Assembly: GCA_037043015.1 (NCBI GenBank)
Contig: CM073325.1
Location: forward strand, 7,791,001 to 7,855,000
DNA: 64,000 bases
Source of the DNA: Bryum argenteum
Taxonomy: Eukaryota > Streptophyta > Bryopsida > Bryales > Bryaceae
Direction of reading: 5' to 3'
Below are positions 1-64,000 of the stretch, in pieces. The notes under the pieces were generated by a model. That model worked only from the letters and a program-made list of their open reading frames with translations, was not told the DNA's origin and ran no database searches. Made by a program: the position numbers and the translations under genes. Position 1 is the stretch's first letter, and each line of letters begins with the position of its first letter.

Positions 1-268
1 CAACAAACATCAACTAAATAATAAATAAAAACAGCGTTAAGAACTTGATTGATAGGGTCCACACAGGTGCAAGGAGTCAAGTCAGCTCTTAAATGTGTTG
101 CAATACTGCCTCTCTCTTGAGGAGTTATAATAACTCTTCGCATTGTTTGCAAAGCATTGTATCGACAACTTGTACTCGTTGATAGCTCCCTCAGATTGTC
201 CGAAGCTTATCTACAACTTCACTCTTTGCAAAAACTCTCGACACCAGAAGCTTGTTCAGCTGAAGTTG

Positions 269-455
269 GTGAGAGGTTAGCTTGTGCCATTTGTGTGTTC
301 CGCTCTTGTTGATTTGTGTCTCTTGTACTCCTTTCTTGGTTGATCGATTGGTGTTTAACTAAATTTGAATGCCGTTATTCATTCTAGTGTGGAGCTTTAG
401 GGTCCTCGATCAAAGTTTGATTGCTTGTGTACTGAGCCTTTTTGTGTTGGAGCAG
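269..455 (+). other. Probable 5'-UTR intron of the H3-tail-like gene
   Basis: A GTGAGA donor follows CTGAAGTTG at 268/269, and a pyrimidine-rich tract ending TTGGAGCAG lies at 447-455, six bases before the ATG at 462. Plant H3.3-type histone genes commonly have such a leader intron, so this fits a gene derived from or imitating H3. The intron is inferred from splice signals only. Confidence 0.4.
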
Positions 456-461
456 GAAACG

Positions 462-806
462 ATGGTGCGCACCAAGGAAGTTGCTCGTAAGTCCATGTGG
501 TATGGATGTGGTGAGGCGCCCAGGAAAGAGGCACCCAGGCAATTGGCTGCGAAGAAGCACCTCGCACCCAAGCAGTTGGCTCCGAAGAAGAAGCTGGAAC
601 CCTTCAAGCCTCTGCTGATGCAGCCAGCGGTGAAGCGAAGGGTGAGTTTCGGCGAGCAAGAAGCAGCGCCGGAACGAACAGTGGTCACGCGAGCTTCTTC
701 TTCCCAGCTGCTGCTGCAGGTGGTGGTAGCCGACGAGAATCCCACTCCCGAGCAGCAGTCCGCATCTCCAGACATGGCAATCTCTGATATCGTGCCACCA
801 ATGTAA
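462..806 (+). CDS. Histone H3-tail-like small basic protein without histone fold
   Basis: This ORF encodes 114 residues. It opens MVRTKEVARKS, which follows the H3 tail ARTKQTARKS with R2, T3, K4, A7, R8, K9 and S10 all kept. After a short insert come APRK, then APRQLAAKK and two more Lys/Pro/Ala segments (HLAPKQLAPKKK) resembling H3 residues 15-37. After about residue 50 nothing resembles the H3 alpha-N or histone-fold helices. The rest is a KRRVSF basic patch, a Gln/Leu/Val stretch and an acidic Pro/Ser C-terminus. The start was chosen at 462 because the H3-like register begins there; an upstream in-frame ATG at 369 lies in the proposed leader intron. A donor-like AGG|GTGAGT near 638-646 could splice the tail onto another exon, but no fold-encoding exon is visible downstream. 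It could be a decayed H3 copy or a functional tail mimic; the uninterrupted frame favours neither decisively. Confidence 0.55.
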   Translation: MVRTKEVARKSMWYGCGEAPRKEAPRQLAAKKHLAPKQLAPKKKLEPFKPLLMQPAVKRRVSFGEQEAAPERTVVTRASSSQLLLQVVVADENPTPEQQSASPDMAISDIVPPM

Positions 807-3800
807 AGAGGACCTGCATGCAGGTGTTGGACACGAAGAAGCTCGATCTGAATGGAAGACGATCACTCTGATCGAATCTTGCATCGATGCATGTGTCCCC
901 GGCAACATTCCATTGATGGAATTTCTTCTAACCTGCTGATTCCATGATTCCTTTTTTGAACTTTGTGAGAATTTGTTGATGCTCATTCTTCGATTGAACA
1001 TCCTTTGCAAGACTCCGACATCGATCAGTCACCAGGCAGTGTCCGGTGTCCGTGCATTGACAATCGGCTGTTGAGATTCTCGTCAACTTGACCTTTTCGA
1101 GCTTTGATTCATCGGATGACGCTCATTCTTCATTTGAAGAGATTTGGAGAACGTTTATTCCAATACAGGGTGTAATTTTGACTTGAGTTTGATCTGAATG
1201 TTCATTCTAGCTTGCAAATTTGAAATGCTCAGCTTACAAGTTTGTTCTTGAGATACAATAGCTCATTCTTGATGCATAATATGTATCTCTTCTTCTTGTG
1301 TTGTGATGTGGGGCTGTTCTTGAGGAGATATTGCAAAACATTTACTATGGAGTGAGAACTCATTCCTTGAAATCATTAAGAATAGTAAGCTTAGTAACTA
1401 GTCCATAAGAGATATCACTCAAGTTCTCATGCACCACTTTTTGGTTTCTAGTGCAGCGGCATTGTTAGTAATGGTGTGGGAAGGGCTTTTACAAGCTTTG
1501 AAAGAAGTTCTTTAACCCCTAAAGATCCACGATGTTTTGGGAGCTTGAAATCCCAACACAGACCACTATGTACTAATGGGGGTACGTCCAATATTTTTGG
1601 AAATTTTTGATAATTTCAACCGTAGGATCTTGAAGTAGACTACCATTGGTAGTAGTGTGAAAATTTTCAACCGTTGGATCATCACTAGATGTGAGATCAT
1701 AACGTTTGAAGTTGACTGTAAATTTTTTTTATGCCTTGACCGTAAACGCCGAATCGGTGGCCGTGGTCGTTTAGGGGTTAAAGATCAGAATTCATTCCAA
1801 GCCGCTTCACATTGTAGCATGAAGTGGAAGTGATACAAAGCATGAAACAAGAATGAGCTATGGTATATGAAGAAAGAACTTTTAAGCTCTTTTCAGGTTT
1901 GCAATCTAGAATGAACAAAGAATGAGAACACTTGTTTGTAGATAGTGTATAAAGTATTTGTAATTGTGTATGTTACTTTTATTGATGAATTTGTAAATTT
2001 GTGTTGAAGATACAATAATCTTCATTGTAGTTTTGAAATCGTATCATTTTTGAGTACACATGCAATGTTCAAAGTTGATAAGAGATTTGTCCCTTAGTGT
2101 TGAATTCGTAAATGAGGTGTTCCATATTGTACATGTTGCTCACATGGTGAATTATCATTGAAGTGAATAAAAAGCTTAGTTTCTAGTTTTTTTTGGTGCA
2201 CAAATGAGCACTTCAGAACTTGTGCAACTATTTTGACTTTTTACCCTTATTCTCTAAATTTGTAAGCAAAAGAGACTTTACTAATGTATACTCCATTACA
2301 TTAAGACAAGGCAAATAATGAATGATGATTATCACCTGTACCTTGCTATAAATTTTATCCTAAACGTATGATTTGAGGGCAAATTTATTCAATTTTAAAT
2401 AGCTTTATACACACATGAATAGTACTACGTGGTTTTGTCAACCATTATTATTTACTTACTTCATCTTGCTTAGAGTTTCATAAACCATAGTAGTTACCCT
2501 TTACTTATTCAAGTTTTCACTTTATATTACAACAATTTTTCATTATTTCATAGTATTGCCATTTTGAGTTCTTAGGTTCTCAGCTACGTAATTACGTAAT
2601 TTTTTAGCATTTAAAATCTAAAGTCAACAATATCTTGATTTTTCTGTTCCCATTTTCTCTACTTTTATTCTTTCAAAGAGTTAAAACTATTTAGAGATTT
2701 AAAGGTGTTTCTCCTTATTTCTCCAACAAGAACATTCACGTTTTAAAAGACCTCATACTCTAGTGGATATCCACTTTAAAGGCTCAAAGTGCACTTTGCG
2801 CATGGTGAAATTAGTCCAAATCTCTATATTACCATAATTATTTTATCACAATACTAACAAGTTCTATGGTGTACACCAAATCTCCAATTTACACAATCAA
2901 CAAAATTTACACAATTATTAAAATTCATAATGAACACATACCAAATGTCTCATGATAGAAAGGATTCTTATCCATTCAAACATGTATTTCAACTTAGTTG
3001 AAAAGCATACAATTAAGCATTTTTTATTTTTTTATTTTTTGGTACATGTACTATATTAAACATATGGAAAACATGACAAGATAAAGGAATTTCCGTACTT
3101 TTATCTAGATTGGGATACTTGGAATATAGTCTCGCAAGTACAACATATTATTCATATGTGCACATATTTTGAAATATAAATATGTAAGGTGAAATTTGAA
3201 GAACAAAGAAGATTCTTGCACTCTCACAACTTTAACAAAAAAGTTATCAAATGCCCTCCAAATAGAAACCCTCCTCCCTGAAAATTTTACCCATAAATTA
3301 TTTAATTTACCAATATGGTATTTTAGACCATAAATACTACAATAGACCGAATCATAAGGTCTACCTCGGTAATGGGGAAATACCCAGATCAAAAGTGGGC
3401 CCAAGACCGCCCAACATTCGGATACCGCTCCCGGTATCTCGCCCATTCACATCAACGCACCAAAACCGGGTCCGGTCCATGACCCAGCCCCATCACCCCC
3501 CTCCCAAGTCTAGGCTGGACATAGATTCTCGAATCAGCCTCAAGAGTAGATTTCTTCTCCATCATGTACACCTCACATACACATTCTACGACGGGACCCA
3601 GTCCCATCACCACAGTTAAAATCTACGAATTCAAGAGATTTGTAAAATCAGCCTCGGGAGTAGACTTCGGGCCCAGCATGTACAATCCACGTATATAATC
3701 TAGGGCTGGCATGCATCGCCACCTTCACCTCGTGGCCTCTATCCGCTACGAGATTGCAAGCCAATCCTGTTTTCCAGTCCCCGTCGTACAACGAATTTGC

Positions 3801-4124
3801 TGCTCCATTTTTTTCCTCTTTCTGCGCCAGGTAGTACTCATTACAATTTCCAGCTTCCTCGTGTGAATAAGCTTCGGAATTGGTTTTTGTGAAGGTGGCA
3901 ATTCGTCGTCCGATATTTTTTGTGGTCGCTTGTGAGCTTTCGTTGCTGGCTTCCTCCCGCTTTTTCAATTTGTTGTAAAGCAAATTGTGTTAGTTTCGAC
4001 GTCATCAGTTTGCGGTGAACACGTTTCGGGTGTGAAGAGCGGCAGGTCTTTATCTAGTGTATATTGGAGCTTGCTTGGCATTGTGTGCTGAAGTTGACCT
4101 GCATTGACGAGGTGTCTAAGTTTT
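807..4124. other. AT-rich intergenic region and DXR promoter side
   Basis: No supported gene is visible here. Up to about 1.3 kb it looks like 3' flank of the H3-tail-like gene, with the phrase GCTCATTCTT recurring near 980, 1125 and 1260. A small TTAA-flanked element sits at 1512-1781. From 1.8 to 3.3 kb the DNA is AT-rich and featureless. From about 3.4 to 4.1 kb GC content rises and the sequence becomes the upstream and leader region of DXR. Short open frames here show no family resemblance. Confidence 0.6.
1512..1781. mobile_element. Small piggyBac-like TTAA-flanked MITE (262 bp)
   Basis: The 262-bp element runs from 1516 to 1777 between TTAA direct repeats at 1512-1515 and 1778-1781. 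Its ends are inverted (CCCCTAAAG at the left, CGTTTAGGGG at the right). Internal phrases such as GAAATTTTCAACCG(T/C)TGGATC recur in the larger TTAA element at 30059-30972, so it looks like an internally deleted member of that family. It has no coding capacity. Confidence 0.7.
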
Positions 4125-4205
4125 GTAAGTGAAATTCGTTGTAGTGACGGTTTGCTGCGCTTTCTTATAGACTAGCTTCCTTAACTGTTTTCGGTTGTGA
4201 CGCAG
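4125..4205 (+). other. Probable 5'-UTR intron of DXR
   Basis: A canonical GTAAGT donor at 4125 and a pyrimidine-rich acceptor ending GTGACGCAG at 4205 lie 20 bp before the DXR start codon. The 81-bp size fits the small introns of the coding part. It is inferred from splice signals. Confidence 0.5.
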
Positions 4206-4224
4206 GTCTGAGAGCGGTGTAGCC

Positions 4225-7200
4225 ATGGCTTTGACGACAGCTTCCATGGCGGGGCTTTGTGGAGTCGAACTCGGTGCCCGAGGCTTTGTAATGCTCCTTC
4301 TTGTTCCTGGTGGATTTCTATTGACAGACTAGATAATGGCAATTAAGGCTAGAGAATTGTGGCCTGTACCGGAAATAATGCCTTTGAGAGTCGTGCTTTT
4401 CACTTGCAACTTCTATTCGGGCATGGCTACTAATGAACCAAGTAAGAAGGAATGATTCTCCTAGTGACGGGCTAATCAATTGTAACCTTGTGTAGGTGCA
4501 GAGAGAAGCAGGGATGACAGCTATGGATATGCCTTCGTTTTCCGGCTGTAGACTTCAAGGTCCGCAATCTCTACCCTAAATTTAGCAAAGCCTAGTATCA
4601 GCGGGATTGGAGTCCTGGTAAATGCAGGTTTTAGGTCTTTCATCACCAGAGATTGTCACGTGTCTGTGACTTTCCTCCAATTGAGGTTTCTAATCAATAT
4701 CAATCGCTCTCATCCCGTTTTCTGTTTAAGAAATTCAGGATCTCCTTAATTTCTCTCTTTGTGAAAGTGAGCTTCTGTCAGGTTATGCGTATGTAGACCC
4801 GTGTCGTTTTCTATGGATTCTAAGAAGATGCGGGATTATAACGTTTCCCATCTCATCACATCTATTGTGGAAATGTGGCTCTGTAGAGGAGATTCTTATA
4901 TGCAGTTGGTTTTTGTGTGTTTGCAGTGAAGGGCAACCAGAAGGCAAGTCCTCTGGTGACGAAGGTAGTGCAAGGAACGAGGAGTGTGTTGGTAGATGTG
5001 CCGTCTGCATGGCCCGGCAGGGCAGTTGCTGAAGAAGTGAAAACCAGGACCGGTCCTAAGCCTATCTCCCTCATCGGATCCACTGGCTCCATCGGCACAC
5101 AGGTGAGATACCTTCATAAGCAAACGACCTCGTTTAGGTTTTGCACCTTTCTAGATCTCTTCTTTTGCAACGATATTGTGGAATTCCCCACGTTATGTCA
5201 TTGTAAGTTACCTGATCCATGGCGTTCATGATCTTACACTTGTAACAATGATCAGGGTTAGGAAGTTCATTGAGGGGTTCGAACTGGTTTTTTGGATTTA
5301 GTATCTTGTCTAAGCTCCAATTTACGGTGGTTTTTAATTTTCTCTCTGAATCTCAATTTGTACATGTGAGAATATGAGATGATGCACTTCACACGAGACA
5401 GATGTTCTCGAAGTAAAAGTATGTCTTTAAGTACAGTACTTTTTGCGCATCTGTACTGTTCCTAAAGATGCCAGTACTGTCGTCAATAGTAGTCAAGAAT
5501 GCCGGGCGCATCATTTCAGGATTCTGGCCTTATTCATAGTGGAAGGATCGTATCATGTGATGGCAAGGAGAATCCCTTATACATTTTACAGTTGAGCAGC
5601 TTTTGTAATAAAGTACAGTAGAATTCGTCAAATTTTATTCCTTAACAGTTCATTCGATTTAAACAATTTTTCTCCCTTACACCTTTCAAACCTTTTATAG
5701 CTTCCGCAAAACGCTTACCTATTGATATAAGGTATGAGGGGTCTACTGGATGAAGTTATGAATATATCGATTTACTTAAATGTGTTAGAAAGAGGTTGCT
5801 TATTATTGTGTCGTGCTGTGCGTTGTAGACTTTGGACATTGTTGCTGAGAACCCGGAAAAGTTCAAGATTGTAGCAATGGCTGCTGGCTCCAACATCTCC
5901 CTCTTGGCTGAACAGGTAAAGCTGCAAATTCCTTAACCCGACTTATGTTACCACGACAGTTTTAGGCATTTCTGCTGTATGATCCTCCTCGGTTTCGAGA
6001 AGAGATCATAACATTACCTCCAGAAGGTATTTTGATGAGAAGTTTTGGTAATCATATGGATTGTTGACATACTTGCTTTTCAGATTAGAGCTTTCAATCC
6101 AAGCCTCGTGTCAATAAAAGACGCGTCAAAAGTGGGCGAGTTGAAAGAAGCTCTGGCTGGCATGGAGAAGCTGCCAGAGATCATGGTCGGCGAACAAGGC
6201 ATGGTGGAGGTGGCCAGGCATCCGGAGGCTGTCACTGTTGTCACAGGAATCGTGGGATGTGCGGGACTGAAGGTATGCATCATCGCTCACTGTCTGTGCA
6301 GCTTGTAGTCAAATCCAACATTCTCTTTCCTTCTACAGTGAATCTCAATCATCATTTCTGCTATGCTCTAAGTTATCAGAAGAAGGCATATTGATAACCC
6401 GAAGTGTACAGCAATTCTTGCATCTTAACCTCCTTCCGTTGTCAAGAAGTTTAGAAGCCAATATTTCAATCTTATCGAGTTTATTCAATTTTTTCTTTTT
6501 CGTGGTTATATTGATATGTAATACTTCATAAGCTTTTAACCGTCGTGCACTTTCTATCTGTAGTAAGTACATAACAGCATGAGTTACCTTGTGAATAGCA
6601 CAATGGATGTGAAAATTGAAGAGTGTATAGGTGGAATGAGATGTCAAGGTTGAGAAAATTGAAGAGAAGAGCAAGAGGGCAGCCTACAAGACACGAGAGA
6701 GGTGAGGTGATAATCTAGTGGTTTGTTTCTCGCAGCCCACAGTTGCTGCCATTGAAGCTGGAAAGGATATCGCTTTGGCCAACAAGGAGACCTTGATCGC
6801 TGGAGGTCCGTATGTGCTACCTTTGGCTAAGAAGCACGGCATCAACATCTTGCCTGCTGATTCTGAGCACTCGGCCATCTTCCAGGTTATTACTCTCCTT
6901 TCGCAGTAAGAGAGTCAGTATATAATTATTGCCCAGATGCCTATCAAGAGAAAGCAGAGTGAAAACATTTAGCGCAGCAGATATATGAACCAAGTCTTAG
7001 TTCCATCGTTGTTCAACGCATTGAATCATAGGAATCAATTTGCCATGGTTAAGTGCTCAATGTCAGCTTCGAAAATCTCTTGTTTCTGAATCTCTTGCAT
7101 GCTATTTTTTTAACAGTGTATTCAAGGACTTCCTAAAGGTGGGTTGAGGCGCATCATCCTCACAGCTTCTGGAGGTGCATTCAGGTATAGGACTTGGCTT

Positions 7201-8600
7201 GTTATAATTCTTTCCCTTTTCAGTCACGAGAGTTTTGGTAGCAAGTATTATCGTTAAATTCCTAGAAGGCAAAGTTCCACGACCTCGTCTGGTGGCTTAA
7301 GAAGGTGTTGTGCATTGTTCGTTTTCAGGGATTGGCCTGTGGAGAAGCTGAAAGATGTGAAAGTAGCAGATGCCCTGAAGCATCCCAACTGGAGCATGGG
7401 TCGTAAAATTACAGTCGACTCTGCTACATTGATGAACAAGGTTAGTGTCCTTCAATCATTCCTCCATACCACTATGCATGTACTTTCAGCAGCTAAGTCT
7501 CTTCCTAATGTGACGAGTGCTTACGCGGGCAGATTTTTTTATTTCTGTTGACTGAAACAAATTCTGAACTTGTTGCGTTTATCAGGGTTTGGAAGTGATT
7601 GAGGCTCACTACTTGTTCGGGGCGGACTATGATGACATTGACATTGTTGTTCATCCACAATCTATCATCCATTCTATGGTGGAAACCCAGGTATATCTTA
7701 AACCCTGCACAAAGCAAACATTGCTATAAGAGCTTTGAGAAACACTTATAAAGAATGTCTCTACGAGCTGTTAAAAATGTATCGAACCTGTACATTTTCA
7801 TTAGAAACGTTGCCAAGTTTTACTATTTCGGCTATGTAATTTCTAACTGTACGTTTTTTCTTTTCAGGACTCGTCCGTGATTGCTCAACTAGGGTGGCCA
7901 GACATGCGCCTCCCCATCCTGTACACCATGTCGTGGCCAGAGCGTGTCTACTGCTCCGAGAAGACATGGCCTCGTCTGGACTTCTTTAAGTAAGCTCAAT
8001 CTCTGGAGTGTCTTAGCAACAACAGTTTAGACGCCTCATCGCTTTTCCACGCTCGTCACTTTCTGAAATATTCATTGTTTCATCATTTCACGAGTTTTCT
8101 TTTTTATTTTATTTCGATTGCTTTAGATGAGTGTACTGTTCTAACTAGATCCAATTCGTTTACAGAATGGGCAACTTGACGTTCATGAAGCCAGATCATG
8201 CAAAATATCCTTCAATGGGTCTCTCGTTCAGTGCTGGTCGAGCTGGTGGGACGATGACGGGTGTGTTGAGTGCCGCAAATGAGAAGGCTGTCGAACTCTT
8301 CCTTGAAGAGAGGTATTGTTGCTATGCCGACTTTCAGTAGTTGATTCAATCACATCAAAGTTCTCTCTTATTGTAGAAGCAACTCGCCATGCATCGAGCT
8401 GACAGCAATCGTTTGACATGGAATGCAGGATCGGGTACTTGGACATAGTGAAGGTGATAGAGATGACGTGCGCAAAGCACAGGGAAGAGTTGGTAGAGAA
8501 GCCGACGTTGGAGGACATTCTTCACTACGATGGCTGGGCACGCGATTATGCCGCCCAATTGATCGACTCAGGCACGTTCCGACCAGTTGTGGCTGTTTGA
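4225..8600 (+). CDS. DXR: 1-deoxy-D-xylulose 5-phosphate reductoisomerase (plastid), 12 exons
   Basis: This enzyme converts DXP to MEP using NADPH and a divalent metal, the first committed step of plastid isoprenoid synthesis. Inferred exons are 4225-4287, 4498-4559, 4927-5102, 5829-5915, 6084-6272, 6736-6885, 7117-7184, 7329-7440, 7586-7690, 7868-7989, 8166-8312 and 8429-8600. All junctions keep frame with GT-AG; the donor at 4560 (GTCCGC) is weak. Visible landmarks are a Ser/Thr/Ala-rich transit peptide, the plant-specific SAWPGRAV, the nucleotide-binding [18 protein letters not shown], the metal and substrate site [12 protein letters not shown], the catalytic-loop region [25 protein letters not shown] and the C-terminal domain ending RPVVAV. 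It matches seed-plant DXR along its full length with no broken motif. The N-terminal two exons are the least certain part; an alternative start is the ATG at 4514. Its last codons and 3' region are copied inside the array downstream. Confidence 0.95.
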
Positions 8601-8775
8601 GGAGGAACTCACTCATACTAAAGGACTCAATACACCAGTGGGTCCGAAGCTGCCTGTAGATTATGGAGCCACTTCAAATGGTGGCGCTGTGTAGATTTAG
8701 ATTCAAACGTGACATTCGTTGACAAGATGAGAATTTCTTTGAGTCACCCATCACACGTAATGGTTGGTGGAAGTT
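8589..8775 (+). repeat. DXR 3' end: source-like copy of a repeated block
   Basis: The stretch from the last four DXR codons through the stop and about 175 bp of 3' sequence recurs at 12643-12830, 15690-15870 and 20818-21060, each time downstream of an ISG12-like gene. Shared landmarks are TGTGGCTGTTTGAGGAG, AAAGGACT, AGTGGGTCCGA and GCTGCCTGTAGA. This copy is joined to a real gene, so it is the likely origin. Confidence 0.8.
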
Positions 8776-10660
8776 TTGTTTTTGGCCAACCTGTCAAGGA
8801 AAGGTATATGTACCATCGCAAGTATGTACGTTGTGGATGTTTTCGCTACTTCATAGAAATAGTGAATATTGGATTGAAGGTAGAAAGTGAGACTTGTAGT
8901 GGGTGGTGCTTAAAATCACAACTTTCTAGGGATATATCTTTCTTGGAATCTGGGCTGGATTTCTGGATCCCAATCAGCCGCGAGCTAAGTGCCTACTACA
9001 ACTTCACATGCACCCTGATAGTACTGAAGGGAAGATACCACAATCTGAAGCATGCATGAGAAGCCCACATGCTGTGAGTATGCCGAAGCGGCGAATGTAG
9101 AGAAACGACATTCCGATTAAAAAAAGTTATGGTTCTTCAAAGTTGCTGAATATCTTTTGTAGTGAAAAAGTTATGGCTCTTCACTAAGAATGACTCATCA
9201 ACTACGGAAAGAGTAGATGTCAAGAAATACCTCATATGCCCAATTTGGACAGAATTTGAGTAAGTTATGGTCATCTGAAAATACCGACGACTGGTAAGGT
9301 AGAGTGTCTTAAAAGCGCCACAGGACCCAAGAGCGATCTGTCCTCGTTTGTAGATTGTGAAGATACAGATGTACCTCATTTGTATATAACGCATTTGGGT
9401 CAAATCTTACTTAGCACTTTGGAATTTTGTATAAAATTCACAAATGCGAATTACATGTTGCAAATTTTTGCAATCCTCCCGAAAACCTATTTCGAATGTG
9501 GTCATAATTTTATTTTGAATTTACTAGTGCTAAAAATAGGTCAGATCTCTTAAGGTGGCGCTTTTAGGACACTCTACCTTAGTCTTGTTTAGTGACCTAT
9601 CCAATCTATAGGTACAATCTAGATTGGTAGTTTTGTCTAGTGAAGTATCTAATCTATGGGTACAATCTAGCTCGACTCGGGCTAAAATGTATCTTATAAA
9701 AATCATGCAATTGTTTATTATAGAGAAAATGGTGTTCTACGGCTGTCATTCCACTTACTTTTCCCATGCATGATAATTACTTCCATTATCAATTTCATTA
9801 GAGATTGGGAAATCTGGTGTTTAAGCCATTTTTTAGCACTCTTCCTATCTCTTAAGCCAATTTTTTGTTTATTTATTTTATTTATTTTATTGAGGTTAGT
9901 GAGAATTTTTAACTTCATGGTCGAGAAAGGACAAGCTTGCAACTGGGTGAATAAGGTTGGAGGTAGCCTCGATCAATGTAATCCTTAATTGATTGAGTCA
10001 GTCATAGAAGGACAAAGCTACTATTAGCTTACGTAGAAGAATTATAAACAATCTTGATTACAGGTATTTTAAATCCTAAAGTCGGAAAAAGCCCAAAAGG
10101 TCCTAAAGTTGGAAAGAGCCTAAAAGGGGTAGTGTGGGATCTGGATAGCCTGTGATTACCAAGAAGTTGAAACCTTTGGCACGTTGTAGAGTTCTCTATA
10201 CACTTTGGAAAAGTCATTTCATATTCCAAAATTCCTCACACTTTAGGAGAATGATGCTAACGGTCAAAGTTGAAATCATTATTTGATATGTGCCCAAAAA
10301 CTATCCAAACCGCGGTATATGCTCATCTACCTTAAAAATCTGCTCAATCAAGTAGATTGCAGAGACTTCAAAACTTCACCAAAAACAGTAGTTTTTTTTT
10401 TTTTTTTTTTTTTTTGTATATGTAGATGGGGTTTTTAGACATGATCTCATAGTTTGGATTTCCAATTCAACTGTTCTTCACATGTCTTTCATATAAATTG
10501 TATGAGAGTAAAAATTGCATAGACATGTTTTTAACTCACATGAGACCACGAATTTGAAGAGTCTTATTTCAAACTGTTTACAATTGAGATTGGTTTTTTT
10601 GGCCCTCAAAAAACTACATAATTACCCATTCTCCAACAAGAAAAATACTTCTTTCCAAGT
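8776..10660. other. Gene-free region between DXR and the first array gene
   Basis: There is no gene. It holds foldback-element sequence near 9160-9690 (interrupted by the TA-flanked MITE) and, at about 9940-10080, a block that recurs near 26010-26140, 29355-29400 and 34930-34990 (landmarks GTTGGAGGTAGCC and GGACAAAGCTACT). That block marks an array-unit boundary. A run of 24 T occupies 10392-10415. Confidence 0.55.
9295..9581. mobile_element. 283-bp TA-flanked MITE, copy 1
   Basis: The element is 9297-9579 between TA dinucleotides. Its inverted ends read AGGTAGAGTGTC(T/C)TAAAAGC and the reverse complement GCTTTTAGGACACTCTACCT. A second complete copy of the same length, in opposite orientation, is at 28731-29017, and a copy with an eroded left end is at 24851-25134. 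TA duplication and small size suggest a Tc1/mariner-type non-autonomous element. It sits inside a foldback element. Confidence 0.8.
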
Positions 10661-10875
10661 TTGAACATTATGATTTCATAATTGGCAAGGAATTTGAATT
10701 TAAGATTTGACATGCACATGCACATGCACATACAAGTTTAGTAAAAGATCTTACAATCACATATTAACTAAAAAATAAATCAAAATTTCCACCTTGCAGT
10801 GAAAGGGGGCACTATAGAGGGTTTTTTGCAATTTTGAGGCCTTCCTACTTTAGGAGTTAAATGTAAAGACGTAGG
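10660..10875. repeat. Right end of a TTAA-family element upstream of array copy 1
   Basis: This block (ATTGGCAAGGAATTTGAA, AGATTTGACATGCACATG, CACCTTGCAGTGAAAG, GAGGCCTTCCTACTTTAG) recurs at 14155-14345, 18440-18605 and, more diverged, 53930-54125. Its last part resembles the right end of the TTAA element at 30059-30972. It includes CACATG tandem hexamers. The matching left end is not visible here. Confidence 0.55.
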
Positions 10876-11070
10876 CCCCATTTATCAACTCCAAATTGCT
10901 CCGTCGTGTTAGATTCCCAACCCCAAGCCCCCAACCCGCCCAAGCGCCGGGTCACCTCCCTAACAAAGCTCTTGAGCAGCTGCTATTCGGCTTGTTAGAA
11001 AGTGCGACCCAGTTTTGATAACGAGTTGTCTCCGCGTAGCATCCATCCTCCTGAGGCTCGATCGATATCG

Positions 11071-12117
11071 ATGTCGACTCTTTATCAGGGTCTCCAATTG
11101 TTTGGAAGTTTTGCCGTTGCTCGCTCTAAATATGATGGCAAGAGCAGCAGCATCGCGCCTGTTGTCGACAAGTCGTTCTCAGTGAACGCAAAGTGCACCA
11201 CCGTGATTTTTGTCGATTCCACTGGTTACGCAGTCCCAATTTATGTCGGTTCCACTGGCACTGTGGTCTTACCAGCGATACCGAAGGGCTACAGGGCTGT
11301 TGTGGACAGTGCTGCGGATGCGGAACCTGCGGAACTCGACGGCAAGGGCATCGACACTGATGCAAATGCGTTGCCAGGAACACTAATCGGCACTGCTGTT
11401 GTTGTGGACAATGATGCTAGTGAGGAACGGGCGATACCCAAGGGCACTACCGATACTGATGCAGAAGTAGGGATACCGAACGGCACGGCTGTTGTTGCTC
11501 AGGACAGTGCTGCTACTCCGGAACGACCTATACCTGACCTCTGTTGTTGTGCTGCTAACGCGGAAACAGCGACACTCGTCGACGGCACCACTGTGGTTAT
11601 GGTCAGTGCTGCTGATGCGGAACAAGCAATTCGCGACGGCACCGCTGTAGTTGTGGATTGTGATTCTAATGAAGTGCACCGCACCACAGCAAGTTATGGA
11701 GGCAAAGCAGTTGTAGTCATTTTGGTTGCTGGGGGCGCGGTAGTCGGGTGTGTGGCACTACCTGCTGCCGGCCTGGCTGCATTGAGCGCTGCCGGCTTCA
11801 CCAGCATCGGCCCCTCCGCTGGCAGTATCGCAGCAGCATGGATGAGCTCTATTGCGGCTAGTAACGGCGTAGGAGTGACAGCAGGGTCACTGTACGCTCT
11901 GCTTCAATCGACTGCCATGAAGGGCGGAGGGTTGCTGCTTAAAGCTGCTTCGACGTCCGTCGGTGCAGCCATAGGTGGTGGAGTTGCTTGGCTGAGCTCC
12001 AAGCTCCGTCGAACAACAACGTCCAGTAGCGAAGAACGTGATGACGTCGAAGAACAGAGTCAGGAACGGTGTATGATTTGCGGGTTACCTGTAGCAGCGG
12101 CGACTTCCCGTGCTTGA
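11071..12117 (+). CDS. ISG12/IFI6-like array gene, copy 1 (longest, subfamily A)
   Basis: The protein is 348 residues from the ATG at 11071. That start is favoured because the leader before it (AAAGTGCGACCCAGTTTTGAT, then CTCGATCGAT) is shared by the other copies. Residues ~20-205 are degenerate ~19-residue repeats built on VVD(S/N)xxxxAxP. Residues ~212-300 are Gly/Ala-rich and hydrophobic and contain GFTSIGPSAGS, AAAWMSSIAAS and AGSLYALLQSTA. This order matches the animal ISG12/IFI6/IFI27 domain, whose members are small membrane proteins of mitochondria, ER or nuclear envelope. The tail is basic and Ser/Thr-rich, then ERCMICGLPV with one CxxC. No signal peptide is clear and no intron is needed. 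Function in a plant is unknown; membrane insertion is inferred from composition. Confidence 0.75.
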   Translation: MSTLYQGLQLFGSFAVARSKYDGKSSSIAPVVDKSFSVNAKCTTVIFVDSTGYAVPIYVGSTGTVVLPAIPKGYRAVVDSAADAEPAELDGKGIDTDANALPGTLIGTAVVVDNDASEERAIPKGTTDTDAEVGIPNGTAVVAQDSAATPERPIPDLCCCAANAETATLVDGTTVVMVSAADAEQAIRDGTAVVVDCDSNEVHRTTASYGGKAVVVILVAGGAVVGCVALPAAGLAALSAAGFTSIGPSAGSIAAAWMSSIAASNGVGVTAGSLYALLQSTAMKGGGLLLKAASTSVGAAIGGGVAWLSSKLRRTTTSSSEERDDVEEQSQERCMICGLPVAAATSRA

Positions 12118-12642
12118 TGCTGCTGCAACCTTCCTTGCGATGGCTGGAGGTCGCCACTTCTACACGCTACGAGCCAGAGTGATCTCTTACTTGACAGCAA
12201 ACAACAGATTGTGCAGACGGTCACTCTCACAAGTAAAGCTGAGCGGCGGTGTAATCGGTTATGAAGCATCGATCTGTACGGAGTGGGATATATACATACC
12301 GAGTATATTGAATCGATTTTCTACGTCTGAGTTCGATGATGAGTATTTATGATTGTAAATTCATCTTTTTGTTGTACATATACAAACTTATTTTTGAATT
12401 ATCGAACGATAAAACATATTCGTGTGGTTCTTACGATGAGATTGTTTGCGGTTCCAATCGTATATACTCGTTTCTGGAATAATTTGAGGGAAGACATTTT
12501 CATTTGAGAGGACTTTTTGACCAGTCCTGTTCAACAGTCAGGTTCTGCAATGCTTCTTATCACTCGTGAACAACAATCAGGCATTATAGGCAAGCATGTG
12601 TTGCAGAACGCAAGTTAGTGGGTTATGTAGGTTTTGTTGAAC

Positions 12643-12830
12643 TGTGGCTGTTTGAGGAGAGGCTCACTCAGATCAAAGGACTTCAAACAACAGTGGGTCC
12701 GAGGCTGCCTGTAGAATATAAAGCTTCTTTTGTGGTGCTGAGTGGATTAGATGCAACTGGGACAATCGTTGAGAAGATGAGATTTATGTTGTTACTCATC
12801 ACACTTAAATGTTGATGGCAATGAACATCA
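12643..12830 (+). repeat. Diverged copy of the DXR 3' end after array copy 1
   Basis: It matches 8589-8775 through TGTGGCTGTTTGAGGAG, a CTCACTCA/AAAGGACT stretch, CAGTGGGTCCGA and GCTGCCTGTAGA, and continues to the TCATCACAC region. No DXR exon sequence precedes it beyond the last few codons, so it is a co-duplicated 3' segment and not a DXR pseudogene. Confidence 0.8.
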
Positions 12831-13150
12831 GGATCTGTGTTGTCGAATAATATATACAAATTGTTGAGATGAAATAACAGAATATTAAAAAAGGGCGAGC
12901 TTACAAACTTTTTTGAATTTCATATACTTCTTCATTCGTGATTGTCTCAGGCCGATTTATTCCCTCAGTACGGAGGCCTGGTGGTAAACATTTTTATCCA
13001 CTTTTCTATCATCTTAGTAATGAAAGCAAGGCCTTCGACAGATTCAAAGTACGAGACTGCTAAGTTTGATCAGTTCCAGTGAAATTACAGACACTGCTAA
13101 ATTCTATATTATTCGACAACACAGATTCCGATACTTGACGCTTCAGAAAT

Positions 13151-13582
13151 ACCGTAACACCATAGCTGGTTCGTTCTCTGCCAAACGAATAATTATTTTT
13201 TTTGAAAAAATAAGGTTCGTTTCTAGCAAATCGAATTTTTAAAAATTCGTCTCTATATTTTTAGAGAAAAAATTTCGGGGCAGAGATGGGGGTTTATTTG
13301 TGGATGGAGCTTCATAATGACAAGACTAAGCAAGACTTGAAATCAGTAGATTTGGCAGCTACATCCGTGGGGCCAGCGCATAGTTTCGTCATTTACCCAT
13401 TTTTGGAGGGCGGCAGAATAAGTCCACAATTCCTCCAGAATCATTATACTCTATTTTCTCAATTTTCGGTTTATATTGAGATTATTTTTCCTGAAATTCA
13501 TTCTTGAAGGCATGAAATTTCCGTTTATTTTTGTTTGTTATTTTTGGAATTATTTAAGAAAGAACCAGCTATGGTGTTACGG
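13151..13582. mobile_element. ~432-bp MITE with perfect terminal inverted repeats
   Basis: The ends CCGTAACACCATAGCTGGTT and AACCAGCTATGGTGTTACGG are exact inverted repeats. In the paralogous flank of array copy 2 (near 16095-16115) the sequence runs uninterrupted from CGCTTCAGAAAT to TTTAGATGTGTCC, giving an empty site. The insertion therefore came after the copy 1/copy 2 duplication. Its internal open frame of 73 codons (13286-13507) resembles nothing I know. Confidence 0.75.
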
Positions 13583-14154
13583 AAATCCTTTAGATGTGTC
13601 CGAGGAGGAAAAAATTATTGAACTGATTGAAGAAAGGACGACGCAGGGATAATCTTCCATAGTGGGTAGAAAAGGACAAAAATGAAGAGGAAGAGTTCCT
13701 TGCACGACTTGCAAGTGCTATGCGAAGTTGGAGGTAGCCAGCTGGGGTAAGACTCAATATCACTTAGTCACCCGCTCGCTAAGGAATTGCCCTAGTTCTT
13801 CATGTATTTCTTAGACTATTGATATATTGTTACATTTAAAAATTTAAAATAGTGTACTACTTCTAAAATCGTAAAAGGACAAAGTTAACAATATTGTAAA
13901 TGGTTTACAAACAACCATGATGATGAGTTATGTACCACTTGGTAATACCAAATGGTGTAACGGCTTTCATACATAGTGGTTCTCAGGTTGAACCTCTTCA
14001 TTCTTACCATGTTGTAGTTTTTGAACTTCTTCATTCTTACCATGTTGTAGTTTGAGTACCTTCTTAGACCTTTATTACTGTAATTTGTGGGTGGGGCATT
14101 AAAGTATGTCTCTACCATTGTGCACTTTCTACACAACTGTATCTTGTAATTGCA

Positions 14155-14345
14155 TCCAACTTTGAACATTACTATTTTGTAATTGGCAAGGAGTTTGAGT
14201 ATACGATTTGACATACACATGCACATAAAATTTTAGTACAAGATCTTACAGGACTTCACATTCTAAAAAATACACCTTACAGTGAAAGAGGACACTTTAG
14301 AGGGTATATTGCAATCTTGAGGCCTTTCTACTTTAGGGGTTAAAT
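14155..14345. repeat. TTAA-family right end upstream of array copy 2
   Basis: It is homologous to 10660-10875 and ends with an intact TACTTTAGGGGTTAAATG, which shows the TTAA-type terminus better than the copy-1 version (TTTAGGAGTTAA). It directly follows the shared array upstream block (CTACCATTGTGCACTTTC), so the element landed in the upstream region before or during the duplications. Confidence 0.55.
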
Positions 14346-14602
14346 GTAAGGTGGGGTCTGGAAGTGTAGAACTATGTATTTCTTTAAGTATAATGTAGAG
14401 ACGTAGGCCCCATTTATCAACTCGAAATTGCTCGTGTTAATTAGATTCGCAACCCCAAGTCCCCGACCCGCCCAAGCGCCGGGTCACCTCCCCAACAGTG
14501 CTCTTGAGCAGCTGCTATTCGGCTTGTTAGAAAGTGCGACCCAGTTTTGATCACGAGTTGCCTCCGCGTAGCATCCATCTTCCTGAAGCTCGATCGATAA
14601 CG

Positions 14603-15187
14603 ATGGCGACTCCTGACCGCTGTCGTTGTGCTGCTAACGCGACACTTAACGGCACCCCTGTGGTTATGGTCAATGCTGCTGATGCGGAACAAGCAATTCG
14701 CGACGGCACCGCTGTAGTTGTAGATGGTGATGCTAATGAAGTGCACCGCACCACAGCAAGTTATGGAGGCAAAGCAGCAGTAGCCATTTTGGTTGCTGGG
14801 GGCGCGGTAGTCGGGTGTGTGGCACTACCTGCTGCCGGCCTGGCTGCATTGAGCGCTGCCGGCTTCACCAGCATCGGCCCCTCCGCTGGCAGTATCGCAG
14901 CAGCATGGATGAGCTCTATTGCGGCTAGTAACGGCGTAGGAGTGACAGCAGGGTCGCTGTACGCTCTGCTTCAATCGACTGCCATGACTGGCGGAGGGTG
15001 GCTGCTTGGAACTGCTTCGACGACGTCCGTCGGTGCAGCCACAGGTGGTGGACTTGCTTGGCTGAGCTCCAAGCTCCGTCGAACAACAACGTCTAGTAGC
15101 GAAGGCCGTGATGCCGTCGAAGAACAGAGTCAGGAACGGTGCATGATTTGCGGGTTACCTGTAACAGCGGCGACTTCCCGTGCTTGA
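14603..15187 (+). CDS. ISG12/IFI6-like array gene, copy 2 (subfamily A)
   Basis: The protein has 194 residues. From residue ~12 it is nearly identical to copy 1, but it lacks about 155 residues of the N-terminal repeat region, keeping only about two repeats (VVMVNAADAEQAIRDGTA and VVVDGDANEVHRTT). The ISG12-like core (GGAVVGCVALPAAG, GFTSIGPSAGS, AAAWMSSIAAS, AGSLYALLQSTA, TGGGWLL) and the C-terminal RCMICGLPV are intact. Start and leader correspond to copy 1. Near identity extends into both flanks, so this is a recent duplication followed by repeat contraction here or expansion in copy 1. Confidence 0.75.
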   Translation: MATPDRCRCAANATLNGTPVVMVNAADAEQAIRDGTAVVVDGDANEVHRTTASYGGKAAVAILVAGGAVVGCVALPAAGLAALSAAGFTSIGPSAGSIAAAWMSSIAASNGVGVTAGSLYALLQSTAMTGGGWLLGTASTTSVGAATGGGLAWLSSKLRRTTTSSSEGRDAVEEQSQERCMICGLPVTAATSRA

Positions 15188-15689
15188 TGCTGCTGCGACC
15201 GTCCTTGCGATGGCTGGAGGTCGCCACTTCTACACGTTACAAGCAAGAGTGATCTCTTACTTACAGCAAACAACAGATTGTGCAGACGATCACTCTCACA
15301 AGTAGAGGTCGGCGGTGAAATCGGTTATGAAGCATCGATCTGTATGGAGTGAGATATATACATACCTAGCATGTTGAATCTTTTCTACGTCTGAGTTCGA
15401 TGATGAGTATTTATGATTGTAAATTCAACTTTTTGTTGTACATATACAGAGTTACTTTTGAACTATCGAACGATAAGACATATTCGTGTGGTTCTTACGA
15501 TGAGATAGTTTGCGGTTCCGATTGTGTACTCGTTTTTGAGTAAGGACATTTTCATTTGAGAGGACTTCTTGGCCAATCCTGTTAAACAGTTTCTGTAGTG
15601 CTTCTTATTCGTCTTAAACAACAATCAGTCAGTATAGGCAAGCATGTGTTGCAGAACGCAAGTTATTGGGTTATGTAGGTTTTGTTGAA

Positions 15690-15870
15690 CTGTGGCTGTT
15701 TGAGGAGAAGCTCACTCGATCATATCAAAGGACTTGAAACAACAGTGGGTCCGAGGCTGCCTGTAGAATATGAAGCTTCTTTTGTGGTGCTGAGGCAAAT
15801 GGGACAATCGTTGAGAAGATGAGATTTATGTTGTTACTCATCACACTTAAATGTTGATGACAAAGAATAT
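15690..15870 (+). repeat. Diverged copy of the DXR 3' end after array copy 2
   Basis: It carries the same landmarks as 8589-8775 and 12643-12830 (TGTGGCTGTTTGAGGAGA, CAGTGGGTCCGAGGCTGCC, TTGAGAAGATGAGATTTATG). It is closer to the copy-1 version than to the DXR version, consistent with duplication of a whole array unit. Confidence 0.8.
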
Positions 15871-16409
15871 CATATACTTAGAACTTCATCCGTGATTGTC
15901 TCAGGCCAATTTATTCCCTCAGTACGGAGGCCTGGTGGTAAACTTTAAATAGAAAATTCTATCATCTTAGTAATGAAAGCAAGGTCCTCAACAGATTCAA
16001 AGTACGAGGCTGTTGAGTTTGATGAGTTCGAGTGAAATTACAGACACTGCCGAATTCTATATAATTCGACAACACAGATTCCGATACTTGACGCTTCAGA
16101 AATGATTCTTTAGATGTGTCCGGGAGAAAAAAAAACTTAAACTGATTGAAGAAAAGACGACCTAGAAATAATCTTCCATAGGCGGTAGAAGAGGACAAAA
16201 ATCAACAGGACGAGTTCCTAGCAGGACTTGAATTTAGAAGTAATATCCTATTTAATTTACAAACAAGGATGATCATGAGTAATGTACCACTTAGTAATAT
16301 TGAATGGTGTAACGGCTTCCATGCATAGTGGTTCTTAACTTAAACTTCTTCATTCTTAGGTACCATGTTGTACTTTGTGAATCTTACTAGACTTTTATTA
16401 CTGTAATTT

Positions 16410-16560
16410 TGTTGGCAGGCCACTACAGTACGTCTTTACCATCGTGCAGTTTCTCCACAACTCTATCTTGTGTAACGTATGCATTTTGTAAGGTGAATCG
16501 CTGCTTTGTTGCTGCAGCCTGCTACCATCGTAGTTCATAACAGTATTTCCATGTGTAGAC
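16410..16560 (+). promoter_or_regulatory. Shared upstream block, array copy 3
   Basis: The sequence around ACCATCGTGCAGTTTCTCC and GCATTTTGTAAGGTGAATCG is also found upstream of copies 6 and 7 and the 34.1-kb remnant. No TTAA-element fragment interrupts it here. Position ~100-230 bp before the ATG suggests a proximal promoter or leader; no defined element can be named. Confidence 0.35.
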
Positions 16561-16645
16561 AATTAATTATGAGTATTGAGCTTGCTTGAAAGTGCAAACA
16601 GGTTTCGGCATCACTTGGCATCCATCTTCCTGAAGTTCGATAACG

Positions 16646-17095
16646 ATGGCGAATCGTGCCGCAGCAAATAGTGGATCGGAAGCAGTCTTGGTGGGGGTTG
16701 CTGCAGGAGCGGCAGTCGGGGTTTTGGTACTAAATACTGTCGGCCTGGCTGTATTGAGCGTTGCCGGCTTCACCAGCATCGGCCCTGCCGCTGGCAACGC
16801 GGCAGCAGCATAGATGAGTAACATCGCGTCAACTTGCGGCGTGTGGCTGTACGCTCTGTTCAATCGACTGCCATAACTGGTGGAGGGTGGCTGCTTGGAA
16901 CTCCTTCGACGTTGTCCGTTGGTGCAGGCGCAGGTGGTGGATCAACTGGATTTGCCAAGTGGTTGATGAGTTCCAAGCTCCGTCGAAAAACAACGTCTAG
17001 GAGCAAATGCTGTGACCGCGGCTGTGACGTCGAAGAAACGAGTCAGGATCGGTGTATGTTTTGCGGGTCACTTGTAGCAGCTGCGACCTTCCGTA
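16646..17095 (+). pseudogene. ISG12/IFI6-like array pseudogene, copy 3
   Basis: It starts normally (MANRAAANSGSEAV...) with almost no N-terminal repeats and keeps GFTSIGPAAGN. The conserved Trp codon of AAAWMS is then TAG. Just downstream, bases are lost around TGCGGCGTGTGGCTG and the frame shifts. The remaining core (STAITGGGWLLGTPS), basic tail and RCMFCGSLV are readable in another frame to about 17090. The reading frame is therefore broken twice. It is subfamily A by its Cys motif but lacks the DXR-derived 3' segment at the expected place. Confidence 0.75.
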
Positions 17096-17654
17096 GTTGT
17101 TCATGGGTAGCTATGCCAAGCTTGGATGTAAGTCAAAGATATCAATGAGTGAACTCAAAAATGACATAAATTGGACAAAGCTAAATGAATCATTTTGCCA
17201 ACGTTCTTGCTACTTTATATATCTATACACTAGTAGGAAATTGGAAAAAATGACTCGTAACATAAATGACACTAATTTGTCAAGGGCTTTGCAACAAGTG
17301 TCTCTAATGACAGACAATATTCATTGTCATTTGCGTCAAGTCATTATGGCCATTGTGTCATTTTGGACATGAGGTGGGACCATAATTAGACACTAGGTAA
17401 GCAAGGGTAAATGCATCATCATTTGGTCATATATATACGACATGAAGAGTTTTAAAGATTTTGAAGAGTTTCTTAAATAGTTTGATTGTTATTAAGAGTT
17501 TGTTAGATCCCAATAATAAGAATACAAGGAGTTAAAGGGACAAGGAATATGGAACATAAAAATGGGAGCAAAGAAAGAATGAAGGGGGGATCAAGGGAAC
17601 ATCGGAGGGGAATTAGGAATCGGGATTAAAGCATAAGAACTACGAAAGGGGAAT

Positions 17655-17800
17655 GGGAACTACTAACAAATGATGGGAACTACAAACAAATGATGGGAAC
17701 TACAAACAAATGATGGGAACTACAAACAAATGATGGGAACTACAAACAAATGATGGGAACTACAAACAAATAATGAGAGTTGGAAACAATTGACGGGAAC
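17655..17800. repeat. 20-bp minisatellite, about six units
   Basis: The unit GGGAACTACAAACAAATGAT repeats with exact 20-bp period from 17655 (starts at 17655, 17675, 17695, 17715, 17735, 17755), then degenerates to about 17800. It lies in a purine-rich gene-free stretch between array copies 3 and 4. Confidence 0.9.
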
Positions 17801-18063
17801 CAAGAAGGAAAATTGTGGGAACTCAGAAAAAATGATAGGAATGGGGAATGGGCCAAAGCATGGGTAACCGAGAAAAAGGGAACGAAGGACATGCTATAAA
17901 TCCTAAAAAGTAGGAGGACCATCTATGAGGGAATCGAGGATAGGGGGTAGTTTTTGAAGAGCATCAAGTAAAGAGCTTATTCATGGGGACAAGGAGGACC
18001 TTACTCACAAATTAATTAAATAATATTCTTATTTTATTTTTGTTTGGGGACATTGGCATGTAG

Positions 18064-18299
18064 AAGTCCTAAGTCCTGACCTGTATTCTTCAGACTCGAA
18101 CATCAAAAAGGTCGGATTGAAATTTTAAAAAAACATATAAAAAATCCAAACGTAGGTATAAAAAATAAATATGTAGTTGGAGGATTCTCAATAGGGTATG
18201 ATTATTTTTTATACCTAGGTCTGGATTTTTTTCATGTTTTTATAAATTTCTATCTTTCCTTTTTGATGTCCGTGTCCGGAGGACAAGGGTTAGGACTTG
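18064..18299. mobile_element. Foldback element, ~236 bp
   Basis: The ends AAGTCCTAAGTCCTG and GGGTTAGGACTT are inverted, and inner segments such as CATCAAAAAGG / CCTTTTTGATG and TAGGTATAAAAAATAA / TTATTTTTTATACCTA pair along most of the length. No coding capacity is visible. It could be a MITE, but target duplication was not resolved. Confidence 0.6.
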
Positions 18300-18439
18300 T
18301 ATATATATAACAGAATTGGGCAATCCTTCCTACCTACCCACCAATGTACCTGCCTACCAACATACAAACGTGCCAACCTAAGAACTTACCAACGTACCTA
18401 CCTTCTTTTATGTTCTTTGAATTCTGTATTAAAAAAACA

Positions 18440-18605
18440 TAAAAGAAATTAAGATTTGATATACACATGCACATAAAGTTTAGTACAAGATCTTACAATC
18501 ACATCCTCAAAAATACATCAAAACTTGCACCTTGCAGTGAAAGTAGGCACTTTAGAAGGTTTTATGCAACTTTGAGGCCTTGCAACTTCAGGAGTTAAAT
18601 GTAAG
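18440..18605. repeat. TTAA-family right end upstream of array copy 4
   Basis: It is homologous to 10660-10875 and 14155-14345 (AGATTTGATATACACATG, CACCTTGCAGTGAAAG, TTTTGAGGCCTT-like, TTCAGGAGTTAAATG). It lies about 0.7 kb before copy 4, farther than in copies 1 and 2, with extra sequence between. Confidence 0.5.
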
Positions 18606-19284
18606 GGTCTGGAACTCTGGAAGTGCAAAACTACTTATAGTTGAACAACCTATTTCCGAGCGCCTTCCTAAAACCGAACCCTACAAGCCCATATTAAAGC
18701 GAGCATCCCACCACCCGAGGTGGAGCTCATTAATGACTTGCCTCTTACACAGATGCCAGGGGCTTTCCTCCTTTCGGGTGGTTCTTGTCCACATGTGGGT
18801 TGGTGTGTGATGGACATTAAGGAATGAAACGCATGGTTGAATGCCCCACCTATGCTCCATTATAGGGGTCTACTTGTCTCCCACTTTGGAAATTTATGAT
18901 AAATGGGGAATTAACAAGAAAATTATAATTCAACTTGGACTAATTTTTTACTGTATTTGCTAATTTGAGGGGAAAAGTTCATGTTCTAAATTTCTAATTT
19001 TATGAAGAACTACAAAAACCCCTTAAATGCTGGGGAATAGGCAGGTTGACCTTATTTCTCAAGTATAATATAAAGACGTCTAAGGCCCCATTTTCTAACT
19101 CCACCTTGGCACCTGGCTCGTGTTAGATCCCCAACCCCAAGTTCCCAACCCGCCCAAGCTCCGGGTCACCTCCCCAACAGAGCTCTTGAGCAGCTACTAT
19201 TCGGCTTGTTAGAAAGCGCGACCCAGTTTTGATCACGAGTTGTCTCCGCGTAGCATCCATCTTCCTGAAGCTCGACCGATCGCG

Positions 19285-20097
19285 ATGGCGAAGTCTGTGC
19301 CAGGATCTGTTGCCAGCGCCGTTCTTTGCGCAAATTGTGCTGCCAAGAGCAGCAGCACCGCGCTTGTTGTCGGCAAGGCGTTACCAGTGATAGCAAACGG
19401 CCGCACCTTGCTTGTTGTCGATTCCAGTGGTAAGGCGGTACCAACGAGCATGAAAGGATCTGCTGCTGCTGTGGACAGTGCTGCTGAGACAGCCAAACCA
19501 GCGTTACTCGAGGGCACCGCTTACGTTGTGGACAGTGACGGTTACGCAGTACCAGTGATCCTAAACGGCACTACTGATGTGGACAGTGATGGTAATGAGA
19601 TACCAGTGATTTTTGACGGCACCGCCCCTGCAGTGGACAGTGATGCTAATGCACGGCACGCGAAAGACGCGAAAGTAGCGAAAGTAGTCTTGATGGGGCT
19701 TACTGGGGTTGCGGTTGTCGGGTGTCTGTTACTTAATCCTGTCGGCGGTAGTGCACTGAGTTGTGCCGGCTTAACGAGCCTTGGCCCAGCCGCTGGCAGC
19801 CCCGCAGCATTGTTGATGAGCAGCATCGCGACTTCTTGCGGCGGAGGTGTGAAGGCAGGGTCGCTATACTCTCTGGCTCAATCGACTGCTATGACTGGTG
19901 GAGGGGGGCTACTTCCGACAGTTTTTAGTAGCTTCGTAGCTGGTTTATGTTCCAAGTGGTTGACTTCCAAGCTCATTCCACCGAGAAAGTCTTCTAGCAA
20001 AGGCTATGATCCCGTTTGTACCGACGAAGAAAAGAGTCAGGTACGGTGTTTCGCTTGCGGGACTCCTTTGGCACAGGCGACCACCCATCCCTGTTAG
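19285..20097 (+). CDS. ISG12/IFI6-like array gene, copy 4 (subfamily A)
   Basis: The protein has 270 residues, starting MAKSVPGSVAS at the ATG matched to the other copies. Residues ~30-135 hold the clearest ~19-residue repeats, for example GTAYVVDSDGYAVPVILNG. The core (GVAVVGCLLLNPVGG, GLTSLGPAAGS, LLMSSIATSCGGGVKAGS, YSLAQSTAMTGGG) fits the ISG12 pattern but is more diverged: Thr of GFTS is kept while Phe becomes Leu. The tail is basic, then RCFACGTPLAQ with CxxC. The leader with AAAGCGCGACCCAGTTTTGAT is shared with copies 1 and 2. Function is unknown; a membrane-inserted Gly-rich protein is the likely type. Confidence 0.7.
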   Translation: MAKSVPGSVASAVLCANCAAKSSSTALVVGKALPVIANGRTLLVVDSSGKAVPTSMKGSAAAVDSAAETAKPALLEGTAYVVDSDGYAVPVILNGTTDVDSDGNEIPVIFDGTAPAVDSDANARHAKDAKVAKVVLMGLTGVAVVGCLLLNPVGGSALSCAGLTSLGPAAGSPAALLMSSIATSCGGGVKAGSLYSLAQSTAMTGGGGLLPTVFSSFVAGLCSKWLTSKLIPPRKSSSKGYDPVCTDEEKSQVRCFACGTPLAQATTHPC

Positions 20098-20560
20098 CAG
20101 CTGCGACCTTCCGTGCGGCAGGTGCATATGCACAATATGCTCGTTCTTGACAACAGATTGTGCAGAATGATGATCACTCTGTCAAGTAGAGCTCGGCGAT
20201 GGAATTGCTTTATGCAGCATCGATCTATAAGGAGTGGGATACACAATCGATTACCATGTTGATATAGATTCTCTGGGTTTTGAGTTCGGTAATAGCTATT
20301 TATGTATTCTCATGTTTCAGTTGTACATAGACATATCTACTTGAGTTCTTTCTGGACTTTTGAAATGATGAGAAGTATATTCATGTGGTACTTATTATGA
20401 GGTTGTTTGTATTTTTTTTTTGTATTTGGTTTCAGGATCGATTGAGTCGCGACAACTTAGATTGCATTGCTTCTTACCTTTGAGCAATAATCAGTTATTA
20501 TAGGCACGCAAATATGCAACACAAGTTATCATATTATGTAAGTTTTGATAAAAGGTGGAA

Positions 20561-20813
20561 CCCCAATTCCGTTAAAATGGCACTCTGCCATGTGCCATTT
20601 TGTCACACTAGATCTTTTATTTGTGCTCATACAAAATGGTGTATTCTGTAATATCACAATTTTTTTAGTAATATCACTTCTTTGTATACATTGTCACTCA
20701 TTTCCCCTAATATCACCTTAAAAATCCGTTATATCACATGGTTTTTGAACTGCAGTTCAGAAAGTTGGAGTGTGCCATTTTGCCGGAATAATGCCATTAT
20801 AACGGAATTGAGG
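20561..20813. mobile_element. ATTCCG-ended MITE, copy 1 (~253 bp)
   Basis: The ends CCCCAATTCCGTTAAAATGG and the inverted CCATTATAACGGAATTGAGG bound a non-coding element with internal GTGCCATTTTGTCACAC and repeated AATATCAC. It is inserted in the DXR-3'-derived segment after array copy 4, just before GTGGGTGTTTGAGG; the copy-1 and copy-2 paralogs lack it. Related copies are at 29806-30986 (interrupted) and 39892-40328. Confidence 0.7.
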
Positions 20814-20817
20814 ATGT

Positions 20818-21060
20818 GGGTGTTTGAGGAGCTCACTCATACCATGGGCCCAAGGCTTCTGTAGATTAATATAGAGCCACTTTTGTTGTGTTGCGTAGAT
20901 TTAGATTCAATGTTACATCGATGGTTCTCAAGAGAAGATTTTTTTGTTACCAAAGTGATTTCCAGAACTTTCTACTGAGAAGAACTTTGAACATTGGAAG
21001 TTTTATGTTTGGTAAGCTTAGAAGAAAAGGAATGTGGATCATTGTAGGTCCATCAAGTTT
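20818..21060 (+). repeat. Diverged copy of the DXR 3' end after array copy 4
   Basis: Landmarks are GTGTTTGAGGAGCTCACTCAT, GGGCCCAAGGCTTCTGTAGA and AGCCACTT...GTAGATTTAGATTCAA. It is closer to the real DXR flank than to the copy-1 version in AGCCACTT and TAGATTTAGATTCAA. Similarity continues past the point where the other copies stop (GGAAGTTTTATGTTTGG versus the DXR flank near 8768-8785). Confidence 0.7.
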
Positions 21061-22556
21061 TGGAATGACACGGAGGTTACTTATGGGGAGGTCACATACT
21101 GGATTATGGTATAGTTTCTGCGTGTATAATTGTAGTGTTTGGTGTCGTTAGTTGTTCATAGGTAGTCAAATGCCAAGATTGGAAGTAAATCAAGGATTTA
21201 GCCTTATAAGGTACATGTTATGGACTTGAAAACAACATGCATTGGAGTATTGGACAAAGCAAAGTGGAATTCTTTGCCAATGTTTTTGCTACTTATTCCC
21301 ATAAGGCCCTTGATGCAAATTTTTATATAATAAATAATGACCTTTTTCTACTTATGGCCTTGAAAGACTCAATCTAAATACAGACTCTATAGAAGATCCA
21401 ACCTTAGGATCTTTAGATTTAACTTCAACCTTTCTAATCGCATGGCAAATTGGCGATTGATTTTTCTTCATTTGTGAGGTCATCGTGATAAAGGTTGGAT
21501 ATTTTATTTTTCCTCTGAAAAAGTCCAAAAGTCAATTTTTTGGCTTTTAGGGGTTGATACAAAATGAAAATAGTGGATCTACATGTATATGATTTTGGAT
21601 AAGGGTTTGGGAAATAATTTCATCCTTGGTGGAAAACCCCTGAACGTCCTAGACTCCTAGCCTATTTTTAACCAAAAGTCACATTTTCAAAGAAAGTGCC
21701 ATAAATGAAAATGAGGATAAGTAATTTAGATCTCAACGATACAAACTTATGAAAGACTCGTTATAGGTCTCATGGACTAAAATTTGAGTCACGAGGCATT
21801 GAGGCCTCATAGATTGCAAGATGATAACGTATTAGTAATTTAGTACCCAAAATAGGCTACCAAATTTTATCATTTTACTGTAGAGTAAAAATTCTATCAA
21901 TAGATGCTACTCAAATGAAAAAACCTCCAATTAGAAAGTTGTCCATCTTCATATTAATATTACCCTTGTACCAAAAACAAAGTATCAAAAAAATTCTTGG
22001 CTCAAATAATAGCCTTGCAATGCTGAAAGTTGCCAAAATTCTACAAGAGAAAAATGGTCCAAAACTAGACCCATTGCAATCAAATGTATGCCTTATCTAG
22101 AAAGCATCTTCGATTAAGATTCCTATTACTTGGACTAGAGTCTAAATGGAATCTCTCAAAAAATAAAGTCATGATCTGACAGTGGATGAAGGAAATATAG
22201 CTCCTCAAAAATCATCAATTTTTTCATTTTTTTCATTGTGGAAACATTGTTGCAAAGCTAACACGAAAAGTATTTGAATCAAAAACCTTCCAACAAAAAA
22301 TTTGTTAGATTTCATCTTAAAATCATGATCATTATGTAAAAAGATTTCATCATAAAATATTTTTGGTTCCACATGATTGGCTTGCAATGGAAAAACATGC
22401 CTAATGTTTGAAAGCCCAAATTGCATGTCAGTAATTCATATTTTATTGTATGGGGATGCAAATTTCACCACACAAACTAAACTTGCTTTGGAACACAATC
22501 CAAGTGATTTTGTCAACAAACAAAGTTTGGATGAAGAAACCATAACACATATTTCG
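21061..22556. other. Gene-free region with a degenerate TTAA-family element
   Basis: There is no gene. From about 21640 (CCTGAACGTCCTAGACTCC) to 22556 the sequence is colinear with the TTAA-type element at 23142-24112 but diverged and without intact termini. Shared phrases are AGATCTCAACGATACAAAC, ATAGATTGCAAGATCATAA-like and CATCTTCATATTAATATTACC. 21061-21640 holds nothing I can name. Confidence 0.5.
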
Positions 22557-22929
22557 TTATAATGGGAATATTCAATGATTTGAGAAAATACACCTTAGCT
22601 CGAGTTGAAATAAATGTACCCACAAATTGGGTACTTTAGTGAAATTGGACAAGATAACCACTCATTGGTATTTTTAAATGGCCATATCTTACTCAAATTA
22701 TGTTCATAATAGGCATATGAGGTGTTTATGAACATCTACAAAACTAGTAGATGTCAAAAAACACCTCATATGTCCAATAGGACAAAATTTGAGTAAGTTA
22801 TGAGCATTGAAAATACTAACGATTGGTTGTTTTGTTTAAACTCAGTGAAGTACCCAATCTCTGGGTACATTCAGCTCAACTCAAACTCAACTTGTCATTG
22901 AATTGACACCTTGAATATTCCCATTATAA
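22557..22929. mobile_element. 373-bp foldback MITE with perfect 19-bp ends
   Basis: TTATAATGGGAATATTCAA at 22557-22575 is the exact reverse complement of 22911-22929. Long internal arms also pair, including ATATGAGGTGTTTATGA and AACACCTCATATG. Related but diverged sequence occurs around 9160-9690 and 39830-40620. Target duplication is not clear. Confidence 0.7.
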
Positions 22930-23137
22930 AAAACCACCTATTTTATGACTCTTCAGAATTTATGCTCTACATCCAAAATGTAGATAAATGACATTCGGGA
23001 CATATAAGGGCTAATATCCACTTATTCCCATATCCAACCCATTTTACTTGAAACTATTTCCGCACTTCCCTTACTTTATACTAGGTATAGAGAATTTATT
23101 ATAATTTTCATTGGCTTTCAAACCCGTGGTTTAACCC

Positions 23138-24116
23138 TTAACCCCTAAACGTCCTTGGGGTATTTTTAGCCAAAAACTCATTTTTTAAAAAAGTGATATA
23201 GATGAAAATAAAGATAAGCTATTCAGATCTCAACCGTACAAACTTGTAATAGACTTGTAATAGATCATGTGGACCAAAACTTGACTCATGGGACCTCATA
23301 GATTGCGAGATCATAACATATTAGTGCGCAAAACAGGATACAAAATATCATCATTTCCACTTTGAAGTGAAAATACTACCAACATGAAATTTGCAATCAA
23401 AAAATCAGCAACTAAAAAGTTGTTCATCTTCATCTCAAAGACACTCTTGTACCAAAAAAATTCATCAAAAAAAAATCTTGGCTCAAATAGTAGCCTTGTA
23501 GTCGTGAAAACTGCCAAAAATTTTACAAAGGAAAAATAGTCCAAAACTAGACCCCTCGCACTCAAATTCATGCCTTTTCTTCAATATATCCTCGATTGGG
23601 TCAAGATTTCTACCACTAAAAATAGACTATAATTGGAATCCATCCCAAAAAATAAAATCAAAATCTAACGGTGGATGAAGGAGATCTAGCTCTTCAAAAT
23701 CATCCATTTTTTCACTTTTTTCATCGTAGAAACATCATTGCAAAGCCAACACCAAAGTTATTTAGATCAAAAAACTTCCAACTACAAAGTTGTTGGGATG
23801 CATCTAAATATCAAACCTATGAAAAAAAAATCATGAAAAACTATTTTAGATTTCACATAATTGGCATGCAATGGTAAAACATGCCAAATGTTTGAAAACC
23901 CAAAAACGAAAGCTGCCTTCACTAAAATCCATGCCATTTATTCATACTTTATTTTACGAGTCTGAAATTTTTACCACATAAACTAGACTTGATTTGTGAC
24001 CTAACCCAAGTGATTTCGTCAAAAACGGAGTTTGGATGAAGAAGTTATGGCTCTTCAAAGTTTCTGCCCTTCATCCAAAATGTCGTTTTTCGACACTAGG
24101 GACGTTTAGGGGTTAA
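23138..24116. mobile_element. TTAA-flanked piggyBac-like element, 971 bp
   Basis: The element 23142-24112 lies between TTAA at 23138-23141 and 24113-24116. The ends are CCCCTAAACGTCC and GGACGTTTAGGGG, a perfect 13-bp inverted repeat apart from neighbouring bases. The interior carries phrases common to the family (AGATCTCAACCGTACAAAC, GGTGGATGAAGGAGAT, CATCCAAAATGTCG). No transposase is encoded. Confidence 0.75.
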
Positions 24117-24720
24117 GCGGGCCGAATGTCGAAAATCGACATTTTGGATGACAGAAACTTTGGAGAGCCATAACTTCTTCATCCGGACTCCGTTTTGGAC
24201 GAAATCACTTGGGTTGGGTCCCAAATCAAGTCTAGTTCATGTCATAAAAATCTCAGACCCATACAATGAAGTATGAATTAATGGCATGCATTTCAGTGAC
24301 AGCAGCCTAGTTTTAGACATTTTTTCCTTTGTAAAATTTAGGGCAGTTTTCACCATTGCAAGGCCATAATTTGCACAAAGAAATTTTTCTCATGGTTTTT
24401 TTTTGTTCAAGGATGCTACTGAGATGAAGGTGAACAACATTCTAATTGGTGACTTTTTCATTGCAATAAGTCTAATGGTAGCATTTTCACTTTAAAGTGA
24501 AAATGATGAAATTATGTGATCATTTTTGAGTATTAATACATTATGATCTCGCAATCTATGAAGCCTCATGACTCAAAATTTGACCCACATGATGTTCAAT
24601 ATGTCTACGACAAGATTGTACGGTTGAGATCTGGATAACACACTTTTACCTCCACCTATGACAATGCTTTTGAGGATGTGTTCATTTTACTACAAATGAG
24701 TCAAACCATTTAGGGGTTAA
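24117..24720. mobile_element. Inverted, end-deleted TTAA-family copy joined head-to-head
   Basis: This follows directly from the TTAA closing the previous element. Read backwards from TTAA at 24717-24720 it is the same family (AGATCTCAACCGTACAATC, CATGAGGCTTCATAGATTG). Its inner end reads GCGGGCCGAATGTCG where an intact copy (near 47000) has the CCCCTAAAC terminus before the same GCCGAATGTCG. The result is a large imperfect palindrome centred near 24117, with AAATGTCG / CGACATTT and TTCATCC / GGATGA arms. Confidence 0.6.
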
Positions 24721-24850
24721 TGAATCAACCAACTAATGGGCTATTTCCATCCACCGATAATGAACTAGCCGTCGGTTTTTCTCCATCACTATTTTGGATT
24801 ACTTTGCCAATGTATTTGCAACACTCCAGAGAATACAAATATTGGGTTAT

Positions 24851-25134
24851 GGTAGGCAGTCCTAAAAGCGCTCTGTACCCAAAAGCAATCTGTACCTCAT
24901 TTGTAGATTGTGAAAATACAGATGTACCTCATTTGTATATAACGCATTTGGGTCAAATCTTACTTAGCACTTTGGAATCTTGTATAAAATTCACAAATAC
25001 GAATTACATGTTGCAAATTTTTGCAATCTTCCCAAAAACCTATTTCAAATGTGGTCATAATTTTATTTTGAATTTACTAGTGCTAAAAATAGGTCAGATC
25101 TCTTAAGGTGGCGCTTTTAGGACACTCTACCTTA
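24851..25134. mobile_element. 283-bp TA-flanked MITE, copy 2 (left end eroded)
   Basis: The right end GCTTTTAGGACACTCTACCT-TA and the interior are nearly identical to the 9297-9579 copy, in the same orientation. The left end is mutated (GGTAGGCAGTCCTAAAAGCG). The high interior similarity points to fairly recent activity. Confidence 0.75.
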
Positions 25135-26693
25135 GATGCAGGTGGTTTTCAGAGGTTTTCATATTCTCGGTTACATCATGGCTTTTCAGTGGTTTGCACA
25201 CGTGTTTCTAACAATTTGTTATTTATATCAACATAGAACCAAAGAAGGCAAACTTTTTCAAATATTATAAGTATACTTCTCCACCCTCTCATTGGATTTC
25301 ATCCGTGATTGTCGGCCAAATTGATTAGTCCAGTACGGAGGCCTTAGTGAGTTTTTCGAGACGGAGAACTGGTGGTAAACTTTTGAGTATTTTAATCTCA
25401 ATATTGAAATCCAAGTAAGAGGTGCAGTTAAGTTTGATGAGATGTCACGAAGGCATCGATCGGCACTAAGTTAGTGAATTTACACCGAAGTCCATACCTT
25501 AATTTATGTTATGTGAGACAACAAAAATCTCGACAGTGAACTCTTAAGAAGATTCTTCTTTTGGTATTTGAGGTGAGAAAGAATTTTGGACTCTGTATGG
25601 TATCATAGACAAACCTAAAACCACCAGCACCCTGGCCGTATCAACCTATAGGTCTCCCCATAACCGCACCTAGCCTGAACTAGCATTGTCAGAACACTCA
25701 ATTCAAACTGACCAATCAAAACAATAAAAAAGCTGGTGGTTTTGGGTCGAATCATGAATGGAAATTTGTACGAGCTAGGTGTGACAATGGGAAAGTCTAA
25801 AGATTACTTTTGGGTCACCAAGTACTTTTGCCTTTGAAAATTTATATTTATTTATGTAATGGGAGTTAAATTTTGAAAAAATTTGCATCCTACGAGAAAG
25901 ATTCTTTCGTACATGGAAAAATATACCCCAAAAATAACCATTCTATAAAAACCTCAAAAAGCTTAAGTTGGTGGTTTTAGGGCATTCGACCTTAGTCGAA
26001 ATTGGACGAGCTTCCAAGTGGGCGAAGTTGGAGGTAGCCTCGATTGGTGTGAAGACTGTATTGATGGATTGAGTCAGCCGCGAAAGGACAAAGCTACTGT
26101 TCGCTTTTGTACAAGGATTGTAAACAATATTGATCACGAGTAACTCACGCCTTAAACGTCCATGGGGTGTGAAACGGGCAGATTAAATTTAGACTTTTTT
26201 TTTGAAAACATGTCCATACTACTACTCAAGTTCAAAAGTGACTCGAGTCAAAAAGTTTACAAGTTTTATAAGGGCATTCTCTAAAAACTTCAAAAAAATC
26301 CAAACAATTTCTTGTAATTTTAATAAAAAAACAAAAAAATTGAAATCTTTCAAATTAATTTGAGATTTGAGAATTTTTTAATTTTTTTTTTCTCAAAATT
26401 CTCAAACTCATAAAGGCATTGCAATGCTCAAAATTAAAACCTTTCAAACAAACATTGGGTCTTAAGATCTTGCAAATAAAAAACATTCAACCAACAACCT
26501 TTGGTATAGTAATTAAATTAAAATAGTATGATATCTCACGGATGAAAATTCAAAAGAAGTAATAAAAATTGGTTCACACCCATAGGAGCACCGCAGCTAG
26601 AAGCCAGTCCATGTCTGAAATCTGGGAATTTCAATGTTTGACGTAACTTAATAGCTACCACAACATGCTTTATCGATTGCTGTTACGGTACGC
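25135..26693. other. Gene-free array spacer
   Basis: There is no gene. It holds an array-flank block (AGTACGGAGGCCT near 25330, GTTGGAGGTAGCCTCGAT near 26025, GGACAAAGCTACTGTTCGC near 26090), a TIR-like remnant GGTGGTTTTAGGGCATTCGACCTTA-type sequence near 25970-25995 related to the 283-bp MITE, and an AT-rich stretch 26160-26560. The 25.3-25.5 kb part corresponds to the 3' flanks of copies 1 and 2. Confidence 0.5.
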
Positions 26694-26945
26694 ATGCTGA
26701 TATCATTCATTTCATCATTCAAGTGGCTTTTTTATTATACAAGTAGAAAGCCTGCCTCCACCGACGCAAAGCTACCTCCAGGTGGAAACACCCTATCAGA
26801 GACCCTACGCCTGCAGGCCCAAGATCCGGACCGTCAGTTAATGATAGTGCTCTTGAGCCGCTTCAAATTTTTCATTCGACTCGCTAGGGAGTGCGAACCA
26901 GGTTTAATCACAGCATCTATCTTCCCGAAGCTCAACCGATCGGCG

Positions 26946-27491
26946 ATGGCGGATCTTATGCTTGGACTCGTTGCGGGTGCCGTTGCTTCCACAGCATCTG
27001 CGGTCAAGAGCGGCTCAGCAATTGTTATCGACAAAGCGGTGCCAGTAGTTGTACACGGCGCCGGGGCTGTTGCCCACGCGGTACCAGTAGTAGTGAGTGG
27101 CACCGGGGCTGTTATAAACTATACTGTCCATGCCGTTCCAGCGATGGTTAGCGGTCCCACGGCTAAAGCAGTGATTGGCGTTGCTGGGGGCGCTGTGGTT
27201 GGATATGTGGCGGTACCAGGTGCCGCTCTCATGGGCTTGAACCTGATGGGCTTCACCAGCATCGGCCCTGCTGCGGGCAGCTTGGCAGCGACGTGGATGA
27301 GCAGTATCGCGGCCAGCAGCGGCGGTGGAGTGGTTGCAGGGTCGCTCTACTCTGGCCTTCAATCGGCTGCCATGGGTGGCGGATACCTCCTTGGAACGAC
27401 CAAGTTGTTGGCCGCCGGTGCCGGTGCCGCAGGTCCAGTTGCTTGGCTCGGTTCCAAGGCCTACAATATGACTTCGTTATCGAAATTGTAA
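26946..27491 (+). CDS. ISG12/IFI6-like array gene, copy 5 (subfamily B)
   Basis: The protein has 181 residues, MADLMLGLVAG..., with the ATG chosen by alignment with copies 6 and 7 and the conserved leader GAGTGCGAACCAGGTTTAAT. Upstream in-frame ATGs exist but lie outside the shared coding start. Residues ~20-75 are three degenerate repeats (AIVIDKAVPVVVHGAG, AVAHAVPVVVSGTGAV, NYTVHAVPAMVSG). The core is the best ISG12 match of the window: GGAVVGYVAVPGAA, MGFTSIGPAAGSLAA, WMSSIAASSGGGVVAGSL, SGLQSAAMGGG. It ends shortly after and lacks the CxxC tail of subfamily A. The composition predicts two to three Gly-rich membrane segments. Function in plants is unknown. Confidence 0.8.
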   Translation: MADLMLGLVAGAVASTASAVKSGSAIVIDKAVPVVVHGAGAVAHAVPVVVSGTGAVINYTVHAVPAMVSGPTAKAVIGVAGGAVVGYVAVPGAALMGLNLMGFTSIGPAAGSLAATWMSSIAASSGGGVVAGSLYSGLQSAAMGGGYLLGTTKLLAAGAGAAGPVAWLGSKAYNMTSLSKL

Positions 27492-28730
27492 AATAAAGCG
27501 TTGTCACTTTTGTACGAGGTTTCAATGATGTTTCTTTTCATGTCACTTGTCTGTCAATGTTATTACTGATAGAAATTTTAAAGCGCTCACGGACCGGAGA
27601 ATGGACCGAATGGCGTGTGAGTTTCTCTAGTCAGACCGATTTTGCAAGCAGAAACAACCCGTTTGCTTTCTACCCCCCGATTTGCCCACCTTGTTAACAT
27701 ATCTCCTATTATAGAATCTCTCTTAGGACTGAATCTGCCTGGCTGAACTACAAACACTTTCCGACCTATTCCTGTGCTTTCTACTTAAGTAAGTGTTATC
27801 ACAGTCACTGACGACGGAGTGTTCATCGGATTTGGCCAGTGATAAGGAATGGCTCCAGTGGTTGTTAATTTCGCAACTTTCCTTCGCTGGAACACTACTC
27901 CAAGCTAGGGCAATTCAATTGTGCCTGTGTCGAATGTCTTCCTGAAATGTTTAAGGAAATCTGAGTTTGTGCTTCAACAATTTAGATCCTAAACCTGCAC
28001 CAAGGAATGCTTCTTCTATCACTCTTCTTGTCCTAACTCGATCTCTAGCTTCCAACAGAGCACCACCTTGTTCACATCTTCGAAACAAACCTCCAATCCC
28101 TCTTTCAACAGAAATCCACTCTACCCACCCTTTCGAAGTGGTTCATGAGCTTTAAGATTTAATTTTCCCACCCTTCCCAGGCTTCCACTTCACTCCCCCT
28201 AATTGCATTACATATTTACATTGAACAGTATCACATGCCTTCATGTCAATCGTTCATAATAGATTAATAGCTTATAGCTTGCTTAGCGATCATACCTTAC
28301 ACTCTTGCACAATCCTTTGAATGTGTGCACACTAATAGTAAAGTGGTTAATATGAAACTGCTTCACCATCAGTGAAGCGGTTAAAACTGAAAAATAGATT
28401 CTGAATACAACAGCAATCAGAAGCGTATTGGTAATTTGGTATGTCTTGTGAGCAGGCAGTAAACTGTACATGACTACAATAACTTCATGACTACCGTATA
28501 GTGTAGTTCAGAATACGGTATACTTTCAGTGTCTGCATAGAAATCAACAAGTGGTGGTAAAGTGGGTGGATGCTCCATCATGGGTCCCCCAACTATTCGC
28601 TGCATGCGAATTCGTGAAAACTATATGGTAGCCTCAACAGTGCCGACAGAGACTGATCATGTGCAGCAGATATGAAAGTGCTCTCATCTCTTGTCTTTTG
28701 GTTTGTCCGATCAGGAGTCCTGGTCAGTGG
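27492..28730. other. 3' flank of copy 5, array spacer
   Basis: There is no gene. A subfamily-B 3' block starts near 27590 (ACCGGAGAATGGACCGAATG, then AGGACTGAATCTGCCTGGCT near 27727) and recurs after copy 6 (33080), at the remnant (34205) and, diverged, after copy 7 (36575). A second recurring block with TGGTAGCCTCAA(C)AGTGCCG lies near 28628, 33260 and 34497. Confidence 0.5.
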
Positions 28731-29017
28731 TAAGGTAGAGTGTCCTAAAAGCGCCACCTTAAGAGATCTGACCTATTTTTAGCACTAGTAAATTCAAAAT
28801 AAAATTATGACCACATTCGAAATAGGTTTTTGGGAGGATTGCAAAAATTTGCAACATGTAATTCGCATTTGTGAATTTTATACAAAATTCCAAAGTGCTA
28901 AGTAAGATTTGACCCAAATGCGTTATATACAAATGAGGTACATATGTATCTTCACAATCTACAAATGAGGCCAGATCGCTTTTGGGTCCTGTGGCGCTTT
29001 TAGGACACTCTACCTTA
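28731..29017. mobile_element. 283-bp TA-flanked MITE, copy 3 (inverted)
   Basis: The element is 28733-29015 between TA at 28731-28732 and 29016-29017, exactly as long as copy 1. The paralogous array flank near 34590-34610 reads CTGGTGGTAAACTTTTTAAG without insertion, giving an empty site that supports a TA duplication. Confidence 0.85.
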
Positions 29018-29439
29018 GACTTTTAGAGTTTTAAATCTCAGCAATGAATTCGAGGTCCTCAACTTCGAGTACTTAATACAATAATTCGATTTAAAATTAG
29101 AAATAAAATAAATTGGCAAGGTCCCAAACAAATTTAAAGTACAAGTTTAATAGTTAAACGGTCCCCAATGCATCGTCGATTAGGGTGAATTTACAGACAC
29201 TGACGGCAAAGTACAATCCTCAAGATTACACAAATTCCCACAATGTACGGTTCAGAAGTTAATCTTAGGTTTGTGTTGAGAATTGAGGAAGAATGGATTT
29301 TAAATTCTGATTGAAAAAAGGACGAGTCCCTAACACTGCTTGCAAATGAGCGAAGTTGGAGGTAGCTTGGTGTGAGACTCAATACATTTAGTCAATTTTC
29401 TCATATGAGCAATTCCTCAAGTGGAAGTCGACCACACCG

Positions 29440-29815
29440 ATTTGTTTGACCCCTAAAGGACAGTGACATTCAGATTTTCAGACGGCCATATCTGAAAGCC
29501 CGTGAATAAAAGTTTTTTTGAATTTTGATTCTTGGAAAATCCAACAGTAGGATCAAAACTCACTAATTAGTCTACCCACCAATTTTTATCAAATTTCAGC
29601 ATGGGCATCTTGAGATACATTGAGTCAAAGTTTCAGTTTCTCTAATTTTTTAATAAGCAAATTGGCCCGATTTGGGCCTCTCTCCTTAACTCCTTAAGGG
29701 GTTAAAGAAGACTTTGTTGTTTTTGCGGATACCAAAACTTTGACTCAATATATCTCAAGATCTTTCTGGTGAGATTTGATAAAAATTGGTGGGTAGACTA
29801 ATTAGAACCTCAATT
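29440..29815. mobile_element. Degenerate TTAA-type element and neighbouring inverted repeat
   Basis: TTTGACCCCTAAAGGAC at 29438 and CTTAAGGGGTTAAAG at 29700 look like mutated TTAA-element ends about 265 bp apart. Part of the interior (CACCAATTTTTATCAAATTT) is repeated inverted just outside (GATAAAAATTGGTGGGTAGA near 29777). Confidence 0.45.
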
Positions 29816-30986
29816 CCATTAAAATGGCACTATGCCATGTGCCATTTTGTCACACAAAATCTTACATATGTGCTCACATGGAACTGATGGAAGGGTGTAT
29901 TCTATAATATCACAATTTTTAAAATAATATCACTCCTTTATATGAATTGTCACTCATTTTCCATTATATCACCTTCAGATTCTATTATATCTCATGGTTT
30001 TTGAACTACAGTTCAGAAAGTTGAAGTGTGCCATTTTAGCAGCATGACGCCATTTTAACCCCTAAACTACCATGGTGTTTTGTGAGCTCCAAACTCTAAA
30101 ATTGCAATTTCATACCACCTTGTAAACTTTGAAGTGTGAGAATATTTTTTACACTTTTTTGAAACTTTCAACCGTATGATCTTGAAGATAACTATTATTA
30201 GAGGTAGTGGCTGAAATTTCAACCGCTGGATCGTAGCCATTTGTAAGATCTTAATATTCAAAGTTGATGCAATTTTTTTTTCAGCAAACATAATCGACTT
30301 TGTGCAAAGGAAAACGTGATGCTTATTACCTCAAACATCTAGCTCATATTTTTTTCCATGTATATAACTAAGTTGGGCATGCCCATGCAAAATTTTAGAC
30401 ACTCATTTTGCTTTTTGAACCTTCATGCAATTTAAATACTAGAAGAAGGTAGAAATCAAGGATTTGGTAAAACATGCACCACGTTTATTGTATATGGTTT
30501 AGGAGGAAAATGAACGGTGAGTATATACCTTCATGAGTTTTTGAATTTCAAGAAAAAAGAGATTCAAAAAATTCCAAAATCTCAAATTTTGGCAAATTTT
30601 GAAAGAAAAAATTGAAATATCAAAGAAAACTTGTAATTTTTGAAGGGTGCCCTTGTAGGATTGGTAAAAGTTTCAACTTAGGTCACTTGGAAACCTAAGT
30701 ACAAAATCAATCAACAAAAGATTTCAAAAAAAAAAAAAAATTAAAAAAAGGTAAAAAAAAAAAAGTTTTTTGTGCCCGCCCCAAGGCTGAAAACTAAAAT
30801 TTGCGTTTAAGAACTCCATAGGTGGAGTTTGACTTTGCAAATTCTCCCACATACACCTTGTAGTGTAAGGAACATCCAATAAAAATCTTAGGCAAAATTA
30901 TACTTTTAACATCTTAACTTAGGCTGCCCGAAATTGTAAATCTCCTAATCGGAGGCCTTGGTAGTTTAGGGGTTAACGGAATTGGG
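29806..30986. mobile_element. ATTCCG-ended MITE, copy 2, interrupted by a TTAA element
   Basis: The left part 29806-30058 (AACCTCAATTCCATTAAAAT..., GTGCCATTTTGTCACAC) and the right tip 30973-30986 (TTAACGGAATTGGGG) together form one MITE like 20561-20813. The 914-bp TTAA element lies between them. Confidence 0.75.
30055..30976. mobile_element. TTAA-flanked piggyBac-like element, 914 bp, nested
   Basis: The element 30059-30972 (CCCCTAAACTACCA...TGGTAGTTTAGGGG, 14-bp inverted ends) sits between TTAA copies at 30055-30058 and 30973-30976. The uninterrupted MITE at 20561-20813 has ATAACGGAATTG at this place, so the target TTAA was duplicated without other loss. The interior is non-coding; the right third is the block repeated upstream of array copies 1, 2, 4 and PPD4. 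Confidence 0.85.
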
Positions 30987-31794
30987 GATTTAGGTGATTA
31001 TATCCTATGGTTGGATTTACCAGTATCATTATTTTATTTATTTTATTTATTTTTTTATTTTTTATTTATTTTTGTAATTTTTTATTACCATCTCTAGAGA
31101 GGTTTGGACGTTTAGTGTACTACTTCTCCTTTAGGGGTGAAAGTGGTACATTCCTACATGCTCTTTAGACATACTAATGTTACCATTCTATCATAGTTTG
31201 TCATTTTGATGGCATGTTTGGTCATTCAGTAATATCACTCTCTGATTCTCCTTATTTCTAATTCTAGAAGTATGGCCATATTTGTTACATTGAGACAATA
31301 TGCACACTTAGGGACTTTAAGCATACTTTAGGTCTGTTGAATTTATCCCCGGGCCGGGGATAAAACTTGAATGCAACCTTTGGGCACTAAAGGTATTCAT
31401 GTATATTGATTTGTAAAAGCCTCAAATTATCAAAAAGAATCAATATTGAACATGTAGAACGGTTTTTATTTATCCCCAGATAAAATATGAGATAGTTCCA
31501 TATCGTCTCAATGTAACAAATATCGCCTTAAGTGATTTTTTGGGTAGAACATCACCTATTCTAATGCCATTGAGGAGACATGGCCAAAAGTACTCTAAGA
31601 AATCTACAACCAATCTTGATTATGAGTAATGTAACCACTAAGTACTCACTAGTAAAAAAGTATCCTAAGTACACCACACGAGCATACCCCTTGGGTGTAA
31701 AGCACCACATGGGGTGTACTAGCTCGTACAGTGCTTGGTGTATTCGATCGAAAGTGTAACTACTTACACGCTCGGTATTTCTCAAGTACAGAGC
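30987..31794. other. Gene-free AT-rich spacer
   Basis: There is no gene. A TTTA-rich tract occupies 31030-31090, and a degenerate TTTAGGGGTGAAA end-like sequence lies near 31132. The inverted phrases TTTATCCCCGGGCCGGGGATAAA (31343-31365) form a perfect short palindrome. No function can be assigned. Confidence 0.45.
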
Positions 31795-31960
31795 CTTTCA
31801 TTCTTGCCAATGTAGTGCGCTCTTCTCCTACCGTTGTGCAATTTCTATGTGAAATTGTATATTGTACGAAGTACATGCAGTATACATCTCGTAACGTGAG
31901 CCGCCGCTTGGTTGATGTGACGTGCTATTACCATGGTTTATATTACTATAGACTCACTTA
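31795..31960 (+). promoter_or_regulatory. Shared upstream block, array copy 6
   Basis: It is homologous to 35325-35470 and 33940-34050: GCCAATGTAGTGCGCTCTTC, then GTGAGCCGCCGCTTGGT. It begins about 330 bp before the ATG and has no TTAA-element insertion. It is a candidate common promoter of subfamily B. The leader CCAGAAAGTGCAAACCAG follows at 32047. Confidence 0.4.
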
Positions 31961-32128
31961 CTGTACATGTAACTCACAGTGATGGTTTACATCTGTTGAG
32001 CAGCTTGAGCTTTGTGATGTTTCGAGCTCGCTGTTATTTGGCTCTCCAGAAAGTGCAAACCAGTTCTGTTCGCGAATCGGCTTCGCATGGCTAGATTCCA
32101 TCTTCCTAGAGCTCGATCGATCGGGCCG

Positions 32129-32626
32129 ATGGAGGATCGTGTGTGGGATTTCTTTGCGAACGCCACTGCCCAAGCGGCAAATGCATTCAAGAACGCCACC
32201 GCAGCAGTAGTCGATTATACTGAGAATACAGCGGTACCAGCGATCCGGAACGCCACCGCAGCAGTAGTCAATTATATTGAGAATACAGCGGTACCATCGA
32301 TCCGAAACGCCACTGCAAGTAGTGGAGCCAGAGAAGTCATTATGGTAGCTGGGTGCGCGATGGTCGGAGTTGTGGCACTGTCTTGTCTTGGCATGTTTGT
32401 ATTACAGTGCTGCATGGGCTTCAGGAGCATTGGCCCTCGCCCTGGCAGCTATGCATCATCGTGGATGAGCGGTATTGCGATTAGTAGCGGCAGAGTGGTT
32501 GCAGGGTCGCTGTTCTCTTTGATTCAAGCGGCTACCATGAGTGGAGGGTTCTTGCTTCGATCGCCCAAGTTGTTGGCTCTCGGTGCAATTGGCGGTGGAC
32601 TCATTTGGGTTAGTCTCAAATATTGA
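32129..32626 (+). CDS. ISG12/IFI6-like array gene, copy 6 (subfamily B)
   Basis: The protein has 165 residues from MEDRVWDFFANATAQ; an in-frame ATG at 32087 would add 14 residues but lies in the leader shared by the family. Residues ~28-66 hold two almost exact 19-residue repeats (NATAAVVDYTENTAVPAIR, then NATAAVVNYIENTAVPSIR), encoded by a 57-bp tandem repeat. The core is VGVVALSCLGMFVLQ, MGFRSIGPRPGSYAS, WMSGIAISSGRVVAGSL, SLIQAATMSGGFLL, then a short end without CxxC. Compared with copy 5, Thr of GFTS is Arg and the Gly triplet SGGG is SGR, so this member is diverging but uninterrupted. Confidence 0.72.
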   Translation: MEDRVWDFFANATAQAANAFKNATAAVVDYTENTAVPAIRNATAAVVNYIENTAVPSIRNATASSGAREVIMVAGCAMVGVVALSCLGMFVLQCCMGFRSIGPRPGSYASSWMSGIAISSGRVVAGSLFSLIQAATMSGGFLLRSPKLLALGAIGGGLIWVSLKY

Positions 32627-33939
32627 GACGATAATGTCTGTAAATATGTAGTGCATCACTTGTACTTACTCGACTACAGAGGGTGCATGTGAGCATTCTG
32701 ATTCGTAGGAATCGGCGGTAGAATTGCTATTTAGCATCTATAGAGGGGTGGAGTACATACCCAGTGAAACTGATTTGGACACAAGTTTGTGGATATTGAT
32801 TTTCCAAGCTTTTCTCTGAGATACGTAATGGTTAAGAATGTTGACTGTTGATACATGATCATACATAAGTTATTTGTGGAACTTCAAATGGTTGTATGGT
32901 TGTGTCAAAGTGATGACATGCGGCACTTTGAAACAGACTTCTCATTATGATGAGAGGACCGAAAGATGTTTGAATTTCTCTAATAAGATGTTACCAAAAT
33001 AGCAAGTCACTCCGACTCTCCACTAAGAATAAAATACCTACTTGTTTGCCACCTTCTTAAAAAAAAATCTCGTAGGAAATCTCTCCTAGGACTGAATCTG
33101 CCTGGCTACATAGAGCGAGGATGCTTAAAGATGAACATAACTTGCGAATGTTGCATGGGGAAGTATTGTGTACCTCTAAGTGAATGTTACTAGAGCTCCA
33201 TCATGGGATCAGCTCCAGTGAAGACCACTCGACTATATCGTTGCATGTGAAAACCATCTGGTAGCCTCAAGAGTGCCGAGAGGACAGTGACTCATCGAAG
33301 CAGAGCTCATCAGCATCCGTACTTGATTTGTCCGATTCGGGAGCTTGGTGGTAAACATTTGAAGTTTCTGTACTTAATCTCGACAATGAATTCAAGATCC
33401 AATGAAAGTACGAACGGTCGCCAAAGCATCACCAGCAACAGTGAAACTACAGGACAGGTCAACACTGACAAAGTCCGTTCCGCAAGATTACACAAATCCC
33501 CACACTGTACGCCTCATAAATATTTTTTATTTTTTGGAAATGAATATTGAACTCTGAATGAAGAACGGACTGCTTGCAAATGGGAGAAGTTGGAGGTAAC
33601 TCAGTAACAGACTCAATTAGTAGTACATAAGGATTGTTCAATATTTTAGTACCTAAGGATTGTTCAAAGTCTGTTGCAGGTTCCATAATGGTCCACAAGA
33701 CTCGATTAGCCAGGAGGTACTTAAGAGCTCTGGGTGCACCATTTGTGGAACACCTACACATTGAAATTCAGAAAATCATAATGAATTTTAGAAGAGTCCA
33801 AAACTGAGCACTCAAATTGGTCCAATCTTCTCTTACTTTGCCCATACATACAAATTGCTCACACAAATAACTTCTTCACAGATTTGTCATATTGAATTTT
33901 GAGCCATGACGGAGCAATCCACCTTAGCAACTATGACCT
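32627..33939. other. 3' flank of copy 6 and array spacer
   Basis: There is no gene. It contains the subfamily-B 3' block near 33080 (CTAGGACTGAATCTGCCTGG), the TGGTAGCCTCAAGAGTGCCG block near 33260 and the GGTGGTAAACATTTGAAG block near 33350, in the same order as after copy 5. Short open frames (33287-33550 +, 33459-33761 -) are not conserved between units. Confidence 0.5.
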
Positions 33940-34260
33940 CTTCTTTTACCATTGTGTATACTTTTTGCGTGGGTTGTACATAGTATGCATGTTGTAAGGT
34001 AAGGCACAGCATGTTTGCTGAAATGTGCTTCCTTTGTGGTTAATAATATCTAGGATTGACTTCCTGTGTTCATAGTGTTGATTCTTATTGTTGGATGAGC
34101 TTCAAGCTTGAATTTTTCCATACAACTCGCGAGAAAGTGCAAACCAGATTTGATGGGCGACCGATCGATCGCATTGTAGGTGTTCTTAGGAAGTCTCCTC
34201 TAGGACTGAATCAGCCTGGCTACATAGCTGAACTACTACATAAACTTTTTGAGTGTCTTT
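33940..34260 (+). pseudogene. Bodyless remnant of an ISG12-like array unit
   Basis: The shared upstream block (ACCATTGTGTATACTTTTTGC, GTTGTAAGGTAAGGC) is followed by the family leader GAGAAAGTGCAAACCAGATTTGAT and CCGATCGATCGCATTG. Where the ATG and coding body should come, the sequence passes directly into the subfamily-B 3' block (TCCTCTAGGACTGAATCAGCCTGGCT-type, near 34198-34223). The whole coding region is missing. Deletion between leader and 3' flank is the simplest reading. Confidence 0.6.
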
Positions 34261-35324
34261 TTCCTGTGTCTTCTGCTTCAAAACGTCGAGCTGTTCTCAC
34301 TTTAAGAACTGGAGTGTCCGTCGAAGGAAAAGGAGTACCTTTGATGGTTGTTGACGAGTGAAACGCAAATTGTGCTTGTGCCGAATGTTGTTCTGAAATG
34401 CTCCAGAGAAGTTGAGTTTGTGCTTCAATTGGTTTCAACAACGCTCCAACATGGGTTCCCTAACTTTTCGCTGCAAGTGAATTCGTGAACTACATGGTAG
34501 CCTCAACAGTGCCGGAAGGACAGAGACTGATCACAGCAGATATGAATGTGCTCCCATCACCCCTATTTCGATTTGTCCGATCAGGAGACCTGGTGGTAAA
34601 CTTTTTAAGTTTTAAATCTCAGCAACGAATTCGAGGTCCTTCACTTCAATTACTTAACACAATAATTTATTTTAATTTAATAAGTTAAAAATTTTCAAGG
34701 TCCTAAACAGATTTTAAGTACAGGTTTAATAAACGGTCCCCAAGGCATCGTCGATAAGAGTGATTATACAGACAGTCACTGACAACTTAGTCCGTTCCTT
34801 AAGAAATGATACACAAATCTCCACACCGTACGCTTCAGCAATCAATCTTAGTTTAATTTGTGTGAGGATTGAGGAAGAACGGATTTCAAACTCTGATTGA
34901 AAAAAGGACGAGTTCCTAGCACTGCTTGCAAGTGAGCGAAGTTGGAGGCAGCCTGGTGTACGACTAAATACACATACTCACTCAATCATAGTAAGGGCTC
35001 TTCAATCCCTTAAAATGGCAATATTTGAAGTGCCATAATGACATACAAAAAGTGGGCAGTTTGTTGCAAAGTGACAATTTGATGACATGTTTGCCATCAC
35101 GGAGCACCCATTGCTTCTGTGTAATATCATTTTCTCCATTTACTATATTGCTAAATCCCTAAAAGTGCCATCTTTGTTGAAGAATTGAGACCTGTTACTG
35201 GGAAAGGACGAAGCTACCAGTACTCTAAGAGGTCTACAACCAATCTTGAATATGAGTTATGTTACCACTCAGGAAAGCTCAGAAGTGTAACTACTGCAAG
35301 CAGTGTGGTTTTTAAATACAAGTC
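34261..35324. other. Array spacer before copy 7
   Basis: There is no gene. It repeats the 3'-flank order of copies 5 and 6 (TGGTAGCCTCAACAGTGCCG near 34497, GGAGACCTGGTGGTAAAC near 34583, GTTGGAGGCAGCCTGGTG near 34940). An element with CTCTTCAATCC...GAAGAATTGAGA-type inverted ends, ~34999-35189, is inserted in the last block. Confidence 0.45.
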
Positions 35325-35470
35325 CTTTCTGAATGCTTGCCAATATAGTGCCCTCTTCTCCTACTGTTATGAAGTTTCTGTGTGGAGTTGTATATTGTAT
35401 GCAGTACGCATTTTGTAAGGTGAGCCGCCGCTTGGTAAATTTGACGGTTTATATTACCATTTATTGACCT
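35325..35470 (+). promoter_or_regulatory. Shared upstream block, array copy 7
   Basis: It contains GAATGCTTGCCAATATAGTG, GCATTTTGTAAGGTGAG and CCGCCGCTTGGT as upstream of copy 6. It is followed by the TTTGTGATGTTTTGAGCTCG and AGATGTGCAAACCAG leader. Conservation in a pseudogene flank reflects shared descent and is no proof of function. Confidence 0.35.
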
Positions 35471-35616
35471 ACTGTATTTGTTTACAGTGTTGGTTGTATC
35501 TGTTGAGCTTTGTGATGTTTTGAGCTCGCTGTAATCGGCTTTCTAGATGTGCAAACCAGTTCTGATCGCGAATCTGCTTTGCATAGCTTCCATCTTCCTG
35601 GAGCTTGATCGGTGCA

Positions 35617-36123
35617 ATGGCGGATCGGGTGCTGGATTTTATCGCAAGCGCCATTGCTCACACAACAAATGCTGTCAAGAGCGGCACCGCAATTGTTGTC
35701 GACAGGGCGGTACCAGCGCTACTAATCGGCACCGCAGCAGTTGTCAATTATACTGCTAACACAGCGGTACCAGCGATCCGAAACGGCATTGCAAGTCATG
35801 CTCTAGGTTCAGGAGCGAGAGAACTCATTACGGCAGCTGGATACGCGGTAGTCGGAGTTGTGGCAGTATCTTTTGTCGGCGTCGTTGCATTGCAATGCAT
35901 GGGCTTCACGAGCGCCGGCCCTGCCGCTGGCAGCTTTGCGGCATAGTGGATGAGCAGTATTGCGATTAATAGGGGCAGAGTGGTTGCAGGGTCGCTGTTC
36001 TCTCTTATTCAGGCTGCTGCCATATATGGGTGGAGGGTTCTTGATTCGATCGCCGAAGTTGTTGGCTGTCGGTGCAATTGCTGGTGGACTCGTTTGGGTC
36101 AGCTTCAATGTGTGTAGATATGA
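35617..36123 (+). pseudogene. ISG12/IFI6-like array pseudogene, copy 7 (subfamily B)
   Basis: It opens normally (MADRVLDFIASAIAHTTNAV), carries repeats such as GTAAVVNYTANTAVPAIRN, and the core CMGFTSAGPAAGSFAA. A TAG then replaces the codon before the conserved WMSS. The frame stays open through WMSSIAINRGRVVAGSLFSL, and about 60 bp later CCATATATGGGTGG has four extra bases relative to copy 6, shifting the frame; GGGFLIRSPKLLAVGAIAGG continues in another frame. It is the closest relative of copy 6 by alignment. A truncated 110-residue product ending inside the core is possible. Confidence 0.75.
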
Positions 36124-37027
36124 AGAAATTGTAACAATCGGTGCATCTCTTGCACCTTTTCGACTGAAGAGAGTGCATATGAGCACTCTTAGTTGTAGAA
36201 ATCGGTGGTAGAATTGCTTAACTTGCTATGTAGCATTACAAAGGGGTCGTACGTGCACATACCCAGAATGACTAATTTGAACTGATTAGCAATCATATTT
36301 CCTGAATAATGTGTTTCAATCGTCCATCATTAACCTTGATTGTATCTTCACCTCGAAAAAAATTCTCAACCTTGGCCCTTCTCATGTTTCTATACTTGAA
36401 TTTTATTTTTCAGCCACAGCGCTCGCGAAAATTTGATCACGAAATGAAGGATGGACTAAATGATGTGTGAATCACGATGTTTCCATAATAGCAGGTCACA
36501 TCAATTTTGCACTCAGAAAAGATCTCTACTTAGTTGCCACCTTGTTAAAAATGTTTTCTCTTAGGGAGTTTCCTCTAGGACTGAATCCGCCTAAACTACT
36601 ACAAAAACTTGCTGAATGTTTGAGAAGCTGATTTCCTGCTTCAATTGGTGTCGACAACGCCAAACGGCCCCATAAGACGCGCATACGAGAGCGGTCCTTT
36701 TGATGTGTTAATGGACAGATCAGGCTTCCGGGGAGGAAGTGGTGGCGGAGTCGGAGGTTTCTCCGGCCATGGTGGTAATGCAGGACCAGGAGGATTTTCT
36801 GTCCAATTGAGTATATTGAAATTGCGTGCCCCGCTATTCTTTGCTCGCAACAGAAGTTTCCTCTGAATTGTTTTGTATCTGCAGAGTCCAACGTCCAGCG
36901 ATCATAAATCACAAATACTCGCAAGACAGTGGACATTCTCTACAGGGCCAACTTGCCCGTGTTTCATTAATGTGGAATTTTACTACGAACTTTGTTGAAA
37001 GAAGAGTAGAGTGATCGATCGGTTTGC
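36124..37027. other. End of the array and spacer
   Basis: The subfamily-B 3' block appears diverged at about 36560-36600 (CTCTAGGACTGAATCCGCC) and repeat similarity stops near 36655, which I take as the right edge of the array. A short Gly-rich (+) or Pro-rich (-) open stretch at 36700-36800 could be an exon of the neighbouring minus-strand gene, but no splice link is convincing. Confidence 0.45.
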
Positions 37028-38179
37028 TTACTTGGAAACGTCCTGCAGGTATGCCATAATCGGACCTTCATCGATAGGCTCATTGTCTGCACCAAGAGCC
37101 TGCCGGGTGATGATGTTGATGTGAGGGGCACCGCTGAGGTTGTTGCGGCAACCGACCTTCTGCATTCGTTCACTTAAGTCGGTAAAGGCGTTGTACTTCA
37201 TCTCTCGTATCTTCGTCGCGCGGTGTCGCCTCCAGGCTTCCTCGTTTTTCCAAATTGCAAACAACTCCTGAATCACTCGCAATGTCAGAAGACGCTGAAA
37301 GATACTCAAGAACTCCTCTTCAAATGTGAAATGGAGATATCAAATGACTGAGATCAGTCCAAAATTTTGTCCACGACGGAATTCAGTACTAGGTGATCTC
37401 GGAGGATCGTATGATTTTACCTTCTGCCGAGCTCTCCGTTGGTCTTCCTCTCGCTTTAGAACGTTTTCGACGTCCGTCCGCCAAAACTCCTTTCTATGAT
37501 GGTCAGCATATGAGAGTGACTCCTGACCCTCTGGCTTTGTCAAGTCTTTGTAGTAAGGATCGTGCCGCATGTGAGCGAAGTCTCGTTTCGATAGCCTGTC
37601 TTTCACAAATTTCTCCTGCGTGCCAAAAACGCTCAGCACTTATTCCCACAGCCAAGTTCTAGGCTGAGATCCGAAGCTCAAGTTCGCTATATTTCAGTAT
37701 CACTTTCTTAAGTAATCTTTGAAAAATCTAGATGCTTAATTCATTTGAGCATATTCGGCTTGTGCACAATGATGAAACATATTGGAAACCTTCCCGTTCC
37801 TATTTGTAAGCGCGAGTGGCAGGAGTGCTGAACAAAAGTTTTTGTTCAGCACTAACACGAGAACATCTAACACAACGTAATGAGGTAGCAAAGTTCAAAA
37901 TTGTACTGCGAATTGCTTCTTCTTGGCGAGATAAGGCGGCATAATTGCGCCTCTTGAAGGCGCTTGCACTTGAGGCTTCGAAGTTTTAATCTGAGGCAGG
38001 CTGCTGGCCGGGGTGTTGACGGAGCTGACCGGCACAGAGGCTTGCTTCGACGAAGCTTGCTTCGACGAAGCTTGCTTCGGACTTCTCGGCATTGGAGTTG
38101 CCATGGCACTCGTACTCTTCGCTGCAGCAGCGGCCGCAGCTCGTGCTGCCGCTGAGTCCCACTCCTCCTTGCCAACCAT
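37028..38179 (-). CDS. Unrecognised three-exon gene, charged Arg/Lys/Glu-rich protein
   Basis: Minus-strand exons are 38179-37907, 37615-37421 and 37267-37028, all joined in phase 0 with GT-AG sites, giving about 235 residues. Six more are possible from an ATG at 38197. Exon 1 starts MVGKEEWDSAAARAAAA, has an Ala run, then three SSKQA repeats (from a 15-bp tandem repeat), a Pro/Ser-rich linker and PPYLAKKKQFA. Exon 2 (EKFVKDRLSKRDFAHMRHDP..., YYKDLTKPEG..., LKREEDQRRARQK) and the start of exon 3 (ELFAIWKNEEAWRRHRATK) look like amphipathic helix or coiled coil. The end has GCRNNLSGAPHINIITRQ and DEGPIMAYLQDVSK. I recognise no family. Low-complexity start, charged helices and short loops remind me of axoneme-associated proteins, which motile-sperm plants have, but that is a guess. 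The last AAGTAAGC could instead be a donor leading to a further exon. Confidence 0.5.
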
Positions 38180-38197
38180 GGTGACAGATCTCAACAA

Positions 38198-39169
38198 CTC
38201 GTTTCAAGACATGCTGTCTTCAGCGAGCTAAATTTCAGCTGGATCCTTCATAAACTTCTCCAAATGCAAGCAAGGCGACAGATCTCAAGCATCTCCCGGC
38301 AGGCTCAAGTGTTGACTCATGGCTTCTCGAACCGTCAACATAAGAACAAAATGCATTTGACTGTTCCGCGTCACAAGCTCCTCTTCGGAGCTTTACAAAT
38401 TTCATTCCTATTGAATTTGGAGACAGAGACCGTCAGAAAGAGAGGATGCCAAGATTTCAGGGATCCGAAACCTCTGGAATCCAAGCTGCTAGTTCCAAAC
38501 AGGCCATAAGTGATTACAAGCGTTACAATGTCAACAGGCACATGTCCGCGTTACAAATTAAAAGCACAGAGTCTGTAATCTAGTTTAATCCGCATCAGCT
38601 GAAAATTGGCTGTGGAATGGAGATCGTGGGGCTTAAAATGGGAGACGATCTGCGATCCGCAGGGGGAGATTCTGAGGGCGTGAAGGAGTGAAACGCCCGC
38701 GAAGAGGTGATGAGGTGTGATTGCTTTCAGATCAATGATCCATGGAAACATATTCTCACCTCGATAACCTCACTCTCTCACCACTTTCTCTCTGGTTATC
38801 TTTTTCACAAGAACACTTTCTCACTATCTCTCTCACAAGAACTATAGGCATCCAGGAACAAAGGACTTCTTGAACCAATATTTTGATGAAGGAAGATTGT
38901 GGATAATCTCTCCTTTTAGATTCGAGACCAAGATGAGGAGGAAGGAGAAGTAACTAAGGTTACAAACCACGCAATAGCAGGTAGAAGCTTGGCTACAAGG
39001 AGATTAAAAGTTGTTTGTTAAAAAAATTACACTCTTCCCCTTTGTTACTTTTTCTCAATAGGTAAACCATCAAGATGGTTGTAATTAGCTTTAAGGTTTG
39101 GGTAATCATTGCTTTCTTTATATTCCAATATGACATTTATAGGATTACAATTCCATGGTGGGAAGTGAA
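38198..39169. other. Upstream region of the 37-38 kb gene, otherwise gene-free
   Basis: I see no supported gene. 38200-38780 has higher GC than the surroundings and is probably the promoter and leader side of the minus-strand gene. CTCTCTCACAAGAAC-type phrases repeat near 38806-38845. 38850-39170 is AT-rich. Confidence 0.45.
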
Positions 39170-39795
39170 AATTGAGGTCTAACCTCTACACATTTTAGCC
39201 ATTTTTTATCAATAAACACATTTTCAAATTAAGTGACGTAGATGAAAATGATTGTAATTTTTTAAAATCTCAAGCATACACTCTTATAGCAGGGTTGTCT
39301 TATTAGACAAAATTCCTATTCATCTGTCAGACACAATTTAGATGAGGTGTACATCTAAAACATTTTCAATGGATCAAATGTACATCTCATCTAAATTTTG
39401 TCTGACAAATGAGTAGGAATTTTGTCTGAAAAGACACAGTGTCTTATAGTAGATATATTGTAGGTCATGTGGACAAGATTTTGAGCCATGGAGCCTCATG
39501 GATTCAGAGGTCATAACGTATTATTACTAAAAACAAACTCCAAAAATTCATCGTTTCACTTTAGTGTGGGCATTCTCCGAACGAACCATTTGCAATCAGA
39601 AATGATGAACTAGAAAGTTGTTCACCTTTAAATCAAGAAAACCTTTGCACCAAAATAACTATAAAAAAAATTATCGACTCATATAGTAGCCTTGCAATGG
39701 TAAAATATGCCAAAACGACCACAAAGGATAAGATTCCAAAAATGACCCTATGCACTCAAATCTATGCCTTGTCCTCAAAATATCTTTAACATCAT
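39170..39795. mobile_element. Left part of a TTAA-family element split by a large insertion
   Basis: It is colinear with the first ~60% of the family seen at 23142-24112 and 45619 on (TAGATGAAAATGAT, GCCTCATGGATTCAGAGGTC, ATGCCTTGTCCTCAAAATATC). It stops near 39795. The next family segment resumes at about 53741 with TTCTTGATCTAGGCAAGGTT, so about 13.9 kb separates two neighbouring parts. Its left terminus is degenerate. Confidence 0.6.
39282..39449. mobile_element. hAT-like 152-bp MITE with 8-bp target duplication
   Basis: TCTTATAG at 39282-39289 is repeated at 39442-39449. The element 39290-39441 begins CAGGGTTGTCTTATTAGAC and ends with an inverted counterpart GTCTGAAAAGACACAGTG; ~58-bp arms (ACAAAATTCCTA, TTTAGATGAG(G/A)TGTACAT) make it almost fully foldback. 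An 8-bp duplication and CAGGG end are hallmarks of hAT transposons. It is inserted in a TTAA-family element. Confidence 0.8.
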
Positions 39796-39829
39796 ATTGA
39801 ATATGTAAGGAGATTTCCAATTTCCCAAT

Positions 39830-40620
39830 TTAATGGCAGCTTAGCTTGAGTCGAGCTAAAGTGTACCGACAGAAACTAATTTCAGTGAAACTAACCTCAA
39901 TTCCGTTAAAATGGCATTATTCCGCTAAAATGGCGCTTTTTGGGGTGCTTAAAATGAAAAAAATGATGTTGGTTTTTGTCGAGTTTTGACATGATAGGGT
40001 AAATATTTCTCAACAGCCGTTCAAAAACAACAATGTTTCTGAACGGGCGTTCAGAAATATTTGCCCTTATACTGTGTCCAAAGGTCAAAAACCATAAAAA
40101 TGTGTGATATTATGGAAATTTTGGTGATATTACAGAAATTTGATGATATTACGGAGTACATGTGTGATATTAATAAACATGCCATTTTGTAGGCATAAAT
40201 ACTTTTGAACTTCACTTCAAAAATATGCTTGTAAAATGGCACGTTTGCACAATATGGCACTTTAGCTTTGCTAAAATGGCACATGGAATAGTGCCATTAA
40301 GGTTAAGGTTAACACGGAATTAAGGTTAATTGAACAAAACCACCAATCGTCAGCATTTTCAAATGACCATAACTTACTCACATTTTGTTTAAGTTGGGCA
40401 TGTGAGGTGTTTTTTGACATTTACATAGAGGGTAGATTTCATAAAACACCTCGTACGCTCAATTTGGACCAAGTTTGAGTAAGTTATGACCATTTAAAAA
40501 TTCCATGAATGATTTGTAGTTTTGTCCGGTTTCAGTGAAGTACCCAATTTGTGGATACAATTTAGCTCGACTCGAGCTAAAGAATGTATTTTCTCAAAAT
40601 CATGCAATTTCCTCGTAATA
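39830..40620. mobile_element. Foldback element with AGCT(T/C)GAGTCGAGCTAAA ends, itself interrupted
   Basis: TAGCTTGAGTCGAGCTAAAG near 39843 pairs with TTTAGCTCGACTCGAGCTAAA near 40561. Inner arms (TTTCAGTGAAAC and GTTTCAGTGAAGTACCC; AACACCTC and GAGGTGTT) match the families at 9160-9690 and 22557-22929. The ATTCCG MITE 39892-40328 is inserted in it. Confidence 0.5.
39892..40328. mobile_element. ATTCCG-ended MITE, copy 3 (~437 bp)
   Basis: The ends TAACCTCAATTCCGTTAAAA and CACGGAATTAAGGTTA are inverted. The interior has GTTCAGAAATATTTGCCC and an inverted neighbour (AAATATTTCTCAACAGCCG near 40002), and several GATATTA units. It is longer than copies 1 and 2 but has the same ends. Confidence 0.65.
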
Positions 40621-41456
40621 ATGAATATGAACACGCAATTAAGCAATTATGCACTTTGCCAAGTGCACTCAATGGCATGTCAAAACAACAACATTTTCCT
40701 CCAAAATGAAAAAAAACAACAAAAATTCCACACAAAAAAAATAAATTAAATGTGGAGGCACTAAACTTAAACTAATGAGAAATAGTATTTTTTTAATAAC
40801 AAATTTGTTGCTAAATCATGTTTTATTGCTTTGTAAATACTACCAAATTATTATATTCAAATATTGCCAACATCTATTTTATTATTTTGTGTACCATATA
40901 AATTTTTGGAATACAAATCCCAATGGATCAATATGAAGGACAACGTCACGTCTTGGAGTGCAAAAATTGAAATTTAAAGAATTTCAAAGATTCAATTTTG
41001 TCCTTGAACTTCCTATAGTGTTTCTTTTTAGATTCAATGCAATTTTGATTATGAACTTCTACGTTGTACATTGCTATATGACATTTATATACTATTTTTG
41101 GCATTTATACAACAAACATACTTTATAAGAGATAAAAGGCCAACATGTGCTATTCAACGAGAAAATATGTAGCATCTCGCTCTATATTATATGAAAATCC
41201 ATACATAAAATTCATAAACGTCTTTTAGAAACTCGATAGTAAATACTATAATATAACATGCATAATACTATAACCAAACATCTCATACTTTACTCAAACA
41301 TATCAATCAAACCTAACATGCCACCTAAACATCATATTGACTTGCTACTTATAAATCTCTCGATCTCTAATCATCCTCCTCCATTGTCCTACCCAGATCG
41401 CTTCTTCATAGGCCTCATGTACCATACGATCCATCCATGCCGCCCGACACTGGGGA

Positions 41457-44400
41457 TCAATAGAATCTTGAAGACGATGGACGCACTCTCGTCGTGCGTG
41501 AATCGCCCGGCTCACGCGCGAGAGTGTACCTTATGCCATCGGTATTATAGTAAAAGCCGTCTCCAAATGTCATCATTGGTGCGAAGGCCTCGTTGAAAGC
41601 TATGGTGTCCGCTGATTCTGTAGATTGTGGAATGGATGGCACTATTGGTCTCGTTTGAATTGGAGTATCTAGAACCACCTCCGGTATCTCTGATCCTTCC
41701 TCAAAGCCATTAGGTTCCACAGACGAATGAAGCCCGTCGTCACATGAGTTATGATCAGGCGAGGGTACATCTGTGTCATACTCACGCGGCTGTCGTACAT
41801 TTGCCAATGTGTATGGTGCTGGAATAGAAGTATCCGCTTCATCTCCAAGCTCGTCCTCGTCACTACCGCCTTCCTCTGAACCTATGTTCATCGGATCTTC
41901 GCCCTCGGAAATGCCAACGCTAGTCTTTCTCCTTTGTTGCACTGTCATCTCAGGGATCTGAAATTGTCCTTGGAAGTTGACAAACAACTTTGTATACAAG
42001 AAGTTTAGCCTTTCTAGGCTATCGTCAATGACAATGATCTCCGATCCATGGAAACCTCTATGAAGGATTGTCGGAATGGCCGTTGTAATGTTATACGCAA
42101 CAAACCCCAACCAATTGGCAAAATACGCATCCACCAATCTTAGAGAGCTCGGATGGCGATCTCTCGAGTCTATCACCCTCCGACGGTTGATGTGTCTCAC
42201 TCCATTGATCGTGAAATACAAGTGGTAGTGGGCGGTCCCCGTAAACATAATTCTGTTTGGGAAGTATCAACAGGTGTTGTTGCATATAAACAACAACACC
42301 TCCAAATGGTTCCACCGCTTCTCAGAATCGACACACCCCGTGTAAAGTTGAGGGCATACGATCAACCGAGTTTGCGCCAAAACGCCCAACATCCATGTCG
42401 TTGAGTGCCACCACCCTCGGGAAGTTTGAGCTTCGCGAACAACTCGGCATCGCAAACACGGCCGCGGTAATGATGAATATTGTTCCATCGTTCAACGCAT
42501 GTATTCCACGCGACAATTGTGCAATAACTTTGGTGAATCGCTTCTTCTTCCTGGCGACCGTCTCCATGTCTTCCCCACCATGTCGACAATCAACAACCCA
42601 TAAGTACGATTGTGTCAATCATGGGACATCGGATGAAATAATCCTTCCTGCTCGAACCATAAGATGATCTCGGTGACGGATGCGAGTTGGCCTTCGAACT
42701 TGAACACCCACTTCCACGTAACGGTAGTGGCACCACCCTCATCTCGCGATGCTTCCACTTCTCCATGTTAGCTTGTTGCAATGTCCCGATAGTGAACCTC
42801 ACGGGAGGTGGGAATAAGTTCACTTATGTCTGCCAACTTGGGCACCTTCTCTCGTGTAGGTTTAGCCCATGCGGCTTTTGTGTCTTTTGTGTCCTTGCCA
42901 AATGCATCAATTTGCTCCTTGCTCCCGGGAAAATACTTCCGTACAGATATGTGGAAGAATTCTTCCGTGGAATTAGGTGAGCACTCTTTGTTGGACACCA
43001 TTAACCAACGAGTGATATTAGCGACCGCTTCTTGTCTCATGATCCGGTCAACTGCACCTGCAATAGTACGGGGATCCCTAGACGCATCCTTGATGGCGTG
43101 AAAGTAATATGATTGTCGAGGTCTGCGGCGGTCCTCCCCCACTGGCTTAGCTGCACAAGACTTGACTAGCCGTAGATAAGCAGACGGTGGAACCACATTC
43201 AGCGGCCTCAACCAATGCATGGTCATTCGCTTCCGATGCTCCCGTACATCCACAGTAGGATCTAGGTTGTTCTTGTCTGCAAACGCCTTCCACTTCTTCT
43301 CCTCTTCCTTGCTATAAAAGAGATGGCCATCTTCGTAGTCCTTGCACACTTGAAGGATAGCTTCGTAACACTTGCGCCGGGATTCCACGCATGAATGGTC
43401 AAGTCACGATCCGCTTTACCAACCTCTTGATTGTTATACCTTTGTTGCCCTCAACAAAGTTCTTCTGCACTGCATTAGCCGCACACACCAGAGCTTTAGC
43501 CCTGCGTTCATCGTCTGCACGAACCAAGCTATCAGGCTTCCCATACAACTCCCAAATCTCGCGTAGCTTTCTCAAGTCCTCATCCATGGTGGAATATTTT
43601 GTCCTATTCCATTCCTTTTTGTTGACCCGCGCGGACTTCGCTAGGTACAATGCAGGATCATCGTATACGACAAATGGTGCCTCCCGCATTTCAAAGATGT
43701 TAATAAACTCAAGATGAGAGTTTGTGTTGAGCAACTTCTTCCTTCGCAAAATTGCAGTACCGCAACTATGTGTTGTCCATCCACCTGCTCCCAAATGATC
43801 CTCTCCTCGCCCAACACAACGGAATGTGTTGTACCGTGAATAGACGCTAATCCGTCTCAGATCAAATATGCGTTGGAACTCGTTGAGCTCTTTTCGGCGG
43901 GAATGCCACCTCTTCTCGCCGAACCACACCATCGTCAATAGTGACATCCACAATGTATTGATCGGACAAAAAAACCAACTTGCTTCACACAAGTCTTGTT
44001 CTCCTGGATGTCTCATAAAGTCATAAACCTCTCTAACTCTCTTTGCAGAGAGTACCCGATGGTTTGTCAAAGGACTCTCCACTTGGATAATCTTGTCGAT
44101 CTTCACCTCGAATACAATGTCCCCCATAGTGATCATTTCGCACTTTCGCTTCGAGAGGTATCGGTGCTAGGAACTTACTTGACGTTGAGGCCTCCAACGC
44201 CATCCTCGGTTCCGACTCAATCCTCTTCGTCCCCGGTCCGATACTTTCTCAAACACGCCCTCCACTCGCCGATACATTCAGTGAAGAACTCGATACATGT
44301 TAGATGCTCCATCGCTGAAATCGAAACCTCATGGTTGTAGACCCACTACCCCTACCACGCGCCTCGATCCTCGTCCGCTTGACCTCGCACCACTTGTAGC

Positions 44401-45171
44401 CACATTCGACGATCGTCCACCAACCGGGATGCTATGTCGCTCTCTCACGTCGTGGCCGCTTTGAAGACGTCCTCTTCCGGATAGAGGAACACTTCCTACA
44501 AAGCGGCTCGATAGTCGCGATATTTGGGGACGGGCACAGATTGTGCAATCTGCTGAAGTGGCTGGTAATCCAACTCATCTCCAATAACATAACTACGATG
44601 AATTGGATCCGTCTCTTCTGGTTCAGCTGGTGGACCTTGTGATGTTGCATGTGTTGGATCCGCCTCTAGTAATGCTTCGTACTTAATATGGGCATCCATA
44701 AGAACCATAATTGCTCGTGCCACATCCTCCCGTGATAACCCTAGACAATGTAACATATGCTCCCCGCCGTTTGTGCGTCTCGCAGAGCGATATTCACCAA
44801 AATTTCTGCAAGGTATTGAGAAATTTCACGGACCTGCACTTTGCAAGCAAGGATTCGGAATGGATGCAAGAAGAAGGCATCCTCGACAGAGAAGTCTTCC
44901 GCATTGCTTCATCGACATCTCGGACACATCACATATATCATGTCGGACGATGGGCGGGTAGTAATTGCTTGAATCTCGCCAAAACGCGCTTGCTTAACGC
45001 CGACGTCTGGTCCCTTATTTTAAAAGGTTGGTGCGTCATCCACAAATAAGGCTTTGAGGGGTCCTCTTCTACAATCCACCATCCGTGCTTCTCCCATGTC
45101 TTGTCGATTTTGCAGTTGGTTCCGATGTTGCGAGGCATGGCAACCTGATCATCATTGGAATACAATATCAT
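41457..45171 (-). pseudogene. Unrecognised minus-strand coding block of the large element
   Basis: Read from 45171 down, good coding stretches appear in order but in different frames. They are 45171-44938 (MPRNIGTNCKIDKTWEKHGW, WIVEEDPSKPYLWMTHQPFK), 44756-44496 (SREDVARAIMVLMDAHIKY), 44136-43399 (246 codons, with VREVYDFMRHPGEQDLCEAS and a charged KKEWNRTKYSTMDEDLRKL part), 43388-42768 (207 codons, KEEEKKWKAFADKNNLDPT) and 42248-41457 (264 codons, HLYFTINGVRHINRRR with a very acidic middle). Short pieces between (DMETVARKKKRFTKVIAQLS) fill the gaps. GC content is well above the flanks. Frame changes may be introns or frameshifts; I favour an eroded gene. No family is recognised. Position opposite the DUF7869 block suggests an accessory gene or second transposition protein. 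Confidence 0.45.
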
Positions 45172-45614
45172 TATGGTTAATATGGTGTAATTTAGAGTCT
45201 ATTTGACAATTGTTTTGATTTCTATTCAATAAAATATTGATAACTTATACCAAAATTCACCATCCGACGACATGGTTCATGTGAATAGAGACTAACATAG
45301 GCCATTTTGTTTGTTTTGATTCTAATATGACTCCATGTGGAAGATGTTTTATGGTTGACGACTCTTTAGCCCCGAAAAGCCTAGGCCATTATTCTTCAAG
45401 AAACACTTCAAATCTGTCACTATCAAAAAGTGGCTTCAAAATCTAGTTTTAGAGTGAAATTTAAGACTTCTAATCCTAGAATCTTAAAATAAACATTGAT
45501 ATAAAGCCACCAAAATTTTTAGGCTACTATGCATCGGAAGGATTAAAATATTATAGCATTTGAAATCATAAGAATAATTCATTTGCTTAATTGTATTGAG
45601 TGGTCTAGCACACT
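45172..45614. other. Gene-free AT-rich stretch inside the large element
   Basis: Nothing is recognisable. It is likely the upstream region of the minus-strand coding block. Confidence 0.4.
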
Positions 45615-47024
45615 TTAACCCCTAAACGCCCCAGCCTATTTTTAGCAGAAAAGCACATTTCCCTAGAAATCGTCATAGATGAAAATGAAGAGAAGCTATT
45701 AAGATCTCAACCGTACGAACTTGTAATAGACTTATCGAAGATCATGTGGACCAAAATTTGAGTCATGAGGCCTTATAGATCGGGAGATCATAACATATTA
45801 ATACTAAAAACAAATTGCAAAATTTCATCATTTTCACTTTGAGGTGGAAATGCTACCAATATACCTATTGCAATGAAAAAATCACCAACTAGAAAGATGT
45901 TCACCTTCATCTTAATAAGTCCTTTACCCAATAAAAATTCATCAAAAAAATTTCTTGGCTCAAATAAAAGCCATGCAATGGTAAAAACTGCCAAAAATTT
46001 TACAAAGGAAAATTAGTCCAAAACTAGACCCTCTGCATTCAATTTCATGCCCTATCTTCAAAACATCTTCGATCTTGTTAAGGTTTCTACCAATTAGACT
46101 AGACTCTAATTGGAGGCCATTCCAAAAAATTAAGTTGAAATCCAACGGTGGATGAAGGAGATATAGCTCCTCAAATATCATCCATTTTCTCACTTTATTT
46201 GTTGACAAAACATCATTGCAAATCCAATAGCAAAGTCATTTGGATCAAAAAACTTCTCACTACAAAGTTGTTAGGAATCACCTTAACCCTTAAGCGCCCA
46301 CAGTGTCGTTTTTTGACATTTTGGATGTGAGGCTCCGTCTTTGGTGCACAACTCCGCTTTCATCCCATCGATTTTTCATCCGCCGTTTTTTTTGCTCAAC
46401 TTCCCGGTGGGTTTACTCTACTCCCTCCTTGGATAAATAGTAAAAACCTTGATCCTCAATTTGTGAGAGTGGACGAAAGAGATTTTTCATGAAAGTTTTG
46501 GTGGTGTGATCTTCACCCCTTTTTTGCATGGATCTTGAAATCCATACCTCCAAATGGCATGCAACTTGGTGGTCACACTAATTTCCTTGCTCCACAGAAG
46601 ATCCTACGGTTGGATTTTCCATTTTCATCTTTTATTTGTTTTTACGCAATTTTGAAAAAATCAGCATTATTACCAACTGTTAGGAGCTTTACCCCCCCTT
46701 GGGCATTTAGGGGTTAAGATCATGACCATGAAAAAAAAATCATGAAAAACTTTTTTAATTTCACATAATTGGCTTGCAATGATAATACATGCCCCATGCT
46801 TGGAAACCCAAAAACAAGAGCTGTCTTCACTAAAGTGCATTCCATTAATTCATACTTTATTGTATGGGCTTGCAAATTCTACAACACAAACTAGACTTGA
46901 TTTGGAACCTAACCCAAGTGATTTCATCCAAAACGGACCTCGGATGAAGAAGATATGGCTATTCAAAGTTGCTGCCTTCCATCCAAAATGTCGTTTTTCG
47001 ACATTCGGCGCGTTTAGGGGTTAA
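45615..47024. mobile_element. TTAA-flanked piggyBac-like element, ~1.4 kb, with nested insert
   Basis: The element 45619-47020 (CCCCTAAACGCC...GGCGCGTTTAGGGG) lies between TTAA at 45615-45618 and 47021-47024. It is the most complete copy of the family also found at 21.6, 23.1, 24.1 and 39.2/53.7 kb. Without the nested 427-bp insertion it would be about 0.97 kb, like 23142-24112. No transposase ORF is present. Confidence 0.8.
46283..46717. mobile_element. 427-bp TTAA element nested in another TTAA element
   Basis: The insert 46287-46713 sits between TTAA at 46283-46286 and 46714-46717. Its ends are CCCTTAAGCGCCCACAG and GGGCATTTAGGGG. The paralog at ~23795-23825 runs through this point uninterrupted (GATGCATCTAAATATCAAACC), whereas here GGAATCACC-TTAA and TTAA-GATCATGACC flank the insert. 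Confidence 0.75.
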
Positions 47025-47688
47025 TTTCACTTGGCTTAAAAAAAATTCACTATACAAGGTCTAACTTCTTTAAAATCATGATTGGCATGATCATGTTGGT
47101 TACCTTAAAACCAATTTCTAGACATGGAAAAGGTGTGTAGCATATTCAAAACAAATATGCAAAGGATCGAGATTGAAATTATTTGACAAACTTTTATGCC
47201 ACATTTTATTCTTTTGTGAACTCAACATGCTTTAGAATGAAAATCCAAAATGATTGATAAGAATTTATTTATCACATAAATTTTTCGCTAGAAAAAAAAA
47301 AAAAATTAAATGAAGATCTATAGGTTTTATGTAGGAAATAGTGTTTTTTTCTCTCCCTTGACCAAAATGTGCGAACATGTTTGACTGGGGTTAAATGCTC
47401 TTTTTACAGTGAAGACAATTTTAGAAATTTGGAATTGTAAAAGAAGGTAATATTCTTTAGTCTCAAACGACTGTATGTGAAAGATGTTAGTTCTACAATA
47501 TCTGCATTAATATTTTTACTATCATGTGTTGCTAAATGTTTTCATTTTTCTTGTTCTTAAGCAAGTAATTATAATGTATGACGGGTATCAATATGGGCGG
47601 GTATCCCTCATGGGCGGGTATCAGACGTTTGAAATGGCTTTAATATAGTAAATGGGATGTTTATTGGAGTTCACTTGGTTGATTGTTT

Positions 47689-47716
47689 CAAGGGGTGTGC
47701 GCGCGCACACCCCTTG
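47689..47716. repeat. Perfect 28-bp palindrome
   Basis: The half-site CAAGGGGTGTGCGC is followed directly by its reverse complement, with an alternating GCGCGC centre. It stands in otherwise AT-rich DNA. It could extrude as a cruciform or be a decayed element end; no protein site is known to me. Confidence 0.85.
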
Positions 47717-48198
47717 CAATCTCTGATAATTTTTTTATTATTTCTATTTTTTAAAGATTCTTAAATTTTTTTAGGGTTTAAGGTTTTAAGATTAGGATTT
47801 TGGTGGCTTTGGTGGCGGCTGCATGGCTGCAACAAAGACCACAAAGAGGATGAAGGGAGGAAGACGAAGATTCTAACATATCGAGTACAAAGTGGACAGC
47901 TTGAATAGTAGCGTACCTGTACAAGAGCGAACAAGAACCCAAAATGCACGCCGCAACAGTAGCAACAATACCAATGATAGCAATGAGGAATAGCAACAAG
48001 ATCAGCAAGTAGCAAGCATCGATTAGGTAGCAACAGCAGGCGGCGATCTGGTACAATAGCAGCAGCGATTCGGTACTAGAGCAAGCAGCGATTCGGTACA
48101 GCAGCAAGCGACAAGGAGAATCGGCAAAAAGATTTTTGGTTGCAACAAGTCACGAAACTCTCCTAGTGCTCTACAGATCGTCCTAGCAGCGTTCTTGA

Positions 48199-48440
48199 GA
48201 AACACGAGCAAGAGCGGAGGAGGAAGAAAAGACAATAGCAACCTGCAGAAACACGAGCAAGAGCGGAGGAGGAAGAAATGGCAACAACGACCTTCAAAAA
48301 CACGAGCAAGAGCGGAGGAGGAAGAAACGGCAACAACGACCTTCAAAAACACGAGCAAGAGCGGAGGAGGAAGAAACGGCAACAACGACCTTCAAAAACA
48401 CGAGCAAGAGCGGAGGAGGAAGAAAAGGCAAGTGTGCAAG
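48199..48440. repeat. 49-bp minisatellite, about five units
   Basis: Units start with AACACGAGCAAGAGCGGAGG at 48201, 48250, 48299, 48348 and 48397, an exact 49-bp period. Because 49 is not a multiple of three, any translation changes frame at each unit, so it is not a protein repeat. The inner units are almost identical, indicating recent expansion. Confidence 0.9.
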
Positions 48441-48477
48441 AAGATCAGAAGCGGGGAGGTCAGATGAAAATCAAAGA

Positions 48478-48635
48478 GAGGTGGTAGAGGTGTTCGCCGG
48501 ACACCCCTCGCCCCCGCTTGTTCTTTGCGGGTGACCTGCGGCGGCCGAGGTGCAGCGCTGCGCCAAGGTGGGCCGCTCAGGCAGGCCGCCAAAGAAAAGC
48601 GGTGGCCGGGGTGTCCCTGCAACACCTCTACCACC

Positions 48636-48684
<49 letters not shown>
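48478..48684. repeat. GC-rich inverted repeat followed by 44 T
   Basis: Arms at 48478-48507 (GAGGTGGTAGAGGTGTT then GGACACCCC) and 48608-48637 are inverted over 30 bp with about three mismatches around a GC-rich 100-bp loop, unlike the AT-rich surroundings. T44 follows at 48641-48684. It could be a MITE-like hairpin inserted beside a poly(A) tail of a minus-strand retroposon lying to the right, or a structured transcript end. I cannot decide. Confidence 0.7.
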
Positions 48685-48689
<5 letters not shown>

Positions 48690-50049
48690 TTTAAATTATG
48701 TCATTTTTTAGTTGATGAATGTCTAATCAAAGGTATTTTTATTGTTGTATTATAGCAATTTTGTTGTATCTTAAGTTTTTTAAAAAACTTTCTATAATTA
48801 TGAAAACAATTGAATGATTTTAGTAGAAGGCTAATGTAATCTACAAGTTATTGTTTCACTAAATTCTTGAAATTTTGTTGTGTGTTGTGAATCATTTTTT
48901 TAATTCTTAAAATTCACCTAAAATGAAATTTATTTATTTATTTTTCTTTCAAATTCCAAGATGACTCAAAATGTAAGTTTACTTAGTTGAATAATCTCTA
49001 ACGCACGAGTGTTTGCATTGCTAAATTCCGGTTTATTTGTTGTATGTTTCCAGGTCTATATATTTTACATCTATTGAAGAGCATGTCTAAGAATGGACAT
49101 GTGGTGTGAACACCACTTGGTTCTAAGCCCTATAAAGCTAACTCATTGAGGTGGGAATAGTTTAGTTACAATTTGATTTAATATTTTTTGTTCTTCTATA
49201 AAACTTTGTTCCTACTTGAGTGCAATTGAATCATTGGTTGCAAGTTTTATTCAACTTTCATTTTTATAATGTAGTAGAAGTTAAAGTTAAAGTTTAAAAT
49301 TACCATATTTTCCAAACAATAATATATTGCATTCATACAAGAACACATGATAATTCTATCCATCGCTATGAAAATAGATCATACAATGAATATTGCAAAT
49401 ATTATTTTTTCTTGCAAATTTAATTGAACCTATAAGTAAGTTGTAACTTTCTATAATCATTGTCATTGCAATAATTATTCCTTTATCCTAAACAATACCA
49501 CCATCTTTGTGATTTTATGCACGCTCAAAGCATGATGTAGGATTTATAATGGAAATTGCCATAGGTACAAAGTAATTTGACGCCATTTCATGTTGTCATT
49601 GTCTTTTTTTATTTCAATCAACGATTTTTAGCAATGTATTATGAAACGCAAACAATCCAATTCCTAAGGTGTAACATAGTCTTGGACAAGGTATCAAACA
49701 TGATGATTGTTATTTCCATGTAATCAAAACTTAGCATCGTATTATTTTATCCAACACATGTCTGTAGAGGTAGATAAACCGTTCTCTTAACAATTATATA
49801 CAATATCATTACGAACTTAGTAACCAACATTAACAATCATGTTTGGAAGCAAAAATTTATGTCCTTGAACATATGTTCGTTTGAATGAATGATATTTTCT
49901 ATTGCTTACACACATATTTTCACATGTTTGCAATGTATAGGTTCCTATTAGTTCAACAACGACAATGGATGACTCCAATTTCCAAATCCCTTTAGTACAT
50001 CAAAACACCCAATCTGACGATGTCATTAATCCGAACGGTTCGGTGGGAG

Positions 50050-52999
50050 CGCGATTAATCGAGCTAACAAATGCGGCGGACTGGAGATGGTATTACTCGC
50101 GTCATTTCATCTCAATTGGGAAGGACATTTGAATTGTTATCGAAAAGAAGAGAAGTTGTCGGCAGAACTAGGGAGTATACATTTGAAATCCGCGCGCAAT
50201 CGCATGCATGGATCGAAGTTATTCCCGTCCGAGGTGGCGACGCGCATCACTAGGGTAGACGATGCATTGCGTTGGACCGGAGAGATTGTGGGAGAGCGTC
50301 TTGGAATGTGTGTTGGATTGATCATCCGTTGGCACAAGTCTTATCTACGTCGCGATAAGCCATGGAACCCACCATTCAAAATGGCGAGGACGTATTGAAT
50401 GGGTGCCAAACGCCACCGCATTTGAGGAGGTTGGCGCAAGAATTTGATTTCCACGACAACTTCAACACACCTGATCCACCGATAGGTCTCGGCGCATGGT
50501 ATAGCTTCAAACCCCGTAGATGAGAACTCTCCATTTTCTCAAAGTCTCCTTCCAACATCCGAGATTTGCCCCATGTAGATGGGCTTGTTTCATGTCGTAG
50601 CGGCCCGACGTCCATATTCTATGCAAAATAGAAGAAGCGAGAGATTCCAGGGAGACATCTTCTGAGAAGGTATATCTACGAAGGTATCTCTTCTAAGCGT
50701 CTGCGGGCAATAGGGCGAGGAGGATGCAAACAAAATTGTTTGAGAGACATTCAAGAACGGTATCTATTGGACATGCGTTATAATGCGTGGGCTTCTACTT
50801 ATGCAATTCAAGTCTTGGATGAGACAAATCTTTGCTTTTTTATACACGGACGGAACGTTTCCAACGAGATAAATTTATCACAAAGTTAGATGGCAAACAA
50901 GTTTGTAATGCTTGTTATCTTTCTGGGCGTTGGATATTCACAAAGACGGTTTAAACAATCAAGAAGGAGTGTTTAATATATGGAAAGAGTGGCGGCGATT
51001 CACTTCAGAATGCCTTTTCAAACCCGCCGGGAGAGCACTAGAATGTCGTGCCGGCGGAGGCCTCATTTAAATCATTTGTGGACGAAGGTTTGGTTGTCCT
51101 CAACCTCATCGATCAATTCTTCGTAATGATGACAACGGGTGGTGCTCTTATTCTCCTCGCCTGAATACTCGGAAGTCCGATATATTCAATTACGTGAACG
51201 AGGAGGTGAAGAGAGTTTGTAACGGAGAAACCATTTTAATTAGCTCGTTCGAAGGATGTGGCGCGATCGGGTATCCTCATGCCCAGCGTACCTCCATTCT
51301 CGAGGTTTTCAAAGTGTTATCACTCCCGGGAATATAAATGTGCCATGGAGGAACCACGAATGCAGATCTTTCGGATCAAAACAAAAGAGTTGTTTATGAT
51401 GCATCCTTATTCGGATGGAGGAACGGAGGGATTATTGGATATTTAAGAGGTCGTCTTATATCACCGGAGTTGTACATGTGCGCATCAGTTGTTGATGGCG
51501 GGATCAAAACACTACCACGGTGGTGCAGAAGAATCGTCAAACCGTGAAGAACATCGAGTATCGGTTTGTGAAGACCCATTTGTGTGGAGCCTCGTGCGTG
51601 GGATTGGTTTATCTTTGCGATGTGTGGTTCGGCGCGCACCACAAAATACGATAGCAACCAACCAGTGGCGCATTGTTGCGCGTGATAGGAGATGTGAAGA
51701 GGAGAAAACGCTTTTGCCTCAACATTACGTGTCAAGCGGATAATCGCACACGAGAGAATAAAAACATTTACATGTTTGCTCTATGTGTTTCATTGGTGGG
51801 ATTGGGTTTTTTTCAAGAGGTGGAGCTCTCTTTCCTTATAGTGGGCCATACACACAAAGATATCGACCAACGCTTTAGTTGTATATCTAATGTGTTGAAG
51901 AGGTCGGACATCGACTCATTGAAGGAAATGCTTAGTCTAATAGAACAAGGTACATCCATAACAGAGGCGTTTGTTAGCGCCAGACTCTTAGAAAATGTGT
52001 GGGACTGGAAGTCCTTCATAACCCCTCACTTAGTGACGGGTGGGGACTCTTTGGTTGGCATAACCTTTCCGCACCACATGCGATTCTATACGGACAATCG
52101 AGGGGGTCGGTAAGGTTCGAGACAACACAAACATTATAGCAAGGATAAATGGGGACCTGAGTTAGGGACAAAGACGTTGCAATCGCTACCAAATAAAGAA
52201 GAACGACCATCGTTTGCAAAGGTGTTTGCAGCTGATGAAAGGGAGTTGAAGGCATTGGATGACTTTATTGCATACAAAGAAAGGTGCATTCAAAGATTCC
52301 AACATCCGGGAAAAAATGGTGAAGCTAAAAGAGAGGCGAACATTTGAAACTATACCTAGCCAAATTTCCAAGAAAGATCGTAGCAACGAGCATAGTTCTT
52401 CACTTTTTGGCCTTCGAGGTATTAGAGACATCACCTCTTCAGAGATGCATCAATAGGTGTTATTGACGATCGAAATGAATCAAACCACGAGATTACTATT
52501 GTGGACCAAATAGTGGCGATCTTCCAAATTCTGAGGCTAGAGGATACTTTGGTCATCGAAGAGAGAGGCCACCTAACCAAGCAGTGCGTAGGGCACAAAG
52601 AACGGCTCGCAGTCACATCTTTGATGGAACCGAAGAAAGAGCGGTATCAGAAGGTACTGACGATCCTTTTCCCCACCTTGATCCTCAATCCGATATCCGT
52701 TACCGGACAATTTGTAGCCCTCGGTGTTGATCGTGCGAGTAGACGAGGGTGTTCCATTTTATTTAGGGAAGGTGATTGAAGACGGAAAAGGCCGGAATAA
52801 AATCAAGATGAAAGTTTGTTGGTATTGGCCAATTATTCGAGGGGGAGTTGGTGACGGACCGAGTTCCTCTTTACAACGGTATGCAAACTGTTTGGATTCA
52901 TTGTGGGAGCCATCTGGGGAGAATCACGATTGGATAGAGAAAGAGGCATGTATTTTTTCATGGGCGGACGAACCAAAAAGAATCATGTCCCTGTCATAG
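50050..52999 (+). pseudogene. DUF7869-like transposase relative, decayed
   Basis: The best-preserved part, 51709-52110, reads ADNRTRENKNIYMFALCVSL, then FFQEVELSFLIVGHTHKDID and QRFSCISNVL. This matches the pattern of DUF7869 proteins (acidic DN with ENKN, later GHTHxDIDQxFS), which I believe adopt an RNase H-like transposase-type fold. Upstream, in shifting frames, are CKQNCLRDIQERYLLDMRYN (near 50727) and GKQVCNACYLSGRWIFTKT (near 50892), the N-terminal Cys-rich part of the family. Downstream, 52724-52999 has VPFYLGKVIEDGKGRNKI and VCWYWPII, like the C-terminal small beta domain. Several stops and frameshifts separate the pieces, so it is not functional as it stands. It is divergent from the 41.5-45.2 kb block and ends about 0.7 kb inside the right TIR. 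Confidence 0.6.
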
Positions 53000-53740
53000 T
53001 CGGGGAGAAACCGCAATGTCTTTGGAGTCACGGGTTCCAAGCAACATTTGCATTATCCAATCTGCAAAGGCCCACATATTAGAATATATCGCAATGCAAA
53101 CCCAAGCTATCGACGATGACCGGTTGCAAGCCGCATTAGATATTAGTACGTAGTCCATGTGTTTGTGTACACATGGTGTTTCTAAGTGTATATACGTACT
53201 AGATAGTACAAGATCGCAAGGATTATTTTCAGACGTGTTGTTGCGATGAACATATGGGTTGAATTTAGTTGTATTATCGATTATATACATAACTTGGTAT
53301 ACATTTAGAATCATGTTTTAGATACTTTTCTACCACATATATACAAAGTACAATATGAAGTATATTTTTATTAAATGTCCATTGGAACAATTTGGTGCCT
53401 ACTTTTATTAACAGTTTGGTGCTTGCGTCATTTTGCTCACCAAAAATATATTAACTATAATCTACACAATTTGTAGCATATACTAAGCATTTCAAATATC
53501 CCTGGACAAAAATATTTGTATTATTCACATGGATTTATACCAAAAATATGTTCACAATGCCATTAGAAGTCTTTTTATATTACCACTTCTAACAATACGC
53601 AACATTCTTTGCAAAACACCTTTTTTTCCAGAAAAAATCAAGTTTAAAAATAAAAAATTCCATTTTTGCAAGAAATGGCCATCGTAGTACCCAAGTGCAC
53701 TTTTAAATAGCCGGGTGCATAATTGCTTAATTGCGCGTTT
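53000..53740. other. Right terminal region of the large element
   Basis: There is no gene. It includes the short inverted GTGTTTGTGTACACATGG near 53159 and the TIR at 53715-53735, with GTGCACTTTTAAATAG just inside. Confidence 0.45.
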
Positions 53741-53880
53741 ATGGTGTTCTTGATCTAGGCAAGGTTTCTATCACTAAAATAAAGATTCTACTTGGGATCC
53801 ATCCCAAAAATAAAGTTGAAATCTAAGCATGGATGAAGGAGATATAGCTCCGCAAATTTGGCATTTTTTTACTTGTATGT
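53741..53880. mobile_element. Right part of the split TTAA-family element
   Basis: TTCTTGATCTAGGCAAGG and ATGGATGAAGGAGATATAGC continue the family where 39795 stopped (compare 46060-46165). Only about 140 bp are kept before it becomes unrecognisable. Confidence 0.6.
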
Positions 53881-53929
53881 CAAAGAAATTCATGAAAAAG
53901 CAAATAAGAGAAAATTAAAACTTCTTTTG

Positions 53930-54125
53930 CAACTTCGAACATTCTAATCTCACAAATAGTAAGGAATTTGAATTTGAGATTTGATATACACATACACACA
54001 CAAATTACGTACTAGATCCTACAGTTACATACCAATAAAAAAATTTCTAAAATTGAAAATTTTCACCTTGCATAAAAAGAGGGTAGTTTTTGGGAATTTT
54101 GAGACTAGTCGAAATCAGGGGCTAA
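53930..54125. repeat. TTAA-family right end upstream of PPD4
   Basis: AAGGAATTTGAATTTGAGAT, TGATATACACATACACAC and a CACCTTGCATAAAAAGAGGG stretch match the blocks at 10660, 14155 and 18440. It ends TCAGGGGCTAACC in place of TTTAGGGGTTAA. So this block is a dispersed repeat and not an array-specific promoter. Confidence 0.5.
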
Positions 54126-54606
54126 CCAATCAACACTAATCAACTACTCTGGTGTTGTGGTATGACTTGGTGGGGGTATAAAATGATAAGAGTAAAGAAC
54201 TAAGGGGCCCACCTAAGGCCCCGCACTCGGATTGAATGCAGAGTGAGAGGCGCAGACTCGAGCAAGCCAATCCAAAGTATGTGTCGAGATGCAGCGTTGA
54301 AGCTTCCGATTGCTGCCAGCCTCCTCAACCCTCGAATGACGGGCACGTACGTGGTCAGGACGACGCTGTGGCGTGCTGCCGGGCGCTGGACTCTTGGCAG
54401 CCTCATATCGCACCAAATGTAAAACAAAACCAAATTGTCTTGTCAATACTGCAGCAGCGAGTGCCTTGCTGCAATTTTCTAAACTCTGTCTACAAACTTG
54501 TGAGAGATTGCATACCTATTGCCGGAGAGATTGCAAACTCGTGAGATTGCAAGATTGCTAGAGAGGTTGCTGGAGAGATTACGAACTTGGTGTGGATAAA
54601 GTAGCC

Positions 54607-55401
54607 ATGGCCGTGATTAGCAGCACGTTTCTTGCTCCGGCTCTTGCTGCGAGCACGTTCTTGACGGGCCGCAAGGTGGAGCTCTCTATTTCGAATCAAG
54701 ATTGTATAATTAGGTCTGCTCTGCCTGTGAGTGTGCGAGCGGAGAGTGGAGGTGAGGTCGCAGTTAGTCGGAGAGCAGCGTTGGTTGGTTTGAGCGCAGC
54801 TGCTTTGGCTGTATCCACCGGAAATGCTTCTGCCGTGCAGAACAATCAGGTTGCTGGTCGTATTCCCGGCCTCTCAGAGCCAGATTCAAACGGAGTCAGG
54901 ACGTACAGGAGGCCAGATGGGAAGTCAGGCGGGCATGGAGTTGGCTGGAGTCCAATGAGCCCGTACTCTTTCAAAGTGCCGCAAGATTGGGAGGAGGTTC
55001 CGGTCTCAATCGCCGATCTTGGAGGAACAGAAATTGATTTGCGGTTCCAGAATCCACAAGAAGGCAACATCAGCGTGATAGTAGCGCCTGTCTTACGATT
55101 CTCGAGCACAATTGGAGACAATGCAACAATTGAAGCTGTGGGGACACCGGACAAGGTTATCAGCGCTTTCGGACCGGAGATTACGGGGCAAAACGTTGAA
55201 GGGAAAGTGAAGTCAATGGATGTTAAGTCGTATGATGGCCGAACTTATTACCAATTCGAGCTTGATGGACCTCACTTGTTGGTCGCTGCCACAGCTGCTG
55301 GAAACCGGCTGTATCTCATGAGCGTCAGTGCCAACGGGCGCCAATGGAAGAAGCATGCACCAGTGTTGAGAGAGATCGTGGATTCCTTCAGAGTTGCTTA
55401 A
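54607..55401 (+). CDS. PPD4: PsbP domain-containing protein 4, thylakoid lumen
   Basis: The protein has 264 residues and no introns. Residues 1-~45 are a Ser/Ala-rich chloroplast transit peptide. A second, lumen-targeting signal follows with twin arginines (VSRRAALVGLSAAALAVST) and an Ala-x-Ala type end at GNASA, typical of Tat import. The mature part starts near VQNNQVAGRIPGLSEPDSNG and carries PDGKSGGHGVGWSPMSPYSF, VPVSIADLGGTEIDLRF, VIVAPVLRF, FGPEITGQNVEGK and TAAGNRLYLMSVSANGRQWK. These match PPD4 closely and PPD3 or true PsbP much less. It is an extrinsic lumenal protein associated with photosystem function; its precise role is not established. The ATG at 54607 has plant context GCCATGGCC. 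A GTG-headed extension at 54592 is only frame continuation. Confidence 0.92.
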   Translation: MAVISSTFLAPALAASTFLTGRKVELSISNQDCIIRSALPVSVRAESGGEVAVSRRAALVGLSAAALAVSTGNASAVQNNQVAGRIPGLSEPDSNGVRTYRRPDGKSGGHGVGWSPMSPYSFKVPQDWEEVPVSIADLGGTEIDLRFQNPQEGNISVIVAPVLRFSSTIGDNATIEAVGTPDKVISAFGPEITGQNVEGKVKSMDVKSYDGRTYYQFELDGPHLLVAATAAGNRLYLMSVSANGRQWKKHAPVLREIVDSFRVA

Positions 55402-56237
55402 GAGTTGTTCTAGTGTGTGCTTGTCAAGCACTGACCATTCATTTTGCGTATTCCAATAGAGATTGAGTAGTTAGTTTCTCACTGTGAGTGTGATACTTCG
55501 GCGTATTTTAGTCTATAGATGATTTTTGAGTGTAAAACAGTGGTTCAAAGAGAGTAATAAATTGTACAGAAAGATTACTCAATGATGTTCAGTGTTTGTA
55601 AATTGTTGGCACTCACAGGAATTGGTGATAATTTTTTCACACAAAGGTGCATGGCAACGAACTGGAATCAAGAGATAACGAATGCATTCAATATGTTTGA
55701 TACTCCTCACAGAGTCTAAAGGAGATGCTACATCGGAATTACTGGTATACAGGGAGATAAAAAGAATTTCTGTATGCCACTTACAGCAAGCAATAAACGT
55801 GCTGCTACGAATTAGGTCATGTTAGCAATATGCACGAAGAATTTGTTATTAATCAAGACAGTACAACAGCAACTTATTCTTCATGCTTGCTACTCAAACT
55901 AAGTCCCAGTCACTGAAGAAGACTACTGGGCAAAGCTTGATAAGCCTTGTTCTCGAGGATCATTCGATTCTCTAGGTTCACTCTGCCAGAACTACATGAA
56001 TGATCATTGTAATGCTAAATACCTACCGCCGAACTTGCTACAAAATTTACACGACTTACTGCAAGAAAAAGCACATTTTTCCTCGCAGTTGAAGATTCTC
56101 CAGAGATATCTGTGAATCTGATGTTATCCTCATTTCCGCTGACTACCGAGTGCTCTGAAATTCCATTGCCATCACTCCCCAACGCAATTCGTCAAACATC
56201 TCCTCTCCCGATTTGGTTGAAGTTTTGAACAAAACCT
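55402..56237. other. Convergent intergenic region PPD4 / sHSP
   Basis: I see no gene. 55402-55620 is the probable 3' UTR of PPD4 (AATAAATTG near 55557 is a possible polyadenylation signal). The remainder, toward 56237, is the 3' side of the minus-strand sHSP gene. Confidence 0.5.
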
Positions 56238-57309
56238 TCATTGAACTTCAATAGGGATAGCGTGTTTCTTAGGATCTTCTTTGCATTTCGGTATCAGGAC
56301 TCGCAGCACTCCATTTTTGAGCTCCGCTTTCACCTCATTCAACTGCACGTGTTCCGGCAATGTCAATCGGGTGTTGTAGTTCTCATAGCTGCGTGAGGAC
56401 CAGCCATCATTGGATTTGTCCTCTGCGTTCTGTTCGCCTTTGATCACGAGCTGGCCATCTTCTACGGTTACTTTCACCTGCATTTTTGAAAACAAGTAGG
56501 ACCATCGCATTTATCAGAGATTGAGGAGATCAACATTTGATCAACGAGTCGGAAATATGTGACAATAAATCAGTTGGCCGATTTGAGTTTTGAGTTATGG
56601 AGAAACTGCTCTGGTTCGTTGAGTTATAAGAGTCTTCCTTATTCATACGCAAAAGAGTATGTAAAACTCGCAAACGACACACTTATTCCCAAGAATACTT
56701 ACCTCCTCCTTGCTTAAGCCTGGCATGTCGATTCGAAGCCTGTAGGCGTCACTGTCCTCGACAATATCATGAGACAAACGCATGCGCGAGGGGATGACGG
56801 AAACAGGTGTGCGGAAGAGAGGAGCATCCATCATTCGATCGACTGCGTTCAGCATGTCCTTCCAGCTCCTGCTGGTTGCCAAAGGATCCCAGATGTCTGC
56901 AACAACAACACAAATTTTCAATAAAATTGCGGACGAATTTCTTCGATTGGCGCATCTTAAGATATTACATCCTCGTCTACAATCTCATTTACACACAGAG
57001 AAGGTGCGGAGAGGGACAAAAAGCTCACGTGAGGTGTTCAAAAAACAACAATTGACAGACAGAAAAGTGTCACTAACCAAGAAGTGGATCAACAGAACGC
57101 AGCTGCCTTCCCAAGCCCCTTCCTGAATTTCTCCGCGTCGTGGGCCTCTGATCGCCATCGCCTTCACCGTGAGCGCCGGTTTCTTGTGTTGCGGCGAGGG
57201 CAAACCGCCGCACGGGCGCGTTTCGCTGCGCAAGGAGCATCGCGTTCCTCTCCCCAGCGAGCTTCATCGTGGACTCCGAAACCAAACGAGACAACGAGCG
57301 TAGAGCCAT
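56238..57309 (-). CDS. Organelle-type small heat-shock protein (HSP20), three exons
   Basis: Exons are 57309-57078, 56896-56703 and 56477-56238, GT-AG, joined to 221 residues. The N-terminus (MALRSLSRLVSESTMK, RNAPVRRFALAATQE) is Arg/Ser-rich and looks like a mitochondrial or dual presequence. Then come DIWDPLATSRSWKDMLNAVD and the alpha-crystallin domain: MRLSHDIVEDSDAYRLRIDM, PGLSKEEVKVTVEDGQLVIK, the variable loop NAEDKSNDGWSSRSYENYNT, LPEHVQLNEVKAELKNGVL with the conserved GVLRV, and the short tail IPIEVQ. Family members bind unfolding proteins in large oligomers without ATP. Intron positions before DIWDP and between SKEE and VKV are plausible for organellar sHSPs, which often have introns in plants. 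Plastid versus mitochondrion cannot be settled from sequence alone; plastid sHSPs usually have a Met-rich helix, not seen here, which favours mitochondria. Confidence 0.85.
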
Positions 57310-59819
57310 TTTCAGTTATCTGCTAAAATATCACCAACACCTCATCAGTCCGAAATTCTTGTGCACATCCTCTGAACATTATCAACCAAACCATTCACTC
57401 TCAACCAGCATAAGCATTGTACTGCATATAAACTCCGTGAAAGATCAAATACAGACAAAAACAATCCATCAAATATACTCCTCGCTACATCAACAAAAGA
57501 GGCTACTCGTATTGCCTACTCCAATCTCACCACATACTAAGGTGGAAATCCAATCAACGCAAAGGACCTCTCTCCACAATCTTCAGTATACTCAATGAGC
57601 TCTGAAGGAGAAATGGAACAAGAAAAAGTTGATGAAATAAACTTCTTTCAACGTAATCTATCAATCGACTCACTCAACCACCAGCATAAAAACGTACTTT
57701 ACATGAGCTCCAAGGAAGATCAACGTATACTAACAAAGATTCATCAAAGAGCATTACCGGAGAAGGTACTTATATTGCCTGCGGTAAATTCATCAAATCC
57801 TGATTAAGTTTACAGCCAATGCAACAAATTTTCTTCTCACGATCACAACCTCGACGGATCAGTATATTTGAGGGAAAAGGAAGGAACGCATACCTCTCTA
57901 CTGCGAAAACGGTCGTGACTGTAATGTGCAATGAGCGCAATGCAAGGTGATATGAGACTGGAATTCGCAACTGTGAATGCAGAACGGCCAATCTTGCGAG
58001 ACACAAATACGGATGTGAGACAGAGCTCGAGAAACTTCGGGAAGCTCGGAGAAGCTGTGAGATTCTGCACGATGGTTCATGTTGCCATGTCAGCACATTC
58101 TCCATTGGTGGATACCACGTCTGAAGTTTCTGATTGGGCGGAACCCTCCATGTCATCAAGAATGAAGCCTTGCGTTCCAAGTCTCATGGCCGTAACTGCA
58201 GTGCCGCGCCGAGATTAATCTTCTTCGACGAAGTTTGTAAGATACGATCAAATTATGAACGAGTGATTGCCTTTTGTATAAATTCCACTTCAACACTTAC
58301 TACACTAAATTTGATAATTAGTGTTAGATACACTAATTTACATAAACATGTTATAAGTTTTTACTGTTGTTCAGTAATTTTACCCACTATATTGGCCAAG
58401 ATGGGGGTCCTTATATGGTATCAGAATCAATGCTCTTGGTAATTTTTTTAAAACAAAAGTAAAAATTCATAGCATTTTCAAATCTTATAATAATTTAACA
58501 CTAATTATCAAATTTAGTGTAGTATGTTCACATGGATTTCTTACAAGTAATTTTCCAGTATTTTGAAGGGCATAAATTCTTCAAAATTCAATATTTTGGT
58601 ATTCATCACCCGTTTTGCAATCTGATTGTTTTCCACAACTTTACAAAGAAGTCTACTTTCAACGACACCTCATGCGCTCCGATCCGACCAGCTGTGCCCA
58701 AGATCATGATGTCACATCTAAAACAAAACAAAACAAAACAAACTACTTGCCTTAAATAATAGATAATTCATTGAATTCATGTTTAGTTCTTGGTTGGTCA
58801 AGTAACCTATAATGAGAAGTGTTGGTCAAGTAACCTATAATGAGAAGTGTTGATCATAACCCCTATAAGTGAGAGTGAAGTATCGTAAAACCACCTTAGA
58901 CCGTGAAGTGTTACTGTTATAGTTTTCATGAAAAAATCATAACCGTGAAAATTTTGGGATAACCTCCCGTCTACATGCTACAAGAATTTTATCTTTCAGC
59001 ATCTACATTCCTGTTTACATGGTGAAGAGGAGGACAACTTTCGTTAACAAAATCTAAATAGATTCGAGAAAAGTGAACACTTGAGTTCAACGTTTTTTCC
59101 TAATTAGAACAACATATATTTCCATCAATGATTTGAATATAAAATTCAATCTTAAAGTTGGAGTGTTCAAGCAAGTGATCTCATGAAAATTCCTAGCAAT
59201 GGTTTTAGAGTGTTTAGGTCATATTTCAACCTTTTAACTTCGTGGTGTCAAATTATTTTGCTTTTTCAAGGTTTAGTGCTTTCACCACAATCCAAAACCA
59301 GAATCATTAACATTGAACCAATGACTCTAATATACTTTATTTTTTGTTAGAGAGCTTCTTAGAAATTTGAGGAGTCATAATTATTGATTTCTGTCAGTTC
59401 TGAGGTGAACGACTCGATTCACTTGCATTCCCATAGAAGCAACTAGCAACTAAATGTCGCATTCGGTTCATATTATTGAACTACATTGCCCCGTAAAAAA
59501 AAACAAGAATCAACGATTTAATTGTAAACAGAATCGGAATTAGAGTAACCATTATGTCTTATTCTCAACTTTTATCTTCAGTAAAACCTTAATATGCGGA
59601 ACCTGTCTACTTAGCTATGCAGGACCTGTCTACTTAGCTATAAATTTTCCATAAAATATATCAATAATCCTACATGATATACAACTCTATGAAATGAAAT
59701 GCCCCATATCATGAAATGTACATAACAAATCCGACGAACCTAGTTGTGCTGAACTTATCATAGTTACCACAAATATGAATCGAGAAAACTCAGCATAATC
59801 ATAAAATCCCGTACTATTT
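57310..59819. other. Gene-poor region between sHSP and DUF1995 gene
   Basis: 57310-57600 is the sHSP upstream side. Open stretches at 57595-57807 (+) and 57770-58180 (-) have no recognisable family. An AAAAC microsatellite lies at 58721-58741, a 28-bp direct duplication (TTGGTCAAGTAACCTATAAT...) at 58794-58849, and an ACCTGTCTACTTAGCTAT duplication at 59599-59641. The rest is AT-rich and empty to my eye. Confidence 0.5.
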
Positions 59820-62429
59820 TCAAGCACCAGAGAGGATGTTCAAAGCCACATCTTTTAGTGATGGCATGCTTGTTTGCTCATGAAGAAGAACATACTCGTC
59901 ATCCTTGATTCGTCGCAACACCTGCCAGGGTCCAGGATACATCCTACACAGACCAACAATCATACCACAAAAATCAATTTCCTACTAAGGTTGCAGTCAA
60001 GATTCTACCATAAATCTAGGTGGCCATTGTTTGGCTAGGAGCGTCGCTAATTCCAGAACAAATGAGTACAAAGAACTGACGAGTCCATACAAACACTTGT
60101 AACTTGAGCTAATCTCAAGCGAGCTTCTTCGTAAACAGAGATAACTGGTGAAAAGGTCTCACCTGAACAGTACTCCTCCGGATCTTCCCTTGAAGTTATG
60201 AATATAGTAGACAGTCTCAAACTTGGGAAGAAACTCCTTCGCTATCGAGCCAAGTTTTGGATAGAAAAAGGAAGGGTAATCTTGTCAACTTCGTCAAAGG
60301 CTTGCAACATAAGCATACCCCATGAAGAAATGAAACAGAATAACACATAAAAAACGTTTCATACAAGGATACATCCGCTTCTGATTCGATCAAGCTCTCC
60401 GTTAAATACGATTATGGGACGATTGGAAGCTGCCGCTGCATCCTTGTAGAGCTCCTCAACAGCTATCATCTCTGCTCACCACAAACCAGTTATACGAGCA
60501 TCTGAACATCAAAAAAGCATCAGCGTTACGATTCTTGGAACAATAACAAGTTGTACAAAAATGGTTTATCGGTACTTCTGATATATCGTTCAACTTTCAC
60601 CACAGCAATATTTTGAAGAACTTGGCACTAGGAATCAATGCAGAAGGAAATTTTTTAGGGTACCGTTGACATTGAAGTAGGGGTAGGCAACAACAAAAAC
60701 TTTGTCGTTTGCCTGGGTTCGATCTGCCATTTTCACTTTCCTCCCAAATCCAAAATCCTCCAGTCCGTTTGGACTCGTCAGGTAGTCCAGCTTGAATGAT
60801 GTTCCATCGAAAAAGTTGGTCTTCGCTAATTCCATGTCTTTCATATCTGGGAAAAACTGGTCACCACATTTCTCACTTAATAAGCGCAAACAAGAGCGAA
60901 CTCGACTTTCCGAAACTCGTACAATCTGCATTGGACTTGATCAAGAATAGCCCTTCAAGTGAGGTGTATAAATTATTGGTGGATAGAATAGTTTGAAGTG
61001 CCGAGCTGGTAAGGCAGAAATCCGCAACAGGCCACCCTCTCTCAGGAGACTCGACCTGATGTCTACATAACAAACTCATATAGTAACAGTCTAGGTGAGA
61101 AACTTACAATTCGAGTTGTGGGAGCTTCATTTTTAAAAATTGAACAGAATTCCTTCATCAGAACAATGCTGGTATTCATCTCAATGCCTCCCTCTTCATC
61201 ACCTGTAATCATCATGCTTTGTAAACGACTCGCTTATTCGAGAACACTATCATGTCATAAAAAACGTGTGAAGCATAAACAGACCTCGGTAAATATTGTG
61301 GATTGCACGCTGTAAGGCGATCCATTGACCACCTCACACATTCCAGAAATACGACCCCCCAACATACTTGACAACTATTTGAATTCGAGTTATAAAGAAC
61401 ATTAACTGGTATACATTAAGAAAGTTTTATTAGCACTATTTCATCAGTTCGCTATTATTGATTCAGGAGGAACCTCCAGAATGTCATTTTCACAAGAAAA
61501 AGATCTAGTACTGACCGCTTACCAAGATGTGAGAGTAGCGGACAGGTCATTCACCTGGAACGGTATCCAGTCCGGCAGTAGGAAACTCCACTTCCTGTTT
61601 CAAGCACATAACATGGCTTGATCATGTAAAGTCTAGACAATAAAGATCACCAGTGATGTTGACCACGCATTTCAAGATGGACAACAGCATGCAATGTCCT
61701 TGACGCCTTCAGAATCCGAGACAGAAAAGGTATTGAGCTCTCATTTTTACATTTGCAAAAATAAAGCTTGTCTAGAGTACTGCATGCGATGACCTATCTC
61801 ATATAACTTGAAGATTTTTTTGAAAAGAAATATACAAGGCAGATATGCTTATGGAACTATAGCCACAGAAGCTGATATACAAAGTTGTGCTCAAGAGACT
61901 CGGTCAAGCATTCCAAGACAAGGAATATGCACCACACTATCACCTAATTCATCATGCTGATTCAAAGCTATGAAAAGCAACTTACCAATAAGGTTTTGCC
62001 ATCCTTCAGAGCAAGCTGTGCAGATTTTCTTGCCTGCAAAAACAAAGCGGTCCAGTATAAGTCATCTGATGGATCGCGAAGTGCCCGCTCGCATATCACA
62101 GAATCTAGAGAGCATATCAAAGGGAAGAAGAGGTCACGCCATAAAAGTTAAGCGTTGTAAAACTTTATTCTGAGAAGCATATTCTGATCATATCACTCCG
62201 ATCATATACCCCTAGAGTGTAATCAATTCAGGTTTGACGAGTGTACCTGCTCAACGAGTTCGTTATAATCCTTTGGGAAGTCGATGCCCTTGCTCTTAAC
62301 CTCTGCCTTCGGGTCTGAGCCAGCTTGACTTCGCACAACAAGACTTTCAAATTTCATGTTCTTGACCCGCTTGATTGAAAGCTCGCCAAAAGAAGGAAAT
62401 GACCTCAATCCTTCATGGACTTTCCTGCC
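59820..62429 (-). CDS. DUF1995 protein, LPA3-like photosystem II assembly factor (5' end unresolved)
   Basis: The minus-strand exons inferred are 62429-62247, 62033-61986, 61594-61555, 61202-61108, 60856-60664, 60471-60373, 60280-60163 and one from about 59948 to the stop at 59820-59822. All join in frame. Landmarks in order are GIDFPKDYNELVEQARKSAQ, EVEFPTAGLDTVPGDEEGG, IEMNTSIVLMKEF, FFPDMKDMELAK, FFDGTSFKLDYLTSPN, KVKMADRTQANDKVFVVAYP, YFNVNEMIAVEELYKDAAAA, RPIIVFNGELDRIRSGYYPS, FFYPKLGSIAKEFLPKFETV, YYIHNFKGRSGG and YPGPWQVLRRIKDDEYVLLH. This is the DUF1995 domain; Arabidopsis LPA3 (CP43 assembly helper) belongs to it, as do other paralogs, so the exact ortholog is not fixed. The donor at 60372 (GTATCC) is weak but gives the conserved GYYP. 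The first exon with the transit peptide should lie between 62450 and 63200 but could not be placed. Confidence 0.85.
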
Positions 62430-63501
62430 CTGATAGCCACGCAAATTACAAATTAATCTTTCGGATGAAAAATCTCAGGTACTTCAGTGACATGCACAAT
62501 CATGACGCCTCCACTACACAAGATTCCTTAGCTAAATTTGAATAAGAACCTAAGCTCGATTCGATACTCGTAGCTTATCAAGTATGTCTCCAAAAAGCAC
62601 ATGCTGAGCTGCATTCGAATCCTCTCTTACATCGCTGACAAAAAATAATAGAAGTTGAAAATCTAACATCCGTTACAATCGACATTGCATCTTGCAGATT
62701 ATCATCGAGGCGTGCTTTAACAATACTCTTCAATCGCAATAAAATTTTACAACGACCTAGAGAAAGACTGTACCAACTCAATTCAATAACTATTTCAAAG
62801 AAATTCCATTTATGCGATTTCGAGCTAGCAGTGCAGCCCGGTTACACCGGAGCCAGAATTTTTTCGACGATAGCGCACAGAATTTGAATCCAACTGAAAA
62901 ATGGTCAATCGCTGCAAACCTGAACAGAATTGAACGAGGAAACCTGCATTACAAATTCCGTCCGCGATCCATGATGACACCAAGTCGGTGAATGCAGCAT
63001 CTTGTCTAGCAGAAACTCGCTTTAGGAAAACGGAGCAATTTTTGTTCTCTGTCTCTCTCCTCGCCATAGCCAGTAATGGCCAACAGAGGAGTACACAGAC
63101 GGCCCAGATCGCGAGGGTGTTTATCCAACGATCGGGATTTGAACAGAGCAGATAAGGGGACCAGGACTCCATAATGGCACTCGCACTAGCAGGAGTCAGT
63201 GCCTAACATTCTTTAATGTCACGTTCGCTGACATCTTTACAGTTACAAAATGTGCCTAAAGGATCTGCATAATTGTTGAATGGGTTCCATGTCAATGAAA
63301 AAATATAAAAAAATCCAATATCTACAAAAGAGATTGAACTGCTCAAGGTCCTAGGGGTAGGAGGCTCCAACTTTCCACCAAAACCAGCGAGTAAATGAAT
63401 AAATTTTTAGATTTTTTACGGGATGATTTCTTAATTTGTATCAATAAGATTTATTGCATTATTTTGAGAAGTTCTTTTAAAAATAAAAATAAAAATAAAT
63501 A
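62430..63501. other. Probable first exon(s), leader and promoter of the DUF1995 gene
   Basis: A minus-strand open stretch 63172-62825 begins MESWSPYLLCSNPDRW, with a hydrophobic segment NTLAIWAVCVLLCWPLLAMA and a basic region after it. It may contain the start exon, but no donor joins it convincingly to 62429. The remainder is AT-rich and featureless. Confidence 0.35.
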
Positions 63502-63521
63502 AAAATATATATATATATATA
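63502..63521. repeat. AT dinucleotide microsatellite
   Basis: About ten AT units follow an A/T-rich AAATAAAAAT tract at 63480-63501. It is simple sequence with no other content. Confidence 0.85.
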
Positions 63522-63855
63522 ACAATACAGGAGGCTTTGTCTCACACGACGGTTCCGCGCTGGAATCCGTCGTCGAGACTTGCCTCCTGTATCCACACTT
63601 CCCGCTCAACCGCTCAACCAATCGCTCAATCAAGCACCGTCAAGGCTTATTGGTCAAGAGTAAAGGGATTCCAACGGTCAATACCCATTTTGAGGAATGA
63701 TCCAATGGAATGTTATCGTAAAATAAAATAGAGACCATGTTTGAGACCATTGATGTATATTTTATCATTCTAAATATATAAATTCGATATGTATTTTTTA
63801 ATATTTTCTGTATCAACTTATTTGAAGTTTATGAATATTTTATAGCTTTAGGCAA

Positions 63856-63915
63856 TCCAAGTTAAGCGTGCTCAACGGCACGGGTCCCACTAGTATTGTA
63901 CAAATTGGGAAATCC
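63856..63915 (+). repeat. 5S-rRNA-like fragment (3' half), possible Cassandra-type relic
   Basis: TCCAAGTTAAGCGTGCT (63856-63872) matches the 5S internal control region TCCGAAGTTAAGCGTGCT with one missing base. Thirty-three bases later TGGGAAATCC (63906-63915) matches 5S TGGGAAGTCC at the same spacing, and ACTAGTATTG in between resembles ACTAGGATGG. The 5' half of 5S is not present. It could be a degraded 5S pseudogene, a 5S-derived SINE, or an LTR of a Cassandra-type element, which carry 5S sequence in plants. The window ends before this can be judged. Confidence 0.45.
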
Positions 63916-64000
63916 AAGCATTTATTAAGAAATGGGCACTTCAAAAAAGTAATGCCAGTGATCTTGAGCAAGCATTACGTCTTCATAGGAAATAAAAGAC

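Follow-up and report, generated by a model that had tools for sequence, protein, structure and literature searches.

IFI27 and IFI6 are well-known mammalian interferon-induced genes, and in the sources cited here the working of their domain is still argued. ISG12a is described in mitochondria, the nuclear membrane or the endoplasmic reticulum (ER), depending on cell type, and as promoting apoptosis (PMC6484314); ISG12 is placed at the nuclear envelope and in the cytoplasm, with an 80-residue ISG12 motif defining the family (PMC7575815); and IFI6 is presented as an ER-resident protein that restricts orthoflaviviruses, possibly by blocking ER remodelling, in an account that detected no binding to the viral proteins tested and calls the membrane mechanism unclear (PMC13185562). 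Outside vertebrates, the Ifi-6-16 domain is listed in a fungal secretome paper (PMC10051545), and Littoporin LitP-4, an actinoporin-like protein of a marine snail, is reported to carry an IFI6/IFI27 domain (PMC12197748). The locus analysed here, in a 64,000-nucleotide stretch of moss DNA (the window), is best explained as a local birth-and-death cluster of true Ifi-6-16/ISG12 genes. Plants, to our knowledge, have no interferon; the interferon-stimulated functional name should therefore not be carried over to the moss genes, and an interferon-less plant with a diversified cluster offers a test of basic membrane function free of interferon signalling.

The moss copies resemble the vertebrate members (ISG12/IFI27/IFI27L1/IFI27L2 and IFI6, together FAM14) in having a domain of about 80 residues with the core blocks in identical order; their solved relative among these is 2LOQ, and the human FAM14 genes are also clustered locally. 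The vertebrate rows P0004, P0006 and P0020, however, have by eye neither the N-terminal repeats nor the CxxC tails of the moss copies, and P0009, P0043 and P0038, among the fungal and algal members, likewise differ in showing by eye no CxxC tail or 19-aa repeat. Fungal Ifi-6-16 proteins (Blastomyces, Emmonsia and Microsporum) and a protein of the green alga Tetrabaena contain the same domain and fall on the same side of the family tree as the moss copies, but four named fungal rows and two others form a clade of their own (97/93), apart from them. LitP-4 is like the moss copies in combining the domain with added regions, but in LitP-4 the domain is fused to a pore-forming-type protein, whereas Pfam shows no such fusion in the moss copies. 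The moss cluster represents a known family, one already recorded outside animals, with added tails; it is not a novel protein type.

A first-pass annotation of the window had proposed a tandem array of seven such genes, and tblastn with the cores of four copies indeed returned seven (E ≤ 0.1), every one on the + strand; the copy number stands, but only five of the seven are intact genes, c3 and c7 being disrupted (Table 1). The copies (c1 to c7) lie in a single orientation in one block spanning approximately 11071-36108, in keeping with the local tandem expansion that had been put forward. The outer limits given to the array at that stage, 8589 and 36655, had to be abandoned, as they track duplicated flanking DNA and not genes: 8588-8770 is repeated at 12643-12818 and 15691-15859, and 32987-33103 at 36476-36592. 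Each of the five open copies has a coding region uninterrupted in one frame from an ATG preceded by shared leader DNA, and this leader can be aligned in all seven copies, which supports both the start codons and common descent; the leader of the open copies may hold an intron. Copy c2 aligns to residues 155-348 of c1 at 87%, the remainder of the c1 N-terminal region being missing from c2. Both c3 and c7 are best read as broken copies; in c3 the N-terminal region is short and a CxxC is legible in the last piece.

Table 1 Ifi-6-16/ISG12 copies at the moss locus and their mapped parts, in window coordinates
Feature	Position	Strand	Length (aa)	PF06140 (bits)	State and parts
c0	~59 kb left of window	-	98	57.9	little beyond the domain
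c1 5' leader	10975..11070 (left limit approximate)	+			aligns just upstream of the ATG in 7/7 copies
c1	11071..12117	+	348	53.3 (E 2.7e-14)	open Ifi-6-16 gene, coding region in single frame; long N-terminal region, ISG12 domain, C-terminal CxxC
c2	14603..15187	+	194	48.7	open; C-terminal CxxC
c3	~16646..17094	+			best read as broken; in-frame stop within core, then frameshift
c4	19285..20097	+	270	41.3	open; N-terminal CxxC, repeat region, ISG12 domain, C-terminal CxxC
c4 repeat region	19348..19662	+			residues 22-126; short beta strands modelled with low to middling confidence
c5	26946..27491	+	181	47.1	open, without Cys; marginal repeat-like N-terminal region, then ISG12 domain
c6	32129..32626	+	165	32.9	open; two near-identical 19-aa N-terminal repeats, then ISG12 domain
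c7	~35617..36108	+			best read as broken; in-frame TAG and frameshift; closest copy c6

Membership in the Ifi-6-16 family, which had been suggested from the letters of the core, was confirmed by profile search: all five open copies passed PF06140 at 32.9-53.3 bits (curated Pfam cut-off, 29.1 bits), while the submitted piece of c7 reached 16.2 bits, under the cut-off, and the submitted piece of c3 gave no match to PF06140. Against PDB sequences, the core profile had 2LOQ (human IFI27L1; E 5.1e-12) as its sole match at E ≤ 1, and c5 alone matched 2LOQ at E 4.4e-10, followed by the unrelated-looking EutS at E 0.24. The order of the core blocks is conserved across kingdoms in a 53-row alignment (one of two used for structure work, each of 53 rows), with five invariant columns and seven nearly so, one of these being the start Met. 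The core motifs listed initially hold in most copies and needed loosening in the rest: GFTSxGP is intact in five of seven (GLTS in c4, GFRS in c6), WMS in five of seven (LMS in c4, and a stop at that place in c3) and VxAGSL in six of seven, c3 being out of frame there. An NCBIfam search with four of the proteins returned nothing significant. We regard it as almost certain that the array genes belong to the Ifi-6-16/ISG12 (FAM14) family.

Searches of the genome (258.8 Mb in 25 contigs; counts are lower bounds) with PF06140, reading through stops, yielded seven places, all above the cut-off and all on contig C5, namely six window copies (c7 included, c3 absent) and c0; protein searches with c4, c6 and c0 (E ≤ 0.01) added c3 only. 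The genome contains at least eight loci of the family; those found lie within about 100 kb of one contig, a stretch compact enough for one or two deletions to take out every copy. That the host is a plant was borne out, and narrowed to a moss, by a flanking PsbP-like protein (54607-55398), whose top named match, in a search that scored about 8,000 length-limited candidates, is from Ceratodon purpureus (75%, full length). In a tree of 29 rows (the query and 28 of 120 among the matches listed, of 650 matched), this protein clusters with Ceratodon and three other rows (94/96), and Sphagnum with one other row comes next (87/86). The left neighbour of the array is a DXR gene, with a PF08436 exon at 7258-7548. 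Contamination was rejected because the array sits inside a 22 Mb contig, with plant genes on both sides and leader DNA common to the copies. The duplicated segment at 8588-8770 starts at the apparent DXR 3' end, and its counterparts downstream of c1 and c2 are 73-77% alike; the array looks as though it grew beside DXR and took DXR tail DNA along. On the far side of the window, an HSP20 small heat-shock exon (PF00011, E 3.3e-20) lies at 56241-56510 on the - strand.

Beyond the shared domain, the copies differ in their tails. Repeat scoring of the N-terminal regions gave 1.98 at lag 19 in c6, higher than all 200 shuffles (largest 1.30); in c4 the best lags were 18 and 19, lag 18 scoring 0.16, above the 95% level of 0.02 but below the largest shuffle at 0.26; and in c5 lag 29 was marginal (0.84 versus a 95% shuffle level of 0.81). 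A fixed-period repeat in the N-terminal region of c1 was rejected, no lag rising above the shuffles. N-terminal repeats of about 19 aa are clear in c6 and weaker in c4, and they, like the CxxC tails of c1-c4, are unusual for the family; the c4 N-terminal region had no match among PDB sequences at E ≤ 1. A C-terminal CxxC occurs in c1, c2, c4, the shorter protein P0010 and the last piece of c3, and CxxC occurs at both ends in c4, P0002 and P0011; it is absent from either end of c5 and c6, and none was seen by eye in the c7 pieces. Our guess is that paired CxxC tails may form a putative zinc knuckle; the pairing is only partly kept across copies.

AlphaFold placed four core helices in c5 (residues 71-100, 113-125, 134-149 and 152-175) in a model that is weak as a whole (mean pLDDT 60.1, pTM 0.35), with 10-residue blocks at pLDDT 78-87 across residues 91-140. 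The c4 model (mean pLDDT 55.2, pTM 0.31) combines core helices with short strands in the repeats, at residues 40-43, 79-82, 88-91, 97-99 and 105-107. In each of the five open copies, hydropathy rises above 1.6 close to the first core helix. Foldseek with the weak c5 model found no PDB chain.

The suggestion that the family evolves fast is upheld by pairwise dN/dS values of 0.47-1.08 and by the two broken copies among the seven in the window. Four of ten pairs, each including c5, have dN < dS at bootstrap P < 0.01, and the remaining six give P values of 0.047 to 0.586; constraint is clear only in comparisons with c5, and some copies may be decaying, since those six pairs do not reject dN = dS at P < 0.01. 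The closest pair, c1 and c2, encodes proteins 87% identical, separated by 8 synonymous and 23 non-synonymous changes (dN/dS 1.08); an earlier, cruder calculation had put the ratio at 0.79 overall and, within the core, at 2.06, from very few changes.

Relatives of individual copies were found on public contigs. The family tree, built from six moss proteins together with 49 of the 86 found by searching (the 37 omitted being 33 vertebrate-named and four others), pairs c0 with P0013 (100/99), c4 with P0010 (100/100), c5 with P0001 (99/97) and c6 with P0014 (100/99). Identities are 95% over 132 aa for P0001 and c5, 78% over 161 and 66% over 273 for P0010 and P0002 against c4, and 80% over 69 for P0014 and c6; the first piece of c3 is best matched by P0011 (69% over 52) and its last piece by P0002 (64%), with the caveat that some of these relatives (P0001, P0002, P0010, P0011, P0013 and P0014) are short or partly read in another frame. 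Identities of 78-95% in the c4, c5 and c6 pairs suggest, as far as sequence comparison goes, that the relatives come from other species; if they come from another species, the subclasses predate that split. In P0001, the close relative of c5, the end of the protein is read from a different frame of the same DNA, at about 27350-27470, which may mean that the gene is broken in some individuals or that the contig contains an error.

At a wider scale, two protein searches with the family, each scoring about 8,000 candidates limited in length to 0.55-1.75 times the query, returned 9 of 7999 and then 85 of 7993 scored candidates, and the named rows came from vertebrates, fungi and one green alga (Tetrabaena). 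Under midpoint rooting, 12 named vertebrate rows and five others split from the rest (99/99); the other side comprises 38 rows (moss, fungi, Tetrabaena and others) and is largely unresolved over 102 columns, and the moss copies do not form a single clade in the tree. This distribution is consistent with a family that is patchily present, or left unannotated, in plants. A prokaryotic or viral origin was rejected because scans of a bacterial and archaeal genome collection (five-row alignment; 404 pattern matches) and of a viral collection (six-row alignment; 53 pattern matches) produced no confirmed relative. Nothing informative came from a plasmid search with DNA flanking the array, which gave no match, or from scans for tRNAs and bacterial promoters. 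In the open-access literature we found no report of a plant expansion of the Ifi-6-16 family, which is weak evidence of novelty.

What the moss proteins do is approached here by analogy. The animal relatives, in the accounts cited above, have an intracellular membrane in common, so the moss proteins would most likely insert into an organelle membrane; those same accounts vary in compartment and effect, and so function is not safely transferable to the moss. In the mechanism that we propose, the Gly/Ala-rich helices of each protein would insert into an intracellular membrane, and during stress or infection the inserted protein would act on the shape or permeability of that membrane or on its partner proteins. 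What triggers the protein, or which partner it takes, would depend on the fast-evolving tails outside the domain (N-terminal repeats, plus CxxC tails in c1-c4). At slightly less than even odds, we tentatively read the moss proteins as membrane effectors in stress or defence. To the joint reading of family membership, a membrane-effector role in stress or defence and the broad layout described above, we assign a probability of about 0.5. A broader view would make ISG12-type proteins ancient eukaryotic membrane effectors for defence or controlled cell death, older than interferon, and would see in the moss locus a defence cluster that is diversifying rapidly, with the conserved membrane domain acting as effector and the repeats and CxxC tails serving in plant-specific sensing or docking; we consider this very unlikely as a whole.

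Several alternatives bear on these readings. Gly, Ala and Ser abound in the core, and hydrophobic proteins of such composition could resemble the ISG12 profile by chance, an explanation whose probability we consider negligible because of the behaviour of a control profile built from 15 members only (12 vertebrate and 3 fungal, with no moss row). On the window, this profile reported eight segments of 19.3-80.8 bits, all within the seven copies, against 3.3 bits for the next-best segment and at most 9.3 bits in 50 dinucleotide-preserving shuffles of the window; on the five open proteins it gave 52.1-81.1 bits, against at most 5.8 bits among 1000 residue-shuffled versions, and it reported none of the five proteins when reversed. 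A relaxed core pattern, widened once the copies were known, matched seven times in the window and not at all in 50 shuffles. With these controls clean and the PDB match being IFI27L1, the outcome feared at the outset, a failing profile or matches only to generic Gly/Ala-rich proteins, did not materialize, and generic Gly/Ala richness was rejected. Granted true membership, the moss might owe the gene to transfer from a fungal, algal or other eukaryotic donor, with multiplication afterwards. This is favoured by the lack of any land-plant name among the named rows of the 9 and 85 matches, despite Ceratodon, Sphagnum and Marchantia proteins in the database, and by the presence there of fungal members and one from Tetrabaena. 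We nevertheless judge transfer quite unlikely: GC at third codon positions is 0.47-0.56 in the copies versus 0.52 in the flanking moss gene, and the tree, though largely unresolved there, does not attach the moss copies to fungi or Tetrabaena. Small genes are often missing from annotation, and each search scored about 8,000 length-limited candidates.

The cluster could also be a relic in neutral decay, most of its copies becoming pseudogenes with no important role, as might be argued from the two broken copies of seven, the c1/c2 ratio of 1.08 (8 versus 23 changes), the five further pairs that do not reject dN = dS at P < 0.01 and the other-frame end of P0001. Yet the four pairs that include c5 do reject dN = dS, the domain is retained in five open copies, and c0, c4, c5 and c6 have relatives elsewhere; we rate neutral decay as improbable, about on a par with transfer. 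Somewhat better placed, though still unlikely, is a role in abiotic stress instead of defence, in which the proteins would protect or remodel membranes during drying or freezing and the repeats would bind a membrane or surface. Drying tolerance is common among mosses, the c4 repeat region is modelled with short beta strands, and the c7 N-terminal region weakly matches a grass antifreeze beta-roll profile; that match is, however, non-significant (E 0.12) and came from one of seven queries, and we know of no membrane-protecting role in drying or freezing for the animal members.

Repeats and probable mobile elements surround the copies. Remains of transposons probably account for a dispersed and partly inverted repeat family at 21635-24632, in the gap between c4 and c5, and at 39196-39787 and 45615-47024, to the right of the array. 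The stretch at 48060-48534, likely not a gene, repeats with a 98-bp offset (92% alike); several of its frames are open, and it encodes a basic repeat rich in Arg and Lys. An open reading frame at 51655-52110 has a strong DUF7869 match (E 3.4e-36) and presumably encodes a transposon-related protein. A 287-bp element with 27-bp terminal inverted repeats lies at 9295-9581, 24848-25135 and 28731-29017 (- strand), its window copies 93-98% alike; genome-wide it has 526 candidate places, of which 40 were scored, all 40 being full-length at 97-100% identity, and by these features it looks like a miniature inverted-repeat transposon that has spread recently.
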